From an uncultured Pontibacter sp. (lineage in GTDB: Bacteria; Bacteroidota; Bacteroidia; Cytophagales; Hymenobacteraceae), in the NCBI GenBank assembly GCA_947499125.1, contig CANMMP010000007.1:1-64000 (forward strand): a stretch of DNA of 64,000 nt, written 5' to 3'. The stretch's first letter is position 1; each line of letters starts with the position of its first letter. This document shows, piece after piece, positions 1 through 64,000 of the stretch. Under the pieces are notes generated by a model. The model was not told where the DNA came from. It did no database searches and saw only the letters and a program-made list of their open reading frames with translations. The position numbers and the translations under genes are program-made.

Positions 1-257
1 TTTTTATTATCTGCCGACATTACTTCGAAAAGCAATGCCTTGTGCTATTCTGTCTCAATCAATCTCTCAAAGAACTTCCCTCCCTTCCCCCTCACCTGTC
101 GTGAGACGTCCGGAATGTAGCCCTACTCTTAAGTAGGCAGATCACCTGTTGTGATCCCGTGTTATCAATCTGTTTTTTTCTTTCCTTTCGAACCATCCGT
201 CCGAGTCGTTCGAACCATTCGTCCGATGTTCTCGAACCATCCGTCCGATTGGGAGTG
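1..257 (-). promoter_or_regulatory. probable rRNA operon leader (16S gene off the left edge)
   Basis: No credible protein gene lies here. Read on the minus strand, the stretch follows three tandem promoters and contains GTTCTTTGA at 67-75, the boxA-like antitermination element that precedes 16S rRNA in Bacteroidota. Stem-loops are visible at about 120-136 (CCTACT/AGTAGG arms) and 141-157 (GATCAC/GTGATC arms), as expected of a processed rRNA leader. The 16S gene itself is not in the window, so the assignment is inferred from promoter style and leader motifs. Confidence 0.65.
188..248 (-). repeat. three 17-bp direct repeats with 22-bp period
   Basis: The unit TCGAACCATYCGTCCGA starts at 188, 210 and 232, an exact 22-bp period with one variable base. 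It lies immediately downstream of the most proximal minus-strand promoter (258-287), so it would form the first transcribed bases of the presumed rRNA leader. Three short units with 5-bp spacers do not make a CRISPR array. Confidence 0.8.
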
Positions 258-287
258 CAAAGGTAAGAAGAGTTTTTCTACTTGCAA
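258..287 (-). promoter_or_regulatory. Bacteroidota-type promoter P1 of the presumed rRNA operon
   Basis: On the minus strand a TTG (-33 box, 287-285) is followed after exactly 19 bases by TACCTTTG (-7 box, 265-258). This matches the Bacteroidota primary sigma factor consensus TTG-N19-TAnnTTTG. The bases after the -7 box (CACTCCC) are also found at P3, and CACTCC at P2. Confidence 0.8.
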
Positions 288-383
288 TACCCTGCCACTA
301 AATTTTATTTTTTTTCTTTTCTCTCCAAAGCCAGCTGCTTCTTCAAGTCTTCTCCTCTCCAGGTCTTAGCCCCAAGCGGAGTG

Positions 384-415
384 CAAAGGTAGCAGTTATT
401 TCGCAGCCTTTGCAA
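384..415 (-). promoter_or_regulatory. Bacteroidota-type promoter P2
   Basis: TACCTTTG (-7) at 391-384 is preceded on the minus strand by TTG at 415-413 with a 21-base spacer, slightly long. The flank after the -7 box (CACTCC) is shared with P1 and P3, which suggests promoter duplication. Confidence 0.65.
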
Positions 416-517
416 GCTTTTAGAAAGAATTATTTTTTGGAAGAATGTGAAGTGTTGAGCTTAAACCAACGCCGCTTCCCCTTCTTCTCTTTTACCCCTT
501 CCTGCTGATTGGGAGTG

Positions 518-547
518 CAAAAGTAGTGGATACTTTTTGATTAGCAA
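518..547 (-). promoter_or_regulatory. Bacteroidota-type promoter P3
   Basis: TTG at 547-545 and TACTTTTG at 525-518 on the minus strand are separated by exactly 19 bases. The CACTCCC that follows is identical to P1. This is the most upstream of three tandem promoters directed toward the left edge. The stretch 548-735 shows no gene or clear signal. Confidence 0.78.
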
Positions 548-736
548 TACCTGACCGGAAAGATTTTCCTTTGCCCTAGCTAACGTGCTCACTACCTGCT
601 TTAATATTTTTTATGGAGTTTACTGTGCCTGCCTTTTCCCCTGCCCGAGGGTTGGCTTAGCTACGGCAGCAGAGTCATAACATACCTGGAGTTCCCGAAA
701 GTTCCGGATGGGTAGAAAATAATTACAGGCAAAAGA

Positions 737-760
737 AAAGCCCTGCTTTTGGGGCAGGGA
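737..760 (-). terminator. terminator after the DUF2480 gene
   Basis: The arms CCCTGC and GCAGGG (741-759) form a hairpin, followed on the minus strand by a T-rich tract. It lies about 20 bases past the stop of the gene at 782-1291. Confidence 0.7.
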
Positions 761-781
761 TTTGCGTAAAGTTCTTATAGT

Positions 782-1291
782 TTATACTTTAGGCCTTTTA
801 TATAGAGGCACAGTGCTGCATGGTTCGCCATACATCAGGCTGCTTGTTACGGGTAATAGTTTCCGCATGATCTCGACATATGCATAAGTTGGTACCGGTA
901 TACTTCCGCAACCCTTTACTACTACTTTGGCATCGCGGTATTCTTCCGAATCTATTTTAGAAATTGCTTCCTGCATTAATGCCTGTTCCAATGCCTCCAG
1001 ATCACCGAACACAAAATAGTTTGCATAGTTCTGTAGTTTTGATGCCAGCAGCATGTAAGCCCATGTAGGCACAATGGCATCAACTGAACAAAGTATAGCT
1101 ACGTTCTTGCCTTCGTAAACCGACCAATCGTTTTCCTTAACAAATGCACGGAAGTCTTTTTCACGGAGAATCAATCCTTGAAACAGATTGTCCTTTATAT
1201 CATAAACTACACGCTCGCCTGGGTGCAATAGTTCTTCCAGGTTTATAGTTGTTAGTGCGCTTTGCGCTACTCTGTTTATTAGCTCTGACAT
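782..1291 (-). CDS. DUF2480 family protein
   Basis: This 169-residue soluble protein matches my recollection of DUF2480, a family restricted to Bacteroidota with no known function. It has no signal peptide or membrane segment. Two cysteines sit in the C-terminal half (VKGCGSIP and GEPCSTVP contexts), and a Tyr-rich stretch (LQNYANYFVFG) lies mid-protein. The start is 12 bases after the tsaB stop, so the two genes are probably cotranscribed, and a hairpin terminator follows. The partner suggests nothing specific about function. The family name is recalled, not searched. Confidence 0.8.
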   Translation of the reverse strand: MSELINRVAQSALTTINLEELLHPGERVVYDIKDNLFQGLILREKDFRAFVKENDWSVYEGKNVAILCSVDAIVPTWAYMLLASKLQNYANYFVFGDLEALEQALMQEAISKIDSEEYRDAKVVVKGCGSIPVPTYAYVEIMRKLLPVTSSLMYGEPCSTVPLYKRPKV

Positions 1292-1303
1292 ATCTTTATT
1301 TAT

Positions 1304-1993
1304 TTATGCCTTTTTACGTTCTGTAATATAAACATCTTTCAGGTAGAAGGGTTCATAATATGCCACATCTTCAAAAGCCTGATCGTTATACTTTATAAGT
1401 GCCAACTCCCCTACCGGTTTGGCCGAAAGCGATATATCATCTATAAAAAGTGCTTGCGGGTTATTGTGTTGCAGATCTTTGAATTTAGCGGCTCCGTTCC
1501 CGAAAAAGATAACCTGTTTGTTCAGTAAATGTTCTGCAAACGTATCATCCGCCAATACGACCGGAGCAATTGGCTCCACTTCATTTAGCTGATGATCGAG
1601 CAGGCAAGTATAAACCTCCATTCTACGGGCATCGAGCATAGGGCAAAACAAGTACTGCTCCGGATTTGGTGTGGTATTTATCACCTGTAAGGCAAGGCTA
1701 TGCAAAGTAGACACAGCCAGCAGCGGCTTATCTAAAGCATAACAAATACCTTTAGCCGTTGCGCTGCCAATTCGCAAACCCGTGTAAGACCCGGGACCTC
1801 CCGAAATGGCAACTCCATCCAGTTCCTGTAGCGTAGTGCCACAGTTCTCGAGCAACTGGCTTACCATAACTGTAATGTGAGATGAGTGTGATTTCTCGAT
1901 CTGTAGTTCAGAAGCACCAAGCAGCTGCCCGTTACGGTGCAGGGCAATTGAACAAACGTTAGATGATGTTTCGAGGGAAAGTAGTAAAGGCAT
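1304..1993 (-). CDS. tsaB: tRNA threonylcarbamoyladenosine biosynthesis protein TsaB
   Basis: TsaB is the inactive HSP70/actin-fold paralogue of TsaD and part of the TsaBDE complex that makes the t6A37 modification of ANN-decoding tRNAs. The N-terminus (LLSLETSSNVCSIAL) and the segment GVAISGGPGSYTGLRIG are family hallmarks, and the length (229 residues) is usual. An in-frame ATG 16 codons upstream (2041) is rejected because a good promoter -7 box lies at 2015-2022, between the two possible starts. The gene heads a two-gene unit with the DUF2480 gene. Confidence 0.93.
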   Translation of the reverse strand: MPLLLSLETSSNVCSIALHRNGQLLGASELQIEKSHSSHITVMVSQLLENCGTTLQELDGVAISGGPGSYTGLRIGSATAKGICYALDKPLLAVSTLHSLALQVINTTPNPEQYLFCPMLDARRMEVYTCLLDHQLNEVEPIAPVVLADDTFAEHLLNKQVIFFGNGAAKFKDLQHNNPQALFIDDISLSAKPVGELALIKYNDQAFEDVAYYEPFYLKDVYITERKKA

Positions 1994-2014
1994 TTTGTTT
2001 ATACTTAGCTGCAG

Positions 2015-2045
2015 CAAAAGTACGGCAACCTGACTTGGCATACAA
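2015..2045 (-). promoter_or_regulatory. promoter of tsaB
   Basis: TTG at 2045-2043 and TACTTTTG at 2022-2015 on the minus strand have a 20-base spacer. Transcription would begin near 2008, leaving a short leader before the ATG at 1993 and excluding the upstream in-frame ATG at 2041. Confidence 0.65.
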
Positions 2046-2097
2046 CTATACTGTAAAACCTGACAGGCTTATACTTTATAGCTATACCTATAAAACA

Positions 2098-2126
2098 AAA
2101 GGAGACGCCTGCATGGCATCTCCTTT
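2098..2126 (-). terminator. terminator after the S41 protease gene
   Basis: AAAGGAGA and TCTCCTTT arms, extended by GCC/GGC after one mismatch, enclose a 5-base loop. It separates the protease from tsaB, which has its own promoter. Confidence 0.75.
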
Positions 2127-2150
2127 ATAGTTTATACTATATAAGTCGTG

Positions 2151-3800
2151 TTATTTAACTTTCAGGTAAGAGCTATACTCTTTCTGATCATTAAGTACTC
2201 GCTGTGCGGTCAGGATATCCGGGTCATCATCAAATGAAGCTTCAATGTAGCCTTTCTGCAGATAATAGCGCGAAGCGATCTCGGCTTCCAGCATTTCCTG
2301 GATCTCAGAGCGGAAACGCTGCAGGTCGTTCGACTTGTTATGCGACACCTTTTTGCGAATGGCATCCAGCTCTGTTTTTATATCGTCGTAGTGCTTGCCA
2401 TCTTTTGATTTAGCTGCCAGGTCTTCCAGTTCTTTCTCTACTTTAGTTGTATAAGACACATCCTTATCGGACAGGAAAGCTACGAAGTTCTGGTAAACGG
2501 CATCGCTGATCTGGAAATCTTTGGCAGCCGGTATACTTGGGTTCTCTGCTTTAAACTTATTTGCAAACTCAAACAAATAGCCTTTGGTAACTATAGTTCT
2601 GGCAATTTCTGAAAACTCAGGCTGGGGCACTTCCACATCGGGACTTATGCCACCACCATCATATACTACACGTCCGCCTACCGTTTTGTAAGCCACACGG
2701 AGCGAATCAGGGATGGTACCTACGCTGCCGTCTTCGTTGCGGTGCGAATAATCGATGGCCTGAATACAACGACCACTTGGCGTATAATATTTAGCTGTTG
2801 TTACTTTTAGTTGCGAGTTATAAGATAATGGGCGAGTTGCCTGCACCAGTCCTTTACCAAAAGTGCGTTCCCCAACCAGCACTGCTCTGTCGTAGTCCTG
2901 CATTACGCCGGCTACAATTTCGGCGGCTGACGCACTACGCGAACTGGTAAGCACTACAAGCGGTACCGTTTTATCCAATGGCTCATCAAGTGCTTTATAG
3001 GTTTTATTCCACTCCTTTACTTTACCTTTGGTACTTACAATATCTTTGCCTTTATCAACAAACACATTCGAGATATTAACCGCCTCGTGCAGCAAACCAC
3101 CCGGGTTATCGCGCAGATCAAAGATGATCTTTTTGGCGCCCATCTCCTTTAGTTTCTGTACAGCCTGCTTCACTTCGCGCGAGGCATCCATGGTAAACCC
3201 TGATAACTGGAAATAACCGATATCATTAGAAAGCATACCTATATAAGGTACGTTTTCGACAGTGATATTTGCCCTGACCAGTTGAACCGTGCGGCTTTTG
3301 TTTTGACCATAGCTTTTGATCTCAAGTTTTATAGGTGTGTTCGCCTGGCCCTTCAGTAGTTTGCTTACTTCTGATGATGATTTGCCCGCTACGGCAATAC
3401 CATCGATCTTAACTATTTCGTCGCCAATGGTAAGGCCGGCTTTTTGTGCTGGCGAACCTTCGTAAGGCATCTGGATAACCACTTTGCCATTATGATTGCC
3501 AATACCTGCCCCTATTCCGCCATATTGCCCGGTGGTCATAGTTCGGAAATCCTCAATATCGTCTTCCGGAATATAGTTCGTATATGGATCCAGCGACTTC
3601 AGCATGGCATCGATACCCGTTCGCATCATTAGCGCGGGAGGCACATCGTCCACGTAATAGGTATTAACTTCTTTAAAAAGGGTAGCGAATACATCGAGGT
3701 TCTTAGCGATCTCGAAATAACGATCGGAATTAGATTTGAAAGAAAACAAACCTAAACCCAGACCAGCTACCAATATGCCGGCAAGATATTTCTTATACAT
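2151..3800 (-). CDS. S41 family C-terminal processing peptidase (CtpA/Prc type)
   Basis: This 549-residue exported serine protease has an N-terminal signal or anchor (about residues 4-22). A PDZ domain at roughly 95-170 (GGIGAGIG, GSPAQKAGL, GDEIVKIDG) is followed by the tail-specific protease core. The core shows the catalytic serine motif SRSASAAE and the downstream lysine in TFGKGLVQ. The C-terminal 120 residues are charged and helical, as in longer Bacteroidota S41 proteins. Such enzymes cleave envelope proteins from the C-terminus. It starts 29 bases after rnpA stops and is probably transcribed with rpmH-rnpA. Confidence 0.92.
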   Translation of the reverse strand: MYKKYLAGILVAGLGLGLFSFKSNSDRYFEIAKNLDVFATLFKEVNTYYVDDVPPALMMRTGIDAMLKSLDPYTNYIPEDDIEDFRTMTTGQYGGIGAGIGNHNGKVVIQMPYEGSPAQKAGLTIGDEIVKIDGIAVAGKSSSEVSKLLKGQANTPIKLEIKSYGQNKSRTVQLVRANITVENVPYIGMLSNDIGYFQLSGFTMDASREVKQAVQKLKEMGAKKIIFDLRDNPGGLLHEAVNISNVFVDKGKDIVSTKGKVKEWNKTYKALDEPLDKTVPLVVLTSSRSASAAEIVAGVMQDYDRAVLVGERTFGKGLVQATRPLSYNSQLKVTTAKYYTPSGRCIQAIDYSHRNEDGSVGTIPDSLRVAYKTVGGRVVYDGGGISPDVEVPQPEFSEIARTIVTKGYLFEFANKFKAENPSIPAAKDFQISDAVYQNFVAFLSDKDVSYTTKVEKELEDLAAKSKDGKHYDDIKTELDAIRKKVSHNKSNDLQRFRSEIQEMLEAEIASRYYLQKGYIEASFDDDPDILTAQRVLNDQKEYSSYLKVK

Positions 3801-3829
3801 AATTCTCGGGTTATAGAACGGGGGAATGC

Positions 3830-4240
3830 CTATTTATTCAGACAACGTTCTAATCCGTAAATTAGTTTTTTCTGGATGGATTGAAAGGATTTTTTTTCTT
3901 TACCGATATAGAGAATACCTAACAGAGCGGGCGCTTTGTCGGGTTCGGCAAACAGGATATGCTTGTTAAGGCGGTAAGCCTCACGCATTTGTCTTTTCAG
4001 GCGGTTGCGGTCTACGGCGCGCTTAAAATGACGTTTTGATACAGAAATTACTACCTGCGTAGGTGCGGGCGTAAGGCCGGGCTCGGTATAATATACAAAG
4101 CGGAGCGGATACAAATTAAAAGAAGAACCCTTGGAGAACAGTAGCGTAATGAGGCGCTTACTGCACAAGCGTTCTTCTTTCGAAAATGTATAAGTTACGG
4201 GCTGGCCGTTTTGCTGTTCGTTAGCTGCTGCTGAATCCAT
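3830..4240 (-). CDS. rnpA: ribonuclease P protein component
   Basis: RnpA is the basic protein subunit that helps RNase P RNA bind and cleave the 5' leader of precursor tRNAs. The signature RNR region is present (AVDRNRLKRQMREAYR), as is the N-terminal FSKEERLCSKRLI that contacts the leader. At 136 residues it is slightly long because of an extra Gln/Asn-rich N-terminus of about 18 residues. It follows rpmH by 39 bases, the classical rpmH-rnpA arrangement. Confidence 0.95.
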   Translation of the reverse strand: MDSAAANEQQNGQPVTYTFSKEERLCSKRLITLLFSKGSSFNLYPLRFVYYTEPGLTPAPTQVVISVSKRHFKRAVDRNRLKRQMREAYRLNKHILFAEPDKAPALLGILYIGKEKKSFQSIQKKLIYGLERCLNK

Positions 4241-4279
4241 TAGCGGCTACGCAATAGCAAAGCTGTTCCTTTTCAGGAA

Positions 4280-4441
4280 TTAAGCTGCCTTGTGTCTTTT
4301 CTCGTCAGAAACAGATAGTCTCTTTCTGCCTTTGGCTCTTCTGCTAGCCAAAACTCTTCTACCGTTAGCGGTCTCCATTCTAGATCTGAAGCCGTGCTTA
4401 TTTCTTCTTTTTCTCTGAGAAGGCTGGAATGTTCTTTTCAT
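4280..4441 (-). CDS. rpmH: 50S ribosomal protein L34
   Basis: This 53-residue, very basic protein begins [20 protein letters not shown], the universally conserved L34 start, and continues through the [16 protein letters not shown] motif. The start at 4441 is fixed by this N-terminus. It is the first gene of an apparent rpmH-rnpA-protease unit and has its own consensus promoter at 4470-4499. Confidence 0.97.
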
Positions 4442-4469
4442 CGTATGCCAATGGTTTTATTATGGCCTG

Positions 4470-4499
4470 CAAAATTAGTAAACCTTTGTAAATAACCAA
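4470..4499 (-). promoter_or_regulatory. promoter of the rpmH-rnpA unit
   Basis: On the minus strand TTG (4499-4497) is followed after exactly 19 bases by TAATTTTG (4477-4470), a full match to the Bacteroidota consensus. It lies about 29 bases upstream of the rpmH start codon. Confidence 0.8.
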
Positions 4500-4637
4500 A
4501 GCAGGCGCTGGATATTTTGTACAAATATAACAGCTTTTTTCCGGAGTGGCAGTAAAAATATCAATTATAGCGCTACATGAGTATAAAACTCCACAGCTTA
4601 AACCTGTAAATTTATCGCACACACTATAGTTAATAAA

Positions 4638-6365
4638 ATGATCTCTTACCACTTAGGTTATACTTCGGCACTGTCGCACTTTGTAGATATAAGCATAACG
4701 ATAACCGGCAACACACAGCAGCAGTTATACTTACAGTTGCCTGCCTGGCGCCCCGGCCGCTACGAACTACAAAACTTTGCCCAGAAACTGAGTCAGGTTA
4801 CTGCTGATGCCAATGGGCAAACTATAGCTATAAATAAAGTAACCAAAGACCGCTGGCTGGTTGAAGCTGATGGAGCTGAAAGTATAATTATAACCTATAG
4901 CTTTTATGCGCGACAGATGGATGCCGGCGGTTCGTGGCTGGATGAGCAGATGCTGTATATAAACCCGGTAAATTGCCTGATGGCTGTGGAAGGACTTGAA
5001 CACGAACCCTGCGAAGTAACGATGGCTATACCTGAAGACTGGCAAATCGCTTGCGGATTACCGGAAATTAGAAAACACACCTTACTCGCAGCTAACTTTG
5101 ATGAGTTAGTAGACAGCCCGTTTATTGCCAGTGGCTCTTTGCAACACAACAGCTATAGTTTAGCCGGTACAACTTTCCATATCTGGTTCCAGGGCGATTG
5201 CAAACCCGACTGGCAGAAAATTATAAATGACTTTAAAGCCTTTACCAAAGCGCAACTGGAAGTATTTGGCGACTTCCCGGTGCCGGAGTACCATTACCTG
5301 AATATTATACTTCCGTATCGCACCTATCATGGCGTAGAGCATAGCCATTCTACAGTAATCACACTTGGACCGGGGGAACTGCTGATGTCGCCGGCTTTGT
5401 ACAATGAGTTTCTGGGAGTGAGTTCGCATGAGCTTTTCCACACGTGGAACATAAAGAGAATCCGGCCACAGGAAATGCTGCCCTATAACTTTGCACAGGA
5501 AAATTACTTTAAAACCGGTTATGTGGTAGAAGGCATTACCACGTACTACGGCGATTACATGCTGGCCAGGTCTGGGGTTTTTACAGCCCAACAGTACTTC
5601 GATGAACTCAACACTACCCTGCAACGCTACTTTGCAGACTATGGCCGCCATAACTTATCGGTAGCTGATTCATCTTTCGACCTGTGGCTGGATGGCTATA
5701 AACCCGGCATACCTGACCGCAAAGTTTCCATCTATATAAAAGGTGCGCTAACTGCTTTGTTATTAGACCTCGAGTTACGGAAAGCTACCAACAACAAGGC
5801 AACTATGGATAGCCTGATGCGGGAACTATGGCAGCAATTTGGAAAGAAAACTATAGGTTATACTGATCAGAATTATGCAAACCTGGTAGATAAAATTGCC
5901 AGACAGTCCTTTAGCCTATACTTCGACAACTATATAGACGGTACCACATTTATAGAACCTGCTTTAGATAAAGCCTTGAATTATGTGGGCTGCACACTAA
6001 AGCAACACGAGAATACTTTGCTTTATGAGAGCCGCTTTGGCTTTAAGGTAACACAGGAGCAAACTATAAAAGTTACTGCCATAGCACCGGAGTCGCCGAC
6101 TTATGATACCCTAAGTATAGATGATGAACTGGTTGCCCTGAACGGCCGCAAACTGGAACAGAATCTGCAGCACTTATTACAGCAACATGCCTCTGATGAA
6201 ACTATAACACTCACACTTTTCAGGGAAAAGCAATTACGTGAAGTAACGTTTACGCCAACCGGTCAGGCATATTATCCAAAGTATACTATAGAGAAACGGT
6301 CTGGTGCGACAGCAGCAGAAAAGGCCAACTATAAACTATGGTTGCACCAAGACTTTGAGGCATAA
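4638..6365 (+). CDS. M61 family (glycyl aminopeptidase-type) metallopeptidase
   Basis: This 575-residue protein has the M61 layout: an N-terminal beta domain, a gluzincin catalytic domain and a C-terminal PDZ-like domain. The zinc motif HELFH is at residues 264-268 within SSHELFHTWN, and the third ligand is likely Glu298 in VVEGITTYY. Residues from about 465 look like a PDZ domain (IAPESPTYDTLSIDDELVALNG). No signal peptide is evident at this start, so it may be cytoplasmic. It diverges from rpmH. The ATG at 4638 is the first in frame, and the protein N-terminus fits the family. Substrate is unknown; related enzymes prefer N-terminal Gly or Ala. Confidence 0.92.
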   Translation: MISYHLGYTSALSHFVDISITITGNTQQQLYLQLPAWRPGRYELQNFAQKLSQVTADANGQTIAINKVTKDRWLVEADGAESIIITYSFYARQMDAGGSWLDEQMLYINPVNCLMAVEGLEHEPCEVTMAIPEDWQIACGLPEIRKHTLLAANFDELVDSPFIASGSLQHNSYSLAGTTFHIWFQGDCKPDWQKIINDFKAFTKAQLEVFGDFPVPEYHYLNIILPYRTYHGVEHSHSTVITLGPGELLMSPALYNEFLGVSSHELFHTWNIKRIRPQEMLPYNFAQENYFKTGYVVEGITTYYGDYMLARSGVFTAQQYFDELNTTLQRYFADYGRHNLSVADSSFDLWLDGYKPGIPDRKVSIYIKGALTALLLDLELRKATNNKATMDSLMRELWQQFGKKTIGYTDQNYANLVDKIARQSFSLYFDNYIDGTTFIEPALDKALNYVGCTLKQHENTLLYESRFGFKVTQEQTIKVTAIAPESPTYDTLSIDDELVALNGRKLEQNLQHLLQQHASDETITLTLFREKQLREVTFTPTGQAYYPKYTIEKRSGATAAEKANYKLWLHQDFEA

Positions 6366-6370
6366 AAAAA

Positions 6371-6403
6371 CGCGGGTAAAAGGTGTAAAACCTTCTGCCC
6401 GCG
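6371..6403 (+). terminator. terminator after the M61 peptidase gene
   Basis: CGCGGG and CCCGCG arms, extended inward with two mismatches to AAGGT/ACCTT, form a stem 6 bases after the stop codon. An A-rich run precedes it, so it could also act on the minus strand. Confidence 0.7.
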
Positions 6404-6438
6404 CATACTATTCATAGTCTTATTCTGCTTGGATAGCC

Positions 6439-6639
6439 CTACTTTTTATCGTAAGGCGTGTTGTTGCCACCTTTCGCCAGATTCCTGTTGGGGTTCTGTA
6501 CTTTGGTGTCATCTTTGTTAAGTTTATTACGCACAGGGTTATCGTTAATATTACCCATCAGCTTCGTTGTATCTTCCTGGTTTGGATTGTTCTTCTTCAG
6601 GTTGTCCTTCGTGTCTTTATTCTTATTTTGATTGCTCAT
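6439..6639 (-). CDS. small disordered hydrophilic protein, unknown
   Basis: This 66-residue reading frame is almost entirely Asn, Lys, Asp, Gln and Thr, with no Cys or Trp and no hydrophobic segment. It should be intrinsically disordered and cytoplasmic. It begins MSNQNKNKDTKDN and ends NNTPYDKK. I do not recognise the family. It stands alone between the M61 terminator and the PfkB terminator. Similar small hydrophilic genes occur at 40912-41157 and 45246-45680, which favours it being real, perhaps as a stress-related hydrophilin, but that is a guess. Confidence 0.55.
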   Translation of the reverse strand: MSNQNKNKDTKDNLKKNNPNQEDTTKLMGNINDNPVRNKLNKDDTKVQNPNRNLAKGGNNTPYDKK

Positions 6640-6732
6640 AGCTTGTTTTCATTAGTGGTCTAGACTTTAGTTTTACCCCATTTCCCACCATTTAGTTACA
6701 AATCTCTTGTTTATAGCACTGAACCGGGCAAC

Positions 6733-6763
6733 AAAAAAGGGAGACTTTCGCCTCCCCTTTTTT
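6733..6763 (-). terminator. terminator after the PfkB kinase gene
   Basis: An A-rich arm ending GGGAG pairs with CTCCC plus a T-run (one bulged C). It is located 20 bases past the kinase stop codon and followed by T residues on the minus strand. Confidence 0.75.
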
Positions 6764-6782
6764 ATAGTTTAAAACTGCCATT

Positions 6783-7706
6783 TTAGTGCAGCACTGTGTC
6801 GAAAGCAACTAAATTAACAAATTGCTGCACACGTTTTTCTATCTCTTCTGAGCTCAGGTTTTTAAGGCGCTCCGTTCCGAATTTCTCTACGCAAAACGAT
6901 GCCATTGCCGAACCATAAATAATGGCGCGCTTCATATTCTCGAAGCTGATATCGTCGGTGCTGGCAATGTAACCTATAAAACCACCTGCAAACGTATCGC
7001 CGGCTCCGGTCGGGTCAAATACTTCCTCTAAAGGCAAGGCTGGTGCGAAGAATACTTTGTCTTCATTGAACAACAACGCGCCGTGCTCCCCTTTCTTAAT
7101 AATCAGGAACTTAGGGCCCATCGCCATGATTTTTTTGGCAGCTTTAACCAGGGAGTACTCACCACTCAATTGGCGCGCTTCTTCATCGTTTATAGAAAGT
7201 ACATCTACCAGCTTCAGCGTTTCCATCAGTTCTGTCAGGGCAATGTCCATCCAGAAGTTCATTGTATCCATAACGATTAGCTTCGGCTTTTGCGTCAGGC
7301 GCTCGATAACGGTTTTCTGTACCTGTGGTGCCAGGTTACCCAGCATCAGGTATTCGCAACCCTGGTAGCTATCGGGAATGATCGGGTCGAAATCGCCCAG
7401 CACGTTAAGCTCTGTAACCAGCGTTTCACGGCTGTTCATGTCGTTAAAATAGCGGCCAGACCAGAAGAAAGATTTCTCATTTTCCTTTACCTGCACACCT
7501 TCGGTGCTGATGTTGCGCTCGTGCATCAGGGCAATGTGGTCCTGGTCGAAATCGCCACCAACTACAGATACTACATTTACCGGCTTCACGAAGTATGAAG
7601 ACGAAAGAGAGATATAAGTAGCTGCGCCACCTACAATCTTATCAGTTTTTCCGAAGGGAGTCTCCAGCGCATCAAACGCCATCGAACCTACTACTACTAA
7701 GCTCAT
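6783..7706 (-). CDS. PfkB family carbohydrate kinase
   Basis: This 307-residue ribokinase-fold enzyme transfers phosphate from ATP to a sugar or nucleoside. It has the N-terminal GSMAFDALETPFG region and the Gly-rich IVGGAATYISLS segment. The second PfkB signature DPTGAGDTFAGGF includes the catalytic Asp, with the anion hole GAGD at about residues 235-240. Adenosine and ribose kinases share this fold, so the substrate cannot be read from sequence. It is monocistronic, with a promoter-like site at 7758-7787 and a terminator downstream. Confidence 0.9.
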   Translation of the reverse strand: MSLVVVGSMAFDALETPFGKTDKIVGGAATYISLSSSYFVKPVNVVSVVGGDFDQDHIALMHERNISTEGVQVKENEKSFFWSGRYFNDMNSRETLVTELNVLGDFDPIIPDSYQGCEYLMLGNLAPQVQKTVIERLTQKPKLIVMDTMNFWMDIALTELMETLKLVDVLSINDEEARQLSGEYSLVKAAKKIMAMGPKFLIIKKGEHGALLFNEDKVFFAPALPLEEVFDPTGAGDTFAGGFIGYIASTDDISFENMKRAIIYGSAMASFCVEKFGTERLKNLSSEEIEKRVQQFVNLVAFDTVLH

Positions 7707-7757
7707 ATTTTTAATTGTTGAGTGTTAAATTGTTTAACTGTTAAAAGGCTGTGACAA

Positions 7758-7787
7758 CAAAAGTATTAATTATCAACAATTTAACAG
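7758..7787 (-). promoter_or_regulatory. probable promoter of the PfkB kinase gene
   Basis: TACTTTTG at 7765-7758 on the minus strand is preceded by CTG (one mismatch to TTG) at 7787-7785 with a 19-base spacer. It lies about 50 bases upstream of the kinase start. Confidence 0.5.
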
Positions 7788-7820
7788 TTCAGCCATCTAG
7801 CAATTTACCTAAATAAAAAA

Positions 7821-7847
7821 AGCCCCTGAAGGTTTGCTTCAAGGGCT
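7821..7847 (-). terminator. terminator directly after tRNA-His
   Basis: An 11-bp stem with one mismatch (AGCCC and TGAAG segments) begins at the base next to the encoded CCA end of the tRNA. On the minus strand it is followed by seven T residues. Confidence 0.8.
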
Positions 7848-7925
7848 TGGGGTGGAAGATGGGTCTCGAACCCACGACCCCCAGAATCACAATCTGGTGC
7901 TCTAACCAACTGAGCTACAACCACC
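7848..7925 (-). tRNA. tRNA-His (anticodon GTG)
   Basis: Read on the minus strand the gene gives a cloverleaf with D stem GCTC/GAGC and anticodon stem CCAGA/TCTGG around loop TTGTGAT, so the anticodon is GTG. The T arm is GTGGG-TTCGAGA-CCCAT. The extra G(-1) at 7925 opposite C73 is the histidine identity element, and CCA is encoded (7850-7848). The acceptor stem pairs at positions 1-4 and 7 but shows two adjacent T-T oppositions at 5-68 and 6-67. The gene stands alone with its own terminator. Confidence 0.93.
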
Positions 7926-8091
7926 GTGTCTCGTTTGAGTGTGCAAATATACGCAGCAAATCACACAATGCAATACCCAGAACGCGATTTTGGTTAAAAT
8001 TTTTCTACTGCCGTTGCTTAAGGATCTATAACCAACTAAAGTAAAGCGAGTTGCTATAGTTTAATCTGGTAGTCTGATCTGTTAGAGTGAT

Positions 8092-8245
8092 ACCCACCCC
8101 TACCCCTCCGAGGAGGGGTATTTCCTGCAATACCTGATTCCCCTCTTGGGAGGGGCAGGGGTGGGTTAATTTTGCCGAGGTGGATTCGCAGCTCAACCGG
8201 GCCAGAGGCACAACTATAGTTCGACACGAGCGTGGAAGCTCGCGC
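8092..8245. repeat. composite palindromic repeat, copy 1
   Basis: The element begins ACCCACCCCTACCCCTCC and has CCCCTC/GAGGGG palindromes around a short loop containing GCAATACC, then GGGGTGGGTTAATTT. A tail with CCAGAGGC and finally GCTCGCGC ends at 8245. The same order of blocks recurs in the same orientation at 51345-51479. No coding sequence is in it. From the tRNA to the next gene (7926-8256) nothing else is evident. Confidence 0.8.
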
Positions 8246-8256
8246 TATAGCTATGC

Positions 8257-8619
8257 TTATAGTTTGCTACCACACCAGGGGCAGTAGTTTATTACTACCA
8301 TAGTTGCGCCGTCATTGTGTACAGGAATACCATAAAAGCCTTCGTCCCATTTGTTGATGATCACTTCCGGGTCGTCGTATTTTATCTCTCCTTCTTCGTC
8401 CAGGCTTTCGGAAACTTTGTCGGCCATCATCATGCAGCAGTAGCTTTGGTAGTCAAAACCCTGGGCTTTCAGTTTTTCGGCAGTAGCCCAGTTGTAGCAG
8501 GCTTCGTCTTCATGTATGGCTTCTTCATAAACTTCGTATTCTTCCGATTCCAGCACTTCCTGCGGTAATTTCTTCCCAGAGAACTTATAATGTAGCTCTT
8601 TGAATTTCTCTAATTCCAT
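8257..8619 (-). CDS. hypothetical protein with C-terminal CPWCG motif
   Basis: This 120-residue acidic soluble protein ends in CPWCGSKL, half of a zinc-ribbon-like knuckle. A second Cys pair sits mid-protein (YQSYCCMMMADKV), so a metal site built from these cysteines is possible. I do not recognise a characterised family. The start is 2 bases after the dihydroorotase stop, so it is translated from the same transcript and may be translationally coupled to pyrC. Nothing links it to pyrimidine synthesis beyond position. Confidence 0.8.
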   Translation of the reverse strand: MELEKFKELHYKFSGKKLPQEVLESEEYEVYEEAIHEDEACYNWATAEKLKAQGFDYQSYCCMMMADKVSESLDEEGEIKYDDPEVIINKWDEGFYGIPVHNDGATMVVINYCPWCGSKL

Positions 8620-8621
8620 AC

Positions 8622-9956
8622 TTACCTGTCAAAAAGCAGCCTCTCCCCTTTTTTACTTTCATCAAAAGCGCCATTACTAAAAGCCAGGTGCCCCGAAACT
8701 ATAGTATGCATTATGGTTGAGCTGAATGTATAGCCTTCGAATGGAGACCAGCCGCATTTATAGTAGGTGTTATCTTTTGTAACAGTATAGGGTTTATTCA
8801 GGTCTACTAGCACCAAATCCGCCCAGTAGCCTTCGCGTATGTAGCCGCGCTCACGCACATTAAAAAGTATAGCTGGCGCGTGGCTCATCTTTTCCACCAC
8901 CTTCTCTAAAGTCAGTTTGCCCTGCTTCACAAACTCCAGCATCATCTGTAACGAGTGTTCTATCAAAGGCACTCCGGATGGCGCTTGTTTATACTTGCCT
9001 TGCTTCTCTTCCCAAAGGTGCGGGGCGTGGTCGGTAGCAATCACATCCAGTTTATCTTCCAGCAATCCTTTCAGTAAACCTTCTTTGTGGCGATGCTCTT
9101 TTATAGCCGGGTTACATTTTATCTGGGTGCCAAACTTGTCGTAGTCTTCCTTGTCGAACCATAGGTGGTGCACGCAAACTTCGGCGGTAATACGCTTCTG
9201 CTCCAGTGGAATATCGTTTCTAAAAAGCTTTAGTTCTTCTTCGGTAGAGATGTGCAGGATGTGCAGGCGTGTGTTGTGTTTCTCAGCTAATTTAACAGCC
9301 AGGAAAGATGATTTAAAACATGCTGCTTCGTTACGAATTTCGGGGTGGCATTTTACCGGAATGTCCTCGCCATATTTTTCTTCATAGATAGCCATGTTGT
9401 CGCGGATGGTCTGCTCGTCTTCGCAATGCACTGCAATCGGTAATTTGGCTTTCGAGAAGATCTGTTCCAGCGTTTCGGCGTTATCTACGAGCATGTTCCC
9501 CGTCGAAGATCCCATAAATATCTTGATGCCGCAAACCGTGTTAGGGTTGGTCAGCAGCACCTCAGCCAGGTTATCGTTGGTGGCACCCATGTAAAAGGAG
9601 TAGTTCGCCAGTGATGTTTCGGCCGCAATTACATACTTGTCTTCCAGCAATTCCTGGGTTGTTGCGTTAGGCACCGTGTTCGGCATTTCCATGAAAGAGG
9701 TAGTTCCGCCAGCCACAGCCGATCGGGCCTCAGTTTCAATATTTGCCTTGTGCGTCAGGCCCGGCTCCCGGAAATGCACCTGGTCGTCAATCACGCCGGG
9801 CAGCAAATGTAAACCAGTCGCATCTATAGTTTGGTCGGCTTCTGCGGTTATACTCTGGCCTATCTGCGCAATGCGTCCGTCTTTTACCAGTACATCGGCA
9901 ATGGCTATAGTTCCTTCGTTTACGAGCTGGGCGTTCTTTATGAGGATTGATTTCAT
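8622..9956 (-). CDS. pyrC: dihydroorotase
   Basis: This amidohydrolase of 444 residues interconverts N-carbamoyl-aspartate and dihydroorotate in pyrimidine synthesis. Visible motifs are DDQVHFREPGLTH (residues 57-69), GIKIFMGSSTG with the likely carbamylated lysine, HCEDEQ, LHILHIST and ATDHAPH. The usual HxH pair near the N-terminus is Gln59-x-His61. I recall the same DDQVHFREPG form from other Bacteroidota dihydroorotases, so it is lineage-typical rather than a defect. Its stop is 2 bases before the next gene, implying an operon. Confidence 0.93.
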   Translation of the reverse strand: MKSILIKNAQLVNEGTIAIADVLVKDGRIAQIGQSITAEADQTIDATGLHLLPGVIDDQVHFREPGLTHKANIETEARSAVAGGTTSFMEMPNTVPNATTQELLEDKYVIAAETSLANYSFYMGATNDNLAEVLLTNPNTVCGIKIFMGSSTGNMLVDNAETLEQIFSKAKLPIAVHCEDEQTIRDNMAIYEEKYGEDIPVKCHPEIRNEAACFKSSFLAVKLAEKHNTRLHILHISTEEELKLFRNDIPLEQKRITAEVCVHHLWFDKEDYDKFGTQIKCNPAIKEHRHKEGLLKGLLEDKLDVIATDHAPHLWEEKQGKYKQAPSGVPLIEHSLQMMLEFVKQGKLTLEKVVEKMSHAPAILFNVRERGYIREGYWADLVLVDLNKPYTVTKDNTYYKCGWSPFEGYTFSSTIMHTIVSGHLAFSNGAFDESKKGERLLFDR

Positions 9957-9997
9957 GATGCTAAGATACGGAGAGAATTAAGGGCCGGGCAAATCAT

Positions 9998-10435
9998 TTA
10001 CTTTAGATTATCGAGATCATCCAAATCCCGGAGACGTCCACTACTTTCTTTATTCTTCCTAAGATCTTTTAAGCTGATAAAATTCACAGGAACCCCTTCA
10101 TCTTGGATCACCACTTTACTAGGATAACATTCTTCAAAAGTTACCCCATCTATAGTTGTAAGAACATCAATCCGGAAAGGCGGATAACCAAGCTGAATGA
10201 TATTGTCTTTTGCTAAAAAATCACTTTCAGTCAGCCCAAAACTTCCAAAACCAAACTCTTTCATCACATGCAACATAGTTTGGGCTGTTTCTGGATTAGG
10301 GCTGACCCAGACATCTAAATCTCCGGTATACCTGGGATGCCCATGAATACCAACTGCATACCCGCCAACTATAAGGTATTTAACCTTGTGCTTGTTTAAC
10401 AATTCTACAAACTCTCTGAAGTCCGGGCTCAGCAT
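9998..10435 (-). CDS. nucleotidyltransferase-like protein (AbiEii/MNT type)
   Basis: This 145-residue protein has the minimal nucleotidyltransferase core: a GG pair in YLIVGGYAVGIHGHPRYTGDLDVWV (about residues 20-45) with the DxD metal motif in GDLDVWV, and a later acidic strand FRIDVLT. The family contains toxins of type IV toxin-antitoxin pairs and housekeeping transferases. It overlaps the preceding small gene (10380-10571) by 56 bases in another frame, so the two form a translationally coupled pair. Toxicity is inferred only from family and layout. Confidence 0.8.
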   Translation of the reverse strand: MLSPDFREFVELLNKHKVKYLIVGGYAVGIHGHPRYTGDLDVWVSPNPETAQTMLHVMKEFGFGSFGLTESDFLAKDNIIQLGYPPFRIDVLTTIDGVTFEECYPSKVVIQDEGVPVNFISLKDLRKNKESSGRLRDLDDLDNLK

Positions 10436-10571
10436 CTTTCTGTATAAATTTTATGTATTGATCACGAAGTAGTTCTATAGCAGCCAAACGCTCTGCAGGC
10501 GTTTTGCGCTGCCAAAATGCAAAATCAGTTTGCTTCTCGCGCAGACCTATCTTTTTAACAACCTTCTCCAT
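10380..10571 (-). CDS. small partner of the nucleotidyltransferase, possible antitoxin
   Basis: This 63-residue basic protein carries FWQRKTPAERLAAIELLRDQYI. I associate that pattern with small proteins encoded just before AbiEii-type nucleotidyltransferases in many bacteria. Its 3' end overlaps the transferase start by 56 bases. The last 15 residues (GLQRVCRIVKQAQG) lie in the overlap. Function is unknown; antitoxin or specificity partner are both possible. Confidence 0.7.
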   Translation of the reverse strand: MEKVVKKIGLREKQTDFAFWQRKTPAERLAAIELLRDQYIKFIQKDAEPGLQRVCRIVKQAQG

Positions 10572-10693
10572 TAACTATAGAATTTCAAAATACAATATAC
10601 GCAGAATAACGAACTCCTTTCTACTCACCTTACCTCCTAACCATAAAATTACCGTACTTTTGTAAGTATAAATAAAGTATAACCTATAGTACC

Positions 10694-12055
10694 ATGGCAG
10701 AAGAAGCAGAGAAAGAAGTAACCACGTTCGAAGATTTTAAACTGAACAGGCAGTTGCTGAATGCCATTGAAGAAGCTGGCTACGAGAAACCAACTCCTAT
10801 ACAATTAAAGGCGATTCCGGTAATAATGGGCGGTCACGATGTGATGGGTATTGCCCAGACCGGAACCGGTAAGACTGCTGCATTTTTGTTGCCAATATTG
10901 ATGAAAGTGAAGTATGCACAGGGCATGAATCCACGTGCTATCATACTTGCTCCTACCCGCGAGCTGGCTATGCAGATAGAAGAGAATATCTCCTTGCTTG
11001 GCAAATACACCGATCTGCGTCATACTGTTATTTATGGCGGACTCGGCCCGAAAACACAGATCGAAACTATAAATAAAGGCCTCGACATACTGGTTGCCAC
11101 ACCAAAACGCCTGATGGAATTATACCTGAAAGGTGAACTGATACTGAAAGAAGTAAAAACGCTGGTGCTGGACGAAGCTGACAAAATGATGGACATGGGT
11201 TTTATGCCGCAGATCCGCCAGCTGCTGGAAGTTCTACCGCGCAAACGCCAGAACCTGCTATTCTCCGCCACCATGCACCCGAAGGTGGTTGAGCTTTCAG
11301 AAGAGTTCCTTGAATTCCCGACCCGCATAGAAGTGACGCCACAGGCTACGCCCGTTGAAACCGTTAGCCAGGTACTTTACCAGGTACCAAACCTGCGCAC
11401 CAAAATTGCGATGCTGGAACATATAATTAAGGACGAGGAAACATTTAACCGCGTGATCATCTTTACACGAAGCAAAAAAAATGCGGAAGATGTGGCCAAG
11501 TTCCTGGAGCGACGAGAGTATGGCGAGGTGCGTGCCATACACGGCAACAAAGGGCAGAACACACGCATCAACTCTATGGAAGCTTTTAAAGGGGGTGATG
11601 TACGCTTTTTAGTGGCTACCGATGTAGCCTCGCGAGGGATTGATGTAACCATGGTAAGCCATGTGATAAACTTTGATGTGCCGTTTGTGTACGAAGATTA
11701 TGTGCATCGCATTGGCCGTACCGGTCGTGCTGAAAATGTTGGTGCTGCCATAACCTTTGCTAACCCGGCCGAGATGTACCACATCCGTAAGATAGAGAAG
11801 CTGATCAGGATGCAGATACCGGAAAAGCCGATGCCACCGGAAGTTAAGATACATGAAATAACCTTTGACGAACAGCAGGCCATTGCCCGCGACATCGACC
11901 ACCAGAAGCGCAGCGAGAACCCGGACTTTAAAGGTGCTTTCCATGAGAAGCAGAGCAAGCACAAGTCTAATTTCGAGAAAGGCAAAAAGAAAAAAGGTGA
12001 CCCAAGAGACTCGGGTTGGCAGAAGACCAAGAAAAAAGGTAGCAAAAAGCGCTAA
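10694..12055 (+). CDS. DEAD-box RNA helicase (RhlE-like)
   Basis: This ATP-dependent RNA helicase has 453 residues. The Q motif region (YEKPTPIQLKAIP), Walker A AQTGTGKT near residue 54, PTRELAMQ, DEAD near 160, SAT near 191, and HRIGRTGR near 337 are in canonical order. A Lys-rich C-terminal tail from about residue 390 is likely to bind RNA non-specifically, as in RhlE and CsdA. Roles in rRNA maturation or cold growth are typical. A TACTTTTG box at 10655-10662 lies just upstream but lacks a clear -33 TTG. A perfect palindrome follows the stop. Confidence 0.95.
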   Translation: MAEEAEKEVTTFEDFKLNRQLLNAIEEAGYEKPTPIQLKAIPVIMGGHDVMGIAQTGTGKTAAFLLPILMKVKYAQGMNPRAIILAPTRELAMQIEENISLLGKYTDLRHTVIYGGLGPKTQIETINKGLDILVATPKRLMELYLKGELILKEVKTLVLDEADKMMDMGFMPQIRQLLEVLPRKRQNLLFSATMHPKVVELSEEFLEFPTRIEVTPQATPVETVSQVLYQVPNLRTKIAMLEHIIKDEETFNRVIIFTRSKKNAEDVAKFLERREYGEVRAIHGNKGQNTRINSMEAFKGGDVRFLVATDVASRGIDVTMVSHVINFDVPFVYEDYVHRIGRTGRAENVGAAITFANPAEMYHIRKIEKLIRMQIPEKPMPPEVKIHEITFDEQQAIARDIDHQKRSENPDFKGAFHEKQSKHKSNFEKGKKKKGDPRDSGWQKTKKKGSKKR

Positions 12056-12060
12056 CTTAC

Positions 12061-12114
12061 CTATAAACAATAAGGCCTAAGTATAGATCTATACTTAGGC
12101 CTTATTGTTTATAG
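12061..12114. terminator. 54-bp perfect palindrome, bidirectional terminator
   Basis: The two 27-base arms are exactly complementary with no unpaired loop; the centre lies between 12087 and 12088. It contains AAGTATAGATCTATACTT at its core and CTATAAACAATAAGGCC at the foot. It separates the convergent helicase (+) and membrane-protein (-) genes. Confidence 0.85.
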
Positions 12115-12124
12115 TATCAATGTT

Positions 12125-12571
12125 TTAAATATACTTCTCCAGCAGATCACCGAATTCAAATACGAGTAAGTTCAGCAGGAAACTCCAGGCTACAGCGCTC
12201 CAAAGCATATGTATAAATATCTGTTTACGGGTGGCGCCAAATAGTGCGGCCACCACTGTACCAACTATAGGCGTTAAAAGTATAGGCGTTAAAAAAGCGA
12301 CACCAACTACTCCGAAGTTATTCCAGATCTTTACAATCCGGCGGTTCTTTTTATTGAATACAGACTTCTTTTTATCGCGTTGCCGCTTTGCCCACCATTT
12401 GGAGAATGCCCTGCCAACTACCGAAAAGATCACGACTGTGGTCATCATTCCGGCAATCGTTAACCCAACCGACTCCATGTACGACAACCCAACCGACGCA
12501 CCTGTAACAGGCCCGGCAAAAAACTTTACCATGCTCACCAGGTAAACCGACAAATATTTTATAATCTCCAC
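12125..12571 (-). CDS. small integral membrane protein, unknown
   Basis: This 148-residue protein has about three to four hydrophobic segments: residues 5-50 (two), 85-110 and 120-142. A basic cytoplasmic loop separates them (KWWAKRQRDKKKSVFNKKNRR). The pattern FLTPILLTPIVGTVVAALFG resembles the Pro/Gly-containing re-entrant stretches of small multidrug-export and VTT/DedA-like proteins, but I cannot assign a family with certainty. It is convergent with the helicase and stands alone. Confidence 0.75.
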   Translation of the reverse strand: MEIIKYLSVYLVSMVKFFAGPVTGASVGLSYMESVGLTIAGMMTTVVIFSVVGRAFSKWWAKRQRDKKKSVFNKKNRRIVKIWNNFGVVGVAFLTPILLTPIVGTVVAALFGATRKQIFIHMLWSAVAWSFLLNLLVFEFGDLLEKYI

Positions 12572-12731
12572 GTTATCTCCTTAAACACTTTGCACTATTA
12601 GCGCCTATAGTTGCTTTATACGCAACTACCCAAACCATAAAATATAAGTATACCAACAAGTTTACAGGATAATACAAGTACCTGATATGCTGCACGTTGC
12701 TAACAGAACGAATAACACGTTAAGTTCAGTA

Positions 12732-13388
12732 TCAGATCTTCGGACCGAAAGCCAGATCGCCGGCATCGCCTAAACCGGGCACAATGTACGACTTCTTATT
12801 AAGGTGATCATCCATAGCGCCCAGCCAGATGGTGGCTTCCGGAATTTCCTGTTGCAGGTACGCTACACCCTCCGGCGAAGCTATAACAGCTGCTACATGT
12901 ACTTGTTTTGGTTTGCCATGGCGCAGCATCCCTTTATAAGATTTTACCAACGATTTACCCGTGGCCAGCATCGGGTCGGCAAGTATAAGTATCTTATCGT
13001 GCAGGTTGGTAGATGCCAGGTACTCCATGTTTATCTGTAGCGCAGTATTTTCTTCCTCTACCCGGTAAGCACCCACAAATGTGCTGAAAGCCTTATCAAA
13101 ATAATTCATGATGCCATTGTACATGGGTAAGCCAGCCCGAAGTATAGTTGCTATTACAGGCTGTTCAACTAAAAGCTGTGTTTGCGTTTGAGCCAGTGGC
13201 GTAGTTATTCCAACTGTTTCGTAAGGCATTGTCTTCGATATTTCGTAGGCCAAAAGCTCGCCTAAACGCTCCAGGTTACGGCGGAAGCGCATGCTGTCGT
13301 GTTGTATGTTTACGTCGCGGAGTTCGGCAATAAAGTGATTGGCCAACGATGGTGTGGCCGTAAGTATGTGCAGGTTTTGGTGTTGCAT
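12732..13388 (-). CDS. upp: uracil phosphoribosyltransferase
   Basis: UPRT makes UMP from uracil and PRPP in pyrimidine salvage. The protein has 218 residues, the usual length. It has the type I PRTase PRPP-binding loop ILADPMLATGKSLV and the C-terminal uracil-site region YIVPGLGDAGDLAFG. TILRAGLPMYNG matches the conserved flexible-loop region. It is monocistronic; 12572-12731 upstream of the membrane-protein gene shows no further gene. Confidence 0.95.
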   Translation of the reverse strand: MQHQNLHILTATPSLANHFIAELRDVNIQHDSMRFRRNLERLGELLAYEISKTMPYETVGITTPLAQTQTQLLVEQPVIATILRAGLPMYNGIMNYFDKAFSTFVGAYRVEEENTALQINMEYLASTNLHDKILILADPMLATGKSLVKSYKGMLRHGKPKQVHVAAVIASPEGVAYLQQEIPEATIWLGAMDDHLNKKSYIVPGLGDAGDLAFGPKI

Positions 13389-13581
13389 AACAGGGAGTGG
13401 TTTTACCTGCTAAAGATACAGAAGCGATGCGGTTGCACCAATCTCAAACTATAAATTTATACTTGATACTTCTTTTACAGGCAATATTACCGGAATAGGC
13501 ATCTTGCAGATTTTCAATAGCAACAGAACAAAATCATATAAAAGCAGTAAATTCGGCTTTCGGAACACGATCCATCTATAC

Positions 13582-15249
13582 ATGAAAAAAATAGCATGTT
13601 TGCTGCTGCTCGCATTTGCCGGTAGCACTGCCCTTGCCCAGGACACGTACGTACCCTACGACCCGGATATTTACCGCCTGATTGACCGTTACCAGATATT
13701 ATATGGCCGGGAAGTGCCTGACCTGCACACAACAGTACGCCCTATTGGCCGCCAGGATGTTGCTGCACTCGCAGAGATCAGTGCCCGAAACGCACAGACA
13801 AACGTCGATCAGTTTAACACGCAGTACCTTTTAAATGATAACTGGAACTACACGGATCAGGAGGACAATGAAAGCAACCGCCCTGTTTTGAAATACTTCT
13901 ATCAGAACAAAACTGATCTGTACCATGTCGATAACGAGGACTTTACGTTGCGTGTAAACCCTGTGCTGCATGTAGAGTTCGGAAACGATAACCAGTCGGA
14001 TGGCATACGGTATGTTAATACCCGTGGCGTGCAGCTGGAAGGCATGATCGATCAGCGACTGGGTTTCTATACTTTTATAGGTGAAAACCAGGTACGCTAC
14101 CCCGAATATGTAACACGAAGAATTATACGTGACAACGTAGTGCCACACGAAGGTTGGTGGAAACCTTTCAAAGAAGATGGCTATGATTTTCTGACAGCGC
14201 GCGGTTATCTTAACTACAACATAACCAAGCATGTAGAGATACAGCTGGGCCACGACCGGCATTTTATCGGTAATGGATATCGCTCACTGTTACTTTCTGA
14301 CTATGCACCGCCCGCTTTTTTCCTTAAGCTAAATACACAAGTATGGCGCATCCATTATGTAAACCTGTTCCAGGAACTTACTGCTGAGTACCGACGCTTA
14401 TCGCAGGATGTATTGTTTGATAAAAAGTACATGGCTTTCCACCGCCTTGGCGTACAAATAACTGATAACTTTGATTTAGGCATATCCGAAACTGTGATCT
14501 TTGGCCGCCGCAAAGGACGTTTTGAGCTACAATATCTGAACCCGATCATTTTTTACAGAAGTGTGGAACAAGCGATTGGCAGCGAAGACAACGTAACATT
14601 GGCAGCTGATTTTAGATGGGACCTTTGGAACCGCGTGCAGCTTTACGGACAGCTAATGCTGGATGAATTTCTGCTGAAAGAAGTAAAAGCTGGTAACGGC
14701 TGGTGGGCTAACAAACAGGCTGGCCAAATTGGAGCTAAGTATATAAATGCTTTAGGTGTAAACAACCTGGACCTGCAAGGCGAAGTAAACATCATCCGTC
14801 CTTATACTTACCAGCATCTGGACAACTTTCGAAACTTTCAGCACTTCAACCAACCGTTGGCTCACCCGACAGGGGCAAACCTTTATGAGTTAATTGGTGT
14901 GGTGCGCTACCAACCTCTACCACGACTGAACCTGACAGGCAAAGCCATTTACACTAAGTTTGGCCAAGACGAGTATTCAGCAACAGATACTATTAACTGG
15001 GGAGGAAACGTGAACTTGCCTTACACCAAGCGTCCAAGCGCTTATGGCCATACTATAGCCCAAGGCAACACTACCCAACAACTACACCTCGACCTGACAG
15101 CCAGTTTCCAGCTGCGCCACAACATATTTGTAGACCTGAAGCAGATCCTGCGCAGGACCGACAGCGAAATAACTTCCATGGATTTGAACACAGCTTATAC
15201 TTCGGTAGCTTTCCGCTGGAACATTCCGCAGCGTTTGCACGAGTTTTAA
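13582..15249 (+). CDS. Wzi-like capsule assembly / outer-membrane beta-barrel protein
   Basis: The 555-residue product begins MKKIACLLLLAFAGSTALAQ, a signal peptide cut after AQ. An ATG 26 codons earlier is in frame but would bury this signal, so 13582 is preferred. The rest is rich in alternating beta strands, with the conserved stretch VEIQLGHDRHFIGNGYRSLL typical of the Wzi family in Bacteroidota. Wzi proteins sit in the outer membrane and help anchor surface polysaccharide. The neighbouring glycosyltransferase, exporter and gmhA support an envelope glycan role. Confidence 0.85.
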   Translation: MKKIACLLLLAFAGSTALAQDTYVPYDPDIYRLIDRYQILYGREVPDLHTTVRPIGRQDVAALAEISARNAQTNVDQFNTQYLLNDNWNYTDQEDNESNRPVLKYFYQNKTDLYHVDNEDFTLRVNPVLHVEFGNDNQSDGIRYVNTRGVQLEGMIDQRLGFYTFIGENQVRYPEYVTRRIIRDNVVPHEGWWKPFKEDGYDFLTARGYLNYNITKHVEIQLGHDRHFIGNGYRSLLLSDYAPPAFFLKLNTQVWRIHYVNLFQELTAEYRRLSQDVLFDKKYMAFHRLGVQITDNFDLGISETVIFGRRKGRFELQYLNPIIFYRSVEQAIGSEDNVTLAADFRWDLWNRVQLYGQLMLDEFLLKEVKAGNGWWANKQAGQIGAKYINALGVNNLDLQGEVNIIRPYTYQHLDNFRNFQHFNQPLAHPTGANLYELIGVVRYQPLPRLNLTGKAIYTKFGQDEYSATDTINWGGNVNLPYTKRPSAYGHTIAQGNTTQQLHLDLTASFQLRHNIFVDLKQILRRTDSEITSMDLNTAYTSVAFRWNIPQRLHEF

Positions 15250-15250
15250 G

Positions 15251-15284
15251 ACCTCCCCTTGCCCCTCCTAAAAACAGGAGAGGA
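15251..15284. repeat. partial palindromic repeat, family B
   Basis: A 34-bp remnant (ACCTCCCCTTGCCCCTCC, then TAAAAACAGGAGAGG) directly follows the Wzi stop codon. Its second half matches the left arm of the larger inverted repeat at 31926-32050. Confidence 0.65.
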
Positions 15285-15295
15285 ATAATAGCAAC

Positions 15296-15335
15296 AAAAA
15301 CGGCTATACTTGCTGATGCAGGTATAGCCGTTTTT
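15296..15335. terminator. bidirectional terminator between Wzi and glycosyltransferase genes
   Basis: 14-bp arms AAAAACGGCTATAC and GTATAGCCGTTTTT are perfectly complementary with a 12-base loop. T-runs lie on both strands between convergent genes. Confidence 0.85.
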
Positions 15336-15338
15336 GTT

Positions 15339-16157
15339 TTAGGCGGGTAGATCTTTTAATAAGGTGGTCCGTTCCTCTTCGCTCCACTTCTGTTTTAGCG
15401 GAATAATGTTGGCTGCATCTACAAACAAAGGCGGCTTGGCACCTACAGTTAACCGGATAAAATGATGGTTAAAAACTCCTAATGCCACATGTACCGGTTT
15501 AATATCGCCATGTTCCAGGCTTCGTTTTTTACTGCGCAAGTATAGATCCCAGTCGGCAGCCTGCAGGCGTTCATCCCAAAGGCCAACCTTATCCAGGGCG
15601 CTGCGCTTCATTATCACCGAATTGCCTAAAAAGCCTTCTATTACATCGGTGCCATACTTCTGATAACGCTGCTGGTTAAACTTCTCCCAGTTGCCATACA
15701 TCAGCCACACCATAAACCGGAAACTGAGGTCATTCTTAGCTACAAAGCCTACAAAGTTTTTAATTGCCTTCCAGCGTCGGTGTAGTTTTTTGGTAGCTTC
15801 GGGAGTTTCAGCGCGCTCTATGCCGCTTGGCGTTGCAATTTCAAGTCCATGCGCATCCATCGCCTCCAGCAGCTTCTTATCCCAGTGCGGGGCAACTATA
15901 ATATCATTGTTCAGGAAAGCGAACACATCATACTTTGCCGCTTTTATGCCCTGGTTCTGGCAATAAGGGTAAGAGTAGTTCTGGCTGTTTTCGATAACAG
16001 TAGCGCCTATACTTTTATAGTACTCGCGGCTACCGTCGGTGGAGTTGTTATCAACTATAATAAGCTCATACGGATGATAAGTATACTTTTGAAGGTGCTC
16101 TACAAAAATTTTATTTATAACCAGCTGGTTATGCACAGCCACAATTATACTTATCAT
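15339..16157 (-). CDS. family 2 glycosyltransferase
   Basis: This 272-residue GT-A fold enzyme starts MISIIVAVHNQLVINKIF and shows LIIVDNNSTDGSREY (nucleotide-binding Asp) near residue 38. FAFLNNDIIVAP near residue 81 supplies the acidic pair that normally binds metal and sugar nucleotide. No membrane helices are seen. The length and FLGNSVIMKRSALDKVGLWDE motif match glycan-chain transferases. Donor and acceptor cannot be inferred. It lies among surface polysaccharide genes but is transcribed opposite to them. Confidence 0.9.
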   Translation of the reverse strand: MISIIVAVHNQLVINKIFVEHLQKYTYHPYELIIVDNNSTDGSREYYKSIGATVIENSQNYSYPYCQNQGIKAAKYDVFAFLNNDIIVAPHWDKKLLEAMDAHGLEIATPSGIERAETPEATKKLHRRWKAIKNFVGFVAKNDLSFRFMVWLMYGNWEKFNQQRYQKYGTDVIEGFLGNSVIMKRSALDKVGLWDERLQAADWDLYLRSKKRSLEHGDIKPVHVALGVFNHHFIRLTVGAKPPLFVDAANIIPLKQKWSEEERTTLLKDLPA

Positions 16158-16287
16158 AAACCCTGAAGTAAGTTGATTTAAAATGCAAAAGTAGTAAAAA
16201 CCGACTGATATAGGTAACGTGCCAATTTAATGCATGGGCTAAACGCTAATTAATTAGTAACTTGCGCCCGTTTTTACCACATCCCTG

Positions 16288-18111
16288 ATGAAGATTTTTT
16301 TTAGATTACTTGCATTCGCAAAACCTTACAGCCGTTACGTGCCTTCGTATGCGGTGCTGGCTTTGCTTGCAGTTGTTTTCGGCCTGTTAAACTTTACGCT
16401 GCTTATTCCTTTGCTTAATGTTTTGTTCTACCCATCGGCGGAGCAACAACCTATAGAGCCTGAGTTCGCATTAAGCATAAATTACTTAAAGCAGCTTTTT
16501 AATTACTACTTCCATACTATCCGGACTGCTTATGGGCCTAAGGGTGCCTTGCAGTTTGTGTGTGCAGCAATAATTATCTCGGTTTTCCTGTCTAACCTAT
16601 TTAAGTACCTTTCGCAGCGCGTGATGACGGATATGCGCACGGCAGTGGTACGAAACATTCGGCACACACTTTTCGAGAAAGTAACGCAGCTGGATATCGC
16701 TTTCTTTAACAAGCGCCGCAAAGGCGATCTGCTTTCCAGTTTATCAAGTGATGTAAACGAGATTGAGTCGTCGGTTGTAAGTTCGGTGCAGGTGGTTTTC
16801 CGGGAGCCGCTTATGCTGGTGGGTTACATTGTGCTGCTGTTTATGATGTCGGTGGAGTTGACCCTATTTACAATGCTGGTACTACCAATTTCGGGCTTTG
16901 TGATAGCTACCATCTCTAAAAAGCTTCGACGCGATGCCAAGCGTGGCCAGTCTTTATTAGGTAACATCCTGAGCACTATGGAAGAAACCATATCAGGTAA
17001 CCGCATTATAAAGGGCTTTAATGCAGAAGATTATGTACAGGGCAAGTTCGACCATGAGAATAACCAGTATCGCAGAGTGCTGGCATCAGTTTACAATAAA
17101 AAAGAATTAGCCTCCCCTGTTTCTGAGTTTTTGGGAGTTACAGTTGTAGCCGGTATACTTTTATACGGCGGGCAATTAGTACTAGAGAACCGCTCCGACC
17201 TTGATGCAACTGAGTTTATAACTTACATTATACTTTACTCGCAGATACTGGTGCCGGCTAAAAATATGTCGAATGCTTTTACCACGATACAGCGTGGCAT
17301 CGCTTCCGGCGAACGTGTGCTGGGCATCATTGATCACCCGATAGAAATACAGGAAAAACCAAATGCTACACCTGCCCCTGATTTTGCTAAAGGGATAGAG
17401 TACCGGAATGTGTCCTTTTCTTATGGCGAAGATACAGTACTTGATGATGTTTCATTTAACCTGCAGAAGGGTAAGATAATTGCCTTAGTGGGTCCGTCGG
17501 GTTCCGGAAAGTCAACTATAGCCGACCTGCTGCCTCGTTTTTATGATGTAACGGGTGGTCAGATACTAATTGATGGAACAGATGTACGGGATGTAAAATT
17601 GCGCGACCTTCGCAGCCACATGGGTATTGTAACACAGGAGTCGATCCTGTTCAACGATTCTATTTTTAACAACATCGCCTTTAACAAGACCAACGCTACA
17701 GAAGAAGAAGTTATAGCTGCAGCCAAGGTTGCTAACGCCCACGAGTTTATTATGCAAACGCCAGGCGGCTACCAAACCATGATCGGCGACCGCGGAAGCA
17801 GGTTATCGGGTGGGCAGCGCCAGCGCCTGAACATTGCAAGGGCTATACTTAAAAACCCGGACATACTTATACTTGATGAAGCTACTTCGGCGTTAGATAC
17901 GGAGTCGGAGAAACTTGTACAGGAGGCATTAACCAACCTGATGCGGAACCGCACTTCTATCGTTATAGCCCACCGCTTAAGTACCATTCAGCATGCGGAT
18001 GAGATTCTTGTACTGCAAAAAGGCAAAATTGCTGAGCGCGGCACTCACAATGAGTTACTGCAAACCAATGGTTTATATGCTAAGTTAACCCAGATGCAAC
18101 TCGTACAATAA
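16288..18111 (+). CDS. ABC exporter, fused permease and ATPase (MsbA-like)
   Basis: This 607-residue half-transporter has an N-terminal six-helix exporter domain (residues about 15-320) and a C-terminal ATPase. Walker A GPSGSGKST is near residue 402, the LSGGQRQR signature near 505, Walker B ILILDEATSALD near 529 and the H-loop IVIAHRLST near 560. It should work as a homodimer moving a lipid-linked substrate such as lipid A core across the inner membrane. A small membrane protein and gmhA follow, supporting a lipopolysaccharide or surface-glycan role. Confidence 0.9.
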   Translation: MKIFFRLLAFAKPYSRYVPSYAVLALLAVVFGLLNFTLLIPLLNVLFYPSAEQQPIEPEFALSINYLKQLFNYYFHTIRTAYGPKGALQFVCAAIIISVFLSNLFKYLSQRVMTDMRTAVVRNIRHTLFEKVTQLDIAFFNKRRKGDLLSSLSSDVNEIESSVVSSVQVVFREPLMLVGYIVLLFMMSVELTLFTMLVLPISGFVIATISKKLRRDAKRGQSLLGNILSTMEETISGNRIIKGFNAEDYVQGKFDHENNQYRRVLASVYNKKELASPVSEFLGVTVVAGILLYGGQLVLENRSDLDATEFITYIILYSQILVPAKNMSNAFTTIQRGIASGERVLGIIDHPIEIQEKPNATPAPDFAKGIEYRNVSFSYGEDTVLDDVSFNLQKGKIIALVGPSGSGKSTIADLLPRFYDVTGGQILIDGTDVRDVKLRDLRSHMGIVTQESILFNDSIFNNIAFNKTNATEEEVIAAAKVANAHEFIMQTPGGYQTMIGDRGSRLSGGQRQRLNIARAILKNPDILILDEATSALDTESEKLVQEALTNLMRNRTSIVIAHRLSTIQHADEILVLQKGKIAERGTHNELLQTNGLYAKLTQMQLVQ

Positions 18112-18241
18112 CGGAATAATAGTATTATTAGCATCATAATATTCCTTTTTTAAACAATTTAACACAGGGTGTTTTAAAATAAGAATATCTTTTTATAGAT
18201 TTAAAAAGATATGAATGTTTTACCTAACCACACCCTGAAGC

Positions 18242-18589
18242 ATGAGAATACTTAATACTCTTTTTAACATAGTAGCTGTAGCCTACACCCTGACCCTTGT
18301 CCTGATGTTGACGGGCATTGTCAGTGAGAGTGCAATATTCAGCCAGGTAAAGACCGAAGCACAGGTTCTTATACTTTACAAAGTTTTAGCAGGGGCAGGA
18401 GCCCTCATGTTAATTTCTAAAGTAGTACTTAGCAGCCTGTACAGTGGCAACCTGCGTTACGAGAACCATATATCGCAACTAAAAATAAACGACCTTAAGG
18501 TTGAAATTTACGAACGTCGACAGGAATTCAGGAGCAACAACTTCAAAACACAGATAACTGAAGAACGCCTGGAAGCTGCTGCCGTTTAA
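18242..18589 (+). CDS. small two-helix membrane protein, unknown
   Basis: This 115-residue protein has hydrophobic segments at about 5-28 and 44-65. A charged, probably coiled-coil tail follows ([20 protein letters not shown]). I do not recognise a family. It follows the MsbA-like gene by 130 bases and precedes gmhA by 8 bases, so it is almost certainly cotranscribed with gmhA. Confidence 0.8.
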
Positions 18590-18597
18590 CATACACC

Positions 18598-19170
18598 ATG
18601 ACAACAACCATACTGGCAGAACTGGAGCAGGCACAGCAAACGCTTGCAAACTTTATCTCTGATAAAAATAATATAGCTGCCATAGAACAGGCCGCTAAAT
18701 TAATGGCTGAGGCTATTACAGCCGGAGGCAAAATACTTTCGTGCGGAAACGGTGGCTCGATGTGTGATGCCATGCATTTTGCCGAAGAACTGACCGGCCG
18801 CTACCGCGATAACCGTCGTGCGCTGCCAGCTATTTCTATTTCTGATGTTAGCCACATGAGCTGCGTTGGCAACGACTATGGCTACGATTATGTCTTTTCG
18901 CGTTACGTTGAAGCATTAGGCAACTCCACCGACGTACTATTAGCTATCAGCACCAGTGGCAACTCAGGCAACGTACTTAAAGCTGCCGAAGCTGCTAAAG
19001 CCAAAGGCATGAAAGTAGTAGGCTTAACAGGTAAAGATGGTGGTAAATTAGCCCCGCTTTGCGATGTTGAGATACGTGTTCCGCACATGGGTTACGCTGA
19101 CCGCGTGCAGGAGATCCACATTAAAGTAATACACATACTTATACTTCTGCTGGAGAAACAACTTACATAA
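18598..19170 (+). CDS. gmhA: D-sedoheptulose-7-phosphate isomerase (SIS domain)
   Basis: GmhA converts sedoheptulose 7-phosphate to D-glycero-manno-heptose 7-phosphate, the first step toward ADP- or GDP-heptose for LPS and surface glycans. The 190-residue protein has the SIS phosphate-binding segment [20 protein letters not shown]. The [14 protein letters not shown] loop and the C-terminal catalytic region [12 protein letters not shown] are also present. Length and motifs are typical of the family rather than of generic sugar isomerases. Its context next to an exporter fits envelope glycan synthesis. Confidence 0.88.
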
Positions 19171-19194
19171 ATTTACCACACAAGAATAGATGAG

Positions 19195-19222
19195 AAGGTA
19201 TAGTCGCAGGCTGTACCTTTTT
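19195..19222 (+). terminator. probable terminator after gmhA
   Basis: AAGGTA and TACCTT arms are followed by TTTTTG on the plus strand, 25 bases past the gmhA stop. The stem is short. Confidence 0.5.
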
Positions 19223-19341
19223 GTTGGTTTATACTTTCGCCATTCACCCTCAAATATTTATACTTGCCTTCCGGAATTAATCTTTTGTTAAAGCTGTTCC
19301 GCCTCAAATCAAACTTAACTTATACTTCCTAAGCAGAAAGT

Positions 19342-20880
19342 ATGCTCATTAAAACATTTGGCAGTGCAGTGCAGGGCGTAAACGCCTATACTATAACTGT
19401 AGAGGTCAGCGTAAGTGCAGGCACAAAATATTTCCTTGTTGGCTTACCAGATAATGCTGTAAAAGAAGGCGAACAGCGCATCGAAGCCGCCCTGAAGCAT
19501 TTCCATTACAAAATGCCGCGCCAGAAAGTGGTCATTAACATGGCTCCTGCCGACATCCGGAAAGAAGGCTCTGCTTATGACCTGACCATCGCGATGGGAG
19601 TACTGGCCGCATCGGGGCAGATAGCTCCTGATAAGATAGCGAAGTACATGATCATGGGTGAGTTGTCGCTGGATGGCTCTTTGAGACCTATAAAAGGCGT
19701 GTTGCCGATCGCTATACAAGCCCGTAAAGAAGGCTTTACAGGATTTATACTTCCTGCCCAGAACGCTAATGAAGCAGCTATAGTTAATAACCTTGATATC
19801 ATTCCGGTAAAAACTATAAAAGAGGCGATAGACTTCCTGGATGATAAGCTGCACATAGAGCCGACAGTAGTGAATACCCGCGAGATGTTCCAGAACCAGG
19901 CCGACCTGTATGCTGCCGACTTTGCTGATGTACAAGGTCAGGAAAATATAAAGCGTGCCCTGGAAATTGCCGCAGCCGGAGGCCACAACCTGATCATGAT
20001 AGGCCCTCCCGGAGCCGGTAAAACTATGCTGGCTAAAAGATTACCGTCTATACTTCCGCCACTCTCGATGCACGAGGCACTCGAAACAACCAAGATACAT
20101 TCTGTTGCCGGAAAGCTGGGAGAAACATCATCGCTATTAACAACAAGACCTTACCGTGCGCCGCACCATACTATTTCGGATGTGGCACTGGTAGGTGGTG
20201 GCGGCATACCACAGCCCGGCGAAATATCGCTATCGCATAACGGCGTTCTGTTTTTAGATGAATTGCCGGAGTTTAAGCGTACTGTACTGGAAGTAATGCG
20301 CCAGCCGCTGGAAGAAAGACGAGTTACCATATCCAGAGCTAAAACAACTATAGATTTCCCGGCTAACTTTATGTTGGTTGCCAGCATGAACCCCTGCCCC
20401 TGCGGCTTTTATAATCACCCTGAGAAAGATTGCGTGTGCGGCCCAGGGGTTGTGCAAAGATATTTAAACAAAGTAAGCGGCCCGCTGCTCGACCGTATTG
20501 ACCTGCATGTGGAAGTTACTCCGGTAACTTTTGATGAGATGACTGCTACCCGAAAGTCAGAGGACAGTACAACGGTGCGCGAGCGTGTGATGCAGGCACG
20601 GGATGTACAACAGGAACGTTTTAAAGACTTCCCGCAGATACACTCTAACGCCATGATGCCATCACAGATGGTAAAAGACATTTGCCAGATAAACGAAGCA
20701 GGCAGGACGCTGCTGAAAACTGCCATGGAACGCCTTGGGTTATCAGCGCGTGCTTACGACAGAATATTAAAAGTTAGCCGCACCATAGCCGACCTGGCAG
20801 ACAGTAAAGACATAAAAATTGAGCACCTGGCCGAAGCCATACAATACCGCAGCCTGGACCGCGAAGGATGGGCTGCTTAA
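19342..20880 (+). CDS. YifB family Mg-chelatase-like AAA+ ATPase (ComM-like)
   Basis: This 512-residue protein has the three-part YifB layout. An N-terminal Lon-protease-like fold spans residues 1-165 (GSAYDLTIAMGVLAA). An AAA+ core has Walker A GPPGAGKT near residue 221 and Walker B VLFLDELPEF near 308. A C-terminal Mg-chelatase domain carries the cysteine cluster NPCPCGFYNHPEKDC. In naturally competent bacteria ComM drives branch migration during transformation, but most bacteria carry the gene without a known role. It is monocistronic with a terminator downstream. Confidence 0.93.
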   Translation: MLIKTFGSAVQGVNAYTITVEVSVSAGTKYFLVGLPDNAVKEGEQRIEAALKHFHYKMPRQKVVINMAPADIRKEGSAYDLTIAMGVLAASGQIAPDKIAKYMIMGELSLDGSLRPIKGVLPIAIQARKEGFTGFILPAQNANEAAIVNNLDIIPVKTIKEAIDFLDDKLHIEPTVVNTREMFQNQADLYAADFADVQGQENIKRALEIAAAGGHNLIMIGPPGAGKTMLAKRLPSILPPLSMHEALETTKIHSVAGKLGETSSLLTTRPYRAPHHTISDVALVGGGGIPQPGEISLSHNGVLFLDELPEFKRTVLEVMRQPLEERRVTISRAKTTIDFPANFMLVASMNPCPCGFYNHPEKDCVCGPGVVQRYLNKVSGPLLDRIDLHVEVTPVTFDEMTATRKSEDSTTVRERVMQARDVQQERFKDFPQIHSNAMMPSQMVKDICQINEAGRTLLKTAMERLGLSARAYDRILKVSRTIADLADSKDIKIEHLAEAIQYRSLDREGWAA

Positions 20881-20924
20881 GCCAGTTTCGTCAATTTATA
20901 AGGCTCTAACTCACAATCACTTTT

Positions 20925-20957
20925 ACATCGCTATATCTATTTAAGGTATAGCGATGT
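20925..20957 (+). terminator. terminator after yifB-like gene
   Basis: ACATCGCTATA and TATAGCGATGT are 11-bp perfect arms followed by TTTGTTTG on the plus strand. Confidence 0.8.
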
Positions 20958-21107
20958 TTTGTTTGTATCCTTCCTGTTCATACTTACCCTACAGGTAGCA
21001 CTGCTTCCTAAAATCCGGAAACATTATCTATACTTTTCTGTACACATTGCGTAATAGGCTTACGTCGGGCTAACTAGCCTACGTTGTTTAACAAAAGAGA
21101 ATTAGAA

Positions 21108-21677
21108 ATGAAAAAGTACCTTATATTATTTGTATTTGCGTTAGTGGCAACAATTTCGGCTCAGGCCCAGGTTGGTATTGGCCTTAGAGTTGGTGCAAAC
21201 TATTCGAACCTGAGAGGCGACGATGCTCCTGACCTTGACAGAGTGATTGGCGGACATGCCGGCCTTACAGCAAACATTCCTATTTCAGCTGATAACTTTT
21301 TTGCGGTGCAGCCAGAACTACTTTTCTCGATGAAAGGTGCTAAGAATGATGCAACAGATACAGACTTACGTTTATACTACATTGATATTCCTGTATTAGC
21401 CCGTATAAATGCGGCTCCTTTATACTTTGAGTTTGGCCCGCAACTATCCGTTAACCTCGGCGACAATGTGGATGATGCTGACCTCGATGGTTTTGAGCCG
21501 GATTATAAAAGAACCGGATTTGGTTATGTAGCCGGCCTTGGTATTGGCACCCCGATGGGTGTAAGCCTGGGTATCCGGTACAACAGCGACTTATCTAAAC
21601 TTTATGATGAAGGTGATGCCAAAATTCATAACGATGTATTTATGCTAACACTTGGCTATACGATCGGAGCAAGATAA
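21108..21677 (+). CDS. outer-membrane beta-barrel (porin-like) protein 1
   Basis: The 189-residue product begins MKKYLILFVFALVATISAQAQ, a signal peptide ending AQAQ; an ATG eight codons earlier is not used. The mature part (VGIGLRVGANYSNLRGDD, FAVQPELLFSMKGA, FEFGPQLSVNLGD, TLGYTIGAR) follows the eight-stranded barrel pattern of the PF13568 family and ends in an aromatic-poor strand with a C-terminal Arg. It is a tandem paralogue of 21991-22650. Substrate and ligand are unknown. Confidence 0.88.
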   Translation: MKKYLILFVFALVATISAQAQVGIGLRVGANYSNLRGDDAPDLDRVIGGHAGLTANIPISADNFFAVQPELLFSMKGAKNDATDTDLRLYYIDIPVLARINAAPLYFEFGPQLSVNLGDNVDDADLDGFEPDYKRTGFGYVAGLGIGTPMGVSLGIRYNSDLSKLYDEGDAKIHNDVFMLTLGYTIGAR

Positions 21678-21710
21678 TCTGCCTTAGTACAATCTAAAAC
21701 TATGAAAATG

Positions 21711-21736
21711 GAAAGCCCGGCAGATGTCGGGCTTTC
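21711..21736 (+). terminator. terminator after beta-barrel gene 1
   Basis: GAAAGCCCG and CGGGCTTTC arms with an 8-base loop are followed by TTATTTATGG. It separates the paralogous barrel genes. Confidence 0.75.
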
Positions 21737-21990
21737 TTATTTATGGTGCCTGTAAAAGCACAGGTACTTTATTAGTGTGTGATATATAGCATCAAACTAT
21801 ATTTTGGCATTGTTGTTGTAAATGAGATCTCAGATTGCAATCGTAGTAACTGGCCAGGCGAAAATTTTATAGTTGCGCCTCAGCCAGTTGCGTTTTAAGC
21901 CTGAAACTTAACAAAGATCACACACTAAAAACTATGAAAGGGCCGTATAGGCCTCATCAGATTAACTAAAACTTTAAAACTATTAAGATC
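21737..21990. other. intergenic region before beta-barrel gene 2
   Basis: With the terminator this makes a 313-base gap. It holds no reading frame of note; the last 60 bases contain CCGTATAGGCCTCATC and A-rich leader sequence before the ATG at 21991. I could not identify a confident -33/-7 pair. Confidence 0.5.
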
Positions 21991-22650
21991 ATGAAAAAAC
22001 TATTGTTCATATTTTCTGTAATGCTTGCCAGTGCAACTGCCGTACAGGCACAGTCGGGTTTCGGTATCAGAGGCGGTGCAAACATGTCTAATATTTCCGG
22101 TGACCTGCGCAACGAAGATAATTTTGAAAACAAGTGGGGCTTCCACGGAGGTATCACTTACAACATTGGTATAGTTGGCGATTTCTTCTCCATTCAGCCG
22201 GAGCTTTTATACTCACAGAAAGGATTTAAAAATGCTGACACTGAATTTGAAGTGGATGGCTTTAGCTACAAGCGTACCGGTAAGGTAAACTATAATTACC
22301 TCGACCTGCCAGTAATGGCTAAGATAAAAGCCGGCCCTATCTATTTCGAAGGTGGTCCACAGGCATCGTACCTGCTAAATGTAAACAACGAAACTAAGAC
22401 CTACCTGAATGGCAGCCTGCAAACTACCGAACGTGACGAGAAAGACAAAGACGGACTGAAGGAATTTGAATTTGGCTATGCAGCCGGTTTAGGTTTTGCT
22501 TTAGGTAACAGCGTTAACCTGGGCGTACGTTACAACGGCAGCTTCAGCGATTTTGTGGATGAGGACGTAAACTTTGATGGCGACATTACCAACGCGCGTC
22601 ATTCTACGATCATGTTCACGCTTGGCTTTACTATTCCTTCAACCAGATAA
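21991..22650 (+). CDS. outer-membrane beta-barrel (porin-like) protein 2
   Basis: This 219-residue paralogue of the previous barrel protein begins MKKLLFIFSVMLASATAVQAQ (signal peptide). It shares SGFGIRGGANMSNISGD, FSIQPELLYSQKGF and LDLPVMAKIKAGPIYFEGGP with it. A longer charged loop (ETKTYLNGSLQTTERDEKDK, about residues 133-153) is the main difference. The protein ends IMFTLGFTIPSTR. Both should insert in the outer membrane through BAM. The terminator downstream is shared with the convergent peptidase. Confidence 0.88.
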   Translation: MKKLLFIFSVMLASATAVQAQSGFGIRGGANMSNISGDLRNEDNFENKWGFHGGITYNIGIVGDFFSIQPELLYSQKGFKNADTEFEVDGFSYKRTGKVNYNYLDLPVMAKIKAGPIYFEGGPQASYLLNVNNETKTYLNGSLQTTERDEKDKDGLKEFEFGYAAGLGFALGNSVNLGVRYNGSFSDFVDEDVNFDGDITNARHSTIMFTLGFTIPSTR

Positions 22651-22678
22651 TTTATACCTGACAGTTTCTGAATACTAC

Positions 22679-22729
22679 CTATAAAAGAAATCCCCGGCGC
22701 TACTACAGCGCCGGGGATTTCTTTTATAG
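22679..22729. terminator. bidirectional terminator, 23-bp perfect stem
   Basis: The arms from CTATAAAAGAAATCC to CGGCGCT and their exact complement enclose a 5-base loop (ACTAC). It lies between convergent barrel and peptidase genes. The stem foot carries the CTATA word so common in this window. Confidence 0.9.
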
Positions 22730-22743
22730 GCTATAGTTTATAC

Positions 22744-24105
22744 TTACTTGCTCATTTCAGCATAATACTGGTAGAACAATGGAATGGTCTCAATGCCTTT
22801 CATATAGTTGAATACACCAAAGTTCTCGTTCGGCGAGTGTATCGCATCGCTGTCCAGGCCAAAGCCCATCAACACCGAATCTAAACCAAGCTCTGATTTA
22901 AACATCGCAACTATAGGAATAGAACCACCGCTACGCACAGGTATAGGTTTAATACCGAAGGTATCAGCATAAGCTTTTGCAGCTGCCTGGTACGCTACCG
23001 AATCGGTTGGAGTAACTACAGGCTCACCACCATGGTGCGGCTTTACAACTACTTTTACACTGCCAGGAGCTATACTTTCAAAATGCTTTGTAAACTTCTC
23101 TGTAATTTCTGCAGATGCCTGGTTAGGCACTAAGCGCATCGATATTTTGGCATAAGCTTTTGACGGGATAACTGTTTTGGCACCCTCGCCTGTGTAACCA
23201 CCCCAGATTCCGTTCACGTCCAGCGTAGGACGGATAGAGTTACGCTCCATAGTAGAATAGCCGTCTTCGCCGTGCACATCGGTTAAGTCCAGCGCCTGCT
23301 TATACTTATCCAGGCTAAAAGGTGCGCGGGCCATCTCAGCACGTTCTTCCTGGCTCAGGTCCTGTACATTATCGTAAAAGCCCGGTATGGTTATGCGGTT
23401 CTGCTCATCGTGCAGCGAAGCGATCATTTTGCAAAGTATATTTATCGGGTTAGCAACAGCACCGCCATATAAGCCCGAGTGCAGGTCGCGGTTAGGTCCT
23501 GTAACTTCCACCTCCATATAGCTCATACCACGCAGGCCTGTCGTTATAGATGGCGTATCGTTGCCCAGCATACCTGTGTCCGATATCAGGATCACGTCGG
23601 CTGCCAGCTTGCTTTTATTGTTCTTTACAAATGTTGCCAGGTTTTCAGAACCAACTTCCTCTTCCCCTTCTATCATAAACTTCACGTTGCAAGGCAGGTT
23701 GTTGGTACGCATCATCACCTCAAACGCTTTTACGTGCATGTACATCTGGCCTTTGTCGTCGCAGGCACCACGCGCGAATATCTTACCATCTTTAATTACC
23801 GGCTCAAACGGAGGTGAATGCCAAAGCTCGTAAGGGTCGGCAGGTTGCACGTCGTAGTGGCCATACACCAGCACAGTTGGCAGGCTTGGGTCAATTATCT
23901 TTTCTCCGTAAACGATTGGGTAACCGGCCGTTTCGCATAGTTCTACCTTATCGGCTCCGGCTTCTTCCAGACGGGCTCTCACAAATTCTGCAGTACGAAT
24001 TACATCCTGCTTAAATTTAGGATCAGCACTAACCGATGGGATACGCAACATATCCAGCAGTTCATCCAGAAACCGGTCTTTGTTCTCAGCGATATAGTTA
24101 TTCAT
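22744..24105 (-). CDS. M20 family dipeptidase
   Basis: This 453-residue di-zinc metallopeptidase has GHYDVQP (first zinc His and Asp, near residue 86), ARGACDDKGQ (bridging Asp), MIEGEEEVGS (catalytic Glu pair), ISDTG and DAIHSPNENF (last His). These match the M20/M25/M40 dipeptidase subfamily related to carnosinase. No signal peptide is seen, so it is cytoplasmic and probably recycles di- and tripeptides. A separate hairpin at 24139-24172 isolates it from plsY upstream. Confidence 0.92.
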   Translation of the reverse strand: MNNYIAENKDRFLDELLDMLRIPSVSADPKFKQDVIRTAEFVRARLEEAGADKVELCETAGYPIVYGEKIIDPSLPTVLVYGHYDVQPADPYELWHSPPFEPVIKDGKIFARGACDDKGQMYMHVKAFEVMMRTNNLPCNVKFMIEGEEEVGSENLATFVKNNKSKLAADVILISDTGMLGNDTPSITTGLRGMSYMEVEVTGPNRDLHSGLYGGAVANPINILCKMIASLHDEQNRITIPGFYDNVQDLSQEERAEMARAPFSLDKYKQALDLTDVHGEDGYSTMERNSIRPTLDVNGIWGGYTGEGAKTVIPSKAYAKISMRLVPNQASAEITEKFTKHFESIAPGSVKVVVKPHHGGEPVVTPTDSVAYQAAAKAYADTFGIKPIPVRSGGSIPIVAMFKSELGLDSVLMGFGLDSDAIHSPNENFGVFNYMKGIETIPLFYQYYAEMSK

Positions 24106-24138
24106 CTTTTATACTTTTGTTTGATTTAAAATTAATAA

Positions 24139-24172
24139 AAAATGCCACCCTTACAGCAAAGAGTGGCATTTT
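24139..24172 (-). terminator. terminator after plsY
   Basis: AAAATGCCAC and GTGGCATTTT are 10-bp arms. On the minus strand the second arm ends in a T-run, 25 bases past the plsY stop. Confidence 0.8.
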
Positions 24173-24196
24173 GATTTATCTGCATCTGTTTTATAC

Positions 24197-24847
24197 TTAC
24201 TTTTTACGACCGATCGTGATGTTGGCCTTGCTTTCTTCGCCGGCTATTAAGCGGTTAATATTTTTGCGGTGCGTTATTACTACTACAGCAAAAAGTATAA
24301 ATCCGAAAATGATCAGGATCGGGTTATCCGGGTGGAAACGTGGGTGCAGTAACAACAGCATCGGGAAAGATAAGGCACCAAGTATAGAACCCAGCGAAAC
24401 ATACTTCGAAACAAAGAGCACCACCACAAAAACACCGATACAAACCAGGGCCACTTCCGGCTGAATGGCCAGCATCATACCTAACAAAGTAGCAACGCCT
24501 TTACCGCCTTTAAAGCGCTCGTATACCGGGAAAATATGGCCAACTACAGCCAGCATACCTAAACCTAACTGGTAATAAACTATAGAATGATCCTCAGGTA
24601 TAGCATTAAAAACTACCAGCAGACCAGCCAGCGAAGTGGCTGCCCAACCTTTTAAAATATCGATCAGCATTACAATAGAGCCCGGCTTTTTGCCCAGTAC
24701 CCTGAAAGTGTTTGTTGCACCGGAGTTACCGCTGCCATGCTGCCTGATGTCGATACCGTAATACCATTTACCAAGCCAAACTGCCGTACAAATAGAGCCA
24801 ATAAGATATGCCGCTACAAAAACTATAGCTATAAGTAGTATATTCAT
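24197..24847 (-). CDS. plsY: acyl phosphate:glycerol-3-phosphate acyltransferase
   Basis: PlsY transfers the acyl group of acyl-phosphate to glycerol 3-phosphate, the first step of phospholipid synthesis, at the inner membrane. The 216-residue protein has five hydrophobic segments and the conserved cytoplasmic motifs GSGNSGATNTFRVLG (near residue 37) and RFKGGKGVATLLG (near residue 112). A C-terminal helix ends in a basic tail. It lies 138 bases downstream of the 1599-residue gene, which may or may not share its transcript. Confidence 0.95.
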   Translation of the reverse strand: MNILLIAIVFVAAYLIGSICTAVWLGKWYYGIDIRQHGSGNSGATNTFRVLGKKPGSIVMLIDILKGWAATSLAGLLVVFNAIPEDHSIVYYQLGLGMLAVVGHIFPVYERFKGGKGVATLLGMMLAIQPEVALVCIGVFVVVLFVSKYVSLGSILGALSFPMLLLLHPRFHPDNPILIIFGFILFAVVVITHRKNINRLIAGEESKANITIGRKK

Positions 24848-24985
24848 TAATCTTTTATGCGTTTTTAAGTTAGCCGATGTTGCGCTTACTAACAGCGCGA
24901 TGGCCTTTAGAAGTTCAAATATAGATAAATCTTAATTTAAATCTAAAAGCCACCACCTGATAATTGGTATACGCTACATGTATGC

Positions 24986-27900
24986 TTACTGGTTATTCGG
25001 GCCTCCTTCAGTTTCCTCTTCCTTGTTGCCGCGTTTTTTCTTTTTACGCTTTTTCTCTTTCTCAGGCTCCTCATCTACAAAGTCGAAACTGCCACCCTGT
25101 TGTTCTTCCGGTGCCTGCTGCGATACTTTAAATCCGGATTCGCCCTTCAGGTACGTTTTGCTGAAGTGCTCCATAAACTGGTTCTTCTCGATCTGCTCCC
25201 CCGGGTAAAAACCATAGTTAAGAGTTGTACCACGGCCACGCTTCGATTTAGAACTTACCGCTTTGTTAAACTTTTCGTTCGAGGCTAGCAGCGTTAGCCC
25301 GTTTTCGTAGTAACTGAAGTAGTACCAGGTATACGGATCGGCCTGTAAGTATAAATTAAGTACCGGCACACCATTCAGGTCCTGCTTAATTTCCAGGTAG
25401 CCATCCACCATCGCATTAATATCCTGTTTCAGAATATTCGATACGCCAATTTTACCAGTGCTGTACCAGGCGTTCTGCTCATCAGACCAGTTAAGATCTA
25501 CTTTGCTTAGCACCAGGCTACGGGCCATCGATTTATCGCGCTCCGGCAACGACTGGTATGTACCCATTTCGCTGATATACTTTCTTACGCCGCGGTCCCC
25601 GATAAATTCAGCTAGTTTATAGTAAGTGGCATCGCTGTGGTCCAGGGCTTCCGGGGCGCTTTGCGTATTCTCCTCCAGGTGCTCTCCCATTGCCTCCAGG
25701 GCCTGCTTTGGCATCTCAATATCGAAAGCAATAAAGCTATCTATGTTATAACGGCTGCTGTCTACGTTTGCAACACCATTACCAGAGGCTTCTACTTTAA
25801 ACTGACGGCTAGATCGCAGCAGGTTCATTTTACCATCAAAGTGGAGCATGTTTGTTACCTCGCTGTAACGGAGCACATTGCCCTGGTACGAGTTGGCATA
25901 AGCACGCTCTTCACGCCCGATCTTAAATTCACTGTCTGCTTTATTATAGGAGATAGCGCCATCTGCCAGGAACAGGTCCAGGTCGTCTTCGTTCTGCTTT
26001 TCCGAAACGAATGTGTTGTATAGTTTAGCTGTAGCTGCCGAAACGTGTATACCTGTACGAAGCGGCGTACCATCTGCGGTCTTCGCTTTTTGTATCGGTA
26101 TCCTAACATTGCTCGGGTTCAGGGTATCTTTTTTGTAAGAGAACCAGTCGGAGTCAGCTTCGTTACCGGTAAAGTTCAGTTTAAGCTCGCCGTCAAAATC
26201 CATGTAAGGTTTGCTTGCATGCATCAGCACTTTACCCCGGAACATAATACGCGGGAAAATATAGAATTTGTCCTTCTCTTCGATATTGGCAGTAGCAAAC
26301 GAATAAATCGGCTTGCGCTTACCCTGCGGGTTATCAAAAGTAAAGTTGCTGAAGTGTAGTTTAAACGAGTCTTCGGCAGCGTTCAGGTAAGTCAAGTATG
26401 CCGAACCGCCCAGCAACTTACGCGCTTTCACATCCAGGTTACCATCGTAAAATTTATGGTACTGATTTGCTGAGTCGGCTAAAATACGGGAGTTACGCAA
26501 GGTCCTGATCGTGGCATCAGCTGACACCACAACTTTACCGCTATCCGGCAACACATGCATATCGGCAACGGCAATGTAAGGCACGCCACCGGCAAGTATC
26601 GTATTCTTTTTCAGGTCGTACACGCCGCTGCCCGCCATAAAGTTAAGCGAGTCCTGCTCTGGGTGCATCGAGTAAAAATAGTTCTTTCCTTTATCGTCGG
26701 CCTGAAGGGTAATACGCTCTGTCGCAAAGTCCCAGCGGGCACTACGCATTGAGGTTTTATACTGTGCCCTCGGGAATTCTATACTTGCCGCACCCTGCTT
26801 CTCAATACCGAAATCCACAGCTCCTTTGGTCATATCGTAGTTAAACTCCACCCCTTGTGCTTTAATAGCCGGCCTTACCTGCACATCCGACTTAGCGATC
26901 ATCTGCGAGTTATTACCTGCAAAACTGCGTTGCTTAAATGTAAGTGCAGGCGAGGTTACGTTAGCTACCGGGTTATCAAGTTCTCCATTGCCATACATGC
27001 CCCCCGGCGATAATTTAGCAATGCCATTAAATTTATACTTCTCTTTATAGATCAGGAGCGGCTCTTTTACCGTGTGCAGGTACATGGTATCCTGCTTTGG
27101 CAGCCAGTTCATAGAGTAGTTATTCAGGGTAGCTACCGGAAACTCTGCGCCGTTCAGCTTTTCTTCTTTTATAGTTGCAGTAGCTCCTTTATCAGTTTTA
27201 ACCGCGTCCATATAGTAGGTGTATTCGGGAGCCTCAAATGTAGCAGTCAGGTACTTTAGCGTTCCTTTGCTTTGTATACCTGCTGAGCTCATCATAACCG
27301 TATCGTAGGCCATGGCTTTGCCACCAAAAGCAGGTAATCCTTTTTCTGATGGTTGATAATAGAAGCCCAGCGTTTGGTCGGGCATCATAATGAGCTTGGT
27401 TTTGATGGCCGGAAAAATATCTCCTGAATGGAAAGTACCTTCAAAACCGATCGTGTTTTTACCCGAACTCAAACTATCGAGCTTAAACGGAGGCATATCA
27501 AAGTATACGGTGCTATCATAAGCGCCACCTAACACATCCGGCCGGTTAAAAGTAACCTGCGCACCAACCGGGGCATCAAACTTCGGATATTCGGGGTAAT
27601 GTTCCTTCCCTGATTTATTGTTGGGTTTATTGATGTATAGCTTACCTGTTAAGTTACCTGAGCGACTGGTAAGTACCTGGTTCGATACATCGCCTCTCGA
27701 CGATCTGCGGGTTTTAGTAACAAGGGCAATGGTATCGAGTTGCTGCATATCGATCATGAACTCTTCGTAATCGAACTTAAATTTAGAGCCCTTAAATGCC
27801 AGGCTACTCGCAAATACCTGCCCGCCAAACTCAATATTACGGTTATCCAGAATACGCACGATGCTGCTATCCGGCACGATGTATACGCTGGCCGTGTCGT

Positions 27901-29785
27901 TGTTAAACGCGATCTTGCTTACCCCACGCACTTCCAGTTCATTATTATCCATGTTCAGGGTAGCATTTCGGCCAGATGGTACTACAGACCGGATCACGAT
28001 GTGGTCGTAGTCCGTTAATTTTTTAGAGGCGCCAACATACAGCCAGGCTTTCTTTTTAAGCGAGATATGTCCGGTCTTGTCCTCATAAACCAGGTATCCC
28101 TCCCGCGACAAATTATGCGCAGCCTTACGAATAGCCTGTTCGTTTACTTTGTTGTATCGGGCTACATCAGCGGCATAAAACTCATTTACCTTGTGTTTAC
28201 CTGCATAAGCAACCAGCGCCAATAGCGGATGGAATGTAGCGATACCCACCATTTGCTGGAAACGGTTGTTCGAAAAATACTCCGTCGACTCGAGCTGTAC
28301 CGGTATAATGGTTTTGGTATTCAGTACCGAGAAATTAACAAGTGGCGTATTGAGATCCCAGAAAACACGCTCGGCAACAATTTCCATTTCGTGGTAAGTG
28401 TCGTAGAATGGCGTGCGACTATAAGGGCCTTTGTCTTTGGTAAGCGTTAACCTGTTCTGCGGCTTAGAGTAACGTAACTGTATTGCCAGGTGCGATATAG
28501 AATCCTTTTCCTGGTAAATAGAAACTGCCGCACGCGATGCGACGATCACAGAATCATTTAAAGTATAGTTCAGGGCCCTGGAGCTGAATTTACGTTTACC
28601 ATCATCCACAACCGAAATCTCTGAAAGGCTGGCATCTAAAGCACGGCTACCGATCAGGTCGCCGTTCAGCGCGAAGCCCCCACGATAGCGAATCCGTTCG
28701 CCTAAGCTTTTCACCTGCGCATCGTTCGTAAAAGACACAAAACGCGGATATATTATCTCGCCATCTTTACCGCGCTTGGTGCTTCTAAACTCAAAAGCGC
28801 CCTCTACAGGCTGTGACAGTACTGCGTTATAGGTTAAGGTAACATCCGGCGCTTTAAAACCGGCAAACGAGGTATCGAAATTATACTTGCGGATAACCAC
28901 AGATGCCGGGCTACCGCCTGCCTGCCAGTCATAAGTACCGCCTTCACCTACAAAAATGCCTTTTGCCAGCATTAACTGTCCGCTGGTTTTCTGTATAGCC
29001 GTAGAGTCGTAGTTTGTAGCAATGGCGATGTTTACATTTTCAAGCTTCAGCACAGGGCCGGAAACAGCAGGCTGCTCCGGTATAAATAGTTGCTTAAGGC
29101 TTTCTTTTTTGCGCTTAGCTTCTTTTTTAGCATCCTCTTTCTTTTCGGCTTCTGTTTTAGTTTTTACAGGCTCACCCCAGCCATCATCTCCCCAGCCATC
29201 GCCAGCGTCGCTTTCGGTGCTAACTTCATCATCCCACGAAATATTATCCCAGGCTTTGTTGTCTTCAACCTCATCGTTAGCGCGCGATTTACCTTCATAA
29301 GCAAAATTAAAACTGCCGCCAGTGGCGTACAGTCTATAGTTTGTTTTCTGGTAGATGCGGCCTGTTGTTAGGTATAAACTACTTATGTTCAGGAAAGTAC
29401 CCAGCCCGGCAATATCTTCGTTGTTTACAGCTTTATCAACCACTTCCAGCATCTCGTTGAGGCGGTCGCCGCGCAGATTATGCTTGTTTACAGCAGACGT
29501 AAGCATGATGTAGAAGTCGGAGAAGTGCGGGTTGGAACGCATTTTTTTGCGATACATCTGCTTGGAGATGTCCATCACTTTCTCTTTCTGCTTTTCGGTT
29601 AGCTTGCCGCTGGTCCAGATATCATCGAGCTCCGCGTTTAGTTGTTCGGCATTAGCCAGCTTGCCTGCAATCATCAGGGCTTTGGCTTCAGCTATAAACT
29701 CGTCGGGCTTATTCGAAAATTTGCTTTGCGCCTGCGCCACGAAGCTTGCCAGGAAAAATAATAAGGGTAAAAGTCTGTACCTCAT
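24986..29785 (-). CDS. very large exported protein of unknown function (1599 aa)
   Basis: The product begins with a signal peptide (MRYRLLPLLFFLASFVAQAQ), has a helical N-terminal region to about residue 150, then an acidic, Lys/Glu-rich linker (about 170-235). Over 1200 residues of alternating beta-strand sequence follow, dense in short Gly, Asp and Asn turns. Many segments read like repeated beta units (for example GGYDSTVYFDMPPFKLD-type). The tail is a charged run rich in Lys and Glu. I recognise no catalytic motif and no C-terminal TamB or T9SS domain. An extended periplasmic or outer-membrane beta scaffold is an inference. It starts 22 bases after prmA stops, so it is in the prmA operon. 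Confidence 0.9.
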   Translation of the reverse strand: MRYRLLPLLFFLASFVAQAQSKFSNKPDEFIAEAKALMIAGKLANAEQLNAELDDIWTSGKLTEKQKEKVMDISKQMYRKKMRSNPHFSDFYIMLTSAVNKHNLRGDRLNEMLEVVDKAVNNEDIAGLGTFLNISSLYLTTGRIYQKTNYRLYATGGSFNFAYEGKSRANDEVEDNKAWDNISWDDEVSTESDAGDGWGDDGWGEPVKTKTEAEKKEDAKKEAKRKKESLKQLFIPEQPAVSGPVLKLENVNIAIATNYDSTAIQKTSGQLMLAKGIFVGEGGTYDWQAGGSPASVVIRKYNFDTSFAGFKAPDVTLTYNAVLSQPVEGAFEFRSTKRGKDGEIIYPRFVSFTNDAQVKSLGERIRYRGGFALNGDLIGSRALDASLSEISVVDDGKRKFSSRALNYTLNDSVIVASRAAVSIYQEKDSISHLAIQLRYSKPQNRLTLTKDKGPYSRTPFYDTYHEMEIVAERVFWDLNTPLVNFSVLNTKTIIPVQLESTEYFSNNRFQQMVGIATFHPLLALVAYAGKHKVNEFYAADVARYNKVNEQAIRKAAHNLSREGYLVYEDKTGHISLKKKAWLYVGASKKLTDYDHIVIRSVVPSGRNATLNMDNNELEVRGVSKIAFNNDTASVYIVPDSSIVRILDNRNIEFGGQVFASSLAFKGSKFKFDYEEFMIDMQQLDTIALVTKTRRSSRGDVSNQVLTSRSGNLTGKLYINKPNNKSGKEHYPEYPKFDAPVGAQVTFNRPDVLGGAYDSTVYFDMPPFKLDSLSSGKNTIGFEGTFHSGDIFPAIKTKLIMMPDQTLGFYYQPSEKGLPAFGGKAMAYDTVMMSSAGIQSKGTLKYLTATFEAPEYTYYMDAVKTDKGATATIKEEKLNGAEFPVATLNNYSMNWLPKQDTMYLHTVKEPLLIYKEKYKFNGIAKLSPGGMYGNGELDNPVANVTSPALTFKQRSFAGNNSQMIAKSDVQVRPAIKAQGVEFNYDMTKGAVDFGIEKQGAASIEFPRAQYKTSMRSARWDFATERITLQADDKGKNYFYSMHPEQDSLNFMAGSGVYDLKKNTILAGGVPYIAVADMHVLPDSGKVVVSADATIRTLRNSRILADSANQYHKFYDGNLDVKARKLLGGSAYLTYLNAAEDSFKLHFSNFTFDNPQGKRKPIYSFATANIEEKDKFYIFPRIMFRGKVLMHASKPYMDFDGELKLNFTGNEADSDWFSYKKDTLNPSNVRIPIQKAKTADGTPLRTGIHVSAATAKLYNTFVSEKQNEDDLDLFLADGAISYNKADSEFKIGREERAYANSYQGNVLRYSEVTNMLHFDGKMNLLRSSRQFKVEASGNGVANVDSSRYNIDSFIAFDIEMPKQALEAMGEHLEENTQSAPEALDHSDATYYKLAEFIGDRGVRKYISEMGTYQSLPERDKSMARSLVLSKVDLNWSDEQNAWYSTGKIGVSNILKQDINAMVDGYLEIKQDLNGVPVLNLYLQADPYTWYYFSYYENGLTLLASNEKFNKAVSSKSKRGRGTTLNYGFYPGEQIEKNQFMEHFSKTYLKGESGFKVSQQAPEEQQGGSFDFVDEEPEKEKKRKKKKRGNKEEETEGGPNNQ

Positions 29786-29807
29786 AGTAGTACGGTTATG
29801 GTAAAAG

Positions 29808-30635
29808 CTATTTCTTAAATATGGCCGAAACCCAGTTGTTTTTCACGCGATGGGACAAGTATGTTAGCCCCAGTCCGGTTGACCGTTCCTGTAGCATCGG
29901 GAGATCTTCGGTATAAAATCCGCTTAAAAGTAAGTAACCATCTGTTTTAAGCACAGCTACATAAGCAGGCATATCATCCAGCAACACATTGCGGTTTATA
30001 TTGGCAAGTATAATATCGTAAGAATTATCGCCTTTTATAGTTTCTGCGCCGCCTAAACGCACATCTATACTTTCGTAGCCATTTAGTTCTGCATTTTCGC
30101 GGGCGTTCTCTACTGTCCAGTCTTCAATCTCTACAGCTACAATCTCGTTAGCATCCAGTTCGCCGGCCATAATGGCCAAAATACCAGTGCCGCAACCCAT
30201 GTCCAGCACACGCTTGCCCTGATGGTCCAGGGTCAGCTGGTTTTCGATCATGAGTGTGGTAGTTTCGTGGTGGCCGGTGCCAAACGACATTTTCGGGTTG
30301 ATCACGATATCATACTTCGCGTTAGCAGGTTTCTCGTGGAACGAAGCTCTGACTGATACTTTATCGCCTATAAAAAGTGGTTCGAAGTTGCGTTCCCACT
30401 CTTCGTTCCAGTTCTGGCGCTCTATCTTCTGGGTAGTGTAAGCTAATTCAACAAGATCAGTATAGCGCGTCAAAGTTTCTTCCAGTGCATCTTGGCTATA
30501 CTTGTCTTCATCAATGTAAGCACTAAATCCTTCTTCGTTCTCTACGAAGGCATCAAAACCCAGCTCTCCCAGCTCGGCGGTTAGTATGTCCGCAAATTCA
30601 GCGTTTACTTTTAGGGTTACTTCTATAAAATCCAT
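29808..30635 (-). CDS. prmA: ribosomal protein L11 methyltransferase
   Basis: PrmA trimethylates ribosomal protein L11 using S-adenosylmethionine. The 275-residue protein has an N-terminal substrate-binding domain (MDFIEVTLKVNAEFADILT) and a Rossmann methyltransferase domain. The latter has DMGCGTGILAIMAG near residue 149 and the catalytic-loop NINRNVL near residue 214. FGTGHHETT precedes the SAM motif, as in PrmA. The start at 30635 is preferred over an ATG seven codons earlier because the family begins MDFIEV-like. It is in an operon with the genes on both sides (8-base and 22-base gaps). Confidence 0.93.
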   Translation of the reverse strand: MDFIEVTLKVNAEFADILTAELGELGFDAFVENEEGFSAYIDEDKYSQDALEETLTRYTDLVELAYTTQKIERQNWNEEWERNFEPLFIGDKVSVRASFHEKPANAKYDIVINPKMSFGTGHHETTTLMIENQLTLDHQGKRVLDMGCGTGILAIMAGELDANEIVAVEIEDWTVENARENAELNGYESIDVRLGGAETIKGDNSYDIILANINRNVLLDDMPAYVAVLKTDGYLLLSGFYTEDLPMLQERSTGLGLTYLSHRVKNNWVSAIFKK

Positions 30636-30643
30636 GTGTTGTG

Positions 30644-31003
30644 TTATTCGCGGCAAGTGGCAAAAGACCGAACTGTTGTAAAATGCACCGTTATATCGGC
30701 CAGGTTACGGTTATCGGTAACATATAAAATATGATCTGCAAAGGCTTTATTAGGTGTAATATACCAAACGGCCGTGGCATCGGCAAAAAGCTTGTTGCTC
30801 TCCCGGTACACAACCATATCAGCAAAAGCTTCCTCTTCGTTCAGGAAAACAGTGTGGCTGGCAGCATTTCTATACTTCGGGTCGCGCTCCAGGTAAACCG
30901 AACCATAAATGCGGCAATAGTTATCCGCTGTAACCGAAGCCTCGGGAGCAGCAGACTTGAAAAAAGGCAAAAGCGCCAGCCAAAAGGTAAACAATAAAGG
31001 CAT
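30644..31003 (-). CDS. exported small protein, probable DUF6150 family
   Basis: This 119-residue protein has a hydrophobic N-terminus (MPLLFTFWLALLPF) that looks like a signal peptide. The mature part repeats a short unit: EEAFADMVVYRE, NKLFADATAVWYI, NKAFADHILYVTD, NRNLADITVHFT. Each unit has an A-D step followed by an aliphatic strand, the pattern I associate with DUF6150. Two cysteines (CRIYG and FATC) could form a disulfide joining the ends. It is the first gene of the unit with prmA and the 1599-residue gene. Function is unknown. Confidence 0.75.
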   Translation of the reverse strand: MPLLFTFWLALLPFFKSAAPEASVTADNYCRIYGSVYLERDPKYRNAASHTVFLNEEEAFADMVVYRESNKLFADATAVWYITPNKAFADHILYVTDNRNLADITVHFTTVRSFATCRE

Positions 31004-31041
31004 AATTCACATTTTACTCAAAGATAATGAATTACGGCAAC

Positions 31042-31079
31042 AAAAAGGCTGCCAACACAATGTATCGGCAGCCTTTTAT
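31042..31079 (-). terminator. terminator after tpiA
   Basis: AAAAGGCTGCC and GGCAGCCTTTT are 11-bp perfect arms with a 13-base loop, followed by T residues on the minus strand 19 bases past the tpiA stop. Confidence 0.8.
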
Positions 31080-31097
31080 GATTAAAATTTTTGCTAC

Positions 31098-31859
31098 TTA
31101 AAACGATTTAATGATATCGGCAAAATCTCTGGACTTAAGCGATGCTCCACCAATAAGGCCGCCATCTACATCTTCCTGAGAGAAAAGCTCTTTGGCATTG
31201 CCCGGGTTGCAGCTACCACCATAAAGTATAGAGGTGTTAAAAGCCGCCTCCGCATCAAACATTCTGGACAACTGCTCCCTGATATACGCGTGCATTTCCT
31301 GGGCCTGCTGGCTGCTGGCCGTACGGCCTGTACCTATCGCCCAGATAGGCTCATATGCTACTACTACCTGGTCAAACTCTTCGTTACTCAGGTAAGATAA
31401 GCTGTCGTGCAGTTGCTTGCCTACATACTCAAAGTGGTTCTCTGCATCGCGCTCTTCCAACGGTTCGCCGCAGCAGAAAATTGGCTTTAAGCCCTGCGCT
31501 ATAGTTGCTTTCAGTTTTTTGTAAAGTGTCTGGGCATCTTCGTGGTGGTACATGCGTCGCTCACTATGCCCAATGATCACATACTCCGCACCCACCGACT
31601 TCAGCATAGTTGCCGATACTTCGCCGGTATAAGCGCCACTTTCGTGCTCGCTCACGTTCTGGGCAGCCAGGTGCATCAGGTCGTTGCCTTGTGTAAGTTT
31701 GCCTACGCTTTGCAGGAACGGAAAAGGTGGTGCCACGATTACGGTCACATCACCGGTCACTTCGTCTTTCACCATGTTATCGATCTCCGACACAAGCGTT
31801 AGCGCTTCTTCGTAGGTCTTGTTCATTTTCCAGTTGCCGGCAACAATTCGTTTTCTCAT
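31098..31859 (-). CDS. tpiA: triose-phosphate isomerase
   Basis: TpiA interconverts dihydroxyacetone phosphate and glyceraldehyde 3-phosphate in glycolysis. The 253-residue protein has catalytic Lys in GNWKMNK, His in VIIGHSERR and Glu in VAYEPIWAIGTG, plus the phosphate-binding GGSCNPGN and GGASLKS loops. Length and motifs are standard. It is a single-gene unit with a terminator downstream and a repeat-filled spacer upstream. Confidence 0.97.
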   Translation of the reverse strand: MRKRIVAGNWKMNKTYEEALTLVSEIDNMVKDEVTGDVTVIVAPPFPFLQSVGKLTQGNDLMHLAAQNVSEHESGAYTGEVSATMLKSVGAEYVIIGHSERRMYHHEDAQTLYKKLKATIAQGLKPIFCCGEPLEERDAENHFEYVGKQLHDSLSYLSNEEFDQVVVAYEPIWAIGTGRTASSQQAQEMHAYIREQLSRMFDAEAAFNTSILYGGSCNPGNAKELFSQEDVDGGLIGGASLKSRDFADIIKSF

Positions 31860-31925
31860 GTTTTATAGTTTGATGTTGATTTATAGTTGATTTAACAGGT
31901 ACGGCAAGTTAGTAATTTATGGTTT

Positions 31926-32050
31926 ACCCCACCCCTGCCCTCCCCTAAAAACAGGAGAGGGTGTTAAAATTTTAAACTAAAAGATTAAATAATTTATTAA
32001 GAGCGAAAAATTCCCCCTCCTGTTTTTTAGGAGGGGGGGTAGGGGGAGGT
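31926..32050. repeat. inverted-repeat element, family B
   Basis: The left arm (31926-31961) carries ACCCCTGCCCTCCCC and AAAAACAGGAGAGGG. The right arm (32013-32050) is its approximate complement with CCCCCTCCTG and AGGGGGAGGT. A 51-base AT-rich centre contains no gene. It fills most of the 332-base gap between uvrA and tpiA (31860-32192). A partial copy occurs at 15251-15284. Confidence 0.75.
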
Positions 32051-32141
32051 AGAACGCCAACTATAAAACTATAGCCTGAACTATAGCACACGCAGAATCC
32101 TAGAAATCTAATCCCATAAACCTTATTTAAAAACAAAAAAC

Positions 32142-32172
32142 GCCGCAGCAACTTTATAGTTACTGCGGCTTT
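32142..32172 (-). terminator. terminator after uvrA
   Basis: GCCGCAG-AACT and AGTT-CTGCGGC arms (one mismatch) flank a short loop, followed by T-rich sequence on the minus strand. It sits 21 bases past the uvrA stop. Confidence 0.75.
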
Positions 32173-32192
32173 ATTATAGTTTATAATTCAAC

Positions 32193-35000
32193 CTATAGTT
32201 TATCCTTCAGGAAACGGGCGGTGTGGTTATCTTCCAGCTTTGCCATTTCTTCCGGGGTACCTTCAAACAACAGATGCCCACCATTTATACCGCCTTCCGG
32301 ACCAAGGTCTATGATCCAGTCTGCAGATTTGATGATATCCATGTTGTGCTCAATGATAACGACCGTGTTGCCGTTTTCTATTAAAGCATTTATAGATGTA
32401 AGCAGTTTGCTGATGTCGTGGAAGTGCAGACCGGTACTTGGCTCATCGAAAATAAACAGGATATTCTCGTGATGCGGCTGTATACCTTTCGTCAGGAACG
32501 ATGCCAGTTTTACGCGCTGTGCTTCGCCACCCGATAAGGTATTACTCGACTGCCCTAATCTAATATAACCCAAACCAACATCGTTCAGCGGTCTTAGCTT
32601 TTCAATGATCTTGGGCTGCTCTGCAAAAAAGGTAATACTGTCGGCAATGGTCATGTCCAGAACTTCGGAAATGCTCTTCTCTTTATATTTAATATCGAGC
32701 ACGTCTTGTTTAAAGCGTTGGCCATGGCAGCTTTCGCAGGTCAGGTAGATGTCGGCCATAAACTGCATCTCGATCTTTACCTGCCCTTCGCCCTGGCAAA
32801 CTTCGCAACGGCCACCTTCAATGTTAAACGAGAAATGCGACGGCTTAAAACCACGGGCTTTCGCCAATGGCTGGTCTGAATAAAGTGCACGGATCGCGTC
32901 GTAAGCTTTTACATAAGTTACCGGGTTAGAGCGCGACGATTTACCGATCGGGTTCTGGTCCACAAACTCCACGTGTTGAATTTTATTATAGTCGCCAGCC
33001 AGTTTATCGAATTTACCAGTTGACTCGGAGGAAGAACCGTGCAGCTTTTGCATGGCCGGAGCCAGTATTTTCTTGATCAGTGTAGATTTACCCGAGCCAC
33101 TTACACCCGTAACCACCGTCATGACATTCAGCGGAACCTTTACATTCAGGTTTTTAAGGTTGTTCTCCCGGGCTCCGATCAATTCAATGCTATTGCGCCA
33201 CTTACGGCGCTGCGCAGGCACCGGAACTTCCATTTTTCCGTTCAGGTAGCGGGCAGTGTAGGTATCAGCTTTCTTCGTCAGTTCGTCCAGTGTACCCTGG
33301 AACATCAGGTTACCACCACCCGAACCAGCTTCGGGCCCAATATCAATGAGCTGGTCAGCGGCGCGCATCATTTCTTCTTCGTGCTCAACAACTATAACCG
33401 TGTTCCCCATTTTCTGTAACGAGCGCAACACCCCGATCAATTGTTCAGAGTCTTTTGGGTGCAGGCCTATACTTGGCTCATCTAAAATATACATAGAACC
33501 CACGAGCGCACTGCCCAACGATGTTGCCAGGTTTATACGTTGGCTCTCGCCACCCGAAAGCGTATTAGAAAGTCGGTTTAGGGTTAGATAACCAAGCCCT
33601 ACACGTTCCAGGTAACCTAAGCGATTAGCTACTTCCGTTACCAATCGGTCGGCAACTTTCTCTTCGTGCTCGGTTAGTTCAAGTTTCTGGAAAAACGGCA
33701 ACACCTGAGTAATGGGCATCAACACCAAATCGGTTATACTTTTGCCGCTTACTTTTACATAGCTGGCATCTTTACGTAAGCGCGAGCCTTTGCAATCGGG
33801 GCAAGTAGTGCGGCCACGGTAGCGCGACAACATAACGCGGTACTGTATTTTGTGAGTTTGTGCCTGTATATGTTTAAAGAAGTCGTTCAGACCATCAAAA
33901 AACTTATTTCCTTTCCAAAGCAATTCCTGTTCAGCTTCTGATAGTTCGTTGTAAGGGCGGTGGATCGGGAAATCGAAGCGGATACCGTTTTTTACAAGTG
34001 GCTGCAACCACTCATTCATCTTATCGCTTCGCCATGGCGCAATAGCCCCTTCGTAAACGGTCAGGCTTTTATCCGGAATAACCAGGTCAGGATCTATACC
34101 TAACACTGAACCAAATCCTTCGCAGGTCTGGCAGGCGCCGTATGGGTTGTTAAAGCTGAAGAAGTTAACAGACGGCTCTTCAAACACCATTCCGTCCAGC
34201 TCAAACTTATCCGAGAAAACCCGCTCTTCGCCATCGCCATACTTTACCCGGCACTCGCCATGTCCTTCAAAAAAGGCTGTCTGCACCGAGTCGGCTATTC
34301 TAAACTGCAGGTCTTCATCCGATTTATAGATAACAGCACGATCGATCAGGATGTATACTTCCTTGCCAAGCTTCGGACTTTTCTGCTCCAGCAGTTCTTC
34401 AATAAAGTAAACCGTACCATCAGCATATATTCTGGAGTAGCCTTTTTGCAGGAGCAGGTCCAGTTCTTTTGCCAGGGAGCGATCTTTGTGCTGTAGTAGC
34501 GGCGCCAGTATCATAACCCGAGCTTCATCTTCCAGCGAGAAAATAAAATCCACCACATCAGCTACTGAATCTTTCCGCACCACCTCACCAGAAACAGGCG
34601 AATAAGTTTTGCCGATTCTGGCGTAAAGCAGTTTCAGGTAATCGTAGATCTCAGTGCTGGTACCAACCGTGGAGCGGTTATTTTTGATACTTACCTTTTG
34701 TTCAATGGCAATTGCCGGACTGATGCCTTTTATGTAATCGACATCCGGTTTATCCATACGGCCCAGGAACTGGCGGGCGTAGGAGCTAAGGCTTTCCACA
34801 TACATGCGCTGCCCTTCGGCATAAAGTGTATCAAAAGCCAGCGAAGATTTTCCGGAACCTGAAAGACCGGTTACAACTATAAACTTATTCCGTGGCAGGG
34901 CCACGCTCAGGTTTTTCAGGTTATGTACGCGCGCGCCTTTTATAATAATGTTCTGGCGAGCGTCAAGCTCATCAATGTTATAGTCGGGAGTTATTGCCAT
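32193..35000 (-). CDS. uvrA: excinuclease ABC subunit A
   Basis: UvrA recognises bulky DNA lesions as a dimer and loads UvrB in nucleotide excision repair. At 935 residues it has two ABC ATPase modules: Walker [13 protein letters not shown] near residue 46 and [12 protein letters not shown] near 640. The two signatures are [10 protein letters not shown] and [10 protein letters not shown]. Zinc-binding cysteine pairs occur as CPDCKGSRL and CEVCQGEGQ with CESCHG. Length matches the E. coli protein. It is monocistronic. Confidence 0.97.
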
Positions 35001-35516
35001 AGTAGCGTTGGTTTCCGGGTAACAAGATCCAGCCGAAAAGCCATTTTCTCTTTTTAGATAATTGTGTAAAGTTACGAATACCCGCTATCATTTTGAAGCG
35101 GGCAGTACAACTGACTCAGTGCTATTTTGCTACAAGTCTCCGATTTCAGGAAATCGCGCTTCAAAACAGCGTAAAGCATCTTTTTGTAACAGCATCTGCA
35201 ACAAAAAGGTTTAGCAAATACACTATAATACCTGAATGGGTCGTCAATTATACTTTGCTCTGTTTTTGTACTTCTTTTTAATAAAAAACACGTTTATACT
35301 TTAACGTGAAAGTATAGAAATCGTAGATATACAGTACAGTTATACTTTTGAACCTGGTAACTGCAAAAACCGCCTGACAACCGGGTTACCGGTCTATTTT
35401 TTCCCCTCTACGCCGGCCTCAGCGCCGCACCCTGCCTTAGGGCCGCACTTCGTTACCTGACAGTAAAAGCGGGTTACTACTTACAATTTATTTGTGCGCA
35501 CGATAACTCCCCAGCT
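35001..35516. other. 516-base intergenic region, no gene identified
   Basis: Between divergent uvrA and the T9SS gene. Visible structure is a hairpin with arms CCCGCT/AGCGGG (35081-35102) and one with arms CTTTTTGT/ACAAAAAG (about 35179-35208). I see no convincing coding sequence; a 62-codon frame at 35093-35281 has no protein-like composition or ribosome-binding context. Confidence 0.5.
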
Positions 35517-36515
35517 ATGAAAAAATATATTTACTTACTTTTTATACTTTCTGCTTCTCTCCTGATACTGCCTTTGCAGACACTGGCGCAAGCTGATCAG
35601 GAACCTGACCCACAGCCTTGTGCTTATACCTATAATGAGTGTGTTAGAATTGGTTACCTAAGTGTTACCCCTGCTATTAATCAGGGTGGTGGCCCTCAGA
35701 ATGACCAATTGGACGTAGAACTTTACTTCCAGGATATCTGTGACATCGTTTCCAAAATTACGGTAACACCTACTCAAGATCAGGATAGAACGATACCGGA
35801 CAGTGAGATATCAGAAGTTGTGAATACCTATCCTTTTCAGGTGAATGCAAACTCATTTAAAGATGGGATATTAAAAATAACGATATGGCTTGATAACGGT
35901 GAAAAGTTTATGGTTGATCTTTGGTATGACGAGACATTTGATTGCGGTGAGATAATTCCACTACCAGTAGAATTGGTATCGTTTACCGGCAAACCAACCC
36001 AGAGTGGTATTAACCTGAACTGGGAAACAGCCAGCGAATTAAACAACAGCCATTTCGATATAGAAAAGAGCAGTAACGGAAAAGAGTACTCAAGTATAGC
36101 TCGTATAAAGGGACAAGGCAGTACATCGGCTTTTACAAAGTATAAATTTACAGATATCAACCCCGGGGAGGGCACAAACTATTACCGCCTGAAGCAGGTA
36201 GACTTTGACAATACAGCTGCTTATTCCAAAACTATAGCTGTAAGGTGGCAGGCAGGCGAAGCCATACAAGTTGCACTTGCCCCTAACCCTTGCCGAAATG
36301 GCGATTGTAACCTGACGGTTGCTAACACACAAGGGCAGGAAACCCTGATAGAGTTAAAAGACATGGCCGGCCGGGTTGTGTATACTACAAAAGTTAAAAG
36401 CGACAGGTATTTACTGGAACTACCCATGAGCGACTTAACACACCTGAAAGGCTTATACTTTTTAACGGCTACATCGGGCATGCAGGTAGTGAACCAACGG
36501 ATCGTGCTTGAGTAA
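35517..36515 (+). CDS. secreted protein with T9SS type A sorting domain
   Basis: The 332-residue product has a signal peptide (MKKYIYLLFILSASLLIL, cut near residue 25). An unassigned middle holds Cys residues in PQPCAYTYNECVRIG and QDICDIV. A fibronectin-like segment follows (PVELVSFTGKPTQSGINLNWETASE, about residues 150-240, with YYRLKQVDFDN). The C-terminal type A sorting domain (LKDMAGRVVYTTKVKSDR through LKGLYFLTATSG) directs export by the type IX system and surface attachment. The passenger function is unknown. A related architecture is found at 56933-58969. Confidence 0.88.
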   Translation: MKKYIYLLFILSASLLILPLQTLAQADQEPDPQPCAYTYNECVRIGYLSVTPAINQGGGPQNDQLDVELYFQDICDIVSKITVTPTQDQDRTIPDSEISEVVNTYPFQVNANSFKDGILKITIWLDNGEKFMVDLWYDETFDCGEIIPLPVELVSFTGKPTQSGINLNWETASELNNSHFDIEKSSNGKEYSSIARIKGQGSTSAFTKYKFTDINPGEGTNYYRLKQVDFDNTAAYSKTIAVRWQAGEAIQVALAPNPCRNGDCNLTVANTQGQETLIELKDMAGRVVYTTKVKSDRYLLELPMSDLTHLKGLYFLTATSGMQVVNQRIVLE

Positions 36516-36583
36516 TTTGGTTACAAACTGTAAGTATACTTTAAGCGTATTACCACCTGTACACTAACCAAACTATACCAACT

Positions 36584-36700
36584 ATGGGAAAAGGAGATAA
36601 AAAGACCAAGAAAGGTAAAATAAGCAAAGGCACTTTCGGAAACAGACGACCACACAAAAAGAAAACAACTACCGAAGAAACTTCGAAAACTGAAAAATAA
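36584..36700 (+). CDS. 30S ribosomal protein THX
   Basis: This 38-residue, highly basic peptide begins MGKGDKKTKKGKISKGTFGN and continues RRPHKKK, matching the THX-family small-subunit protein widespread in Bacteroidota. It is too short for ordinary gene-size cutoffs. The stop codon is the first part of the 41-base bidirectional terminator that follows. A spacer of 68 bases separates it from the T9SS gene, so it may have its own promoter. Confidence 0.88.
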   Translation: MGKGDKKTKKGKISKGTFGNRRPHKKKTTTEETSKTEK

Positions 36701-36739
36701 ACAAGAACGGCTACTTAAATTAAGTAGCCGTTCTTGTTT
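36699..36739. terminator. bidirectional terminator overlapping the THX stop
   Basis: 20-bp perfect arms (AAACAAGAACGGCTACTTAA and complement) are separated by a single base. The left arm includes the last two bases of the THX stop codon. It also serves the convergent carB, whose stop is at 36751. Confidence 0.88.
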
Positions 36740-36750
36740 CAGGTTTACCC

Positions 36751-39564
36751 TTACTTACTCATATACATATTCCTTTCAGAATAGATCTTGGTGAAGTAAT
36801 CATCCTGCAGGTCATCTATAAAGTAAATCGCTTCGCCTGTAGACTTCATTTCCGGGCCGAGCTCCTTGTTTACTTCCGGGAACTTGTTGTAAGAGAAAAC
36901 CGGAACCTTGATCGCGTAGCCCTGCTTGTGCGGGTTAAAGGTAAAGTCCTTCACCTTGGCGTGCCCCAGCATAATTTTAGTTGCGTAGTTAATGTACGGC
37001 TCGCGGTAAGCCTTGGCAATGAACGGGAAGGTACGCGATGCACGCGGGTTTGCCTCGATGATGTAAACGATCTCATCTTTAATGGCAAACTGAATGTTAA
37101 TCACACCCACCGTGTTCAGGGCAACGGCTATCTTCTTTGTATGCTCTTCGATCTGGCGCATTACGTTCTCGCTCAAATCGAAAGGTGGCAGCACAGCATA
37201 CGAGTCTCCGGAGTGGATACCGGCCGGCTCTATGTGCTCCATAATACCACAGATGTATACATCTTCTCCGTCGCAAATGGCATCAGCTTCGGCTTCAATG
37301 GCTTTATCCAGGAAGTGGTCGAGCAGTACTTTGTTGCCCGGGTGATCCTTCAGCAGGTCTATTACGTGGGCTTCCAACTCTTTCTCGTTTATCACGATCT
37401 TCATATTCTGGCCACCTAATACGTAGCTTGGGCGCACCAAAAGCGGGAATTTAAGGTCTTTGCAAAGCTCTAACGCTTCTTCAGCAGACTCGATAACCGC
37501 GAAAGGCGGATACGGAATGTTCAGGTCGCGGAGCAGCGTCGAGAACGAACCACGGTCTTCGGCAAGGTCCAGCGCTTTGTAACTCGTGCCCATTACTTTT
37601 ATACCATAACGGTCCAGTTTCTCAGCTAATTTAAGAGCGGTTTGGCCACCTAGCTGAACTATAACGCCTTCCGGTTTTTCGTGAAGTATGATGTCGTAAA
37701 TATGCTCCCAGAAAACAGGCTCAAAGTATAGTTTGTCAGCAATATCAAAGTCTGTACTTACTGTTTCAGGGTTACAGTTGATCATGATGGTTTCGTAACC
37801 GAGCTCTTTGGCAGCCAGCACGCCATGCACGCAACTATAGTCAAACTCAATGCCCTGTCCTATTCGGTTAGGACCGGAACCAAGCACTACTACCTTCTTT
37901 CTGTCAGATGAGATGCTTTCGTTCTCACCATCGAAGGTGCTATAAAAGTATGGCGTTTGAGCTTCGAACTCGGCAGCGCAGGTGTCTACCATTTTATACA
38001 CACGCGTTATACCTATCTCGGTACGTAGCGCATGCACTTCACTTTCTTTGCAACGCAGCAGGTGGGCTATCTGGCGGTCGGCGTAGCCTTTAACTTTGGC
38101 TTCGCGCAGCAGGTCGGATGGTATGTTGGTCAGGTTATACTTTTCGATCTCTTTTTCCATCATATCCAGCTCTTCAATCTGAGCCAGGAACCATGGGTCA
38201 ATCTTCGTGATCTTCTGGATAGTGCTGGTAGGTATACCGATGCGCATGGCATCTTTTATACTGAACAGGCGGTTCCAGCTGGGATTTGTCAGGCTATCGA
38301 TCAGTTCGTTATAGTCAGTCTTTTCTTTACCGTCAGCACCAATACCATTGCGCTTTATCTCTAAGCTCTGGCAAGCCTTCTGCAATGCTTCCTGAAACGT
38401 ACGGCCAATACCCATTACTTCACCCACCGATTTCATCTGCAGGCCAAGTTTACGGTCGGCACCCGGGAATTTATCGAAGTTCCAGCGCGGTATCTTAACT
38501 ATAACGTAGTCCAGGGCAGGCTCGAAGTAGGCCGATGTTGTTTTGGTGATGGCATTCTTCAGCTCATCCAGGTTATAACCTATAGCCAGTTTAGCAGCAA
38601 TTTTAGCGATCGGGTAACCGGTTGCTTTAGATGCCAAAGCCGATGAACGCGACACACGCGGGTTGATCTCGATAGCGATAATGGTGTCGTCGTCCGGGTT
38701 AACAGAGAACTGCACGTTACAGCCACCTGCAAACTGCCCGATGCCGTTCATCATTTTAATGGCCAGGTCGCGCATTTTTTGGTATACGGTGTCTGGCAGC
38801 GTCATGGCTGGCGCTACCGTTATCGAGTCGCCGGTATGTATGCCCATCGGATCAAAGTTCTCGATAGAGCAGATGATAATGATGTTACCAATATTATCGC
38901 GGAGTAGCTCCAGCTCATACTCTTTCCAGCCTAATATACTTTGCTCTACAAGCACCTCGTGAGTTGGCGATGAGTGCAAACCACGTGTTAAGGCTACATC
39001 AAACTCTTCGGGTGTATTTACAAATCCGCCTCCAAAGCCACCCAGTGTAAACGACGGACGGATTACCAATGGAAAACCGATCTCCTGTGCAATTTCTTTA
39101 CCTTCCAGGAACGACGTTGCTGTTTCGCCTTTACAAACATTAACCCCGAGCTCCAGCATTTTCAGGCGGAACTGCTCGCGGTCTTCTGTCGTCTCGATGG
39201 CTTTGATATCCACACCAATAATGCGGACACCGTATTTTTTCCAGATGCCGGCTTTTTCGCAGTCGATAGCCAGGTTCAAGGCAGTTTGTCCACCCATAGT
39301 TGGCAACACGGCATCAATTTTATGTTTCTCCAGTATCTCGATGATATACTTCTTCTCCAGCGGCTTCAGGTACACGTTGTCGGCCGTAACCGGGTCCGTC
39401 ATAATAGTGGCCGGGTTGGAGTTGATGAGCGTAACTTCTATCCCTTCTTCACGGAGAGAGCGGGCGGCCTGGGAGCCTGAATAATCGAATTCGCAAGCTT
39501 GTCCGATAACAATAGGTCCGGAACCGATAATGAGAACTGATTTAATACTGGTGTCTTTAGGCAT
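36751..39564 (-). CDS. carB: carbamoyl-phosphate synthase large subunit, without MGS domain
   Basis: CarB makes carbamoyl phosphate for arginine and pyrimidine synthesis from bicarbonate, ATP and ammonia supplied by CarA. The 937-residue protein has two ATP-grasp halves (LIIGSGPIVIGQACEFDYSG and VVLGSGPNRIGQGIEFDYS) and the oligomerisation domain between. It ends after KSTGEAIYFIDDL and lacks the ~130-residue C-terminal MGS allosteric domain present in E. coli CarB (1073 residues). The terminator starts at once, so no split piece follows. An upstream in-frame ATG (39597) lies inside the promoter -7 box, fixing the start at 39564. carA is not in the window. Confidence 0.94.
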   Translation of the reverse strand: MPKDTSIKSVLIIGSGPIVIGQACEFDYSGSQAARSLREEGIEVTLINSNPATIMTDPVTADNVYLKPLEKKYIIEILEKHKIDAVLPTMGGQTALNLAIDCEKAGIWKKYGVRIIGVDIKAIETTEDREQFRLKMLELGVNVCKGETATSFLEGKEIAQEIGFPLVIRPSFTLGGFGGGFVNTPEEFDVALTRGLHSSPTHEVLVEQSILGWKEYELELLRDNIGNIIIICSIENFDPMGIHTGDSITVAPAMTLPDTVYQKMRDLAIKMMNGIGQFAGGCNVQFSVNPDDDTIIAIEINPRVSRSSALASKATGYPIAKIAAKLAIGYNLDELKNAITKTTSAYFEPALDYVIVKIPRWNFDKFPGADRKLGLQMKSVGEVMGIGRTFQEALQKACQSLEIKRNGIGADGKEKTDYNELIDSLTNPSWNRLFSIKDAMRIGIPTSTIQKITKIDPWFLAQIEELDMMEKEIEKYNLTNIPSDLLREAKVKGYADRQIAHLLRCKESEVHALRTEIGITRVYKMVDTCAAEFEAQTPYFYSTFDGENESISSDRKKVVVLGSGPNRIGQGIEFDYSCVHGVLAAKELGYETIMINCNPETVSTDFDIADKLYFEPVFWEHIYDIILHEKPEGVIVQLGGQTALKLAEKLDRYGIKVMGTSYKALDLAEDRGSFSTLLRDLNIPYPPFAVIESAEEALELCKDLKFPLLVRPSYVLGGQNMKIVINEKELEAHVIDLLKDHPGNKVLLDHFLDKAIEAEADAICDGEDVYICGIMEHIEPAGIHSGDSYAVLPPFDLSENVMRQIEEHTKKIAVALNTVGVINIQFAIKDEIVYIIEANPRASRTFPFIAKAYREPYINYATKIMLGHAKVKDFTFNPHKQGYAIKVPVFSYNKFPEVNKELGPEMKSTGEAIYFIDDLQDDYFTKIYSERNMYMSK

Positions 39565-39594
39565 AGTTCGAGCGTGTGGTAGGTATAAATTGCT

Positions 39595-39625
39595 CAAAGT
39601 TAAGGCAAAATGTTGGGGCAGGCAA
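39595..39625 (-). promoter_or_regulatory. promoter of carB
   Basis: TTG at 39625-39623 and TAACTTTG at 39602-39595 on the minus strand are separated by 20 bases. This gives a short leader before the ATG at 39564 and excludes the ATG at 39597. Confidence 0.65.
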
Positions 39626-39706
39626 AAGGAAACCGGCCAAAGGCAAATTTAATTTCAGATTGGCGGGCTATAGTTGCCTCATTTGCCAGGTTTAGTTGGA
39701 TCGCTG

Positions 39707-39829
39707 TTTCGGACATCTGTGTCCGAAATTTTGACTGCTGCGGACATCCATGTCCGCGTAAATGGAGAGCTGATGTACAAGGACATGGAAGTCCCCGGCA
39801 GAGTGCTTTCGGACATGGAAGTCCGAAAG
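39707..39829. repeat. cluster of GGACAT hairpins
   Basis: Four palindromic units share GGACAT and its partner GTCC: 39707-39728 (TTTCGGACA/TGTCCGAAA), 39740-39757 (GCGGACAT/ATGTCCGC), 39781-39794 (GGAC/GTCC) and 39806-39829 (CTTTCGGAC/GTCCGAAAG). Spacing varies between 11 and 23 bases. They lie in the 491-base gap between carB and the Xre gene, in no reading frame that looks real. Confidence 0.75.
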
Positions 39830-39930
39830 AGCAATGGTAGATTTTTCATTGCATTCGAAATGACAATATGGAAATCTAGGCTGCGAAGTAACAGGCTATT
39901 GTTGGTACATCGGCACTTTATAGTTATGCC

Positions 39931-39954
39931 ATTGTTGGTGTTTTCACCAACAAT
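39931..39954. terminator. 10-bp perfect hairpin upstream of carB, downstream of the Xre gene
   Basis: ATTGTTGGTG and CACCAACAAT with a TTTT loop. A partial third copy TGGTGAAAACAC at 39980-39991 could pair alternatively. It may end the minus-strand Xre transcript but has no strong T-run. The rest of the gap (39830-40055) shows no gene. Confidence 0.45.
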
Positions 39955-40055
39955 CTAATTACAAGGCTTGGTATACTTGCTGGTGAAAACACACAGCAAG
40001 GACATTAGATAATGGTTCATAAAACTATAAACAAGTCCAATCTATAGTCTATAGC

Positions 40056-40256
40056 TCAATCCCCTTCTTCCAGTATAAAAAGCTCGTTTACGGTTACGCC
40101 GAACAAGGCCGACATTTTAAGGGAGAGCAGTGTAGATGGCAGGTATTTATTTTTTTCGATAGCATTTATAGTCTGGCGGGTTACGCCAAGTGTTTCGGCA
40201 AGCTGTTCCTGGGTCAGGTCTTTTTTGGCTCGCTCTACCTTTATGTTATTCTTCAT
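40056..40256 (-). CDS. Xre-family transcriptional regulator (HTH_3 type)
   Basis: This 66-residue protein is a single Cro/C1 helix-turn-helix domain (LTQEQLAETLGVTRQTINAIEKNKY) followed by SLKMSALFGVTVNELF, the usual fifth-helix region. It has no sensor domain. Its start overlaps the stop of the preceding membrane-protein gene by 11 bases, so the pair is translationally coupled. Small Xre proteins partnered with four-helix membrane proteins are common in bacteria; the regulator probably controls this operon. Confidence 0.9.
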   Translation of the reverse strand: MKNNIKVERAKKDLTQEQLAETLGVTRQTINAIEKNKYLPSTLLSLKMSALFGVTVNELFILEEGD

Positions 40257-40731
40257 CTGTTTCCAGGGACTTGCGTGTGCGGTACAGGTTATACCTAAAG
40301 GAAATGTAAGTATAGATCAAAAGTATAAAAAGCGCACCCAGCATACCGCCGGCATCGGGCATACCAATTTCCCTTCCTCTGACAGATGCAACTATAATAC
40401 TAATGACCGGCAGAAACAGCAACGCTATCACCAGGAAAAACACACCACTTACAAAAGCCTTATACCGCAGATTCTGCACCATTTCATCTTCCTGCTTCTC
40501 TTCCGAAAAAACGAGCAAGGCCATCCCGATTATGATCGGGTAATACACCATGGCATCATTCCATTCATTAAAAAAAGACCTCGAATCTGTGAGCATGCCT
40601 GTGCTTTTAAACAGGTAAACTATGGCTGCAACTATAGGTAGCCCTAATATCAGGACCCAGAAACCATACTTTTTATAGGTGTATGGTAATAACTGTATCT
40701 GGAATGTAGTGTCGTTTGTCATAATAAACAC
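40246..40731 (-). CDS. four-helix membrane protein paired with the Xre regulator
   Basis: This 161-residue protein has four hydrophobic segments (about residues 24-43, 66-78, 91-113 and 128-146) and a short charged tail (RTRKSLETDEE). I recognise no characterised family. An internal ATG three codons in (40722) is an equally possible start. It is the first gene of a two-gene unit with the 66-residue Xre protein, which overlaps it. The context suggests an envelope-stress or signalling pair, but the signal is unknown. Confidence 0.8.
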   Translation of the reverse strand: MFIMTNDTTFQIQLLPYTYKKYGFWVLILGLPIVAAIVYLFKSTGMLTDSRSFFNEWNDAMVYYPIIIGMALLVFSEEKQEDEMVQNLRYKAFVSGVFFLVIALLFLPVISIIVASVRGREIGMPDAGGMLGALFILLIYTYISFRYNLYRTRKSLETDEE

Positions 40732-40911
40732 GTTTGATATGTATAAATTAATTTACCATATGTAAAAAATAGTATACATAAAGTAAATACTTATTTCCAT
40801 TTAGATTTGTTTCAGAAGTATAACTATAAGTTTGGGGGCAATTAATTCAGCATCAGGCTACACCTTAGGCTGCATTTGCGTAACTATAAGTGTACTATAA
40901 ACTATATCACT

Positions 40912-41157
40912 ATGGAAACACCAAAAAGCGATGACATCATTACAAATGCTGATGAAGGCAAGCGCCTGCCCGACGAAAATCCGGAACCACTGAAGGGTGT
41001 AAAAAAGGATGAACTGGAAATAAAGCAGCCTAAACAAACAGACCAAATGGACAATGAGCGGGAAGGCAAAGAACAAGCCGGCAATGTGGCTGCCAAAGAT
41101 CCTGCTGATACCAAAAAGCTGGACGGCAGCAACGCCAATAACCTGTACACTAAATAA
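40912..41157 (+). CDS. small charged hydrophilic protein, unknown
   Basis: This 81-residue acidic/basic protein (METPKSDDIITNADEGKRLP to SNANNLYTK) has no Cys, no hydrophobic segment and low-complexity Lys/Glu/Asp/Asn content. It should be disordered. The ATG at 40912 is preferred over one 12 codons earlier because the earlier part is A-rich spacer-like sequence. It has its own terminator. It resembles the small proteins at 6439-6639 and 45246-45680 in character only. Confidence 0.6.
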   Translation: METPKSDDIITNADEGKRLPDENPEPLKGVKKDELEIKQPKQTDQMDNEREGKEQAGNVAAKDPADTKKLDGSNANNLYTK

Positions 41158-41176
41158 AATAAAGCTAAAATAATAC

Positions 41177-41214
41177 GAAACGCCCGGTTGCCTATAGTTG
41201 CAGCCGGGCGTTTC
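41177..41214 (+). terminator. terminator after the small hydrophilic gene
   Basis: GAAACGCCCGG and CCGGGCGTTTC are perfect arms, extended by TTG/CAG, with TCATCTTTT following. It lies 19 bases past the stop. Confidence 0.8.
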
Positions 41215-41340
41215 ATCTTTTCAAAGATTAAGTTTTTATATAAAACTGACAGTCAAACGTTAAGCTAATATTATTTTTCACTAATCTCTTTCAAAATCAA
41301 TATATTATGGTTAATATTATAAAACCGTAATTAAAACAGC

Positions 41341-41739
41341 ATGGTATACCTACAAACAGAATATCTGCAGGTAGAACACCACACAGCTAATAATGTACTG
41401 ATAACCCAATGGTACAATGGCTGTAGCAGCTTGCAATACAGGCAAGCCCTTATAAATATTGTACGGATAGCGCGTAATTTGCAGGTGGAGCACGTTATTA
41501 TGGACCGAAGGCTGCTACAACCTATTTCAGAAGATGACCTGAACTGGACCTGCACTATTTACGCGAAAGCTTACGATAAGCTTCCTCTCAAAAAGATCGC
41601 TGTCATCCACTCTTTCGACAACCGGACCGAACAGCAACAGAAAAAACTTTACGAGCAACTGGCACATCGCATCGAGACCCATACTTTCGACGACCTGACC
41701 TCTGCCTACGAATGGCTGACAACTATACCTGCTAGGTAA
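41341..41739 (+). CDS. hypothetical protein, possibly STAS/SpoIIAA-like
   Basis: This 132-residue soluble protein alternates strands and helices (VLITQWYNGCSSLQYRQALINIVRIA, VEHVIMDRRLLQP, KKIAVIHSFDN, FDDLTSAYEWLTT). That pattern suggests a SpoIIAA/STAS-like fold, which I infer from topology only. No signal peptide or catalytic motif is seen. It is followed 77 bases later by an acyltransferase gene. Function is unknown. Confidence 0.7.
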   Translation: MVYLQTEYLQVEHHTANNVLITQWYNGCSSLQYRQALINIVRIARNLQVEHVIMDRRLLQPISEDDLNWTCTIYAKAYDKLPLKKIAVIHSFDNRTEQQQKKLYEQLAHRIETHTFDDLTSAYEWLTTIPAR

Positions 41740-41816
41740 AAATTGCTGCAGCCGGCTAAGTGCCCAAGTATAATAGCAATTACTTATATTGCTTTGCAAA
41801 TTATACATAGCTGCAC

Positions 41817-43166
41817 ATGCTTTACCTTATACTTAAACTACTTTACAAAGCCGGCTTAGGAGTATTTTTCAGGAAACTGGAAGTACGCAACGCACACCTT
41901 ATACCTAAAACAGGCCCGCTACTTGTAGTTTCGAATCACCCCAATACTTTTATGGACCCGATCGTGATAGCGGCACAGCTTGACCAGCCAATGTATTTTA
42001 TCTCTAAAAGCACTGTGTTCGGTTCGAAGTTACAAAACTGGTTGCTCCGCCAAATGCATCTTATACCTATTAACCGCCGCGAAGACAACCCCGAAGCATC
42101 TGTAAGCAACGACGAAGCTTTTTCGACCAGCTTTAAAGCGCTGCATGAGGGCAAAACCATACTTATTTTTCCGGAGGGGAACAGCTTTAACCAGCGCCGT
42201 TTGCGCAAAATTAAAACCGGCACGGCCCGCATAGCCTTAGGTGCTGCCGCAGAAAAAAACTATACTTCTGATATCAGCATACTGCCTATAGGTTTAAATT
42301 ACACAGACCCTAGCAGTTTCAGGAGCGACGTGTTCGTAAATGTTGGCAAACCTATACTGGTGGCAGCTTACCAGGAAAAATATGCCCAGGATCAAATACT
42401 GACTGTACAGGAATTAACGGAGGAGATACGCACCCGGTTAGAGAAACTGATCATACATACCCCTACCGACGAAGACGACGCACTTACCAGGCAGGTAGCA
42501 GCCATTTATATGGATAAGCTAGGCCCAGCAGTTTTACCTACTGCCCTGCCCCACGAACAGGATTTTATACTTACAAAGGGCATCATCAAAAGTATAAACT
42601 ACTACAGCCAGACCGAGCCCGAACGTATAGCAACTATAAAACAGGAGCTCGATAATTACGGACTGCAACTAAAACGCCTTAACCTCCCCGACCCTGTGCT
42701 GGACAAAAACAAAAATGAGGTACTGCTGCAAAGTATAACTGGGCTGGTATACTTGCTGGTTGGTCTTCCGGTGTATGTGTTTGGTTTATTGCACAACTAC
42801 CTGCCGTATATTATACCTTCTAAAATAGCGCGGGCGTTTACCAAAGAGGAAGAGTGGCATGCCCCTATTATGCTGACAACCGGCATTTTTACATTCCCGA
42901 TATTTTATGGCCTCGAGATATGGCTGGCGCACGAGTGGCTGCAGCTAAATGGCCTGAAGCTGCTACTGTATGCGTTAAGTTTACCTCTTAGTGGTTTTTT
43001 AACGCTTCATTATTGGAAAACCCTTTGCCAAACACAGAGCCACTGGCTGTTACTGCGGCTTTTTTATAACAAGAAACATATCGTGGACAGGGTGCTCGAG
43101 CAACGCAACTATATTATCAGCTTACTCGAAAAAGCGCAGCGCGATTACCTGCAAAATGCCCGCTAA
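41817..43166 (+). CDS. 1-acyl-glycerol-3-phosphate acyltransferase family protein
   Basis: This 449-residue protein contains the PlsC/LPLAT fold: SNHPNTFMDPIV (acyl-acceptor His and Asp) near residue 40 and ILIFPEGNSF near residue 117. In this subgroup the His and Asp are spaced H-x5-D rather than the H-x4-D of classical PlsC, which I associate with the Gpt2/Sct1-like branch. The C-terminus has two to three hydrophobic segments near residues 307-415. It likely acylates a lysolipid or glycerol phosphate at the inner membrane. Substrate is not readable. Confidence 0.87.
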   Translation: MLYLILKLLYKAGLGVFFRKLEVRNAHLIPKTGPLLVVSNHPNTFMDPIVIAAQLDQPMYFISKSTVFGSKLQNWLLRQMHLIPINRREDNPEASVSNDEAFSTSFKALHEGKTILIFPEGNSFNQRRLRKIKTGTARIALGAAAEKNYTSDISILPIGLNYTDPSSFRSDVFVNVGKPILVAAYQEKYAQDQILTVQELTEEIRTRLEKLIIHTPTDEDDALTRQVAAIYMDKLGPAVLPTALPHEQDFILTKGIIKSINYYSQTEPERIATIKQELDNYGLQLKRLNLPDPVLDKNKNEVLLQSITGLVYLLVGLPVYVFGLLHNYLPYIIPSKIARAFTKEEEWHAPIMLTTGIFTFPIFYGLEIWLAHEWLQLNGLKLLLYALSLPLSGFLTLHYWKTLCQTQSHWLLLRLFYNKKHIVDRVLEQRNYIISLLEKAQRDYLQNAR

Positions 43167-43248
43167 AACTATAAACTTATACTTTACCGGCTGATATGCG
43201 TAAAAACACCTGACCAAGCCTACAGGCTAATTTTAAAAAAGTATAAAA

Positions 43249-43467
43249 ATGAAAAAGATATCTTTAAACTTACTGGCAGCCGGTTTTGTAACTATAGGTT
43301 TGCTGGCATCGTGCTCCTCCGAAACCACAACAGGTGTAGACACAAACGAGACGCAAACGGAAACCGACATGCAGAATGACATGGACATGGATACAGACAC
43401 GGCAGGTATGCACTCCGACACCAGCATGCAACACATGGACCATAACCAAACAGAACAACAGCAATAG
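43249..43467 (+). CDS. small acidic Met/Asp/Thr-rich lipoprotein
   Basis: This 72-residue protein has a lipoprotein signal (MKKISLNLLAAGFVTIGLLASC, lipobox LASC, Cys22). The tail is rich in Asp, Met, Thr and Gln with DMDMD and MQHMDH elements. Met and His clusters could bind soft metal such as copper, but this is speculation. A related short lipoprotein lies at 61104-61331. A perfect 16-bp terminator follows. Confidence 0.7.
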   Translation: MKKISLNLLAAGFVTIGLLASCSSETTTGVDTNETQTETDMQNDMDMDTDTAGMHSDTSMQHMDHNQTEQQQ

Positions 43468-43486
43468 CCAATATTAAAAGTATAAA

Positions 43487-43529
43487 CTATAAAAGCCCGG
43501 CACCTGTAGCAGATGCCGGGCTTTTATAG
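43487..43529. terminator. bidirectional terminator, 16-bp perfect stem
   Basis: CTATAAAAGCCCGGCA and its exact complement enclose an 11-base loop, between the convergent lipoprotein gene and the 147-residue gene. Confidence 0.88.
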
Positions 43530-43542
43530 TTTTGTATGGCTA

Positions 43543-43986
43543 CTAATCTTCTGTGGCTTTAACTATAGAACGTGCAATAGCAGCGGCAGCTAGTCCGCCC
43601 ATTAAGTATAAACCTACTGCCATAGCCTGGGTTTGCGGCGTACGGTTGCTTGGCCCTTCGCCTAAGCCCAGCGGCCCCGGAAGCGTAACTGCCCCTACAC
43701 CCGCCAAAGCGCCCAATACTGTTCCACGTAACCAGGCATTTTTATTTGCACCGGCCAGGCTATAGTATAACCCATTCGAAATAATATCACCTACCATTGC
43801 CCAATCGTGCAGGGTTTTATCATCTGGGGGTGTGGCTCCTGCTTTGTGCATTAATTTAGAAATAGCACGCATGCCTAAAATATCCATTCGTGGGGCATCA
43901 GGCACAACTCTGCGCAGGCTCTCATGTACTAAGGTTACAATACAGGCGCTTGCAAGGCCACCTGCTAATGATTCTAATATCTTCAT
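43543..43986 (-). CDS. hypothetical membrane-associated protein
   Basis: This 147-residue protein has Gly/Ala-rich hydrophobic stretches at the N-terminus (SLAGGLASACIVTLVHE), mid-protein (GTVLGALAGVGAVTLPGPLG) and C-terminus (VGLYLMGGLAAAAIARSIV). It is predicted to be membrane-associated with three short segments. I recognise no family. It stands alone between two other minus-strand genes. Confidence 0.7.
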   Translation of the reverse strand: MKILESLAGGLASACIVTLVHESLRRVVPDAPRMDILGMRAISKLMHKAGATPPDDKTLHDWAMVGDIISNGLYYSLAGANKNAWLRGTVLGALAGVGAVTLPGPLGLGEGPSNRTPQTQAMAVGLYLMGGLAAAAIARSIVKATED

Positions 43987-44040
43987 AGCTTAATTTTTGT
44001 TTTAACTCAGGTATACGTAATCAAAGTAAAGTGCTTTGCC

Positions 44041-45126
44041 TTAATCTAGTTTTATAACATCAGCAGTAACTGCATATTTTCCTACTTTACGGCTATCGGT
44101 CGGGCTATCAAAAACCACGATCAGGTTATGCTCGTCGTAAACGGCCAGCCCTTCGGCTTTGTCTTTACCACTCTCCTCACCAAAGCCATGCGGCACTTCG
44201 CACAGCCGTTCCAGGTCAGGCGTATGCACCATGGTTTCATCGGTCAGGTTTACGGCATTGCGCCAGCGGTAAACAGCAATCACGCCATCCAGGTCCATGG
44301 TTGGGCCGGCCAGCACATACATATCATCTCCTAATAAGCGGAGTTCCCGAATGCCCTTTCCTTTCAGGTGCAGAAAATGCTTTTTATAAGGTTGATCCGG
44401 TTTCAGTTGTTTTAATTTCAGGTAGCCATCTTCGGCATCTTCCAACTCAACCTCCAGCACTACTGCCCAGCCACGCAACACAGGGCCGCGCAAGCCAAGG
44501 TATAGTTTGTTGCCGCTGGTCGCCAGTCCTTCAATATCAATACCATTATCTTTGCCGGGAAGGTGCGTAAAAGGGCCTATGTGTTCATCATTCTTTAATA
44601 CATCGAGCAACTGGCTACTGCAATGGCTACCCCTAAGCTGGGCTGCACGCAATATTCTGCCGGGATTATCAGGATCCGGGCATTCTTTGCAAATAGTGTA
44701 GTCGCCGGTTTTATCATCTTTATAGATCGGTATGCGGGCCAGCAGGTAGCGGTTTGGGTCGGCCTGCACTTTTGCCAGCCTATTCATTTGCTTGGCTATA
44801 CTTTCGTGTTTGCGTGGTTTCTTGCGCTTTAAGCTATGCGAGCCCATCACCCATAAATAGTTATTTGCCATGCCCATCCCTTCAATATCTATTTCGCTGT
44901 TGGTGCTATCGGGCAGTTGCACGTAATCGCCGAGGCAAAAAGAAGTATGCGCCCCAAACGAGCCGTCGGGTTGTTGGGTAAGCCGTTCTATAGTTGTGCG
45001 CTCGTCGCAGGTTAGCCACAGGTTATCGCCGGTATGCAGCACCGTAGACAGGCCATCGCGTACATGCTTTCCTTTTTTGTTGAGACTTAGCTCAGGGTCG
45101 AAATGCAGGGTTATTTTGCGGGACAT
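44041..45126 (-). CDS. DUF3616 domain protein
   Basis: This 361-residue protein begins MSRKITLHFDPELSLNKKGK. An ATG 30 codons earlier is not used because the extra residues are hydrophobic and unlike the family. Many segments resemble beta-propeller blades (DIEGMGMANNYLWVMGSH, DIEGLATSGNKLYLGLRGP, LRLLGDDMYVLAGPTMDLDG, AEGLAVYDEHNLIVVFD). The repeated DIEG/GLA pattern is typical of DUF3616. No signal peptide is seen. The function of the family is unknown to me. Confidence 0.8.
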   Translation of the reverse strand: MSRKITLHFDPELSLNKKGKHVRDGLSTVLHTGDNLWLTCDERTTIERLTQQPDGSFGAHTSFCLGDYVQLPDSTNSEIDIEGMGMANNYLWVMGSHSLKRKKPRKHESIAKQMNRLAKVQADPNRYLLARIPIYKDDKTGDYTICKECPDPDNPGRILRAAQLRGSHCSSQLLDVLKNDEHIGPFTHLPGKDNGIDIEGLATSGNKLYLGLRGPVLRGWAVVLEVELEDAEDGYLKLKQLKPDQPYKKHFLHLKGKGIRELRLLGDDMYVLAGPTMDLDGVIAVYRWRNAVNLTDETMVHTPDLERLCEVPHGFGEESGKDKAEGLAVYDEHNLIVVFDSPTDSRKVGKYAVTADVIKLD

Positions 45127-45198
45127 CTGGAGTAACAAGTTTATAGTATAAAAGCTGAAAGTATAGCAAACGTAACGGGCAGTTTTCAGAAAACAAAA

Positions 45199-45222
45199 AG
45201 CCTGATGCAAATGCACCAGGCT
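45199..45222 (-). terminator. terminator after the Ser/Asn-rich protein gene
   Basis: AGCCTG-TGCA and its complement with one mismatch, and a 2-base loop. On the minus strand TTTTTG follows. Confidence 0.65.
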
Positions 45223-45245
45223 CTCCGTTAAGAACGATCAGTTAT

Positions 45246-45680
45246 TTATGATGTTCTTCCGAACTTGTTTGAACGGGTTGTATTTAACTTGTTCTTGATC
45301 TTGCCTTTGTTCTTAGAATTCATGGCAAGCCAGCCGGCACCTAATGCCAGTAACGAACCGCCAACTACTTTTTGTGTAGTGCTCAGGCTGTTCACTTTGT
45401 TCATGGCTGTGTTACCATACTCCTGCAACTTGTTTGTTACTGAGTTCATATCTAAACCGCCTAACTTATCGGTTAGCGAAGATTTAGACGAACTTGTATT
45501 AGACGATGTGTTGCTGGACGAATTCGTGTTATAAGGAGAATTAGAACCAGAAGACTGAGAGCGTGACTGGTTTGAAGAACTTGAGCTCGACGAAGTAGGC
45601 TGGTTGCTCTGCAGATTATTATTTGTAGACTGGCTTGATGAAGCCTGTGTTTGTGAATTTCTATTTTGTTTGTTTTCCAT
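45246..45680 (-). CDS. Ser/Asn/Gln-rich protein with C-terminal hydrophobic segment
   Basis: The first 70 residues are low complexity (Ser, Asn, Gln, Thr). Residues 70-100 form a possible amphipathic helix (LTDKLGGLDMNSVTNKLQ). One hydrophobic segment (VVGGSLLALGAGWLAM) precedes a basic tail. No family is recognised. Ser-rich disordered N-termini with a single C-terminal anchor suggest a tail-anchored or membrane-tethered protein. 45681-45950 upstream holds no further gene. Confidence 0.65.
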   Translation of the reverse strand: MENKQNRNSQTQASSSQSTNNNLQSNQPTSSSSSSSNQSRSQSSGSNSPYNTNSSSNTSSNTSSSKSSLTDKLGGLDMNSVTNKLQEYGNTAMNKVNSLSTTQKVVGGSLLALGAGWLAMNSKNKGKIKNKLNTTRSNKFGRTS

Positions 45681-45950
45681 GGTATATTGGTTTTAAATTA
45701 CATTAAATGCTTCGCACTCTGGTCAGTTCTCTACTGCATTATCCTTCTCGGGAACCAAAGTGCTAGTTATATTTTATCGGTTTTCAGAGCATATTGTTTC
45801 ATTAATTGTAGTATTTCCCCTTTTGGCACCCCGTAAAAAGGCAGCATTTCATCACAAAAAAGCAGCTACATCAACTGTAGCATCACATTAAGTGCTTTAT
45901 AATAAGATTCTTAAATTACTGTTATAGTTTATAGTTTTCTGAGGGGGCAG

Positions 45951-46757
45951 TTATACTTCCTTATCGTGTGCCAGCCTGCGTTTATAGTTGTTTCGGTGCA
46001 ACATTACTTCCTCAATACTGATGCCTACCATTGTCCAGAGCAGCCCGACCAGCATACCGGCCATCACATCTGACAGGAAGTGAACTCCAAGGTATACTCT
46101 GCTAAAACTTACCAGAAGTATAAGCACAATTGCGCCCCAAAGTATAACCGGCCGGTATGGTCTGCTACCCTCATGCCGGTACAGGAAATAAGCCAGCATT
46201 CCGAAAAGTGCCATGGCTGTAGTGGCATGCCCGCTCGGGAAAGAAAAATGCTCTACCTGGTAATAGGCCACATCTTCGGGGCGGGCACGACTGATAAAAC
46301 GTTTTGCAAACCGTACTGTAAGCCCAACGCCGCCCATGGCAACCCAGTAAGCAACTATAGCCCAGTACCGTTTCCGTATCAAAAAAATAAGTGTTAAAAA
46401 AGCTCCGAAAATAAATACGGCCTCACGCTCGCCTAATTGGGTAAGCCCGTAAAAAACATTACTCAGCCACTCCGAGCGCATGCTATACAATAGCTCTGTA
46501 AATTTTTTGTCGGCAATTACTATCCATTCAGCATCCAGTATACTTTCGGTCAGTTCCGATAACAGCATCAGGTTTATACCTGCCGCCAGCAAAATTAAGG
46601 TTAAAGGCAGGCCAACAAAGTGGTTTGTATTGAACCGATCAGCTACGAAGCCAGTCACTGTGGGGTGCTGCTCCTGGAAACGTTGAATTGCGGGCACACC
46701 AGCTGCCCAGTTCCGGAAAGAATCGATCTTATTCGCTATCAGGTCTTTCATAAACAA
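45951..46757 (-). CDS. PAP2 family phosphatase
   Basis: This integral membrane phosphatase has 268 residues. It shows the three PAP2 motifs: KRFISRARP (K-x6-RP), SFPSGHATTAM (PSGH) and SRVYLGVHFLSD (SR-x5-H-x3-D). About six hydrophobic segments surround them. The active site faces the periplasm. Family members dephosphorylate undecaprenyl pyrophosphate, phosphatidic acid or phosphatidylglycerol phosphate; which applies is not evident. A second ATG at 46751 is an alternative start. Confidence 0.9.
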   Translation of the reverse strand: MFMKDLIANKIDSFRNWAAGVPAIQRFQEQHPTVTGFVADRFNTNHFVGLPLTLILLAAGINLMLLSELTESILDAEWIVIADKKFTELLYSMRSEWLSNVFYGLTQLGEREAVFIFGAFLTLIFLIRKRYWAIVAYWVAMGGVGLTVRFAKRFISRARPEDVAYYQVEHFSFPSGHATTAMALFGMLAYFLYRHEGSRPYRPVILWGAIVLILLVSFSRVYLGVHFLSDVMAGMLVGLLWTMVGISIEEVMLHRNNYKRRLAHDKEV

Positions 46758-46868
46758 TTGCTAATGTATCGGTATACGTAAGCATCAGCTATAGTTTTAT
46801 AGTTAGCCCAGCACAAAAAAGCCTGAATAGCACAACTATACGCATCTATATAAAGTACATATTTAGAT

Positions 46869-47429
46869 ATGAGAGGGCTGGATAAAATAGTGGATCATAC
46901 GTTGCTGGCAATCGGAGCTTTGCTGCTCCTGCTGTTTGTAAGCACCGTACCACTTGAGCCTACCCAAAACCAGGAGCAGTTTGGCCTTTACGCCAGCACC
47001 GGCGAAATTCCGGTTACAGCCTCGGAGTGGAGTTACATAAAGCCATCCAAAAGTTTTACGCCGCAGGAAGTAGTCCAGATACAGATAAAAGCGCTGCAGC
47101 AAAACGATAAAAGCGATAGCGGCATTATTACTGTTTTTAACTTTTCGTCGCCGGCAAGTAAAATGCGTGTAGGGCCAATAGAGCATTTCAGGCTGATGGT
47201 ACGCGACCCATCCTATAAACCTATGCTCAACTTTAAAACCTACCAGAAAGGCAATATGGTTATTACTGGCAAGTCGGCTTACCAACTGGTAGTACTCACC
47301 ACCGAAAACAACGAAAAAGCGGCTTACCTGTTTATGCTCGCCCGCCAGAGCAAAGGGCATTATAAAGGCTGTTGGTTAACGGTAGGCGTAGTTCGCCTCG
47401 AAAACAGCCGTCCTGTTTACAGCACCTAA
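46869..47429 (+). CDS. hypothetical protein with N-terminal membrane anchor
   Basis: This 186-residue protein has one hydrophobic segment near residues 14-28 (TLLAIGALLLLLFVS) and a mainly beta C-terminal part (FRLMVRDPSYKPMLNFKTYQ, AYQLVVLTTENNEKAAYLFML). It is probably anchored in the inner membrane facing the periplasm. I recognise no family. The stop codon overlaps the stop of the convergent GNAT gene. Confidence 0.75.
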   Translation: MRGLDKIVDHTLLAIGALLLLLFVSTVPLEPTQNQEQFGLYASTGEIPVTASEWSYIKPSKSFTPQEVVQIQIKALQQNDKSDSGIITVFNFSSPASKMRVGPIEHFRLMVRDPSYKPMLNFKTYQKGNMVITGKSAYQLVVLTTENNEKAAYLFMLARQSKGHYKGCWLTVGVVRLENSRPVYST

Positions 47430-47911
47430 AATAAATTTATTTCCATTTTGATATCGGCGCGCTCATAGATACTGGGCGGCATCGGCACTTCGATAAACCC
47501 CAGCCGTTTGTATAAATGCAAAGCAGTTTCGAGCCGGCGGTTAGATACCAGGTATACTTTTTCGGCTCCGGCATCGCGGGCTTTCTGAATGGCAGCTTCC
47601 CCTAACAGTTTACCAATTTTAAGCCCCTGTGCTTTCGGCGATACAGCCATTTTAGCTAACTCGTAAATACCATCCCCATCATTTATCAAAGCACAGGTAC
47701 CCACCACTTCGCCTTTATAGTTAGCCATTAAAATATAGCCGCCTTTATCCAGAATGTACCCCTTTGGGTCGCCTAACGATCTATGGTCAGCTTCTTCCAT
47801 TACAAAGTACCGGGTGATCCACTCATGATTCAGGTCATAAAAAGCTTTTGCGTGCTGTGGCTCAAAATCCACTATTTGTACTGCCGTTGGCAATTCAGAA
47901 GTATAGGTCAT
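47426..47911 (-). CDS. GNAT family N-acetyltransferase
   Basis: This 161-residue acetyl-CoA-dependent acetyltransferase has motif A (AVSPKAQGLKIGKLLGEAAI, near residue 92) and the following VYLVSNRRLETALHLYKRLGF strand-helix. The start at 47911 is chosen over an ATG 28 codons earlier because the family begins near the first beta strand (QIVDFEPQHAKAF). Substrate is not determined. The 3' end is convergent with, and overlaps, the preceding gene by 4 bases at the stop codons. Confidence 0.88.
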   Translation of the reverse strand: MTYTSELPTAVQIVDFEPQHAKAFYDLNHEWITRYFVMEEADHRSLGDPKGYILDKGGYILMANYKGEVVGTCALINDGDGIYELAKMAVSPKAQGLKIGKLLGEAAIQKARDAGAEKVYLVSNRRLETALHLYKRLGFIEVPMPPSIYERADIKMEINLF

Positions 47912-47970
47912 AAATAAGCGATGCTGTAAGGGCTGCAAAAGTAATGTTAAGTACGAGTTCTTACAAACAA

Positions 47971-48002
47971 ATAGCCTGCACCGCATTACTGGCACAGGCT
48001 AT
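47971..48002 (-). terminator. terminator after the CHRD lipoprotein gene
   Basis: ATAGCCTG and CAGGCTAT arms extend inward imperfectly; T-rich sequence follows on the minus strand. Confidence 0.55.
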
Positions 48003-48030
48003 ACTTTGCTATAAACTATAAAATTCAGGT

Positions 48031-48522
48031 CTAATCTACCAACTGCCCTCTGAGTTCACCATCCGGGTTAGTGGTGCTATGGATGTTTAAGTACCAAAGG
48101 CCAGCTTTCAGGTCATCTTCTTCATCCTGAGTCAATGCCCGGGTAGTGCCGGAGTATGTACCTGTGTCGTCGGTAGTAGATGGTGTAACAGTTATAACAG
48201 GAGGTGCTGTTTCTGTAGTAGATGCTGGTCCATGGAAGTGAGCCCCAGTTACTTCATCATCCGGGTTTCCCAGGGTCCACGAATAAGTATAGCTCAATAT
48301 GTTAGTAGCATCATTATAAGACGCGTCCAGTTCACCTACGCCGGAAGTTGTAACCATAGGCACCTCATTCTCACCAGTTAAATCAATGTCATCAAAGTCA
48401 ATTTCAGTATCAGGTAAAATGTCATCATCGTCGTCATCGTCATCGCAGGCTACCGCAAAGCTACATAACACCATCAGGCAGTAAGTAAGCATTTTCTTGT
48501 AATTAAAATCAAGATCTTTCAT
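48031..48522 (-). CDS. CHRD domain lipoprotein, probably surface-exposed
   Basis: This 163-residue protein has a lipoprotein signal ending in FAVAC (Cys26). Eight consecutive Asp follow the Cys, an acidic run like the lipoprotein export signals known for surface lipoproteins in Bacteroidota. The rest is a CHRD (chordin-like) domain: ENEVPMVTTSGVGELDASY, VTGAHFHGPAS, LKAGLWYLNIHSTTNPDGELRGQL. His residues in the AHFHG and NIHS contexts are typical. Function of bacterial CHRD proteins is poorly known. Confidence 0.88.
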   Translation of the reverse strand: MKDLDFNYKKMLTYCLMVLCSFAVACDDDDDDDDILPDTEIDFDDIDLTGENEVPMVTTSGVGELDASYNDATNILSYTYSWTLGNPDDEVTGAHFHGPASTTETAPPVITVTPSTTDDTGTYSGTTRALTQDEEDDLKAGLWYLNIHSTTNPDGELRGQLVD

Positions 48523-48794
48523 AGCTGTAAATATTAAGTAATGTTAATAGTAGAGGTATGTATCTGTTTACTATACAGATGCCCATTAGTTAATTTTACC
48601 AGCTCTTATTTAGTAAGCTGCACAAATTAAATATTGAACTTATACTTTGAATTGGTAGATGCCGCTTTAGCATGTTACTAAAGCGCATAACATAGCTCGG
48701 TAGGTTATCATCTTTTGCAGAAAAATTTAGTTGTCGTTTAAATCTGCTCTAAAGCCTTATATTTACTTTTGCTAATGAACAAACTTATACTTTT

Positions 48795-49811
48795 ATGCCC
48801 GTGAAGAAACATTTTACCCTACTCCTTATTCTCCTGTTTATTGCCCAGCTCTGTTTTGCACAAACCATTCCCGACTCTGTAAAGACCTATGTGGTGCGGG
48901 CGCTGGATATCATGAAGAACAACTCTATTAACAAGCAGAAAGTAGACTGGGAAACACTTTATGCACAAACCTTTGAAGCCACCAAAGACGCGCAAACTAT
49001 ACGGGATACTTACCCGGCTATTAACGAGGCATTATTAAACCTGGGAGACGGACACAGCAAACTATACCCACCTGAAATAATTAAAGCTTACAAGGAAATG
49101 GGTGCCGCCGGAGCCTCTGGTGAGAAAGTGCCGATGCCAACCGGAACTATAGTTGATGGCAAGTATGCGCTAATCACGATTCCGGGGTTTGCCGCCATCA
49201 CCAACGAAGACCAGCTTGCTTTTGTAGATTCGATCCAGCACGTTATCCGGAAACTGGATGCCCAGAAACCCAAAGGCTGGATAATAGACCTGCGCCTGAA
49301 CCAGGGCGGAAACCTGGAGCCAATGGTAGCCGGGCTGATGCCGATATTAGGTGAAGGAAAATCGATAGGCTGGGCTGATGGGGATAACAAAATAACCTAC
49401 GCCAACTATAAAAATGGTGTGATAATCGGGTTAACGGATAGTCTGGAGCATTTTATTAAAGAACCTTATACCCTTAAAAAGCAGGGCCAGCCAGTAGCAG
49501 TGTTGGTAAGCGGCCAAACCAGCAGCTCAGGCGAGATGACAGCCATCTGTTTTAAAGGGCGTAAGTTCACCAGGATCATCGGAACACCTACCTTAGGCCT
49601 TACTAACAGTAATTCTCCACGAGAGTTATCAGACGGTGCCTGGCTAAACTTAACCGACTCCAACGCCGCCGACCGCAATGGCAACATCTACGGCAGAAAG
49701 CTGCAACCCGATATCGAGCTAACTTTAACCGACCAGGCAGTTGTAAACAGTTACCTCTACATCAGCACTGCCATCAGGCATATCGATAAGCCAAAGAAGA
49801 AGCTACTATAG
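48795..49811 (+). CDS. S41 family peptidase (short form)
   Basis: This 338-residue exported protease has a signal peptide (KKHFTLLLILLFIAQLCFAQ) and a compact S41 core without an obvious PDZ domain. The catalytic serine lies in VSGQTSSSGEMTAICF; GWIIDLRLNQGGNLEPMV matches the conserved strand before it. It also has the INEALLNLGDGHSKLYPP motif seen in tricorn-like S41 enzymes. Substrate is unknown. A bidirectional terminator follows. Confidence 0.88.
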   Translation: MPVKKHFTLLLILLFIAQLCFAQTIPDSVKTYVVRALDIMKNNSINKQKVDWETLYAQTFEATKDAQTIRDTYPAINEALLNLGDGHSKLYPPEIIKAYKEMGAAGASGEKVPMPTGTIVDGKYALITIPGFAAITNEDQLAFVDSIQHVIRKLDAQKPKGWIIDLRLNQGGNLEPMVAGLMPILGEGKSIGWADGDNKITYANYKNGVIIGLTDSLEHFIKEPYTLKKQGQPVAVLVSGQTSSSGEMTAICFKGRKFTRIIGTPTLGLTNSNSPRELSDGAWLNLTDSNAADRNGNIYGRKLQPDIELTLTDQAVVNSYLYISTAIRHIDKPKKKLL

Positions 49812-49821
49812 CCAACTATAA

Positions 49822-49855
49822 AAAAAACGCCACCCTTTGCAGAGTGGCGTTTTTT
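49822..49855. terminator. bidirectional terminator between S41 and lpdA
   Basis: AAAAAACGCCAC and GTGGCGTTTTTT are 12-bp perfect arms with a 10-base loop between convergent genes. Confidence 0.88.
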
Positions 49856-49878
49856 ATACTTTATACTTTTATACTTGC

Positions 49879-51282
49879 TTAGATGTGCAGTGCACGGTTC
49901 TCGGTTGCAGTCAAACAAGCTTCTTTCATGGCTTCAGCATAAGTCGGGTGCGCATGGCTCATACGGGCTACATCTTCAGCCGATGCACGGAACTCCATAG
50001 CAGTTACCGCCTCAGCTATAAGGTCAGCTATACGCGGGCCGATCATGTGTACGCCCAGTATTTCGTCCGTTTCCTTATCTGCCAGTACCTTCACAAAACC
50101 ATCCGTATCACCGGATGCCTTCGCACGACCAGAAGCTTTGAACGGGAACGAACCAGCCTTATAAGCACGGCCCTGCTCCTTCAGTTGCTCTTCGGTAAAG
50201 CCAACGCCTGCCACTTCCGGCCAGGTATACACTACACCCGGTATCAGGTTATAGTTGATGTGCGGCTTCTGGCCAACGATCTGCTCAGCTACCAGTACGC
50301 CTTCTTCTTCGGCTTTGTGTGCCAGCATAGCGCCACGCACTACATCGCCAATGGCATAGATGCCCGGTACGTTTGTCTCCAGGTGGTCGTTCACAGCGAT
50401 CATGCCGCGCTCGCCCATTTCTACACCAGCATTTTCTAAACCAAGTCCTTCAGTGTATGGCTTACGACCAACAGATACCAGCACATAGTCGCCTTCAAAC
50501 GTTACCGCTTCGCCTTTCGGATTCTCGGCAGTTACTTTTACTACTTCGCCTTCGTTGGTAGCGCCAGTTACTTTGTGGTTAAAGAAGAACTCGAAACCAA
50601 GTGTTTTCTTCAGCACACGCTGCAGTTCTTTACCAAGCGCACGGTCCATAGTTGGGATGATGGCATCCATGTACTCTATCACCTGCACTTTAGCACCTAA
50701 GCGCGCATACACCGAACCAAGCTCCAGACCAATAACACCGCCACCAATCACGATAAGGTTCTTAGGGATATCAGTCAGCGTTAAAGCCTCTGTAGACGTG
50801 ATAATGCGCTTCTTATCGATTGGCAGGAACGGCAATGCAGTTGGCTTAGAACCAGTCGCGATGATGGTCTTGTCCGTCTCGATCTGCTGCTCTTTCCCTT
50901 CTGCGTCTGTGATCTTGATCGTGTTCTTGTTCACGAAAGAGCCCAGGCCATAGTACGTATCGATCTTGTTTTTCTTCATCAGGAAAGCAATGCCGTCGTT
51001 GTTCGACTTCACCACTTCGCCCTTACGCTTGATCATCTGCTCCATGTTCACCTGCAGGTCATTCAGCTCGATGCCGTGCGTTTTAAAGTTGTGCGCCGCA
51101 TTGTGGTAGTGCTCTGAAGAGTCGAGCAATGCTTTGGACGGAATACAACCTACGTTAAGGCAGGTACCACCCAGTACATTATATTTTTCTATGATCGCGG
51201 TTTTTAGGCCCAGCTGTGCGCAACGTATCGCTGCCACATACCCACCAGGACCAGAACCGATTACAGTAACATCGTATTTCAT
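49879..51282 (-). CDS. lpdA: dihydrolipoyl dehydrogenase (E3)
   Basis: LpdA reoxidises the lipoyl group of 2-oxo acid dehydrogenase complexes, using FAD and NAD. The 467-residue protein has the FAD-binding GSGPGGYVAAIRCAQLG, the redox-active disulfide GGTCLNVGCIPSK near residues 40-46 and the NAD-binding VIGGGVIGLELGSVYARLG. The C-terminal catalytic His is in HAHPTYAEAM. It is downstream of odhA and odhB on the same strand; the 271-base gap to odhB contains a repeat, so it may have a separate promoter. Confidence 0.95.
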   Translation of the reverse strand: MKYDVTVIGSGPGGYVAAIRCAQLGLKTAIIEKYNVLGGTCLNVGCIPSKALLDSSEHYHNAAHNFKTHGIELNDLQVNMEQMIKRKGEVVKSNNDGIAFLMKKNKIDTYYGLGSFVNKNTIKITDAEGKEQQIETDKTIIATGSKPTALPFLPIDKKRIITSTEALTLTDIPKNLIVIGGGVIGLELGSVYARLGAKVQVIEYMDAIIPTMDRALGKELQRVLKKTLGFEFFFNHKVTGATNEGEVVKVTAENPKGEAVTFEGDYVLVSVGRKPYTEGLGLENAGVEMGERGMIAVNDHLETNVPGIYAIGDVVRGAMLAHKAEEEGVLVAEQIVGQKPHINYNLIPGVVYTWPEVAGVGFTEEQLKEQGRAYKAGSFPFKASGRAKASGDTDGFVKVLADKETDEILGVHMIGPRIADLIAEAVTAMEFRASAEDVARMSHAHPTYAEAMKEACLTATENRALHI

Positions 51283-51344
51283 TTTTCTATACTTTAAGGA
51301 GCACTATTCGCTCGTTTTTGTATTTGATTTTTCTGCATTTGTAG

Positions 51345-51479
51345 ACCCACCCCTGCCCCTCCCAAGAGGGGATTTTTCGCAATACCCAATTCCCCTCTTG
51401 GGAGGGGTTAGGGGTGGGTTAATTTATACTTGGACCAGAGGCCCCTGCTATAAATCGTCACGAACGAAGATGCTCGCGC
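51345..51479. repeat. composite palindromic repeat, copy 2
   Basis: Same block order and orientation as 8092-8245: ACCCACCCCTGCCCCTCC, CCCCTC/GAGGGG palindromes around GCAATACC, GGGGTGGGTTAATTT, CCAGAGGC, and a final GCTCGCGC. It lies between odhB and lpdA. Identity to copy 1 is partial over the tail. Confidence 0.8.
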
Positions 51480-51505
51480 AATCTAAAACTATAGTTACAA
51501 TAAAA

Positions 51506-51537
51506 AGGAGGAGCAAACTTCTTCGCTTACCCCTCCT
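51506..51537 (-). terminator. terminator after odhB
   Basis: AGGAGG and CCTCCT arms, extended with G-T pairs, enclose a 20-base interior; T-run follows on the minus strand. It is 17 bases past the odhB stop. Confidence 0.6.
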
Positions 51538-51553
51538 CTTCTATCTATATAAA

Positions 51554-53131
51554 TTAAACGCCTAACAGCAATCTCATCGGATCTTCCAATAGCTCCTTCA
51601 CGCGTACCAGGAAGCTAACTGACTCACGGCCATCAATAATTCTATGGTCGTAAGAAAGTGCCAGGTACATCATTGGGCGGATCTCAACTTGTCCGTTGAT
51701 GGCAACAGGGCGCTGCACAATGTTGTGCATACCAAGTATAGCCGACTGCGGCGCATTGATGATCGGAGTAGACATCATAGAACCGAACACACCACCATTG
51801 GTAATAGTAAAGGTACCGCCAGTCATTTCTTCGATAGACAATTTACCATCACGTGCCTTCTTAGCTAAGCGCACAACTTCTTTCTCGATTCCATCCAGCG
51901 ATAGTTCATCTGCGTTTCTGATCACAGGTACAACCAGGCCTTTCGGCGACGAAACAGCAATTGAAACATCCACAAAATCACTAAAGATCATGTCGTTGCC
52001 ATCGATCTGAGCATTTACGGCAGGCCACTCTTTTAAAGCAACAGTACAAGCCTTTGTGAAGAACGACATAAAGCCTAGGCCTACTTCGTGTACTTCCTTA
52101 AACTTGTCTTTATACTTGGTGCGGATATCCATGATCGGCTTCATATCTACCTCGTTGAAGGTAGTAAGCATGGCCGTTTCGTTTTTAACTGTTACCAGAC
52201 GGCGGGCAACTGTTTTACGCAGCGAGCTCATTTTCTCACGACGCTGGTTTCTGTCGCCGGATGCCGCTGGTGCTTCGTCAGCAGCCTCTTGTTTAGGTGC
52301 AGCAGCGGCTGGTTTAGCAGCGGACTTTTGTGCGTTCTGCGCATCCTCTTTGGTAATGCGGCCATCACGACCTGAACCCTGCACATCGGCAGCGTTTATA
52401 CCTTTCTCAGCTAATATTTTACCGGCAGCCGGCGACGGCGTACCAGAAGCATAGGTTTGAGAACCAGACGGAGCAGATGCAGCCTGGGTAGCCACTTGTT
52501 GTGTAGCAGCTTCCTGCTTGGCATTTGCCTGTGCGTTGGCTTTAGTCTGGCCGGCACCCGGTACAATTCTGCAAAGCAAACCGCCGATCTCTACGGTATC
52601 GCCTTCTTTTGCTACAATTTCTAATGTACCTGCGGCCTCAGCAGGCAACTCAAAAGTAGCTTTATCTGATTCCAGCTCAGCTATAACTTCGTCCATCTCT
52701 ACATGGTCACCATCGCTTTTCAGCCAGCTGGCTATAGTTACTTCTGTAATAGATTCGCCTACAGTTGGCACTTTCATTTCTACGGCCTCGCCGGCACCAC
52801 CAGTAGCAGCTGCCGGAGTAGATTCCTGTGCAGTGGTTGTTGGTGCAGGAGCGTCCTGCTTTGCAGCAGGAGCCGATGGAGCAGCCGGTGCAGCACCATC
52901 CTGATCGATGCGGCAGATAACAGCGCCAACATCTATCGTGTCGCCTTCCTGCGCTACAATGCGTAAAATGCCTGCGGCTTCAGCTGGCAGTTCGAATGTG
53001 GCTTTGTCAGATTCCAGCTCCGCAATCACCTCATCCATCTCTACTCGGTCGCCATCTTTCTTAAGCCATTGGGCTATGGTCACCTCAGTGATCGACTCAC
53101 CTACGGCAGGCACTTTAACTTCTAAGCTCAT
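51554..53131 (-). CDS. odhB: 2-oxoglutarate dehydrogenase E2, with two lipoyl domains
   Basis: This dihydrolipoamide succinyltransferase has 525 residues. There are two lipoyl domains at about 4-75 and 118-189 (lipoyl-lysines near 43 and 157 in ESDKATFEL), joined by an Ala/Pro linker. A peripheral-subunit-binding domain follows near 230-275 ([19 protein letters not shown]). The catalytic acyltransferase domain ends with [11 protein letters not shown]. By my alignment 58 of 72 positions of the two lipoyl domains are identical. E. coli E2o has one lipoyl domain. It is between odhA (99-base gap) and lpdA. Confidence 0.95.
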
Positions 53132-53230
53132 ATTATTCTTCTAATTATGAATTACAGTTTTTGAATTACGAATGAATAATGGGTAATGATTGATATCCTT
53201 TAATAATCATTACTCATTAATACTTATTCA

Positions 53231-55990
53231 TTAAACAGCGAATGCTTTCTCCATTAACTCTTGCTGCTCTTTTGCGTGTATCTTTAGGTAACCTGTTGCA
53301 GGCGATGCACTTGCTTTACGGGCTATTACATCCGTGATGCTATTACGCATGATACGCAGTATATACATCCAGCCACCCATATTTTCCGGCTCTTCCTGTA
53401 CCCAGTATACTTTTGCATTCTTATACTTGGCAAGTTCTGCTTCTAACTGCACTTTCGGGAATGGCGCCAGCTGCTCCATACGAATCAGGGCTACATCTTT
53501 GCGCTTGTTCTTCTGCTGCTCTTCCAGCAGGTCGAAGTATACTTTACCCCAGCACAGCAATACTTTCTTCACCGATTTAGCTGAAGCATACGAATCACCG
53601 ATCACTTCTCTGAAACCACCAGATGTAAAGTCCTCGATAGGAGAAACTACAGCCGGATGACGCAGCAACGACTTAGGCGACATATTGATAGCTGGCTTGC
53701 GGAATGGCAAGGCCAACTGGCGACGCATAAAGTGGAACAGGTTAGCAGGCGTTGTAATGTAAGTTACGAACATGTTGTTTTCGGCTGCTAACTGCAGGAA
53801 TCTTTCAGGGCGTGCGTTTGAGTGCTCTGGTCCCTGGCCTTCGTAACCATGTGGCAACAGCATTACCAAACCGTTCATGCGCTGCCACTTCGATTCTGTA
53901 GCTGAGATGAACTGGTCGATCATGACCTGGGCACCATTGGCAAAGTCACCGAACTGGGCTTCCCAGATAACCAATGCATTTGGGTTAGCCATAGCATAGC
54001 CAAATTCAAACCCTAATACGCCATACTCAGAAAGCAGGGAATTGTAGATCTCAAACGAGCCCTGGCCTTCGGCCATGTGGTTCAGGTTATTATATGGGGC
54101 ACTTGTTACAGCATCGTGCAATACGGCATGGCGATGCGAGAATGTACCACGCTGCACATCCTGACCTGTGAAACGCACGATCCTACCATCCAGCAGAACC
54201 GAACCATAGGCAAGTAATTCACCGGCTGCCCAGTTAAGCTGCTTTGTTTCAAAGAACATATCCTTACGCTCTTTTATCAGCTTCTCTATCTGTTTTAATG
54301 GTTTAAAGCCTTGCGGTAAGGTAGTAAGCGCTTTACCAACAGCATCAACAGCATCTGCAGATATACCTGTTTCCGGAGACTGGTTAAAATCTTCGGGTTT
54401 AGAACGGCGCAGGCTTTGCCATTCTTTCTCCATTTGCTGGTAGTTGTATGGCAATGGCTTTTGCTTTACCATGTCCAGGCGGTCCTGCAACAAGTTGCGG
54501 AACTCCTTGTCCATAGACTTGGCCAGCTCAGCATCTATCTCTCCACGGTTGATCAGGTCTTTGTTATAAACTTCGCGTGGGTTAGCGTGCTTTGATATCA
54601 GGTTGTATAGTTGTGGCTGCGTAAATTTCGGCTCATCCGACTCGTTGTGGCCATGACGACGGTAGCACACCATATCTATAAAGATATCGTTGTTATAGCG
54701 CTGGCGATATTCCATGGACATACGCATGGCAAATACCACCGCTTCCGGGTCGTCGCCGTTTACGTGAAGTACAGGGGCATCAATTATCTTGGCAACATCT
54801 GTACTATAAATGGATGAACGGGCATCTTCAAAATCGGTAGTAAAGCCAACCTGGTTGTTTATCACGAAATGGATCGTACCACCTGTGTTGTAACCATCGA
54901 GGTTAGCCATTTGGGTAACTTCGTAAACTACACCCTGTCCCGCAACAGCAGCATCACCGTGTATCAGTATCGGCAATACTTTATCAATGTCCTTATCGTA
55001 CATGCAATCGATCTTGGCACGCACAAAACCCTCTACTACCGGGTTCACCGCCTCTAAGTGCGATGGGTTAGGGGCCAGTTTCAGATTTACTTTTTTACCT
55101 GACGGCGTTACTACTTCTGAAGAGTAACCCATGTGGTATTTAACGTCACCGTCACCCATGGTAAGGTCCGGAACGGCTGTACCTTCAAATTCGGAGAAGA
55201 TCTGCTCATAGGTTTTGCCCATGATGTTGGCCAGTACGTTCAGGCGGCCACGGTGTGCCATACCTATCACTACTTCCTCAACACCCAGTTCAGATGCTTT
55301 ATCTATAGCCGCATCAAGGGCAGGTATAGTTGTTTCGCCACCTTCCAGTGAGAAACGTTTCTGGCCTAAGAACTTCGTATGCAGGAAGTTCTCGAACACA
55401 ACTGCTTCATTCAGCTTGGAAAGGATGCGTTTTTTATATTCGATCCCCGGATTAAAGTTCAGTGAATCCTGCTCTACTTTCTTTTTGAACCACTCCAGTA
55501 CTTCCGGATCGCGGATGTACATGTATTCAAAACCGATAGAGCCAGTGTATATCTTTTTAAGAGCTGCTTCAATATCGCGAAGCGTAGCTGGCCCGATGCC
55601 AATTATATCACCAACCTGGAAAACGGTATCCAGGTCAGCATCGGTAAGGCCAAAGTCAGCCAGGTCTAATCTTGCTTTGCGGTCTTTGCGGGCACGCACC
55701 GGGTTGGTGTTAGAGCGCAGGTGGCCGCGTGTGCGGTAAGCGTGGATCAGGTTACGAACGGCTACTTCTTTATCAGAATCGCCTGAGGTGGCAACCATAC
55801 CTTTTGCAGGAGCAGGTGCAGTACCTTCTGTTACTTCGCTGCCATTTTCGCCGTAAGCAGTAGCAAAGTCATAACCTTCAAAAAACTTGCGCCATCCGGC
55901 ATCAACCGACTCCGGATCTTGCTGATAAGCTTTGTAAAGCCCATCAATATAATCGCCGTGCGCGTTAGCGATGTAAGTATATTTATCCAT
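53231..55990 (-). CDS. odhA: 2-oxoglutarate dehydrogenase E1
   Basis: This thiamine diphosphate-dependent E1o subunit decarboxylates 2-oxoglutarate in the TCA cycle. The 919-residue protein has the E1o N-terminal peptide (YIDGLYKAYQQDPESVDAGW), the IGMAHRGRLNVLANI region, the ThDP-binding GDAAVAGQGVVYE motif and the C-terminal transketolase-like half (GQDVQRGTFSHRHAVLHD). An ATG nine codons earlier (56017) lies inside the promoter -7 box, so 55990 is the start. It is first in the odhA-odhB-lpdA set. Confidence 0.95.
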   Translation of the reverse strand: MDKYTYIANAHGDYIDGLYKAYQQDPESVDAGWRKFFEGYDFATAYGENGSEVTEGTAPAPAKGMVATSGDSDKEVAVRNLIHAYRTRGHLRSNTNPVRARKDRKARLDLADFGLTDADLDTVFQVGDIIGIGPATLRDIEAALKKIYTGSIGFEYMYIRDPEVLEWFKKKVEQDSLNFNPGIEYKKRILSKLNEAVVFENFLHTKFLGQKRFSLEGGETTIPALDAAIDKASELGVEEVVIGMAHRGRLNVLANIMGKTYEQIFSEFEGTAVPDLTMGDGDVKYHMGYSSEVVTPSGKKVNLKLAPNPSHLEAVNPVVEGFVRAKIDCMYDKDIDKVLPILIHGDAAVAGQGVVYEVTQMANLDGYNTGGTIHFVINNQVGFTTDFEDARSSIYSTDVAKIIDAPVLHVNGDDPEAVVFAMRMSMEYRQRYNNDIFIDMVCYRRHGHNESDEPKFTQPQLYNLISKHANPREVYNKDLINRGEIDAELAKSMDKEFRNLLQDRLDMVKQKPLPYNYQQMEKEWQSLRRSKPEDFNQSPETGISADAVDAVGKALTTLPQGFKPLKQIEKLIKERKDMFFETKQLNWAAGELLAYGSVLLDGRIVRFTGQDVQRGTFSHRHAVLHDAVTSAPYNNLNHMAEGQGSFEIYNSLLSEYGVLGFEFGYAMANPNALVIWEAQFGDFANGAQVMIDQFISATESKWQRMNGLVMLLPHGYEGQGPEHSNARPERFLQLAAENNMFVTYITTPANLFHFMRRQLALPFRKPAINMSPKSLLRHPAVVSPIEDFTSGGFREVIGDSYASAKSVKKVLLCWGKVYFDLLEEQQKNKRKDVALIRMEQLAPFPKVQLEAELAKYKNAKVYWVQEEPENMGGWMYILRIMRNSITDVIARKASASPATGYLKIHAKEQQELMEKAFAV

Positions 55991-56014
55991 AGGATTACTC
56001 TCTTTGTATGCAGG

Positions 56015-56043
56015 CAAAGTTAGAAGTATTATTCATAAAACAA
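56015..56043 (-). promoter_or_regulatory. promoter of odhA
   Basis: TTG at 56043-56041 and TAACTTTG at 56022-56015 on the minus strand, 18-base spacer. Transcription would start about 18 bases before the ATG at 55990. Confidence 0.6.
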
Positions 56044-56504
56044 ATTACCTATAATCGCATAAGCAAATATGCCTGTTTCACAACCACATATCTTTATTCT
56101 ATACTTATATGGTAGTGGTAAGTTATACTAAAACCGTTTAATATTGCTTATTATACTTTAAATCAAATACCTTCTTCATTTCAGCCTCTTTATATTCCCA
56201 AAAAGAAAAATAATTAAAGCTGGCACTCAGCAACTATAAATCTGCACTTAAGACAGAACCATAAGTATTGCCTGTTTTACTTTCCATATCAACCTATACT
56301 ATAGATTGTTACTTTTAGCAACTTAAAAATCAAGCAAAGAGACTTTAAAGCAACTTTTTACAGCTTTACTCTCTCTAAAACCGGTTAAAAGTAATGTTAC
56401 TTTTAACCGAATTCTTTCCTGTTATATATACTATGATAGAATTAGCTTTATACAAGTACTTCAGCTTTTTCCATTAACTGAGGTATACGCTAATTATATC
56501 AGCT
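56044..56504. other. AT-rich intergenic region with a 13-bp inverted repeat
   Basis: No gene is seen in this 461-base stretch between divergent odhA and the WYL-like gene. An inverted repeat at 56382-56409 has CGGTTAAAAGTAA and its exact complement around TG. The half-site GTTACTTTTA recurs near 56309-56318. The repeat could be an operator or a structured leader. Confidence 0.5.
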
Positions 56505-56810
56505 ATGTATAGTATTCTACTTGAGGAGTTATCAAAAGCTATTGGAGCGCGGCAGTTCGTAGAGTTTACATACAAAGAGCACACCTACGTAATTGAGCCG
56601 CACTTGCTTGGCCAGAACCATCGCAGGCAAGACTGCCTTTGCGGATGGAGCATCGAAAGTTCACCGTCGCCTAATATTAAAACCGGGTGGCACTGCTTTT
56701 TATTACAGGATATTAAAAGCCTGAAAACATTGGACAAAAGATTTTCTAAAACGCGACCCGGTTACGATCCTTATGACAGCACTATGAACCGGATCTATTA
56801 CCGGGCCTGA
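56505..56810 (+). CDS. small WYL-like protein
   Basis: This 101-residue protein matches the core of WYL domains (IGARQFVEFTYKEHTYVIEPHLLGQNHRRQ, then CLCGWSIE, then WHCFLLQDIKSLKTLDKRF), which bind nucleotides or nucleic acids. No helix-turn-helix is attached, in contrast to WYL regulators. It may therefore be a partner or a degenerate form. It starts a plus-strand run but is isolated from its neighbours by over 100 bases. Confidence 0.75.
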   Translation: MYSILLEELSKAIGARQFVEFTYKEHTYVIEPHLLGQNHRRQDCLCGWSIESSPSPNIKTGWHCFLLQDIKSLKTLDKRFSKTRPGYDPYDSTMNRIYYRA

Positions 56811-56932
56811 TTTAAGATTAACCTATACTGCTACGCTTACCGCTTACCTACTATCTAAATATCCTCTGTCAGTCTGAACAAGATGATATTTCCTTACATA
56901 AGATTCAGTGTTCACTTTTAATCGTATGTACT

Positions 56933-58969
56933 ATGGAAAAAGAAACATGCCTCCGTATTACCGGCAAAGCACAAAACACAGCCGGTTCTTTATTTCGCTT
57001 TATTTGTTTAGCCAGCCTTGCATTATTTTGCACACAGGCAGCTTTAGCGCAAACTATAAGGTCGGTTAGCTCCGGCGACTGGAACAACCCGGCTACGTGG
57101 GAACAAGGCATTATACCAAGTGCTGGCGCTGCAGTAGAAATTGTGAATGGTCACCAGGTAACTATAACCGGCAACATAACAACAGGTAGCATTAATGTAT
57201 ACCCACCGCATAACAGCGACAAACAAAACGAAAAGACTGAACTACTGGTAAACAGCGGAGCAAGCTTACAGGCTGCTTCATTGTTCCTGCATAATAAAAA
57301 CGATCGTCGCTATTCTTCATTAATTAACCAGGGCGGCTCTATTACAATGGCTGGCTTTTTCACTATAGGCGACGGCTGCATTGTTACAAACCAGAGCGGA
57401 GAAATAACTACAGGCGGTACGCTAACGAATGCAGGCACCATTGATACCGGAAGCGGCACGTTAAATATTGGCGATACGTATTCCGGTATCGGGATATTTA
57501 ACAAAGGAACAGGTACTGTAGTTTACTCAAAAAGCAATGCTTCTCAGACTATAAATAACCTGCCCTACCATAACCTGCAACTTTCCGGGGGAACTATAAA
57601 ATATCCCGCGGCGGCACTATCTGTTTCCGGTAATTTAACTATAGCTGATGCTACCACGCTACAGGCTGGCAATTACTCGCACATTATAACAGGAGACGTA
57701 GAGAATCGCGGTATACTTTCGGGGCAAAATAGTATCATAACTTTAGGTGGAAATTGGCTTAATTATAGTGTTTTTAATGAAGGTACTTCAACTATAAACT
57801 TAGCTGGTAACACCCTGCAAACTATAACCGGCGACAATACTTTCTACAACTTTAACTTTACCGGTACAGCACAAGCCGAGCTTTTATCAGATATAACTAT
57901 AACCAACGGCATAAGCGTTACTCAAAGCCACCTGAATACAAATACCCACACAGTATGGTTAAGCAACAGCGCATCACTTACAACTCCTGAAACCGATGCA
58001 GCGCACATAATTGGCACCGTGCAAACCAGCCGCACGCTTATACCTGCTACTACCGAAAACTTTGGCAATATCGGGCTTAGCCTTAGCCGTAATGATGTAG
58101 ACCCAGGTTTAGTAACCGTAGAGCGCCTGACAGGTGTAACCACCCAGATAATAGATGGAAACGAAAGCGTAACCCGCCAATATAACATTAGCCGCAGCGG
58201 CACCAACGATATTACTTCCCTTGAAATGACCATGGATATGGAGTTTCTACCAAACGAGCTTAAATCGAGGCCACTGAACGAGTATAAGCTTTATAACAAG
58301 GGCAAAGACAAGGAGGCACTGCCGGTACCAAGCTCAACTGTAAATCAGAACACTATCCGACACACCAACTCCAACAGGTTTGGTACTTATACATTAGCTC
58401 CTTCCATTACGCCAATGCCAGTAGAACTGATCTCTTTTAAAGCCATTCGCCATGACATGGTTGTTACTTTAAAATGGGCTACGGCATCAGAAGAGAATAA
58501 TATGGGGTTTGAAGTACAAAGCGCTACTGATGGCCTGAATTTTACAACTATAGATTTTGTTGAGAGCCTCTCACCATTCAGCAGTACGCTGCAGAACTAT
58601 ACTTACACCGACAACAGCCAGGCACGTCAGCAAAAAGTTTACTACAGGTTAAAGCAGGTTGATTACGACGGAAAGTTTAGTTACTCGAAAGTACAGGCGG
58701 TTGCTGCAGATGCTACTCCTTTTACTTTCAGTGTATCGCCAAATCCATTTGCAGGCCAATTACGCTTTGCGCTTGATGCAGAAACCATGCAGGCTACCCT
58801 TTCCGACCTGAACGGGAAAGTAGTGTTAAATCAAAGTATAACTACCCAGAATAAAGACGCCAACGGTTACTATACTATAGATACAAATCAGGTAAACACC
58901 AGCGGCTTATACATTTTACGCATCCAGACACCAGAAAGAACCTACCAGGCAAAACTGCTGAAAAACTAA
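56933..58969 (+). CDS. large secreted T9SS type A sorting domain protein
   Basis: This 678-residue protein has a signal peptide (FICLASLALFCTQAALAQ) and a beta-rich passenger beginning SVSSGDWNNPATWEQG, a motif common at the start of Bacteroidota surface proteins. Multiple GNLTIADATTL- and NTLQTITGDN-type strands suggest a beta-helix, about residues 60-400. A fibronectin-like segment (PVELISFKAIRHDMVVTLKW) follows near 500. The C-terminal type A sorting domain (SDLNGKVVLNQSITTQNKD to GLYILRIQTPERTYQAKLLKN) directs T9SS export. Passenger function is unknown. Confidence 0.9.
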   Translation: MEKETCLRITGKAQNTAGSLFRFICLASLALFCTQAALAQTIRSVSSGDWNNPATWEQGIIPSAGAAVEIVNGHQVTITGNITTGSINVYPPHNSDKQNEKTELLVNSGASLQAASLFLHNKNDRRYSSLINQGGSITMAGFFTIGDGCIVTNQSGEITTGGTLTNAGTIDTGSGTLNIGDTYSGIGIFNKGTGTVVYSKSNASQTINNLPYHNLQLSGGTIKYPAAALSVSGNLTIADATTLQAGNYSHIITGDVENRGILSGQNSIITLGGNWLNYSVFNEGTSTINLAGNTLQTITGDNTFYNFNFTGTAQAELLSDITITNGISVTQSHLNTNTHTVWLSNSASLTTPETDAAHIIGTVQTSRTLIPATTENFGNIGLSLSRNDVDPGLVTVERLTGVTTQIIDGNESVTRQYNISRSGTNDITSLEMTMDMEFLPNELKSRPLNEYKLYNKGKDKEALPVPSSTVNQNTIRHTNSNRFGTYTLAPSITPMPVELISFKAIRHDMVVTLKWATASEENNMGFEVQSATDGLNFTTIDFVESLSPFSSTLQNYTYTDNSQARQQKVYYRLKQVDYDGKFSYSKVQAVAADATPFTFSVSPNPFAGQLRFALDAETMQATLSDLNGKVVLNQSITTQNKDANGYYTIDTNQVNTSGLYILRIQTPERTYQAKLLKN

Positions 58970-59086
58970 GTACAAAATATAACTATCAGATTAAGAGCAC
59001 CTAATTACCGGTGCTTCGTACAAATGGTCGGTTCAGGATTTTTATTATCTTGTCTGACCATTTTGTTTTTAACTTATACCTATACT

Positions 59087-60826
59087 ATGAGAAGACCCAT
59101 TATTTTAATTGCCCTGCTCGGAGGCTTTGCTTTTGGTTGCAACGAAAACGCCAGGCAGGTAGCCGAAGACGAAGAACAGGAAGTAACTGAAACGCAGGCT
59201 CTCCCCGACACTGCCAATCTCACTCCCGCCCTTTCATCCATCACCACTGACGACATACTGAAACACACCAAGGTGCTGGCATCGGATGCATTTGAAGGTC
59301 GTGGCCCCGGCACTATTGGCGAAGACTCTACAGTTAATTACCTGGTAAGGCAGTTTAAGCAACTCGGCCTGCAGCCCGGCAACCCTAATGGCACCTTTGT
59401 GCAGGAAGTACCCATGTTTGGGTTTACGGCTCAACCTAAAGCCTCATTTACAGCAGGTAACAAAACTATAAATCTCAACTTCCCTTCTGATTATGTGGCT
59501 GTTTCGCGCCGCTTTGTGCCGAATGTGGAAGTTAATAATTCGGACATGGTTTTTGTAGGCTATGGTATAGTTGCCCCGGAGTATGGCTGGGACGATTACA
59601 AAGGCCTGGATGTAAAAGGCAAAACAATAGTGATGCTGATAAATGATCCGCCAATACCTGCTGCTAACAATTCCGGCGAACTGGATAGCACCATGTTCGC
59701 AGGCAAAGGCATGACCTACTATGGCCGATGGACCTATAAATATGAGATCGCTGCTGAAAAAGGAGCTGCCGCCGCTATCATCATTCACGAAACAGAGCCG
59801 GCCAGTTATCCTTACGAGGTAGTATCCGGCAGCTGGAGCCGCGAGAACTTCGATGTTAGCAACGCAAATAAGAACATGGATAAAACAGCTGTTGAAGCCT
59901 GGATAACTTCTGAAAAAGCAAAAGAACTGTTTAAAGCATCCGGTAAGAACTTTGATCAACTGAAGGCAGCCGCTATCAAAAAGGATTTTAAACCTGTGCC
60001 GCTTAATGCTAAAGCTAATTTCAATATCAAGAACACATTGCGCGAGATAAAGTCGAAGAACGTGATAGCGAAGCTGGAAGGCAGCGACCCACAATTAAAA
60101 GACGAGTATGTGGTTTATACCGCGCACTGGGATCACCTGGGCAAAGACACCAAACTTAAGGGCGACCAGATATATAATGGTGCGCTCGATAATGCCTCCG
60201 GAACAGCCGGGCTAATTGAGCTTGCAGAGGCATTTACCAAACTCGAACAGAAACCAAAGCGCTCTATACTTTTCCTGGCTGTAACCGCCGAAGAAAAAGG
60301 TTTGCTGGGCTCTAAGTATTATGCCGAAAATCCGCTTTATCCACTAAATAAAACCTTAGCTAATATAAATATGGATGTGCTGAACGCTTATGGCCCTACC
60401 GAAGACGTAATTGTAATCGGCCATGGCAACTCCGAACTGGAAGATATCCTGGAAGAGGAAGCATCAGCACAGAACAGGCATATCATACCTGAAACATCTC
60501 CTGAAAAAGGATCTTACTACCGCTCCGACCATTTTGAGTTTGCTAAACAAGGTGTACCGGCTTTATATTCTAAATCCGGAGTGAAAGCAAAAGGCCAGGC
60601 CGCTGATTATGTAAAAAAATGGCAGGACAAGTATACCGCAGACGACTACCATAAACTAAGCGACGAAGTAAGGGACGACTGGAACCTGCAAGGTGGTGTA
60701 GAGGATGTGCAATTGTTCTTCAGGGTTGGCTACAGAGTAGCAAATGGCACAGAATACCCGAACTGGAAAGATGGTTCAGAGTTTAAAGCCCGTCGTGATA
60801 AAATGCTATTTCAAACTAACAATTAA
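59087..60826 (+). CDS. M28 family metallopeptidase lipoprotein
   Basis: This 579-residue protein has a lipoprotein signal ([18 protein letters not shown], lipobox AFGC). An ATG 21 codons earlier lies in a hydrophobic stretch that does not fit and is rejected. A PA-type insertion ([18 protein letters not shown], about residues 145-265) precedes the catalytic domain. That domain has [31 protein letters not shown] (catalytic Glu pair), [10 protein letters not shown] and [12 protein letters not shown], all M28 zinc motifs. It should remove N-terminal residues from peptides at the cell surface or in the periplasm. Confidence 0.92.
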
Positions 60827-61103
60827 TCAATGGGGCATTACTAAATAAGTACAATTAAATTTTAATCAAACTATAAAGTATAACTATACGGCAATCTTTT
60901 TTAACCCATCAAATAATAAGCTTAACTATAAGTATATAGCTGTTTACAAGTCAGGTTACGTTTATCAGCTAATTACAAACGTTCACTTACAGATTTGGCG
61001 CGTTCGCTTTAAAAACCTATAATTTATACTTAGCGCCGGGTTACTTAAAAGGCTTTACCGTATTAATAGATACAAAATTGGTTGTTTAACTAATAATGGA
61101 ATT

Positions 61104-61331
61104 ATGAAAAAGATATGGAAATCAGCCTTTGTAGTTTTTGCTTTAACAGCATTTACAGCATGTGGCGGCAACGACAATACAACTGAAACAGAAACCATGG
61201 AACAGGTAGAAACTGACATGGATACTGAAATGGATATGGATATTGAAACGGATACTACTACAGTTCAGGACACCACAATTAATGATGGTGTAGCTGATGA
61301 GATTCCGGAAGAAACTCCACCTATCCAGTAA
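61104..61331 (+). CDS. small acidic Asp/Thr/Met-rich lipoprotein
   Basis: This 75-residue protein has a lipoprotein signal (MKKIWKSAFVVFALTAFTAC, Cys20). An acidic tail follows (TETETMEQVETDMDTEMDMD through EIPEETPPIQ). It resembles the lipoprotein at 43249-43467 in signal, size and the DMDMD element, and is probably its paralogue. It is a single-gene unit with a terminator. Function is unknown. Confidence 0.7.
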   Translation: MKKIWKSAFVVFALTAFTACGGNDNTTETETMEQVETDMDTEMDMDIETDTTTVQDTTINDGVADEIPEETPPIQ

Positions 61332-61357
61332 TAATTTTATTTAATCCTGACTAATCG

Positions 61358-61388
61358 AAAGTCTCTGTCCGTAAAAGACAGAGACTTT
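61358..61388 (+). terminator. terminator after the acidic lipoprotein gene
   Basis: AAAGTCTCTGTC and GACAGAGACTTT are 12-bp perfect arms with a 7-base loop, then TTGTTTTATTT. Confidence 0.85.
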
Positions 61389-61453
61389 TGTTTTATTTAT
61401 ACTTTGCTGCCCTATTTGTGAGGTACAATGTATAAACTTGTTAAATTTAGGGA

Positions 61454-62626
61454 ATGGAATTTAAAACGTTACCCAACAATACTATTACGATTAAACTGGT
61501 AGATAGCAATCAGGCATTGCAGGAGGCTATCACAGACCTCAGCCAGAGCACTGAACTTGCCCTCGACCTGGAGTTTGACCAAAACCGGTATACTTACGGC
61601 TTTAACCTGTGCCTGATCCAGATCACGGCTGGTAATGGCTTGTGTTATATTATCGATCCGTTTGAGCTGGAGAGCCTGCAGCCTTTCTTTGACCTGATGG
61701 AAAATAAGTCAGTCACAAAGATCATCCATCACTCCAACAACGACATATTATTACTTGATAAACTGGGTTGCCGGATACGGAATGTACTTGATACAGATGT
61801 GGCCGCAAAAATTCTCAACTATGAGCGCTCATCGCTGGCGACCGTGCTGAAAGAAGAATTTGATATCGAAATAGATAAATCTCAGCAATCAAGCAACTGG
61901 AATAAACGACCGCTTACAGAGCAGCAGCTACAATATGCCGCTATAGATGTGGTGTATCTGCACCAGGTAAAAGATAAACTGGTAACTGAACTCACTAACC
62001 TGGGCCGTCTGCACTGGCTCGAGGAAGAGAACCAGTTACTTGAAAACCTGCGCTACACAGAAACAGAGAACCCGCACCTTCGGCTTCGCAATGCATCGAG
62101 GCTCACCTATTACGAGCAGTTTATACTTAAGTCGCTGTTCATTTTCCGCGAGAATATAGGTAAGACCCTGAATAAACCAGCTCCTTATATAATACCTAAC
62201 GATGCACTTGTAGAATTAGCTACTAACCCGGACGTAGACCTGCATGAATGGCTTAACCATACGCGCGGTATACATGGCAGGCTAAAGAGCCCTTCGTATG
62301 AAAGGCGCCTGAGCGAAGCTGTATATATGGCCAAACAAGCTGCAAAAGAGCAAAGTATATCGCACGAATATGCCGGCAGCAACTATAAACGGCCTTTCCG
62401 TACTGCCGAAACTGAAAAGCGGAAAGATGAACTTACACAAGTACAGGCGGCTATTGTTCATAAGTATGGCGAGTTTGCGGGCCGCCTTATTATAAACCAA
62501 AGTCTGATTAACGAATACAGTTATACTGGCAAACTGCGTTGCACAAAAGTATATGCAACCCGGATAGTACTAGAAACTGCTGATGCACTGGAGATAAAAT
62601 TACCAGAACCAGAAGTTATAGTATAA
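61454..62626 (+). CDS. ribonuclease D-like 3'-5' exonuclease with HRDC domain
   Basis: This 390-residue protein has the DEDD exonuclease motifs: LDLEFD (Asp38 and Glu40), IIHHSNNDILLLDKLG and YAAIDVVYLHQ (Tyr and Asp of motif III). An HRDC domain follows near residues 220-290 (YYEQFILKSLFIFRENIGKTLNKP). A C-terminal domain of unclear type ends the protein. RNase D trims tRNA and other structured RNA 3' ends. It stands 44 bases before aspA with no terminator between, so both may be cotranscribed. Confidence 0.9.
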   Translation: MEFKTLPNNTITIKLVDSNQALQEAITDLSQSTELALDLEFDQNRYTYGFNLCLIQITAGNGLCYIIDPFELESLQPFFDLMENKSVTKIIHHSNNDILLLDKLGCRIRNVLDTDVAAKILNYERSSLATVLKEEFDIEIDKSQQSSNWNKRPLTEQQLQYAAIDVVYLHQVKDKLVTELTNLGRLHWLEEENQLLENLRYTETENPHLRLRNASRLTYYEQFILKSLFIFRENIGKTLNKPAPYIIPNDALVELATNPDVDLHEWLNHTRGIHGRLKSPSYERRLSEAVYMAKQAAKEQSISHEYAGSNYKRPFRTAETEKRKDELTQVQAAIVHKYGEFAGRLIINQSLINEYSYTGKLRCTKVYATRIVLETADALEIKLPEPEVIV

Positions 62627-62669
62627 GCCTGCACTAAATAGAACTCAACAACTGAACTGGAAACGATCC

Positions 62670-64000
62670 ATGAGCAATTTCAGAATAGAACATGATTTTC
62701 TGGGAGAGAAAGAGATACCCAATGAGGCATATTACGGTATCCAAACCCTTCGCGCCCTCGAGAACTTTAATATAACCTGTATCCCGATATCTAAAGAGCC
62801 GCTGCTGATACAAGCTTTCGGATATGTAAAAAAAGCTGCTGCTCTGACTAACCAGGAATGTGGCGTACTGAAGCCTGAAAAAGCAGACGCAATCTGTAAG
62901 GCTTGTGACGAACTGATTGCCGGTAAGTATGTCGATCAGTTTGTAACAGACATGATACAGGGAGGCGCAGGAACTTCGGTGAATATGAATGTTAACGAAG
63001 TGATCGCGAACATAGGTCTGGAGATGTTGGGGTACGCAAAAGGCGACTATGACCACCTCCACCCAAATAACCACGTAAACTTCTCCCAGTCGACCAACGA
63101 TGCCTATCCTACTGCATTCAGATTAGCCTTATACATTAAGATCGGCCACTTTATAGAAGCACTCTCCAAACTCGAAAAAGCTTTTGACGCGAAGTCGGAG
63201 GAGTTTAAGACTGTGTTAAAAATGGGTCGAACGCAACTACAGGATGCTGTCCCTATGACATTGGGAGCGGAATTCCATGGCTTCTCCACCACCATAAAAG
63301 AAGATATACAACGCCTGGAAGAAGCCCGCCTATTGATATGTGAAATTAACATGGGTGCAACAGCAATTGGAACATCTATTAACGCACCTGAAGGTTATCC
63401 TCAAATTGTAACTAAGTATTTAAAAGACCTGACAGGTATACCGGTAGTTTTAGCTGAAGACCTGATTGAAGCGACCTGTGATACTGGAGCCTATGTGCAG
63501 TTGTCGGGTATACTTAAGCGAACAGCAGTTAAAGTATCCAAGATCTGTAATGATCTGCGATTATTGTCATCAGGGCCAAGAGCCGGCATAAACGAAATAA
63601 ACTTACCTCGTATGCAGCCGGGTTCATCTATAATGCCTGGTAAAGTAAATCCAGTTATTCCGGAGGTGGTGAATCAGACAGCTTATTATGTGATCGGCGC
63701 AGATGTAACTATAACTATGGCAGCTGAGGCAGGGCAGCTACAACTAAATGTAATGGAGCCAGTTATTGCTTTTAGTTTATTCTCGTCCCTGAGCTATATG
63801 ACGAACGCATGCCACACACTAACAGATAAATGTGTAGTAGGAATAACTGCTAATGAGGAGATCTGTAAGAATATGGTGATGAACAGTATTGGCATTGTTA
63901 CCTCACTAAATCCTATACTTGGATATGAAGCCGTATCTTCCATAGCCAAAGAAGCACTGAACACAGGTAAGTCTGTACATCAGATTACAGTTCTGGAAAG
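62670..64000 (+). CDS. aspA: aspartate ammonia-lyase, 3' end beyond window
   Basis: AspA reversibly converts aspartate to fumarate and ammonia. The frame opens at 62670 and stays open to the edge (443 codons), about 25 short of full length. It has FRIEHDFLGEKEIPNEAYYG, the SS-loop signature GSSIMPGKVNP (near residue 318), and GAGTSVNMNVNEVIAN. The family also includes fumarase C and adenylosuccinate lyase, but the N-terminal EHDFLGEKEIP and GLEMLGY segments favour AspA. Confidence 0.92.
   Translation, partial: MSNFRIEHDFLGEKEIPNEAYYGIQTLRALENFNITCIPISKEPLLIQAFGYVKKAAALTNQECGVLKPEKADAICKACDELIAGKYVDQFVTDMIQGGAGTSVNMNVNEVIANIGLEMLGYAKGDYDHLHPNNHVNFSQSTNDAYPTAFRLALYIKIGHFIEALSKLEKAFDAKSEEFKTVLKMGRTQLQDAVPMTLGAEFHGFSTTIKEDIQRLEEARLLICEINMGATAIGTSINAPEGYPQIVTKYLKDLTGIPVVLAEDLIEATCDTGAYVQLSGILKRTAVKVSKICNDLRLLSSGPRAGINEINLPRMQPGSSIMPGKVNPVIPEVVNQTAYYVIGADVTITMAAEAGQLQLNVMEPVIAFSLFSSLSYMTNACHTLTDKCVVGITANEEICKNMVMNSIGIVTSLNPILGYEAVSSIAKEALNTGKSVHQITVLE

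Follow-up and report, generated by a model that had tools for sequence, protein, structure and literature searches.

A chromosome-wide recognition word with lineage dialects in Pontibacter, a possible signal for the uptake of self DNA

The 64,000-nucleotide stretch of DNA analysed here (the window), which comes from an uncultured Pontibacter species, raises the question of why two pairs of complementary hexamers, ACTATA/TATAGT and AGTATA/TATACT, recur in it so often. This excess had been picked out in a preliminary description of the sequence and turns out to be larger than claimed, with 340 copies on the plus strand (ACTATA 90, TATAGT 72, AGTATA 65 and TATACT 113). For the two complementary pairs, Markov models of the window predict 45.5 and 45.5 copies at order 0, 39.9 and 39.9 at order 1, 39.5 and 63.6 at order 2, 79.5 and 85.5 at order 3, and 132.2 and 134.3 at order 4, i.e. 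totals of 80-103 for orders 0-2 and 165 for order 3; only a small excess remains at order 4 because the 5-mers already hold most of the word. The trinucleotide model, on which a purely compositional reading would depend, thus gives 103 copies where 340 are found. Codon choice is likewise excluded as the cause, the coding hexamers numbering 235 against 83.8 +/- 7.9 (maximum 102) in 200 synonymous-codon shuffles, and the longer word AASTATAR (S being G or C, and R being A or G) 138 against 17.4 +/- 3.8 (maximum 28). Low-order models and shuffles together rule out an artefact of composition or codon usage. The 17 hexamers previously counted in a gene for an M61 peptidase were found again (7+1+3+6), and the occurrence in all frames and both orientations was borne out, since AASTATAR is over-represented in all six combinations of strand and frame. 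Strand symmetry holds genome-wide, where the two orientations are near-equal (6383 versus 6268), but less well in the window, where AGTATA is commoner on the minus strand (65 versus 113).

The excess is therefore real, but its true unit is not a hexamer: it is a word of 7-8 bp, AASTATA followed by R, of which the genome contains 12,651 copies (those of the window are given in Table 1). The word is sharply defined, as AAGTATAA occurs 1163 times against 29.5 expected (39x) and a single change at any of positions 1-6 reduces this over-representation to 0.8-4.6x. The frequent placing at terminator feet that the preliminary description mentions was looked at as position relative to genes: in stretches of 12 Pontibacter genomes, the word is densest in short gaps between convergent genes (15.8 per kb) and in the first 20 bp past stop codons (13.1 per kb). 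An even spacing was looked for, but the copies are clustered (coefficient of variation 1.10-1.44 observed versus 1.01-1.08 expected).

Table 1. Coordinates of the word and of neighbouring features in the window
Feature	Position	Strand	Remarks
AA[C/G]TATA[A/G], 213 copies	1..64000	both	138 entirely inside predicted ORFs, 71 entirely between ORFs, 4 spanning an ORF boundary
M61 glycyl-aminopeptidase gene	4638..6365	+	Pfam PF05299/PF17899 (Peptidase_M61); 17 hexamers, 12 AASTATAR sites, both orientations
Densest 1-kb stretch (250-bp steps)	42501..43500		10 AASTATAR sites
Largest AASTATAR-free gap, 2678 bp	53421..56099		nearly coincides with the 2-oxoglutarate dehydrogenase E1 gene
2-oxoglutarate dehydrogenase E1 gene	53231-56017	minus	Pfam
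Palindromic form AACTATAGTT	2589..2598		three more start at 8212, 49145, 51487
Palindromic form AAGTATACTT	16079..16088		two more start at 36532, 53535
uvrA-like gene, 935 aa	32193..35000	-	Pfam UvrA_inter + UvrA_DNA-bind; not part of the phenomenon

What the preliminary description treated as one signal, with no suspicion of lineage specificity, proves to have dialects. Fifty Pontibacter genomes were compared, anchored on the uvrA-like gene present in all of them, and the spelling was found to vary by lineage between AAGTATAA, AACTATAG(TT) and AGGTATAG, with ATATATAA in one genome. The word is found in one of these spellings in 41 of the 50 species, nine being poor in it, while some genomes (that of the window and G046) have two spellings side by side. 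In Hymenobacter, 17 of 120 genomes are rich in one of the two words tested, GGGTAGG in 14 and GGGCTAGC in the three others. Orthologous positions often carry the spelling of another lineage; the AACTATA sites of five AAC species correspond to AAGTATA in AAG species in 253 of 1722 pairwise comparisons.

Individual sites are also conserved between orthologues, divergence within the word being up to about threefold lower than in its flanks and hardly lowered in control words. Between G017 and G009, third-codon-position divergence is 0.084 inside AGGTATA and 0.274 in its flanks (control words 0.258 and 0.271), and non-coding divergence 0.067 and 0.165 (control words 0.162 and 0.147). Loss is below that of controls for AAGTATAA (39/219 versus 170/658), AGGTATA (74/530 versus 1086/3153) and AGGTATAG (39/261 versus 769/1891), barely so for AAGTATA (72/408 versus 308/1476), and against constraint, AAGTATAG is lost more often than controls (15/39 versus 242/1030). 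A per-species test on 20-kb loci gave ratios above 1 in 9 of 19 AAG and 2 of 12 AGG species (1.35 in G022 and 0.18 in G009); in this test a small set of independent sites is counted repeatedly, from many references, and asking for conservation in 60% of the others selects constrained control words. Gains from one-mismatch words occur at 1.6-3.5 times the control rate, a figure based on small numbers (7-14 gains per word). In the syntenic stretches, chromosomal genes of G013 with no aligned counterpart have a similar density to the others (1.70 versus 1.72 per kb), although such counterparts could be present in other parts of the genomes and G017 gave only two such genes.

Not all DNA in the cell carries the word to the same extent. 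On the second replicons of three genomes AAGTATA is scarce (41 copies versus 12.6 expected over eight loci), while the chromosome of one of them has 417 versus 17.8 expected over 11 loci, and those of the other two have observed/expected (O/E) ratios of 14.6 and 19.5 (one locus each). Relative to replication, as judged by GC skew, there is a slight lean to the G-rich strand, seen in one chromosome sampled at 11 loci (226 versus 191, p 0.10) and in eight of eight AAG- or AGG-type genomes examined (957 versus 705, a count mostly from syntenic stretches holding the same genes in different species and hence not independent), but the strong orientation of a Chi- or KOPS-type signal was not seen. 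Three AAC genomes have no lean (156 versus 161).

The evidence thus speaks against an origin in composition, codon choice or a simple mutational bias. Selection, or a force that acts like it, conserves the word, which is a recognition word spread over the chromosome, under selection or drive, and probably co-evolving with a putative reader. Among the readings originally proposed, an uptake signal and a site for a chromosome protein both remain, a mutational bias is difficult to uphold, and a strongly oriented recombination signal was not seen, although there is the lean to the G-rich strand.

The mechanism that we prefer, with a probability of roughly 0.45, is that the word marks self DNA for uptake in a transformation process independent of pili. 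In such a scenario, a short recognition sequence, AA[G/C]TATA[A/G], spread over the chromosome would be maintained at thousands of sites through weak selection or drive and read by a DNA-binding factor. During natural transformation, which would need no type IV pili, as in Riemerella, cells would take up and recombine self DNA in preference to other DNA: import would favour fragments that contain the word, and alleles with the word would replace those lacking it. When the specificity of the factor shifts, the spelling of the genome would follow, which may have produced the four Pontibacter spellings and the two Hymenobacter words. We propose, a little more tentatively, that self-DNA recognition independent of type IV pili exists in the Hymenobacteraceae with at least six dialects in two genera, a surface or chromosomal reader having co-evolved with some ten thousand sites and changed its specificity several times in one genus.

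To our knowledge, genome-wide recognition words are known from Neisseriaceae (DNA uptake sequences, DUS), Pasteurellaceae (uptake signal sequences, USS) and cyanobacteria (HIP1 and other highly iterated palindromes). Like DUS and USS, the Pontibacter word is present in thousands of copies on both strands, within and between genes, and is denser near gene ends, as DUS and USS are; it differs from them in its length (7-8 versus 9-12 bp) and is several times denser. Its scarcity on second replicons can be set beside these likenesses, having been tested for the Pontibacter word only. Lineage dialects, too, are reported for DUS/USS (PMC3630211). The clustering of the Pontibacter word counts against an uptake signal, because DUS/USS are described as evenly spaced in one account (PMC1939737), and so does the lean to the G-rich strand, because uptake does not predict it.

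The genus also differs in its apparent equipment. For PF00437, the ATPase of type IV pili and type II secretion, the matches in all 50 Pontibacter genomes are short and partial, none exceeding 25.9 bits (just above the cut-off in three), and the machinery to which the known DUS/USS receptors belong thus seems, judging by this ATPase, to be absent, which also counts against an uptake signal. Transformation of Riemerella anatipestifer is reported to involve ComEC, DprA, ComF and RecA together with four proteins unlike known machinery (PMC8459023), and Riemerella columbina is described as preferring its own DNA (PMC7965970). In Pontibacter, a ComEC-like match is found in 50 of 50 genomes, none above the NCBI cut-off, and DprA above cut-off in 48. 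In G022 and G009, comEC and dprA are both broken, with long open frames flanking them and a normal ORF content in the other stretches examined, which suggests that the pair forms one pathway under selection in the remaining genomes. Against the uptake reading, site loss in G009 is no faster than in its sister (17/169 versus 13/165, with control-word losses of 266/955 and 201/890), though the breaks may be recent. The presence of ComEC and DprA does not determine which genomes bear the word, both genes being intact in word-poor genomes as well. DUF5689, which one of the Riemerella competence proteins contains, has a patchy distribution (22 of 50 genomes) that does not follow the word either.

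The main rival, which we consider unlikely, is a site for a nucleoid or chromosome-architecture protein, needed every few hundred bases, kept by selection and drifting in specificity between lineages. It would fit the presence of the word at all 11 sampled loci of the G021 chromosome (O/E 10-36), the copies that cluster and overlap 3, 6 and 7 bp apart, as cooperative binding would have it, the palindromic form of the AAC dialect (AACTATAGTT, with 38-42 copies per 60 kb in each of three genomes where 0.1-0.2 would be expected) and the lack of a pilus ATPase. However, a cytoplasmic protein should act on large resident replicons too, yet these are word-poor, unless they are recent arrivals. Near all-or-none specificity over 7 bp, as seen here, is also unusual among abundant nucleoid proteins.

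An improbable reading is that of a HIP1-like word tied to a DNA methyltransferase, the modified site serving repair, segregation or self-marking. Cyanobacterial HIP words are, according to one source, dense, replaced by other words in some lineages and linked to methyltransferases, their function being open (PMC4390886). HIP1, from another phylum, is a different sequence, a palindromic octamer with a GATC core, whereas AAGTATAA, the commonest spelling, is not palindromic, AGGTATAG differs likewise, and the AAC dialect is often palindromic but without GATC. Within PF01555, the one methyltransferase family examined, there is no link to the word: it is patchy (31 of 50 genomes) and absent from four of five AAC-dialect genomes.

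A Chi-like signal for a RecBCD/AddAB recombination nuclease is highly improbable: the word shares with Chi and KOPS its shortness, chromosome-wide occurrence and slight strand lean, and is lineage-specific and poor on second replicons, but the lean is small and absent in the three AAC genomes, a palindromic form exists, and O/E ratios of 30-55 lie far above the figures known for Chi and KOPS words. Creation of the word by context-dependent mutation or biased repair, already disfavoured, is hardly credible: the raised gains from one-mismatch words would suit it, but a raised rate would be needed at every position, any change in the first six bases collapses the over-representation, existing copies are preserved even at silent positions and outside coding DNA, second replicons that share the cell are word-poor, and related species spell the word differently. 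The word is not a LexA operator either, as the SOS regulator of Pontibacter actiniarum is reported to bind a different sequence, CTAA-N5-TTAG (PMC8565304).

The word resembles the passwords by which some bacteria recognize their own DNA and, if it is indeed an uptake signal, would point to natural transformation that is sequence-specific yet takes place in bacteria lacking type IV pili. Co-variation of the dialects offers a route to the reader, and the 41 word-bearing, nine word-poor and some two-spelling genomes represent a natural experiment on the rise, switching and decay of such words. Across the 50 genomes, word strength has no significant rank correlation with genome size (rho -0.22, p 0.13); the nine word-poor genomes, a grouping made after the counts were seen and compared with no correction for kinship, are larger (4.9-6.5 Mb versus a median of 4.6; p 2e-5).

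The excess of the hexamers ACTATA/TATAGT and AGTATA/TATACT reported in the preliminary description is real: the window holds 340 copies against 91, 80, 103 and 165 expected from Markov models of order 0, 1, 2 and 3, respectively, and the 17 hexamers counted in the M61 gene were exact on recount. When extended, they give one unit, AA[C/G]TATA[A/G] (AASTATAR), with faint flanking-base preferences, which occurs 213 times in the window and 6383 + 6268 times in the 3.98-Mb genome (325 + 317 for the reversed pattern). In the 52 predicted ORFs of the window, which are longest-ORF calls rather than annotation, 138 copies were seen against 17.4 in synonymous-codon shuffles (maximum 28 in 200 shuffles), and the word exceeds shuffle expectation in all six strand/frame classes. 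The ORFs (54% A+T) carry 2.5 copies per kb and inter-ORF DNA (63% A+T) 7.4 per kb. Over stretches of 12 Pontibacter genomes, enrichment per permuted control word is 14-fold in ORFs, 14–19-fold in divergent and tandem gaps and 22–35-fold in convergent gaps. Sites are clustered, with overlapping copies at 3, 6 and 7 bp.

AASTATAR counts range from 276 to 6974 per strand among 50 genomes of Pontibacter, the genus of the source genome, and do not exceed the reversed pattern by more than ~1.2-fold in 154 genomes from five other genera of the family, or in 14 genomes representing 14 further families of the order. A low count does not always mean that a genome lacks a word, since in the orthologous uvrA stretch (up to 20 kb from all 50 genomes, the source genome's being taken from the window) many have a different word. 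On our reading of 7-mer tables, AAGTATA(A) is used by 20/50 genomes, AACTATA(G) by five, both by two (the window's genome and G046), AGGTATA(G) by 12, plus weakly by G060, and ATATATA(A) by one, G058; nine are poor in every spelling (observed/expected 1.0–3.4). These dialects intergrade, G048 and G063 also having two spellings each. A synonymous-shuffle test per genome recovers the same words, although ATATATA in G058 only weakly. In a uvrA tree with weak support for 11/49 inner branches and a bootstrap that had not converged, the 12 AGG genomes form one clade (100/100), the five AAC users with the window's genome and G046 form another (100/99), and the deepest branches carry word-poor genomes. 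The word-poor nine also have larger genomes (4.9–6.5 Mb against a median of 4.6 Mb for the rest of the 50, uncorrected for kinship). In 60 kb of G058 (loci L115, L198 and L199), ATATATAA / TTATATATAA is the abundant word, at 54% G+C.

Three of the spellings are sharply defined. AAGTATAA reaches 39 times the order-2 expectation in 880 kb from four AAG genomes, and single changes at positions 1–6 leave only 0.8–4.6-fold; A to G at position 7 leaves 10.5-fold, and position 8 tolerates G (17-fold) and C (8.6-fold) but barely T (2.0-fold). AGGTATAG (30-fold) resembles it in specificity, and AACTATAG (56-fold) is a little more permissive at positions 1 and 2 (up to 7.9-fold). Given mutation–selection balance, a 20-fold step would translate into a per-site scaled coefficient of roughly 3.

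Sites are also conserved. When genomes were aligned by BLASTN and word cores compared with flanks, AGGTATAG showed, from G017 to G009, a core divergence of 0.033 against 0.143 and 0.127 in the flanks (permuted control words: 0.118 against 0.121 and 0.119). For three references with two partner genomes each, core/flank ratios at third codon positions were 0.31 and 0.43 (AGG), 0.66 and 0.73 (AAG) and 0.43 and 0.60 (AAC), with controls at 0.95–1.14, and non-coding ratios were 0.35–0.77 against 0.79–1.11. Amino-acid constraint thus fails to account for the conservation; at codon positions 1 and 2 the effect is weaker (0.29–1.40, controls 0.78–1.33). The weakest case is AAC genome G042 to mixed G000 (non-coding 0.77, control 0.79), and AACTATAG of G042 is almost unconserved in mixed G046 (core 0.222, flanks 0.267 and 0.234). 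A site-loss test conditioned on the other species agreeing had a mixed outcome. Across 45/50 genomes (G002, G007, G058, G060 and G063 excluded), AACTATA sites of AAC species read AAGTATA in AAG species in 253/1722 comparisons and were unchanged in 114/1722, and AGGTATA sites of AGG species read AAGTATA in 432/4068 and were unchanged in 393/4068; these counts are pairwise, often include the same site repeatedly and carry no control substitution rate. Such switched spellings at orthologous sites indicate that positions persist while the spelling alters. However, an old site is also the easiest place from which a new spelling can arise in one step, and switching alone is no proof of a fixed function at each position.

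The simplest account of the word is a chromosome-acting reader with drifting specificity. In 11 loci spread over the chromosome of G021, AAGTATA occurs 417 times against 17.8 expected (10–36-fold per locus), while eight loci on second contigs of G020, G021 and G001 (74–204 kb, plasmid status being assumed from size) hold 41 against 12.6 (0.7–6.2-fold each); one chromosomal locus each in G020 and G001 gave 14.6- and 19.5-fold.

As to what such a reader would do, our first choice is uptake of self-DNA, because of the parallels with the DUS and USS uptake sequences of Neisseriaceae and Pasteurellaceae and because comEC and dprA are kept in the genus. DprA scores over the cut-off in 48/50 Pontibacter genomes, and ComEC-like matches occur in 50/50, 0/50 being over NCBI's cut-off. 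Two genomes, G022 and G009, have both comEC and dprA in fragments, with long open frames flanking both sides, and ORF content is ordinary at the uvrA locus of either genome and in 140 kb of G009. In the other 48, DprA has no stops, and the ComEC frame spans 702 aa or more in all but G018 (561 aa). The chance that two independent genes break in the same 2/50 genomes is 1 in 1225, which suggests that comEC and dprA act in a common pathway.

Broken comEC/dprA loci in two Pontibacter genomes
Genome	Coordinates (contig:positions)	Records
G022	C1:2769000-2773500 and C1:4157000-4160500	L225, L226
G009	C76:159000-163000 and C13:16000-19500	L227, L228

Elsewhere in the phylum, Riemerella columbina is described as preferring its own DNA (PMC7965970), and transformation of R. 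anatipestifer as involving ComEC, DprA, ComF, RecA and four proteins outside known competence families (PMC8459023). Several findings nevertheless speak against uptake, and a binding site for a chromosome protein is the main rival. A profile search found no pilus ATPase in the Pontibacter genomes, the word is not evenly spaced, word-poor genomes also have comEC and dprA, and G009, with both broken, loses sites no faster. The word also leans towards the G-rich strand (957 to 705 in eight AAG- or AGG-type genomes, mainly in syntenic stretches; 226 to 191 in the 11 G021 loci, p 0.10). Neither word nor dialects are mentioned among the matches listed in the open-licence PMC literature, which is weak evidence of absence.

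Outside Pontibacter, the shuffle test pointed to different words at some loci. Whole-genome counts for 120 Hymenobacter confirm two of these: GGGTAGG exceeds 1000 per strand in 14 (maximum 3590; 181–835 in the other 106), and GGGCTAGC reaches 1668–1916 in three further genomes (9–489 in the rest). Weaker leads from single loci of ~20 kb are ACGTAGC/GAACGTA in Spirosoma/Fibrisoma (L040, L064), GCAATGC in Dyadobacter (L023, L076) and AAATATT in Adhaeribacter (L003), all over-abundant; those of the Cytophagales locus L025 overlap into one longer repeat. In the window, the 1599-aa ORF at 24986-29785 (minus strand) matches no Pfam family at E 0.001. A G+C-rich intergenic repeat at 8139-8164 has an inverted core, CCCCTCTTGGGAG, adjoining CCACCCCTGCCC; at 51347-51407 the core occurs twice in opposite orientations with the CCACCCCTGCCC piece once, and at 31929-31940 that piece stands without the core.
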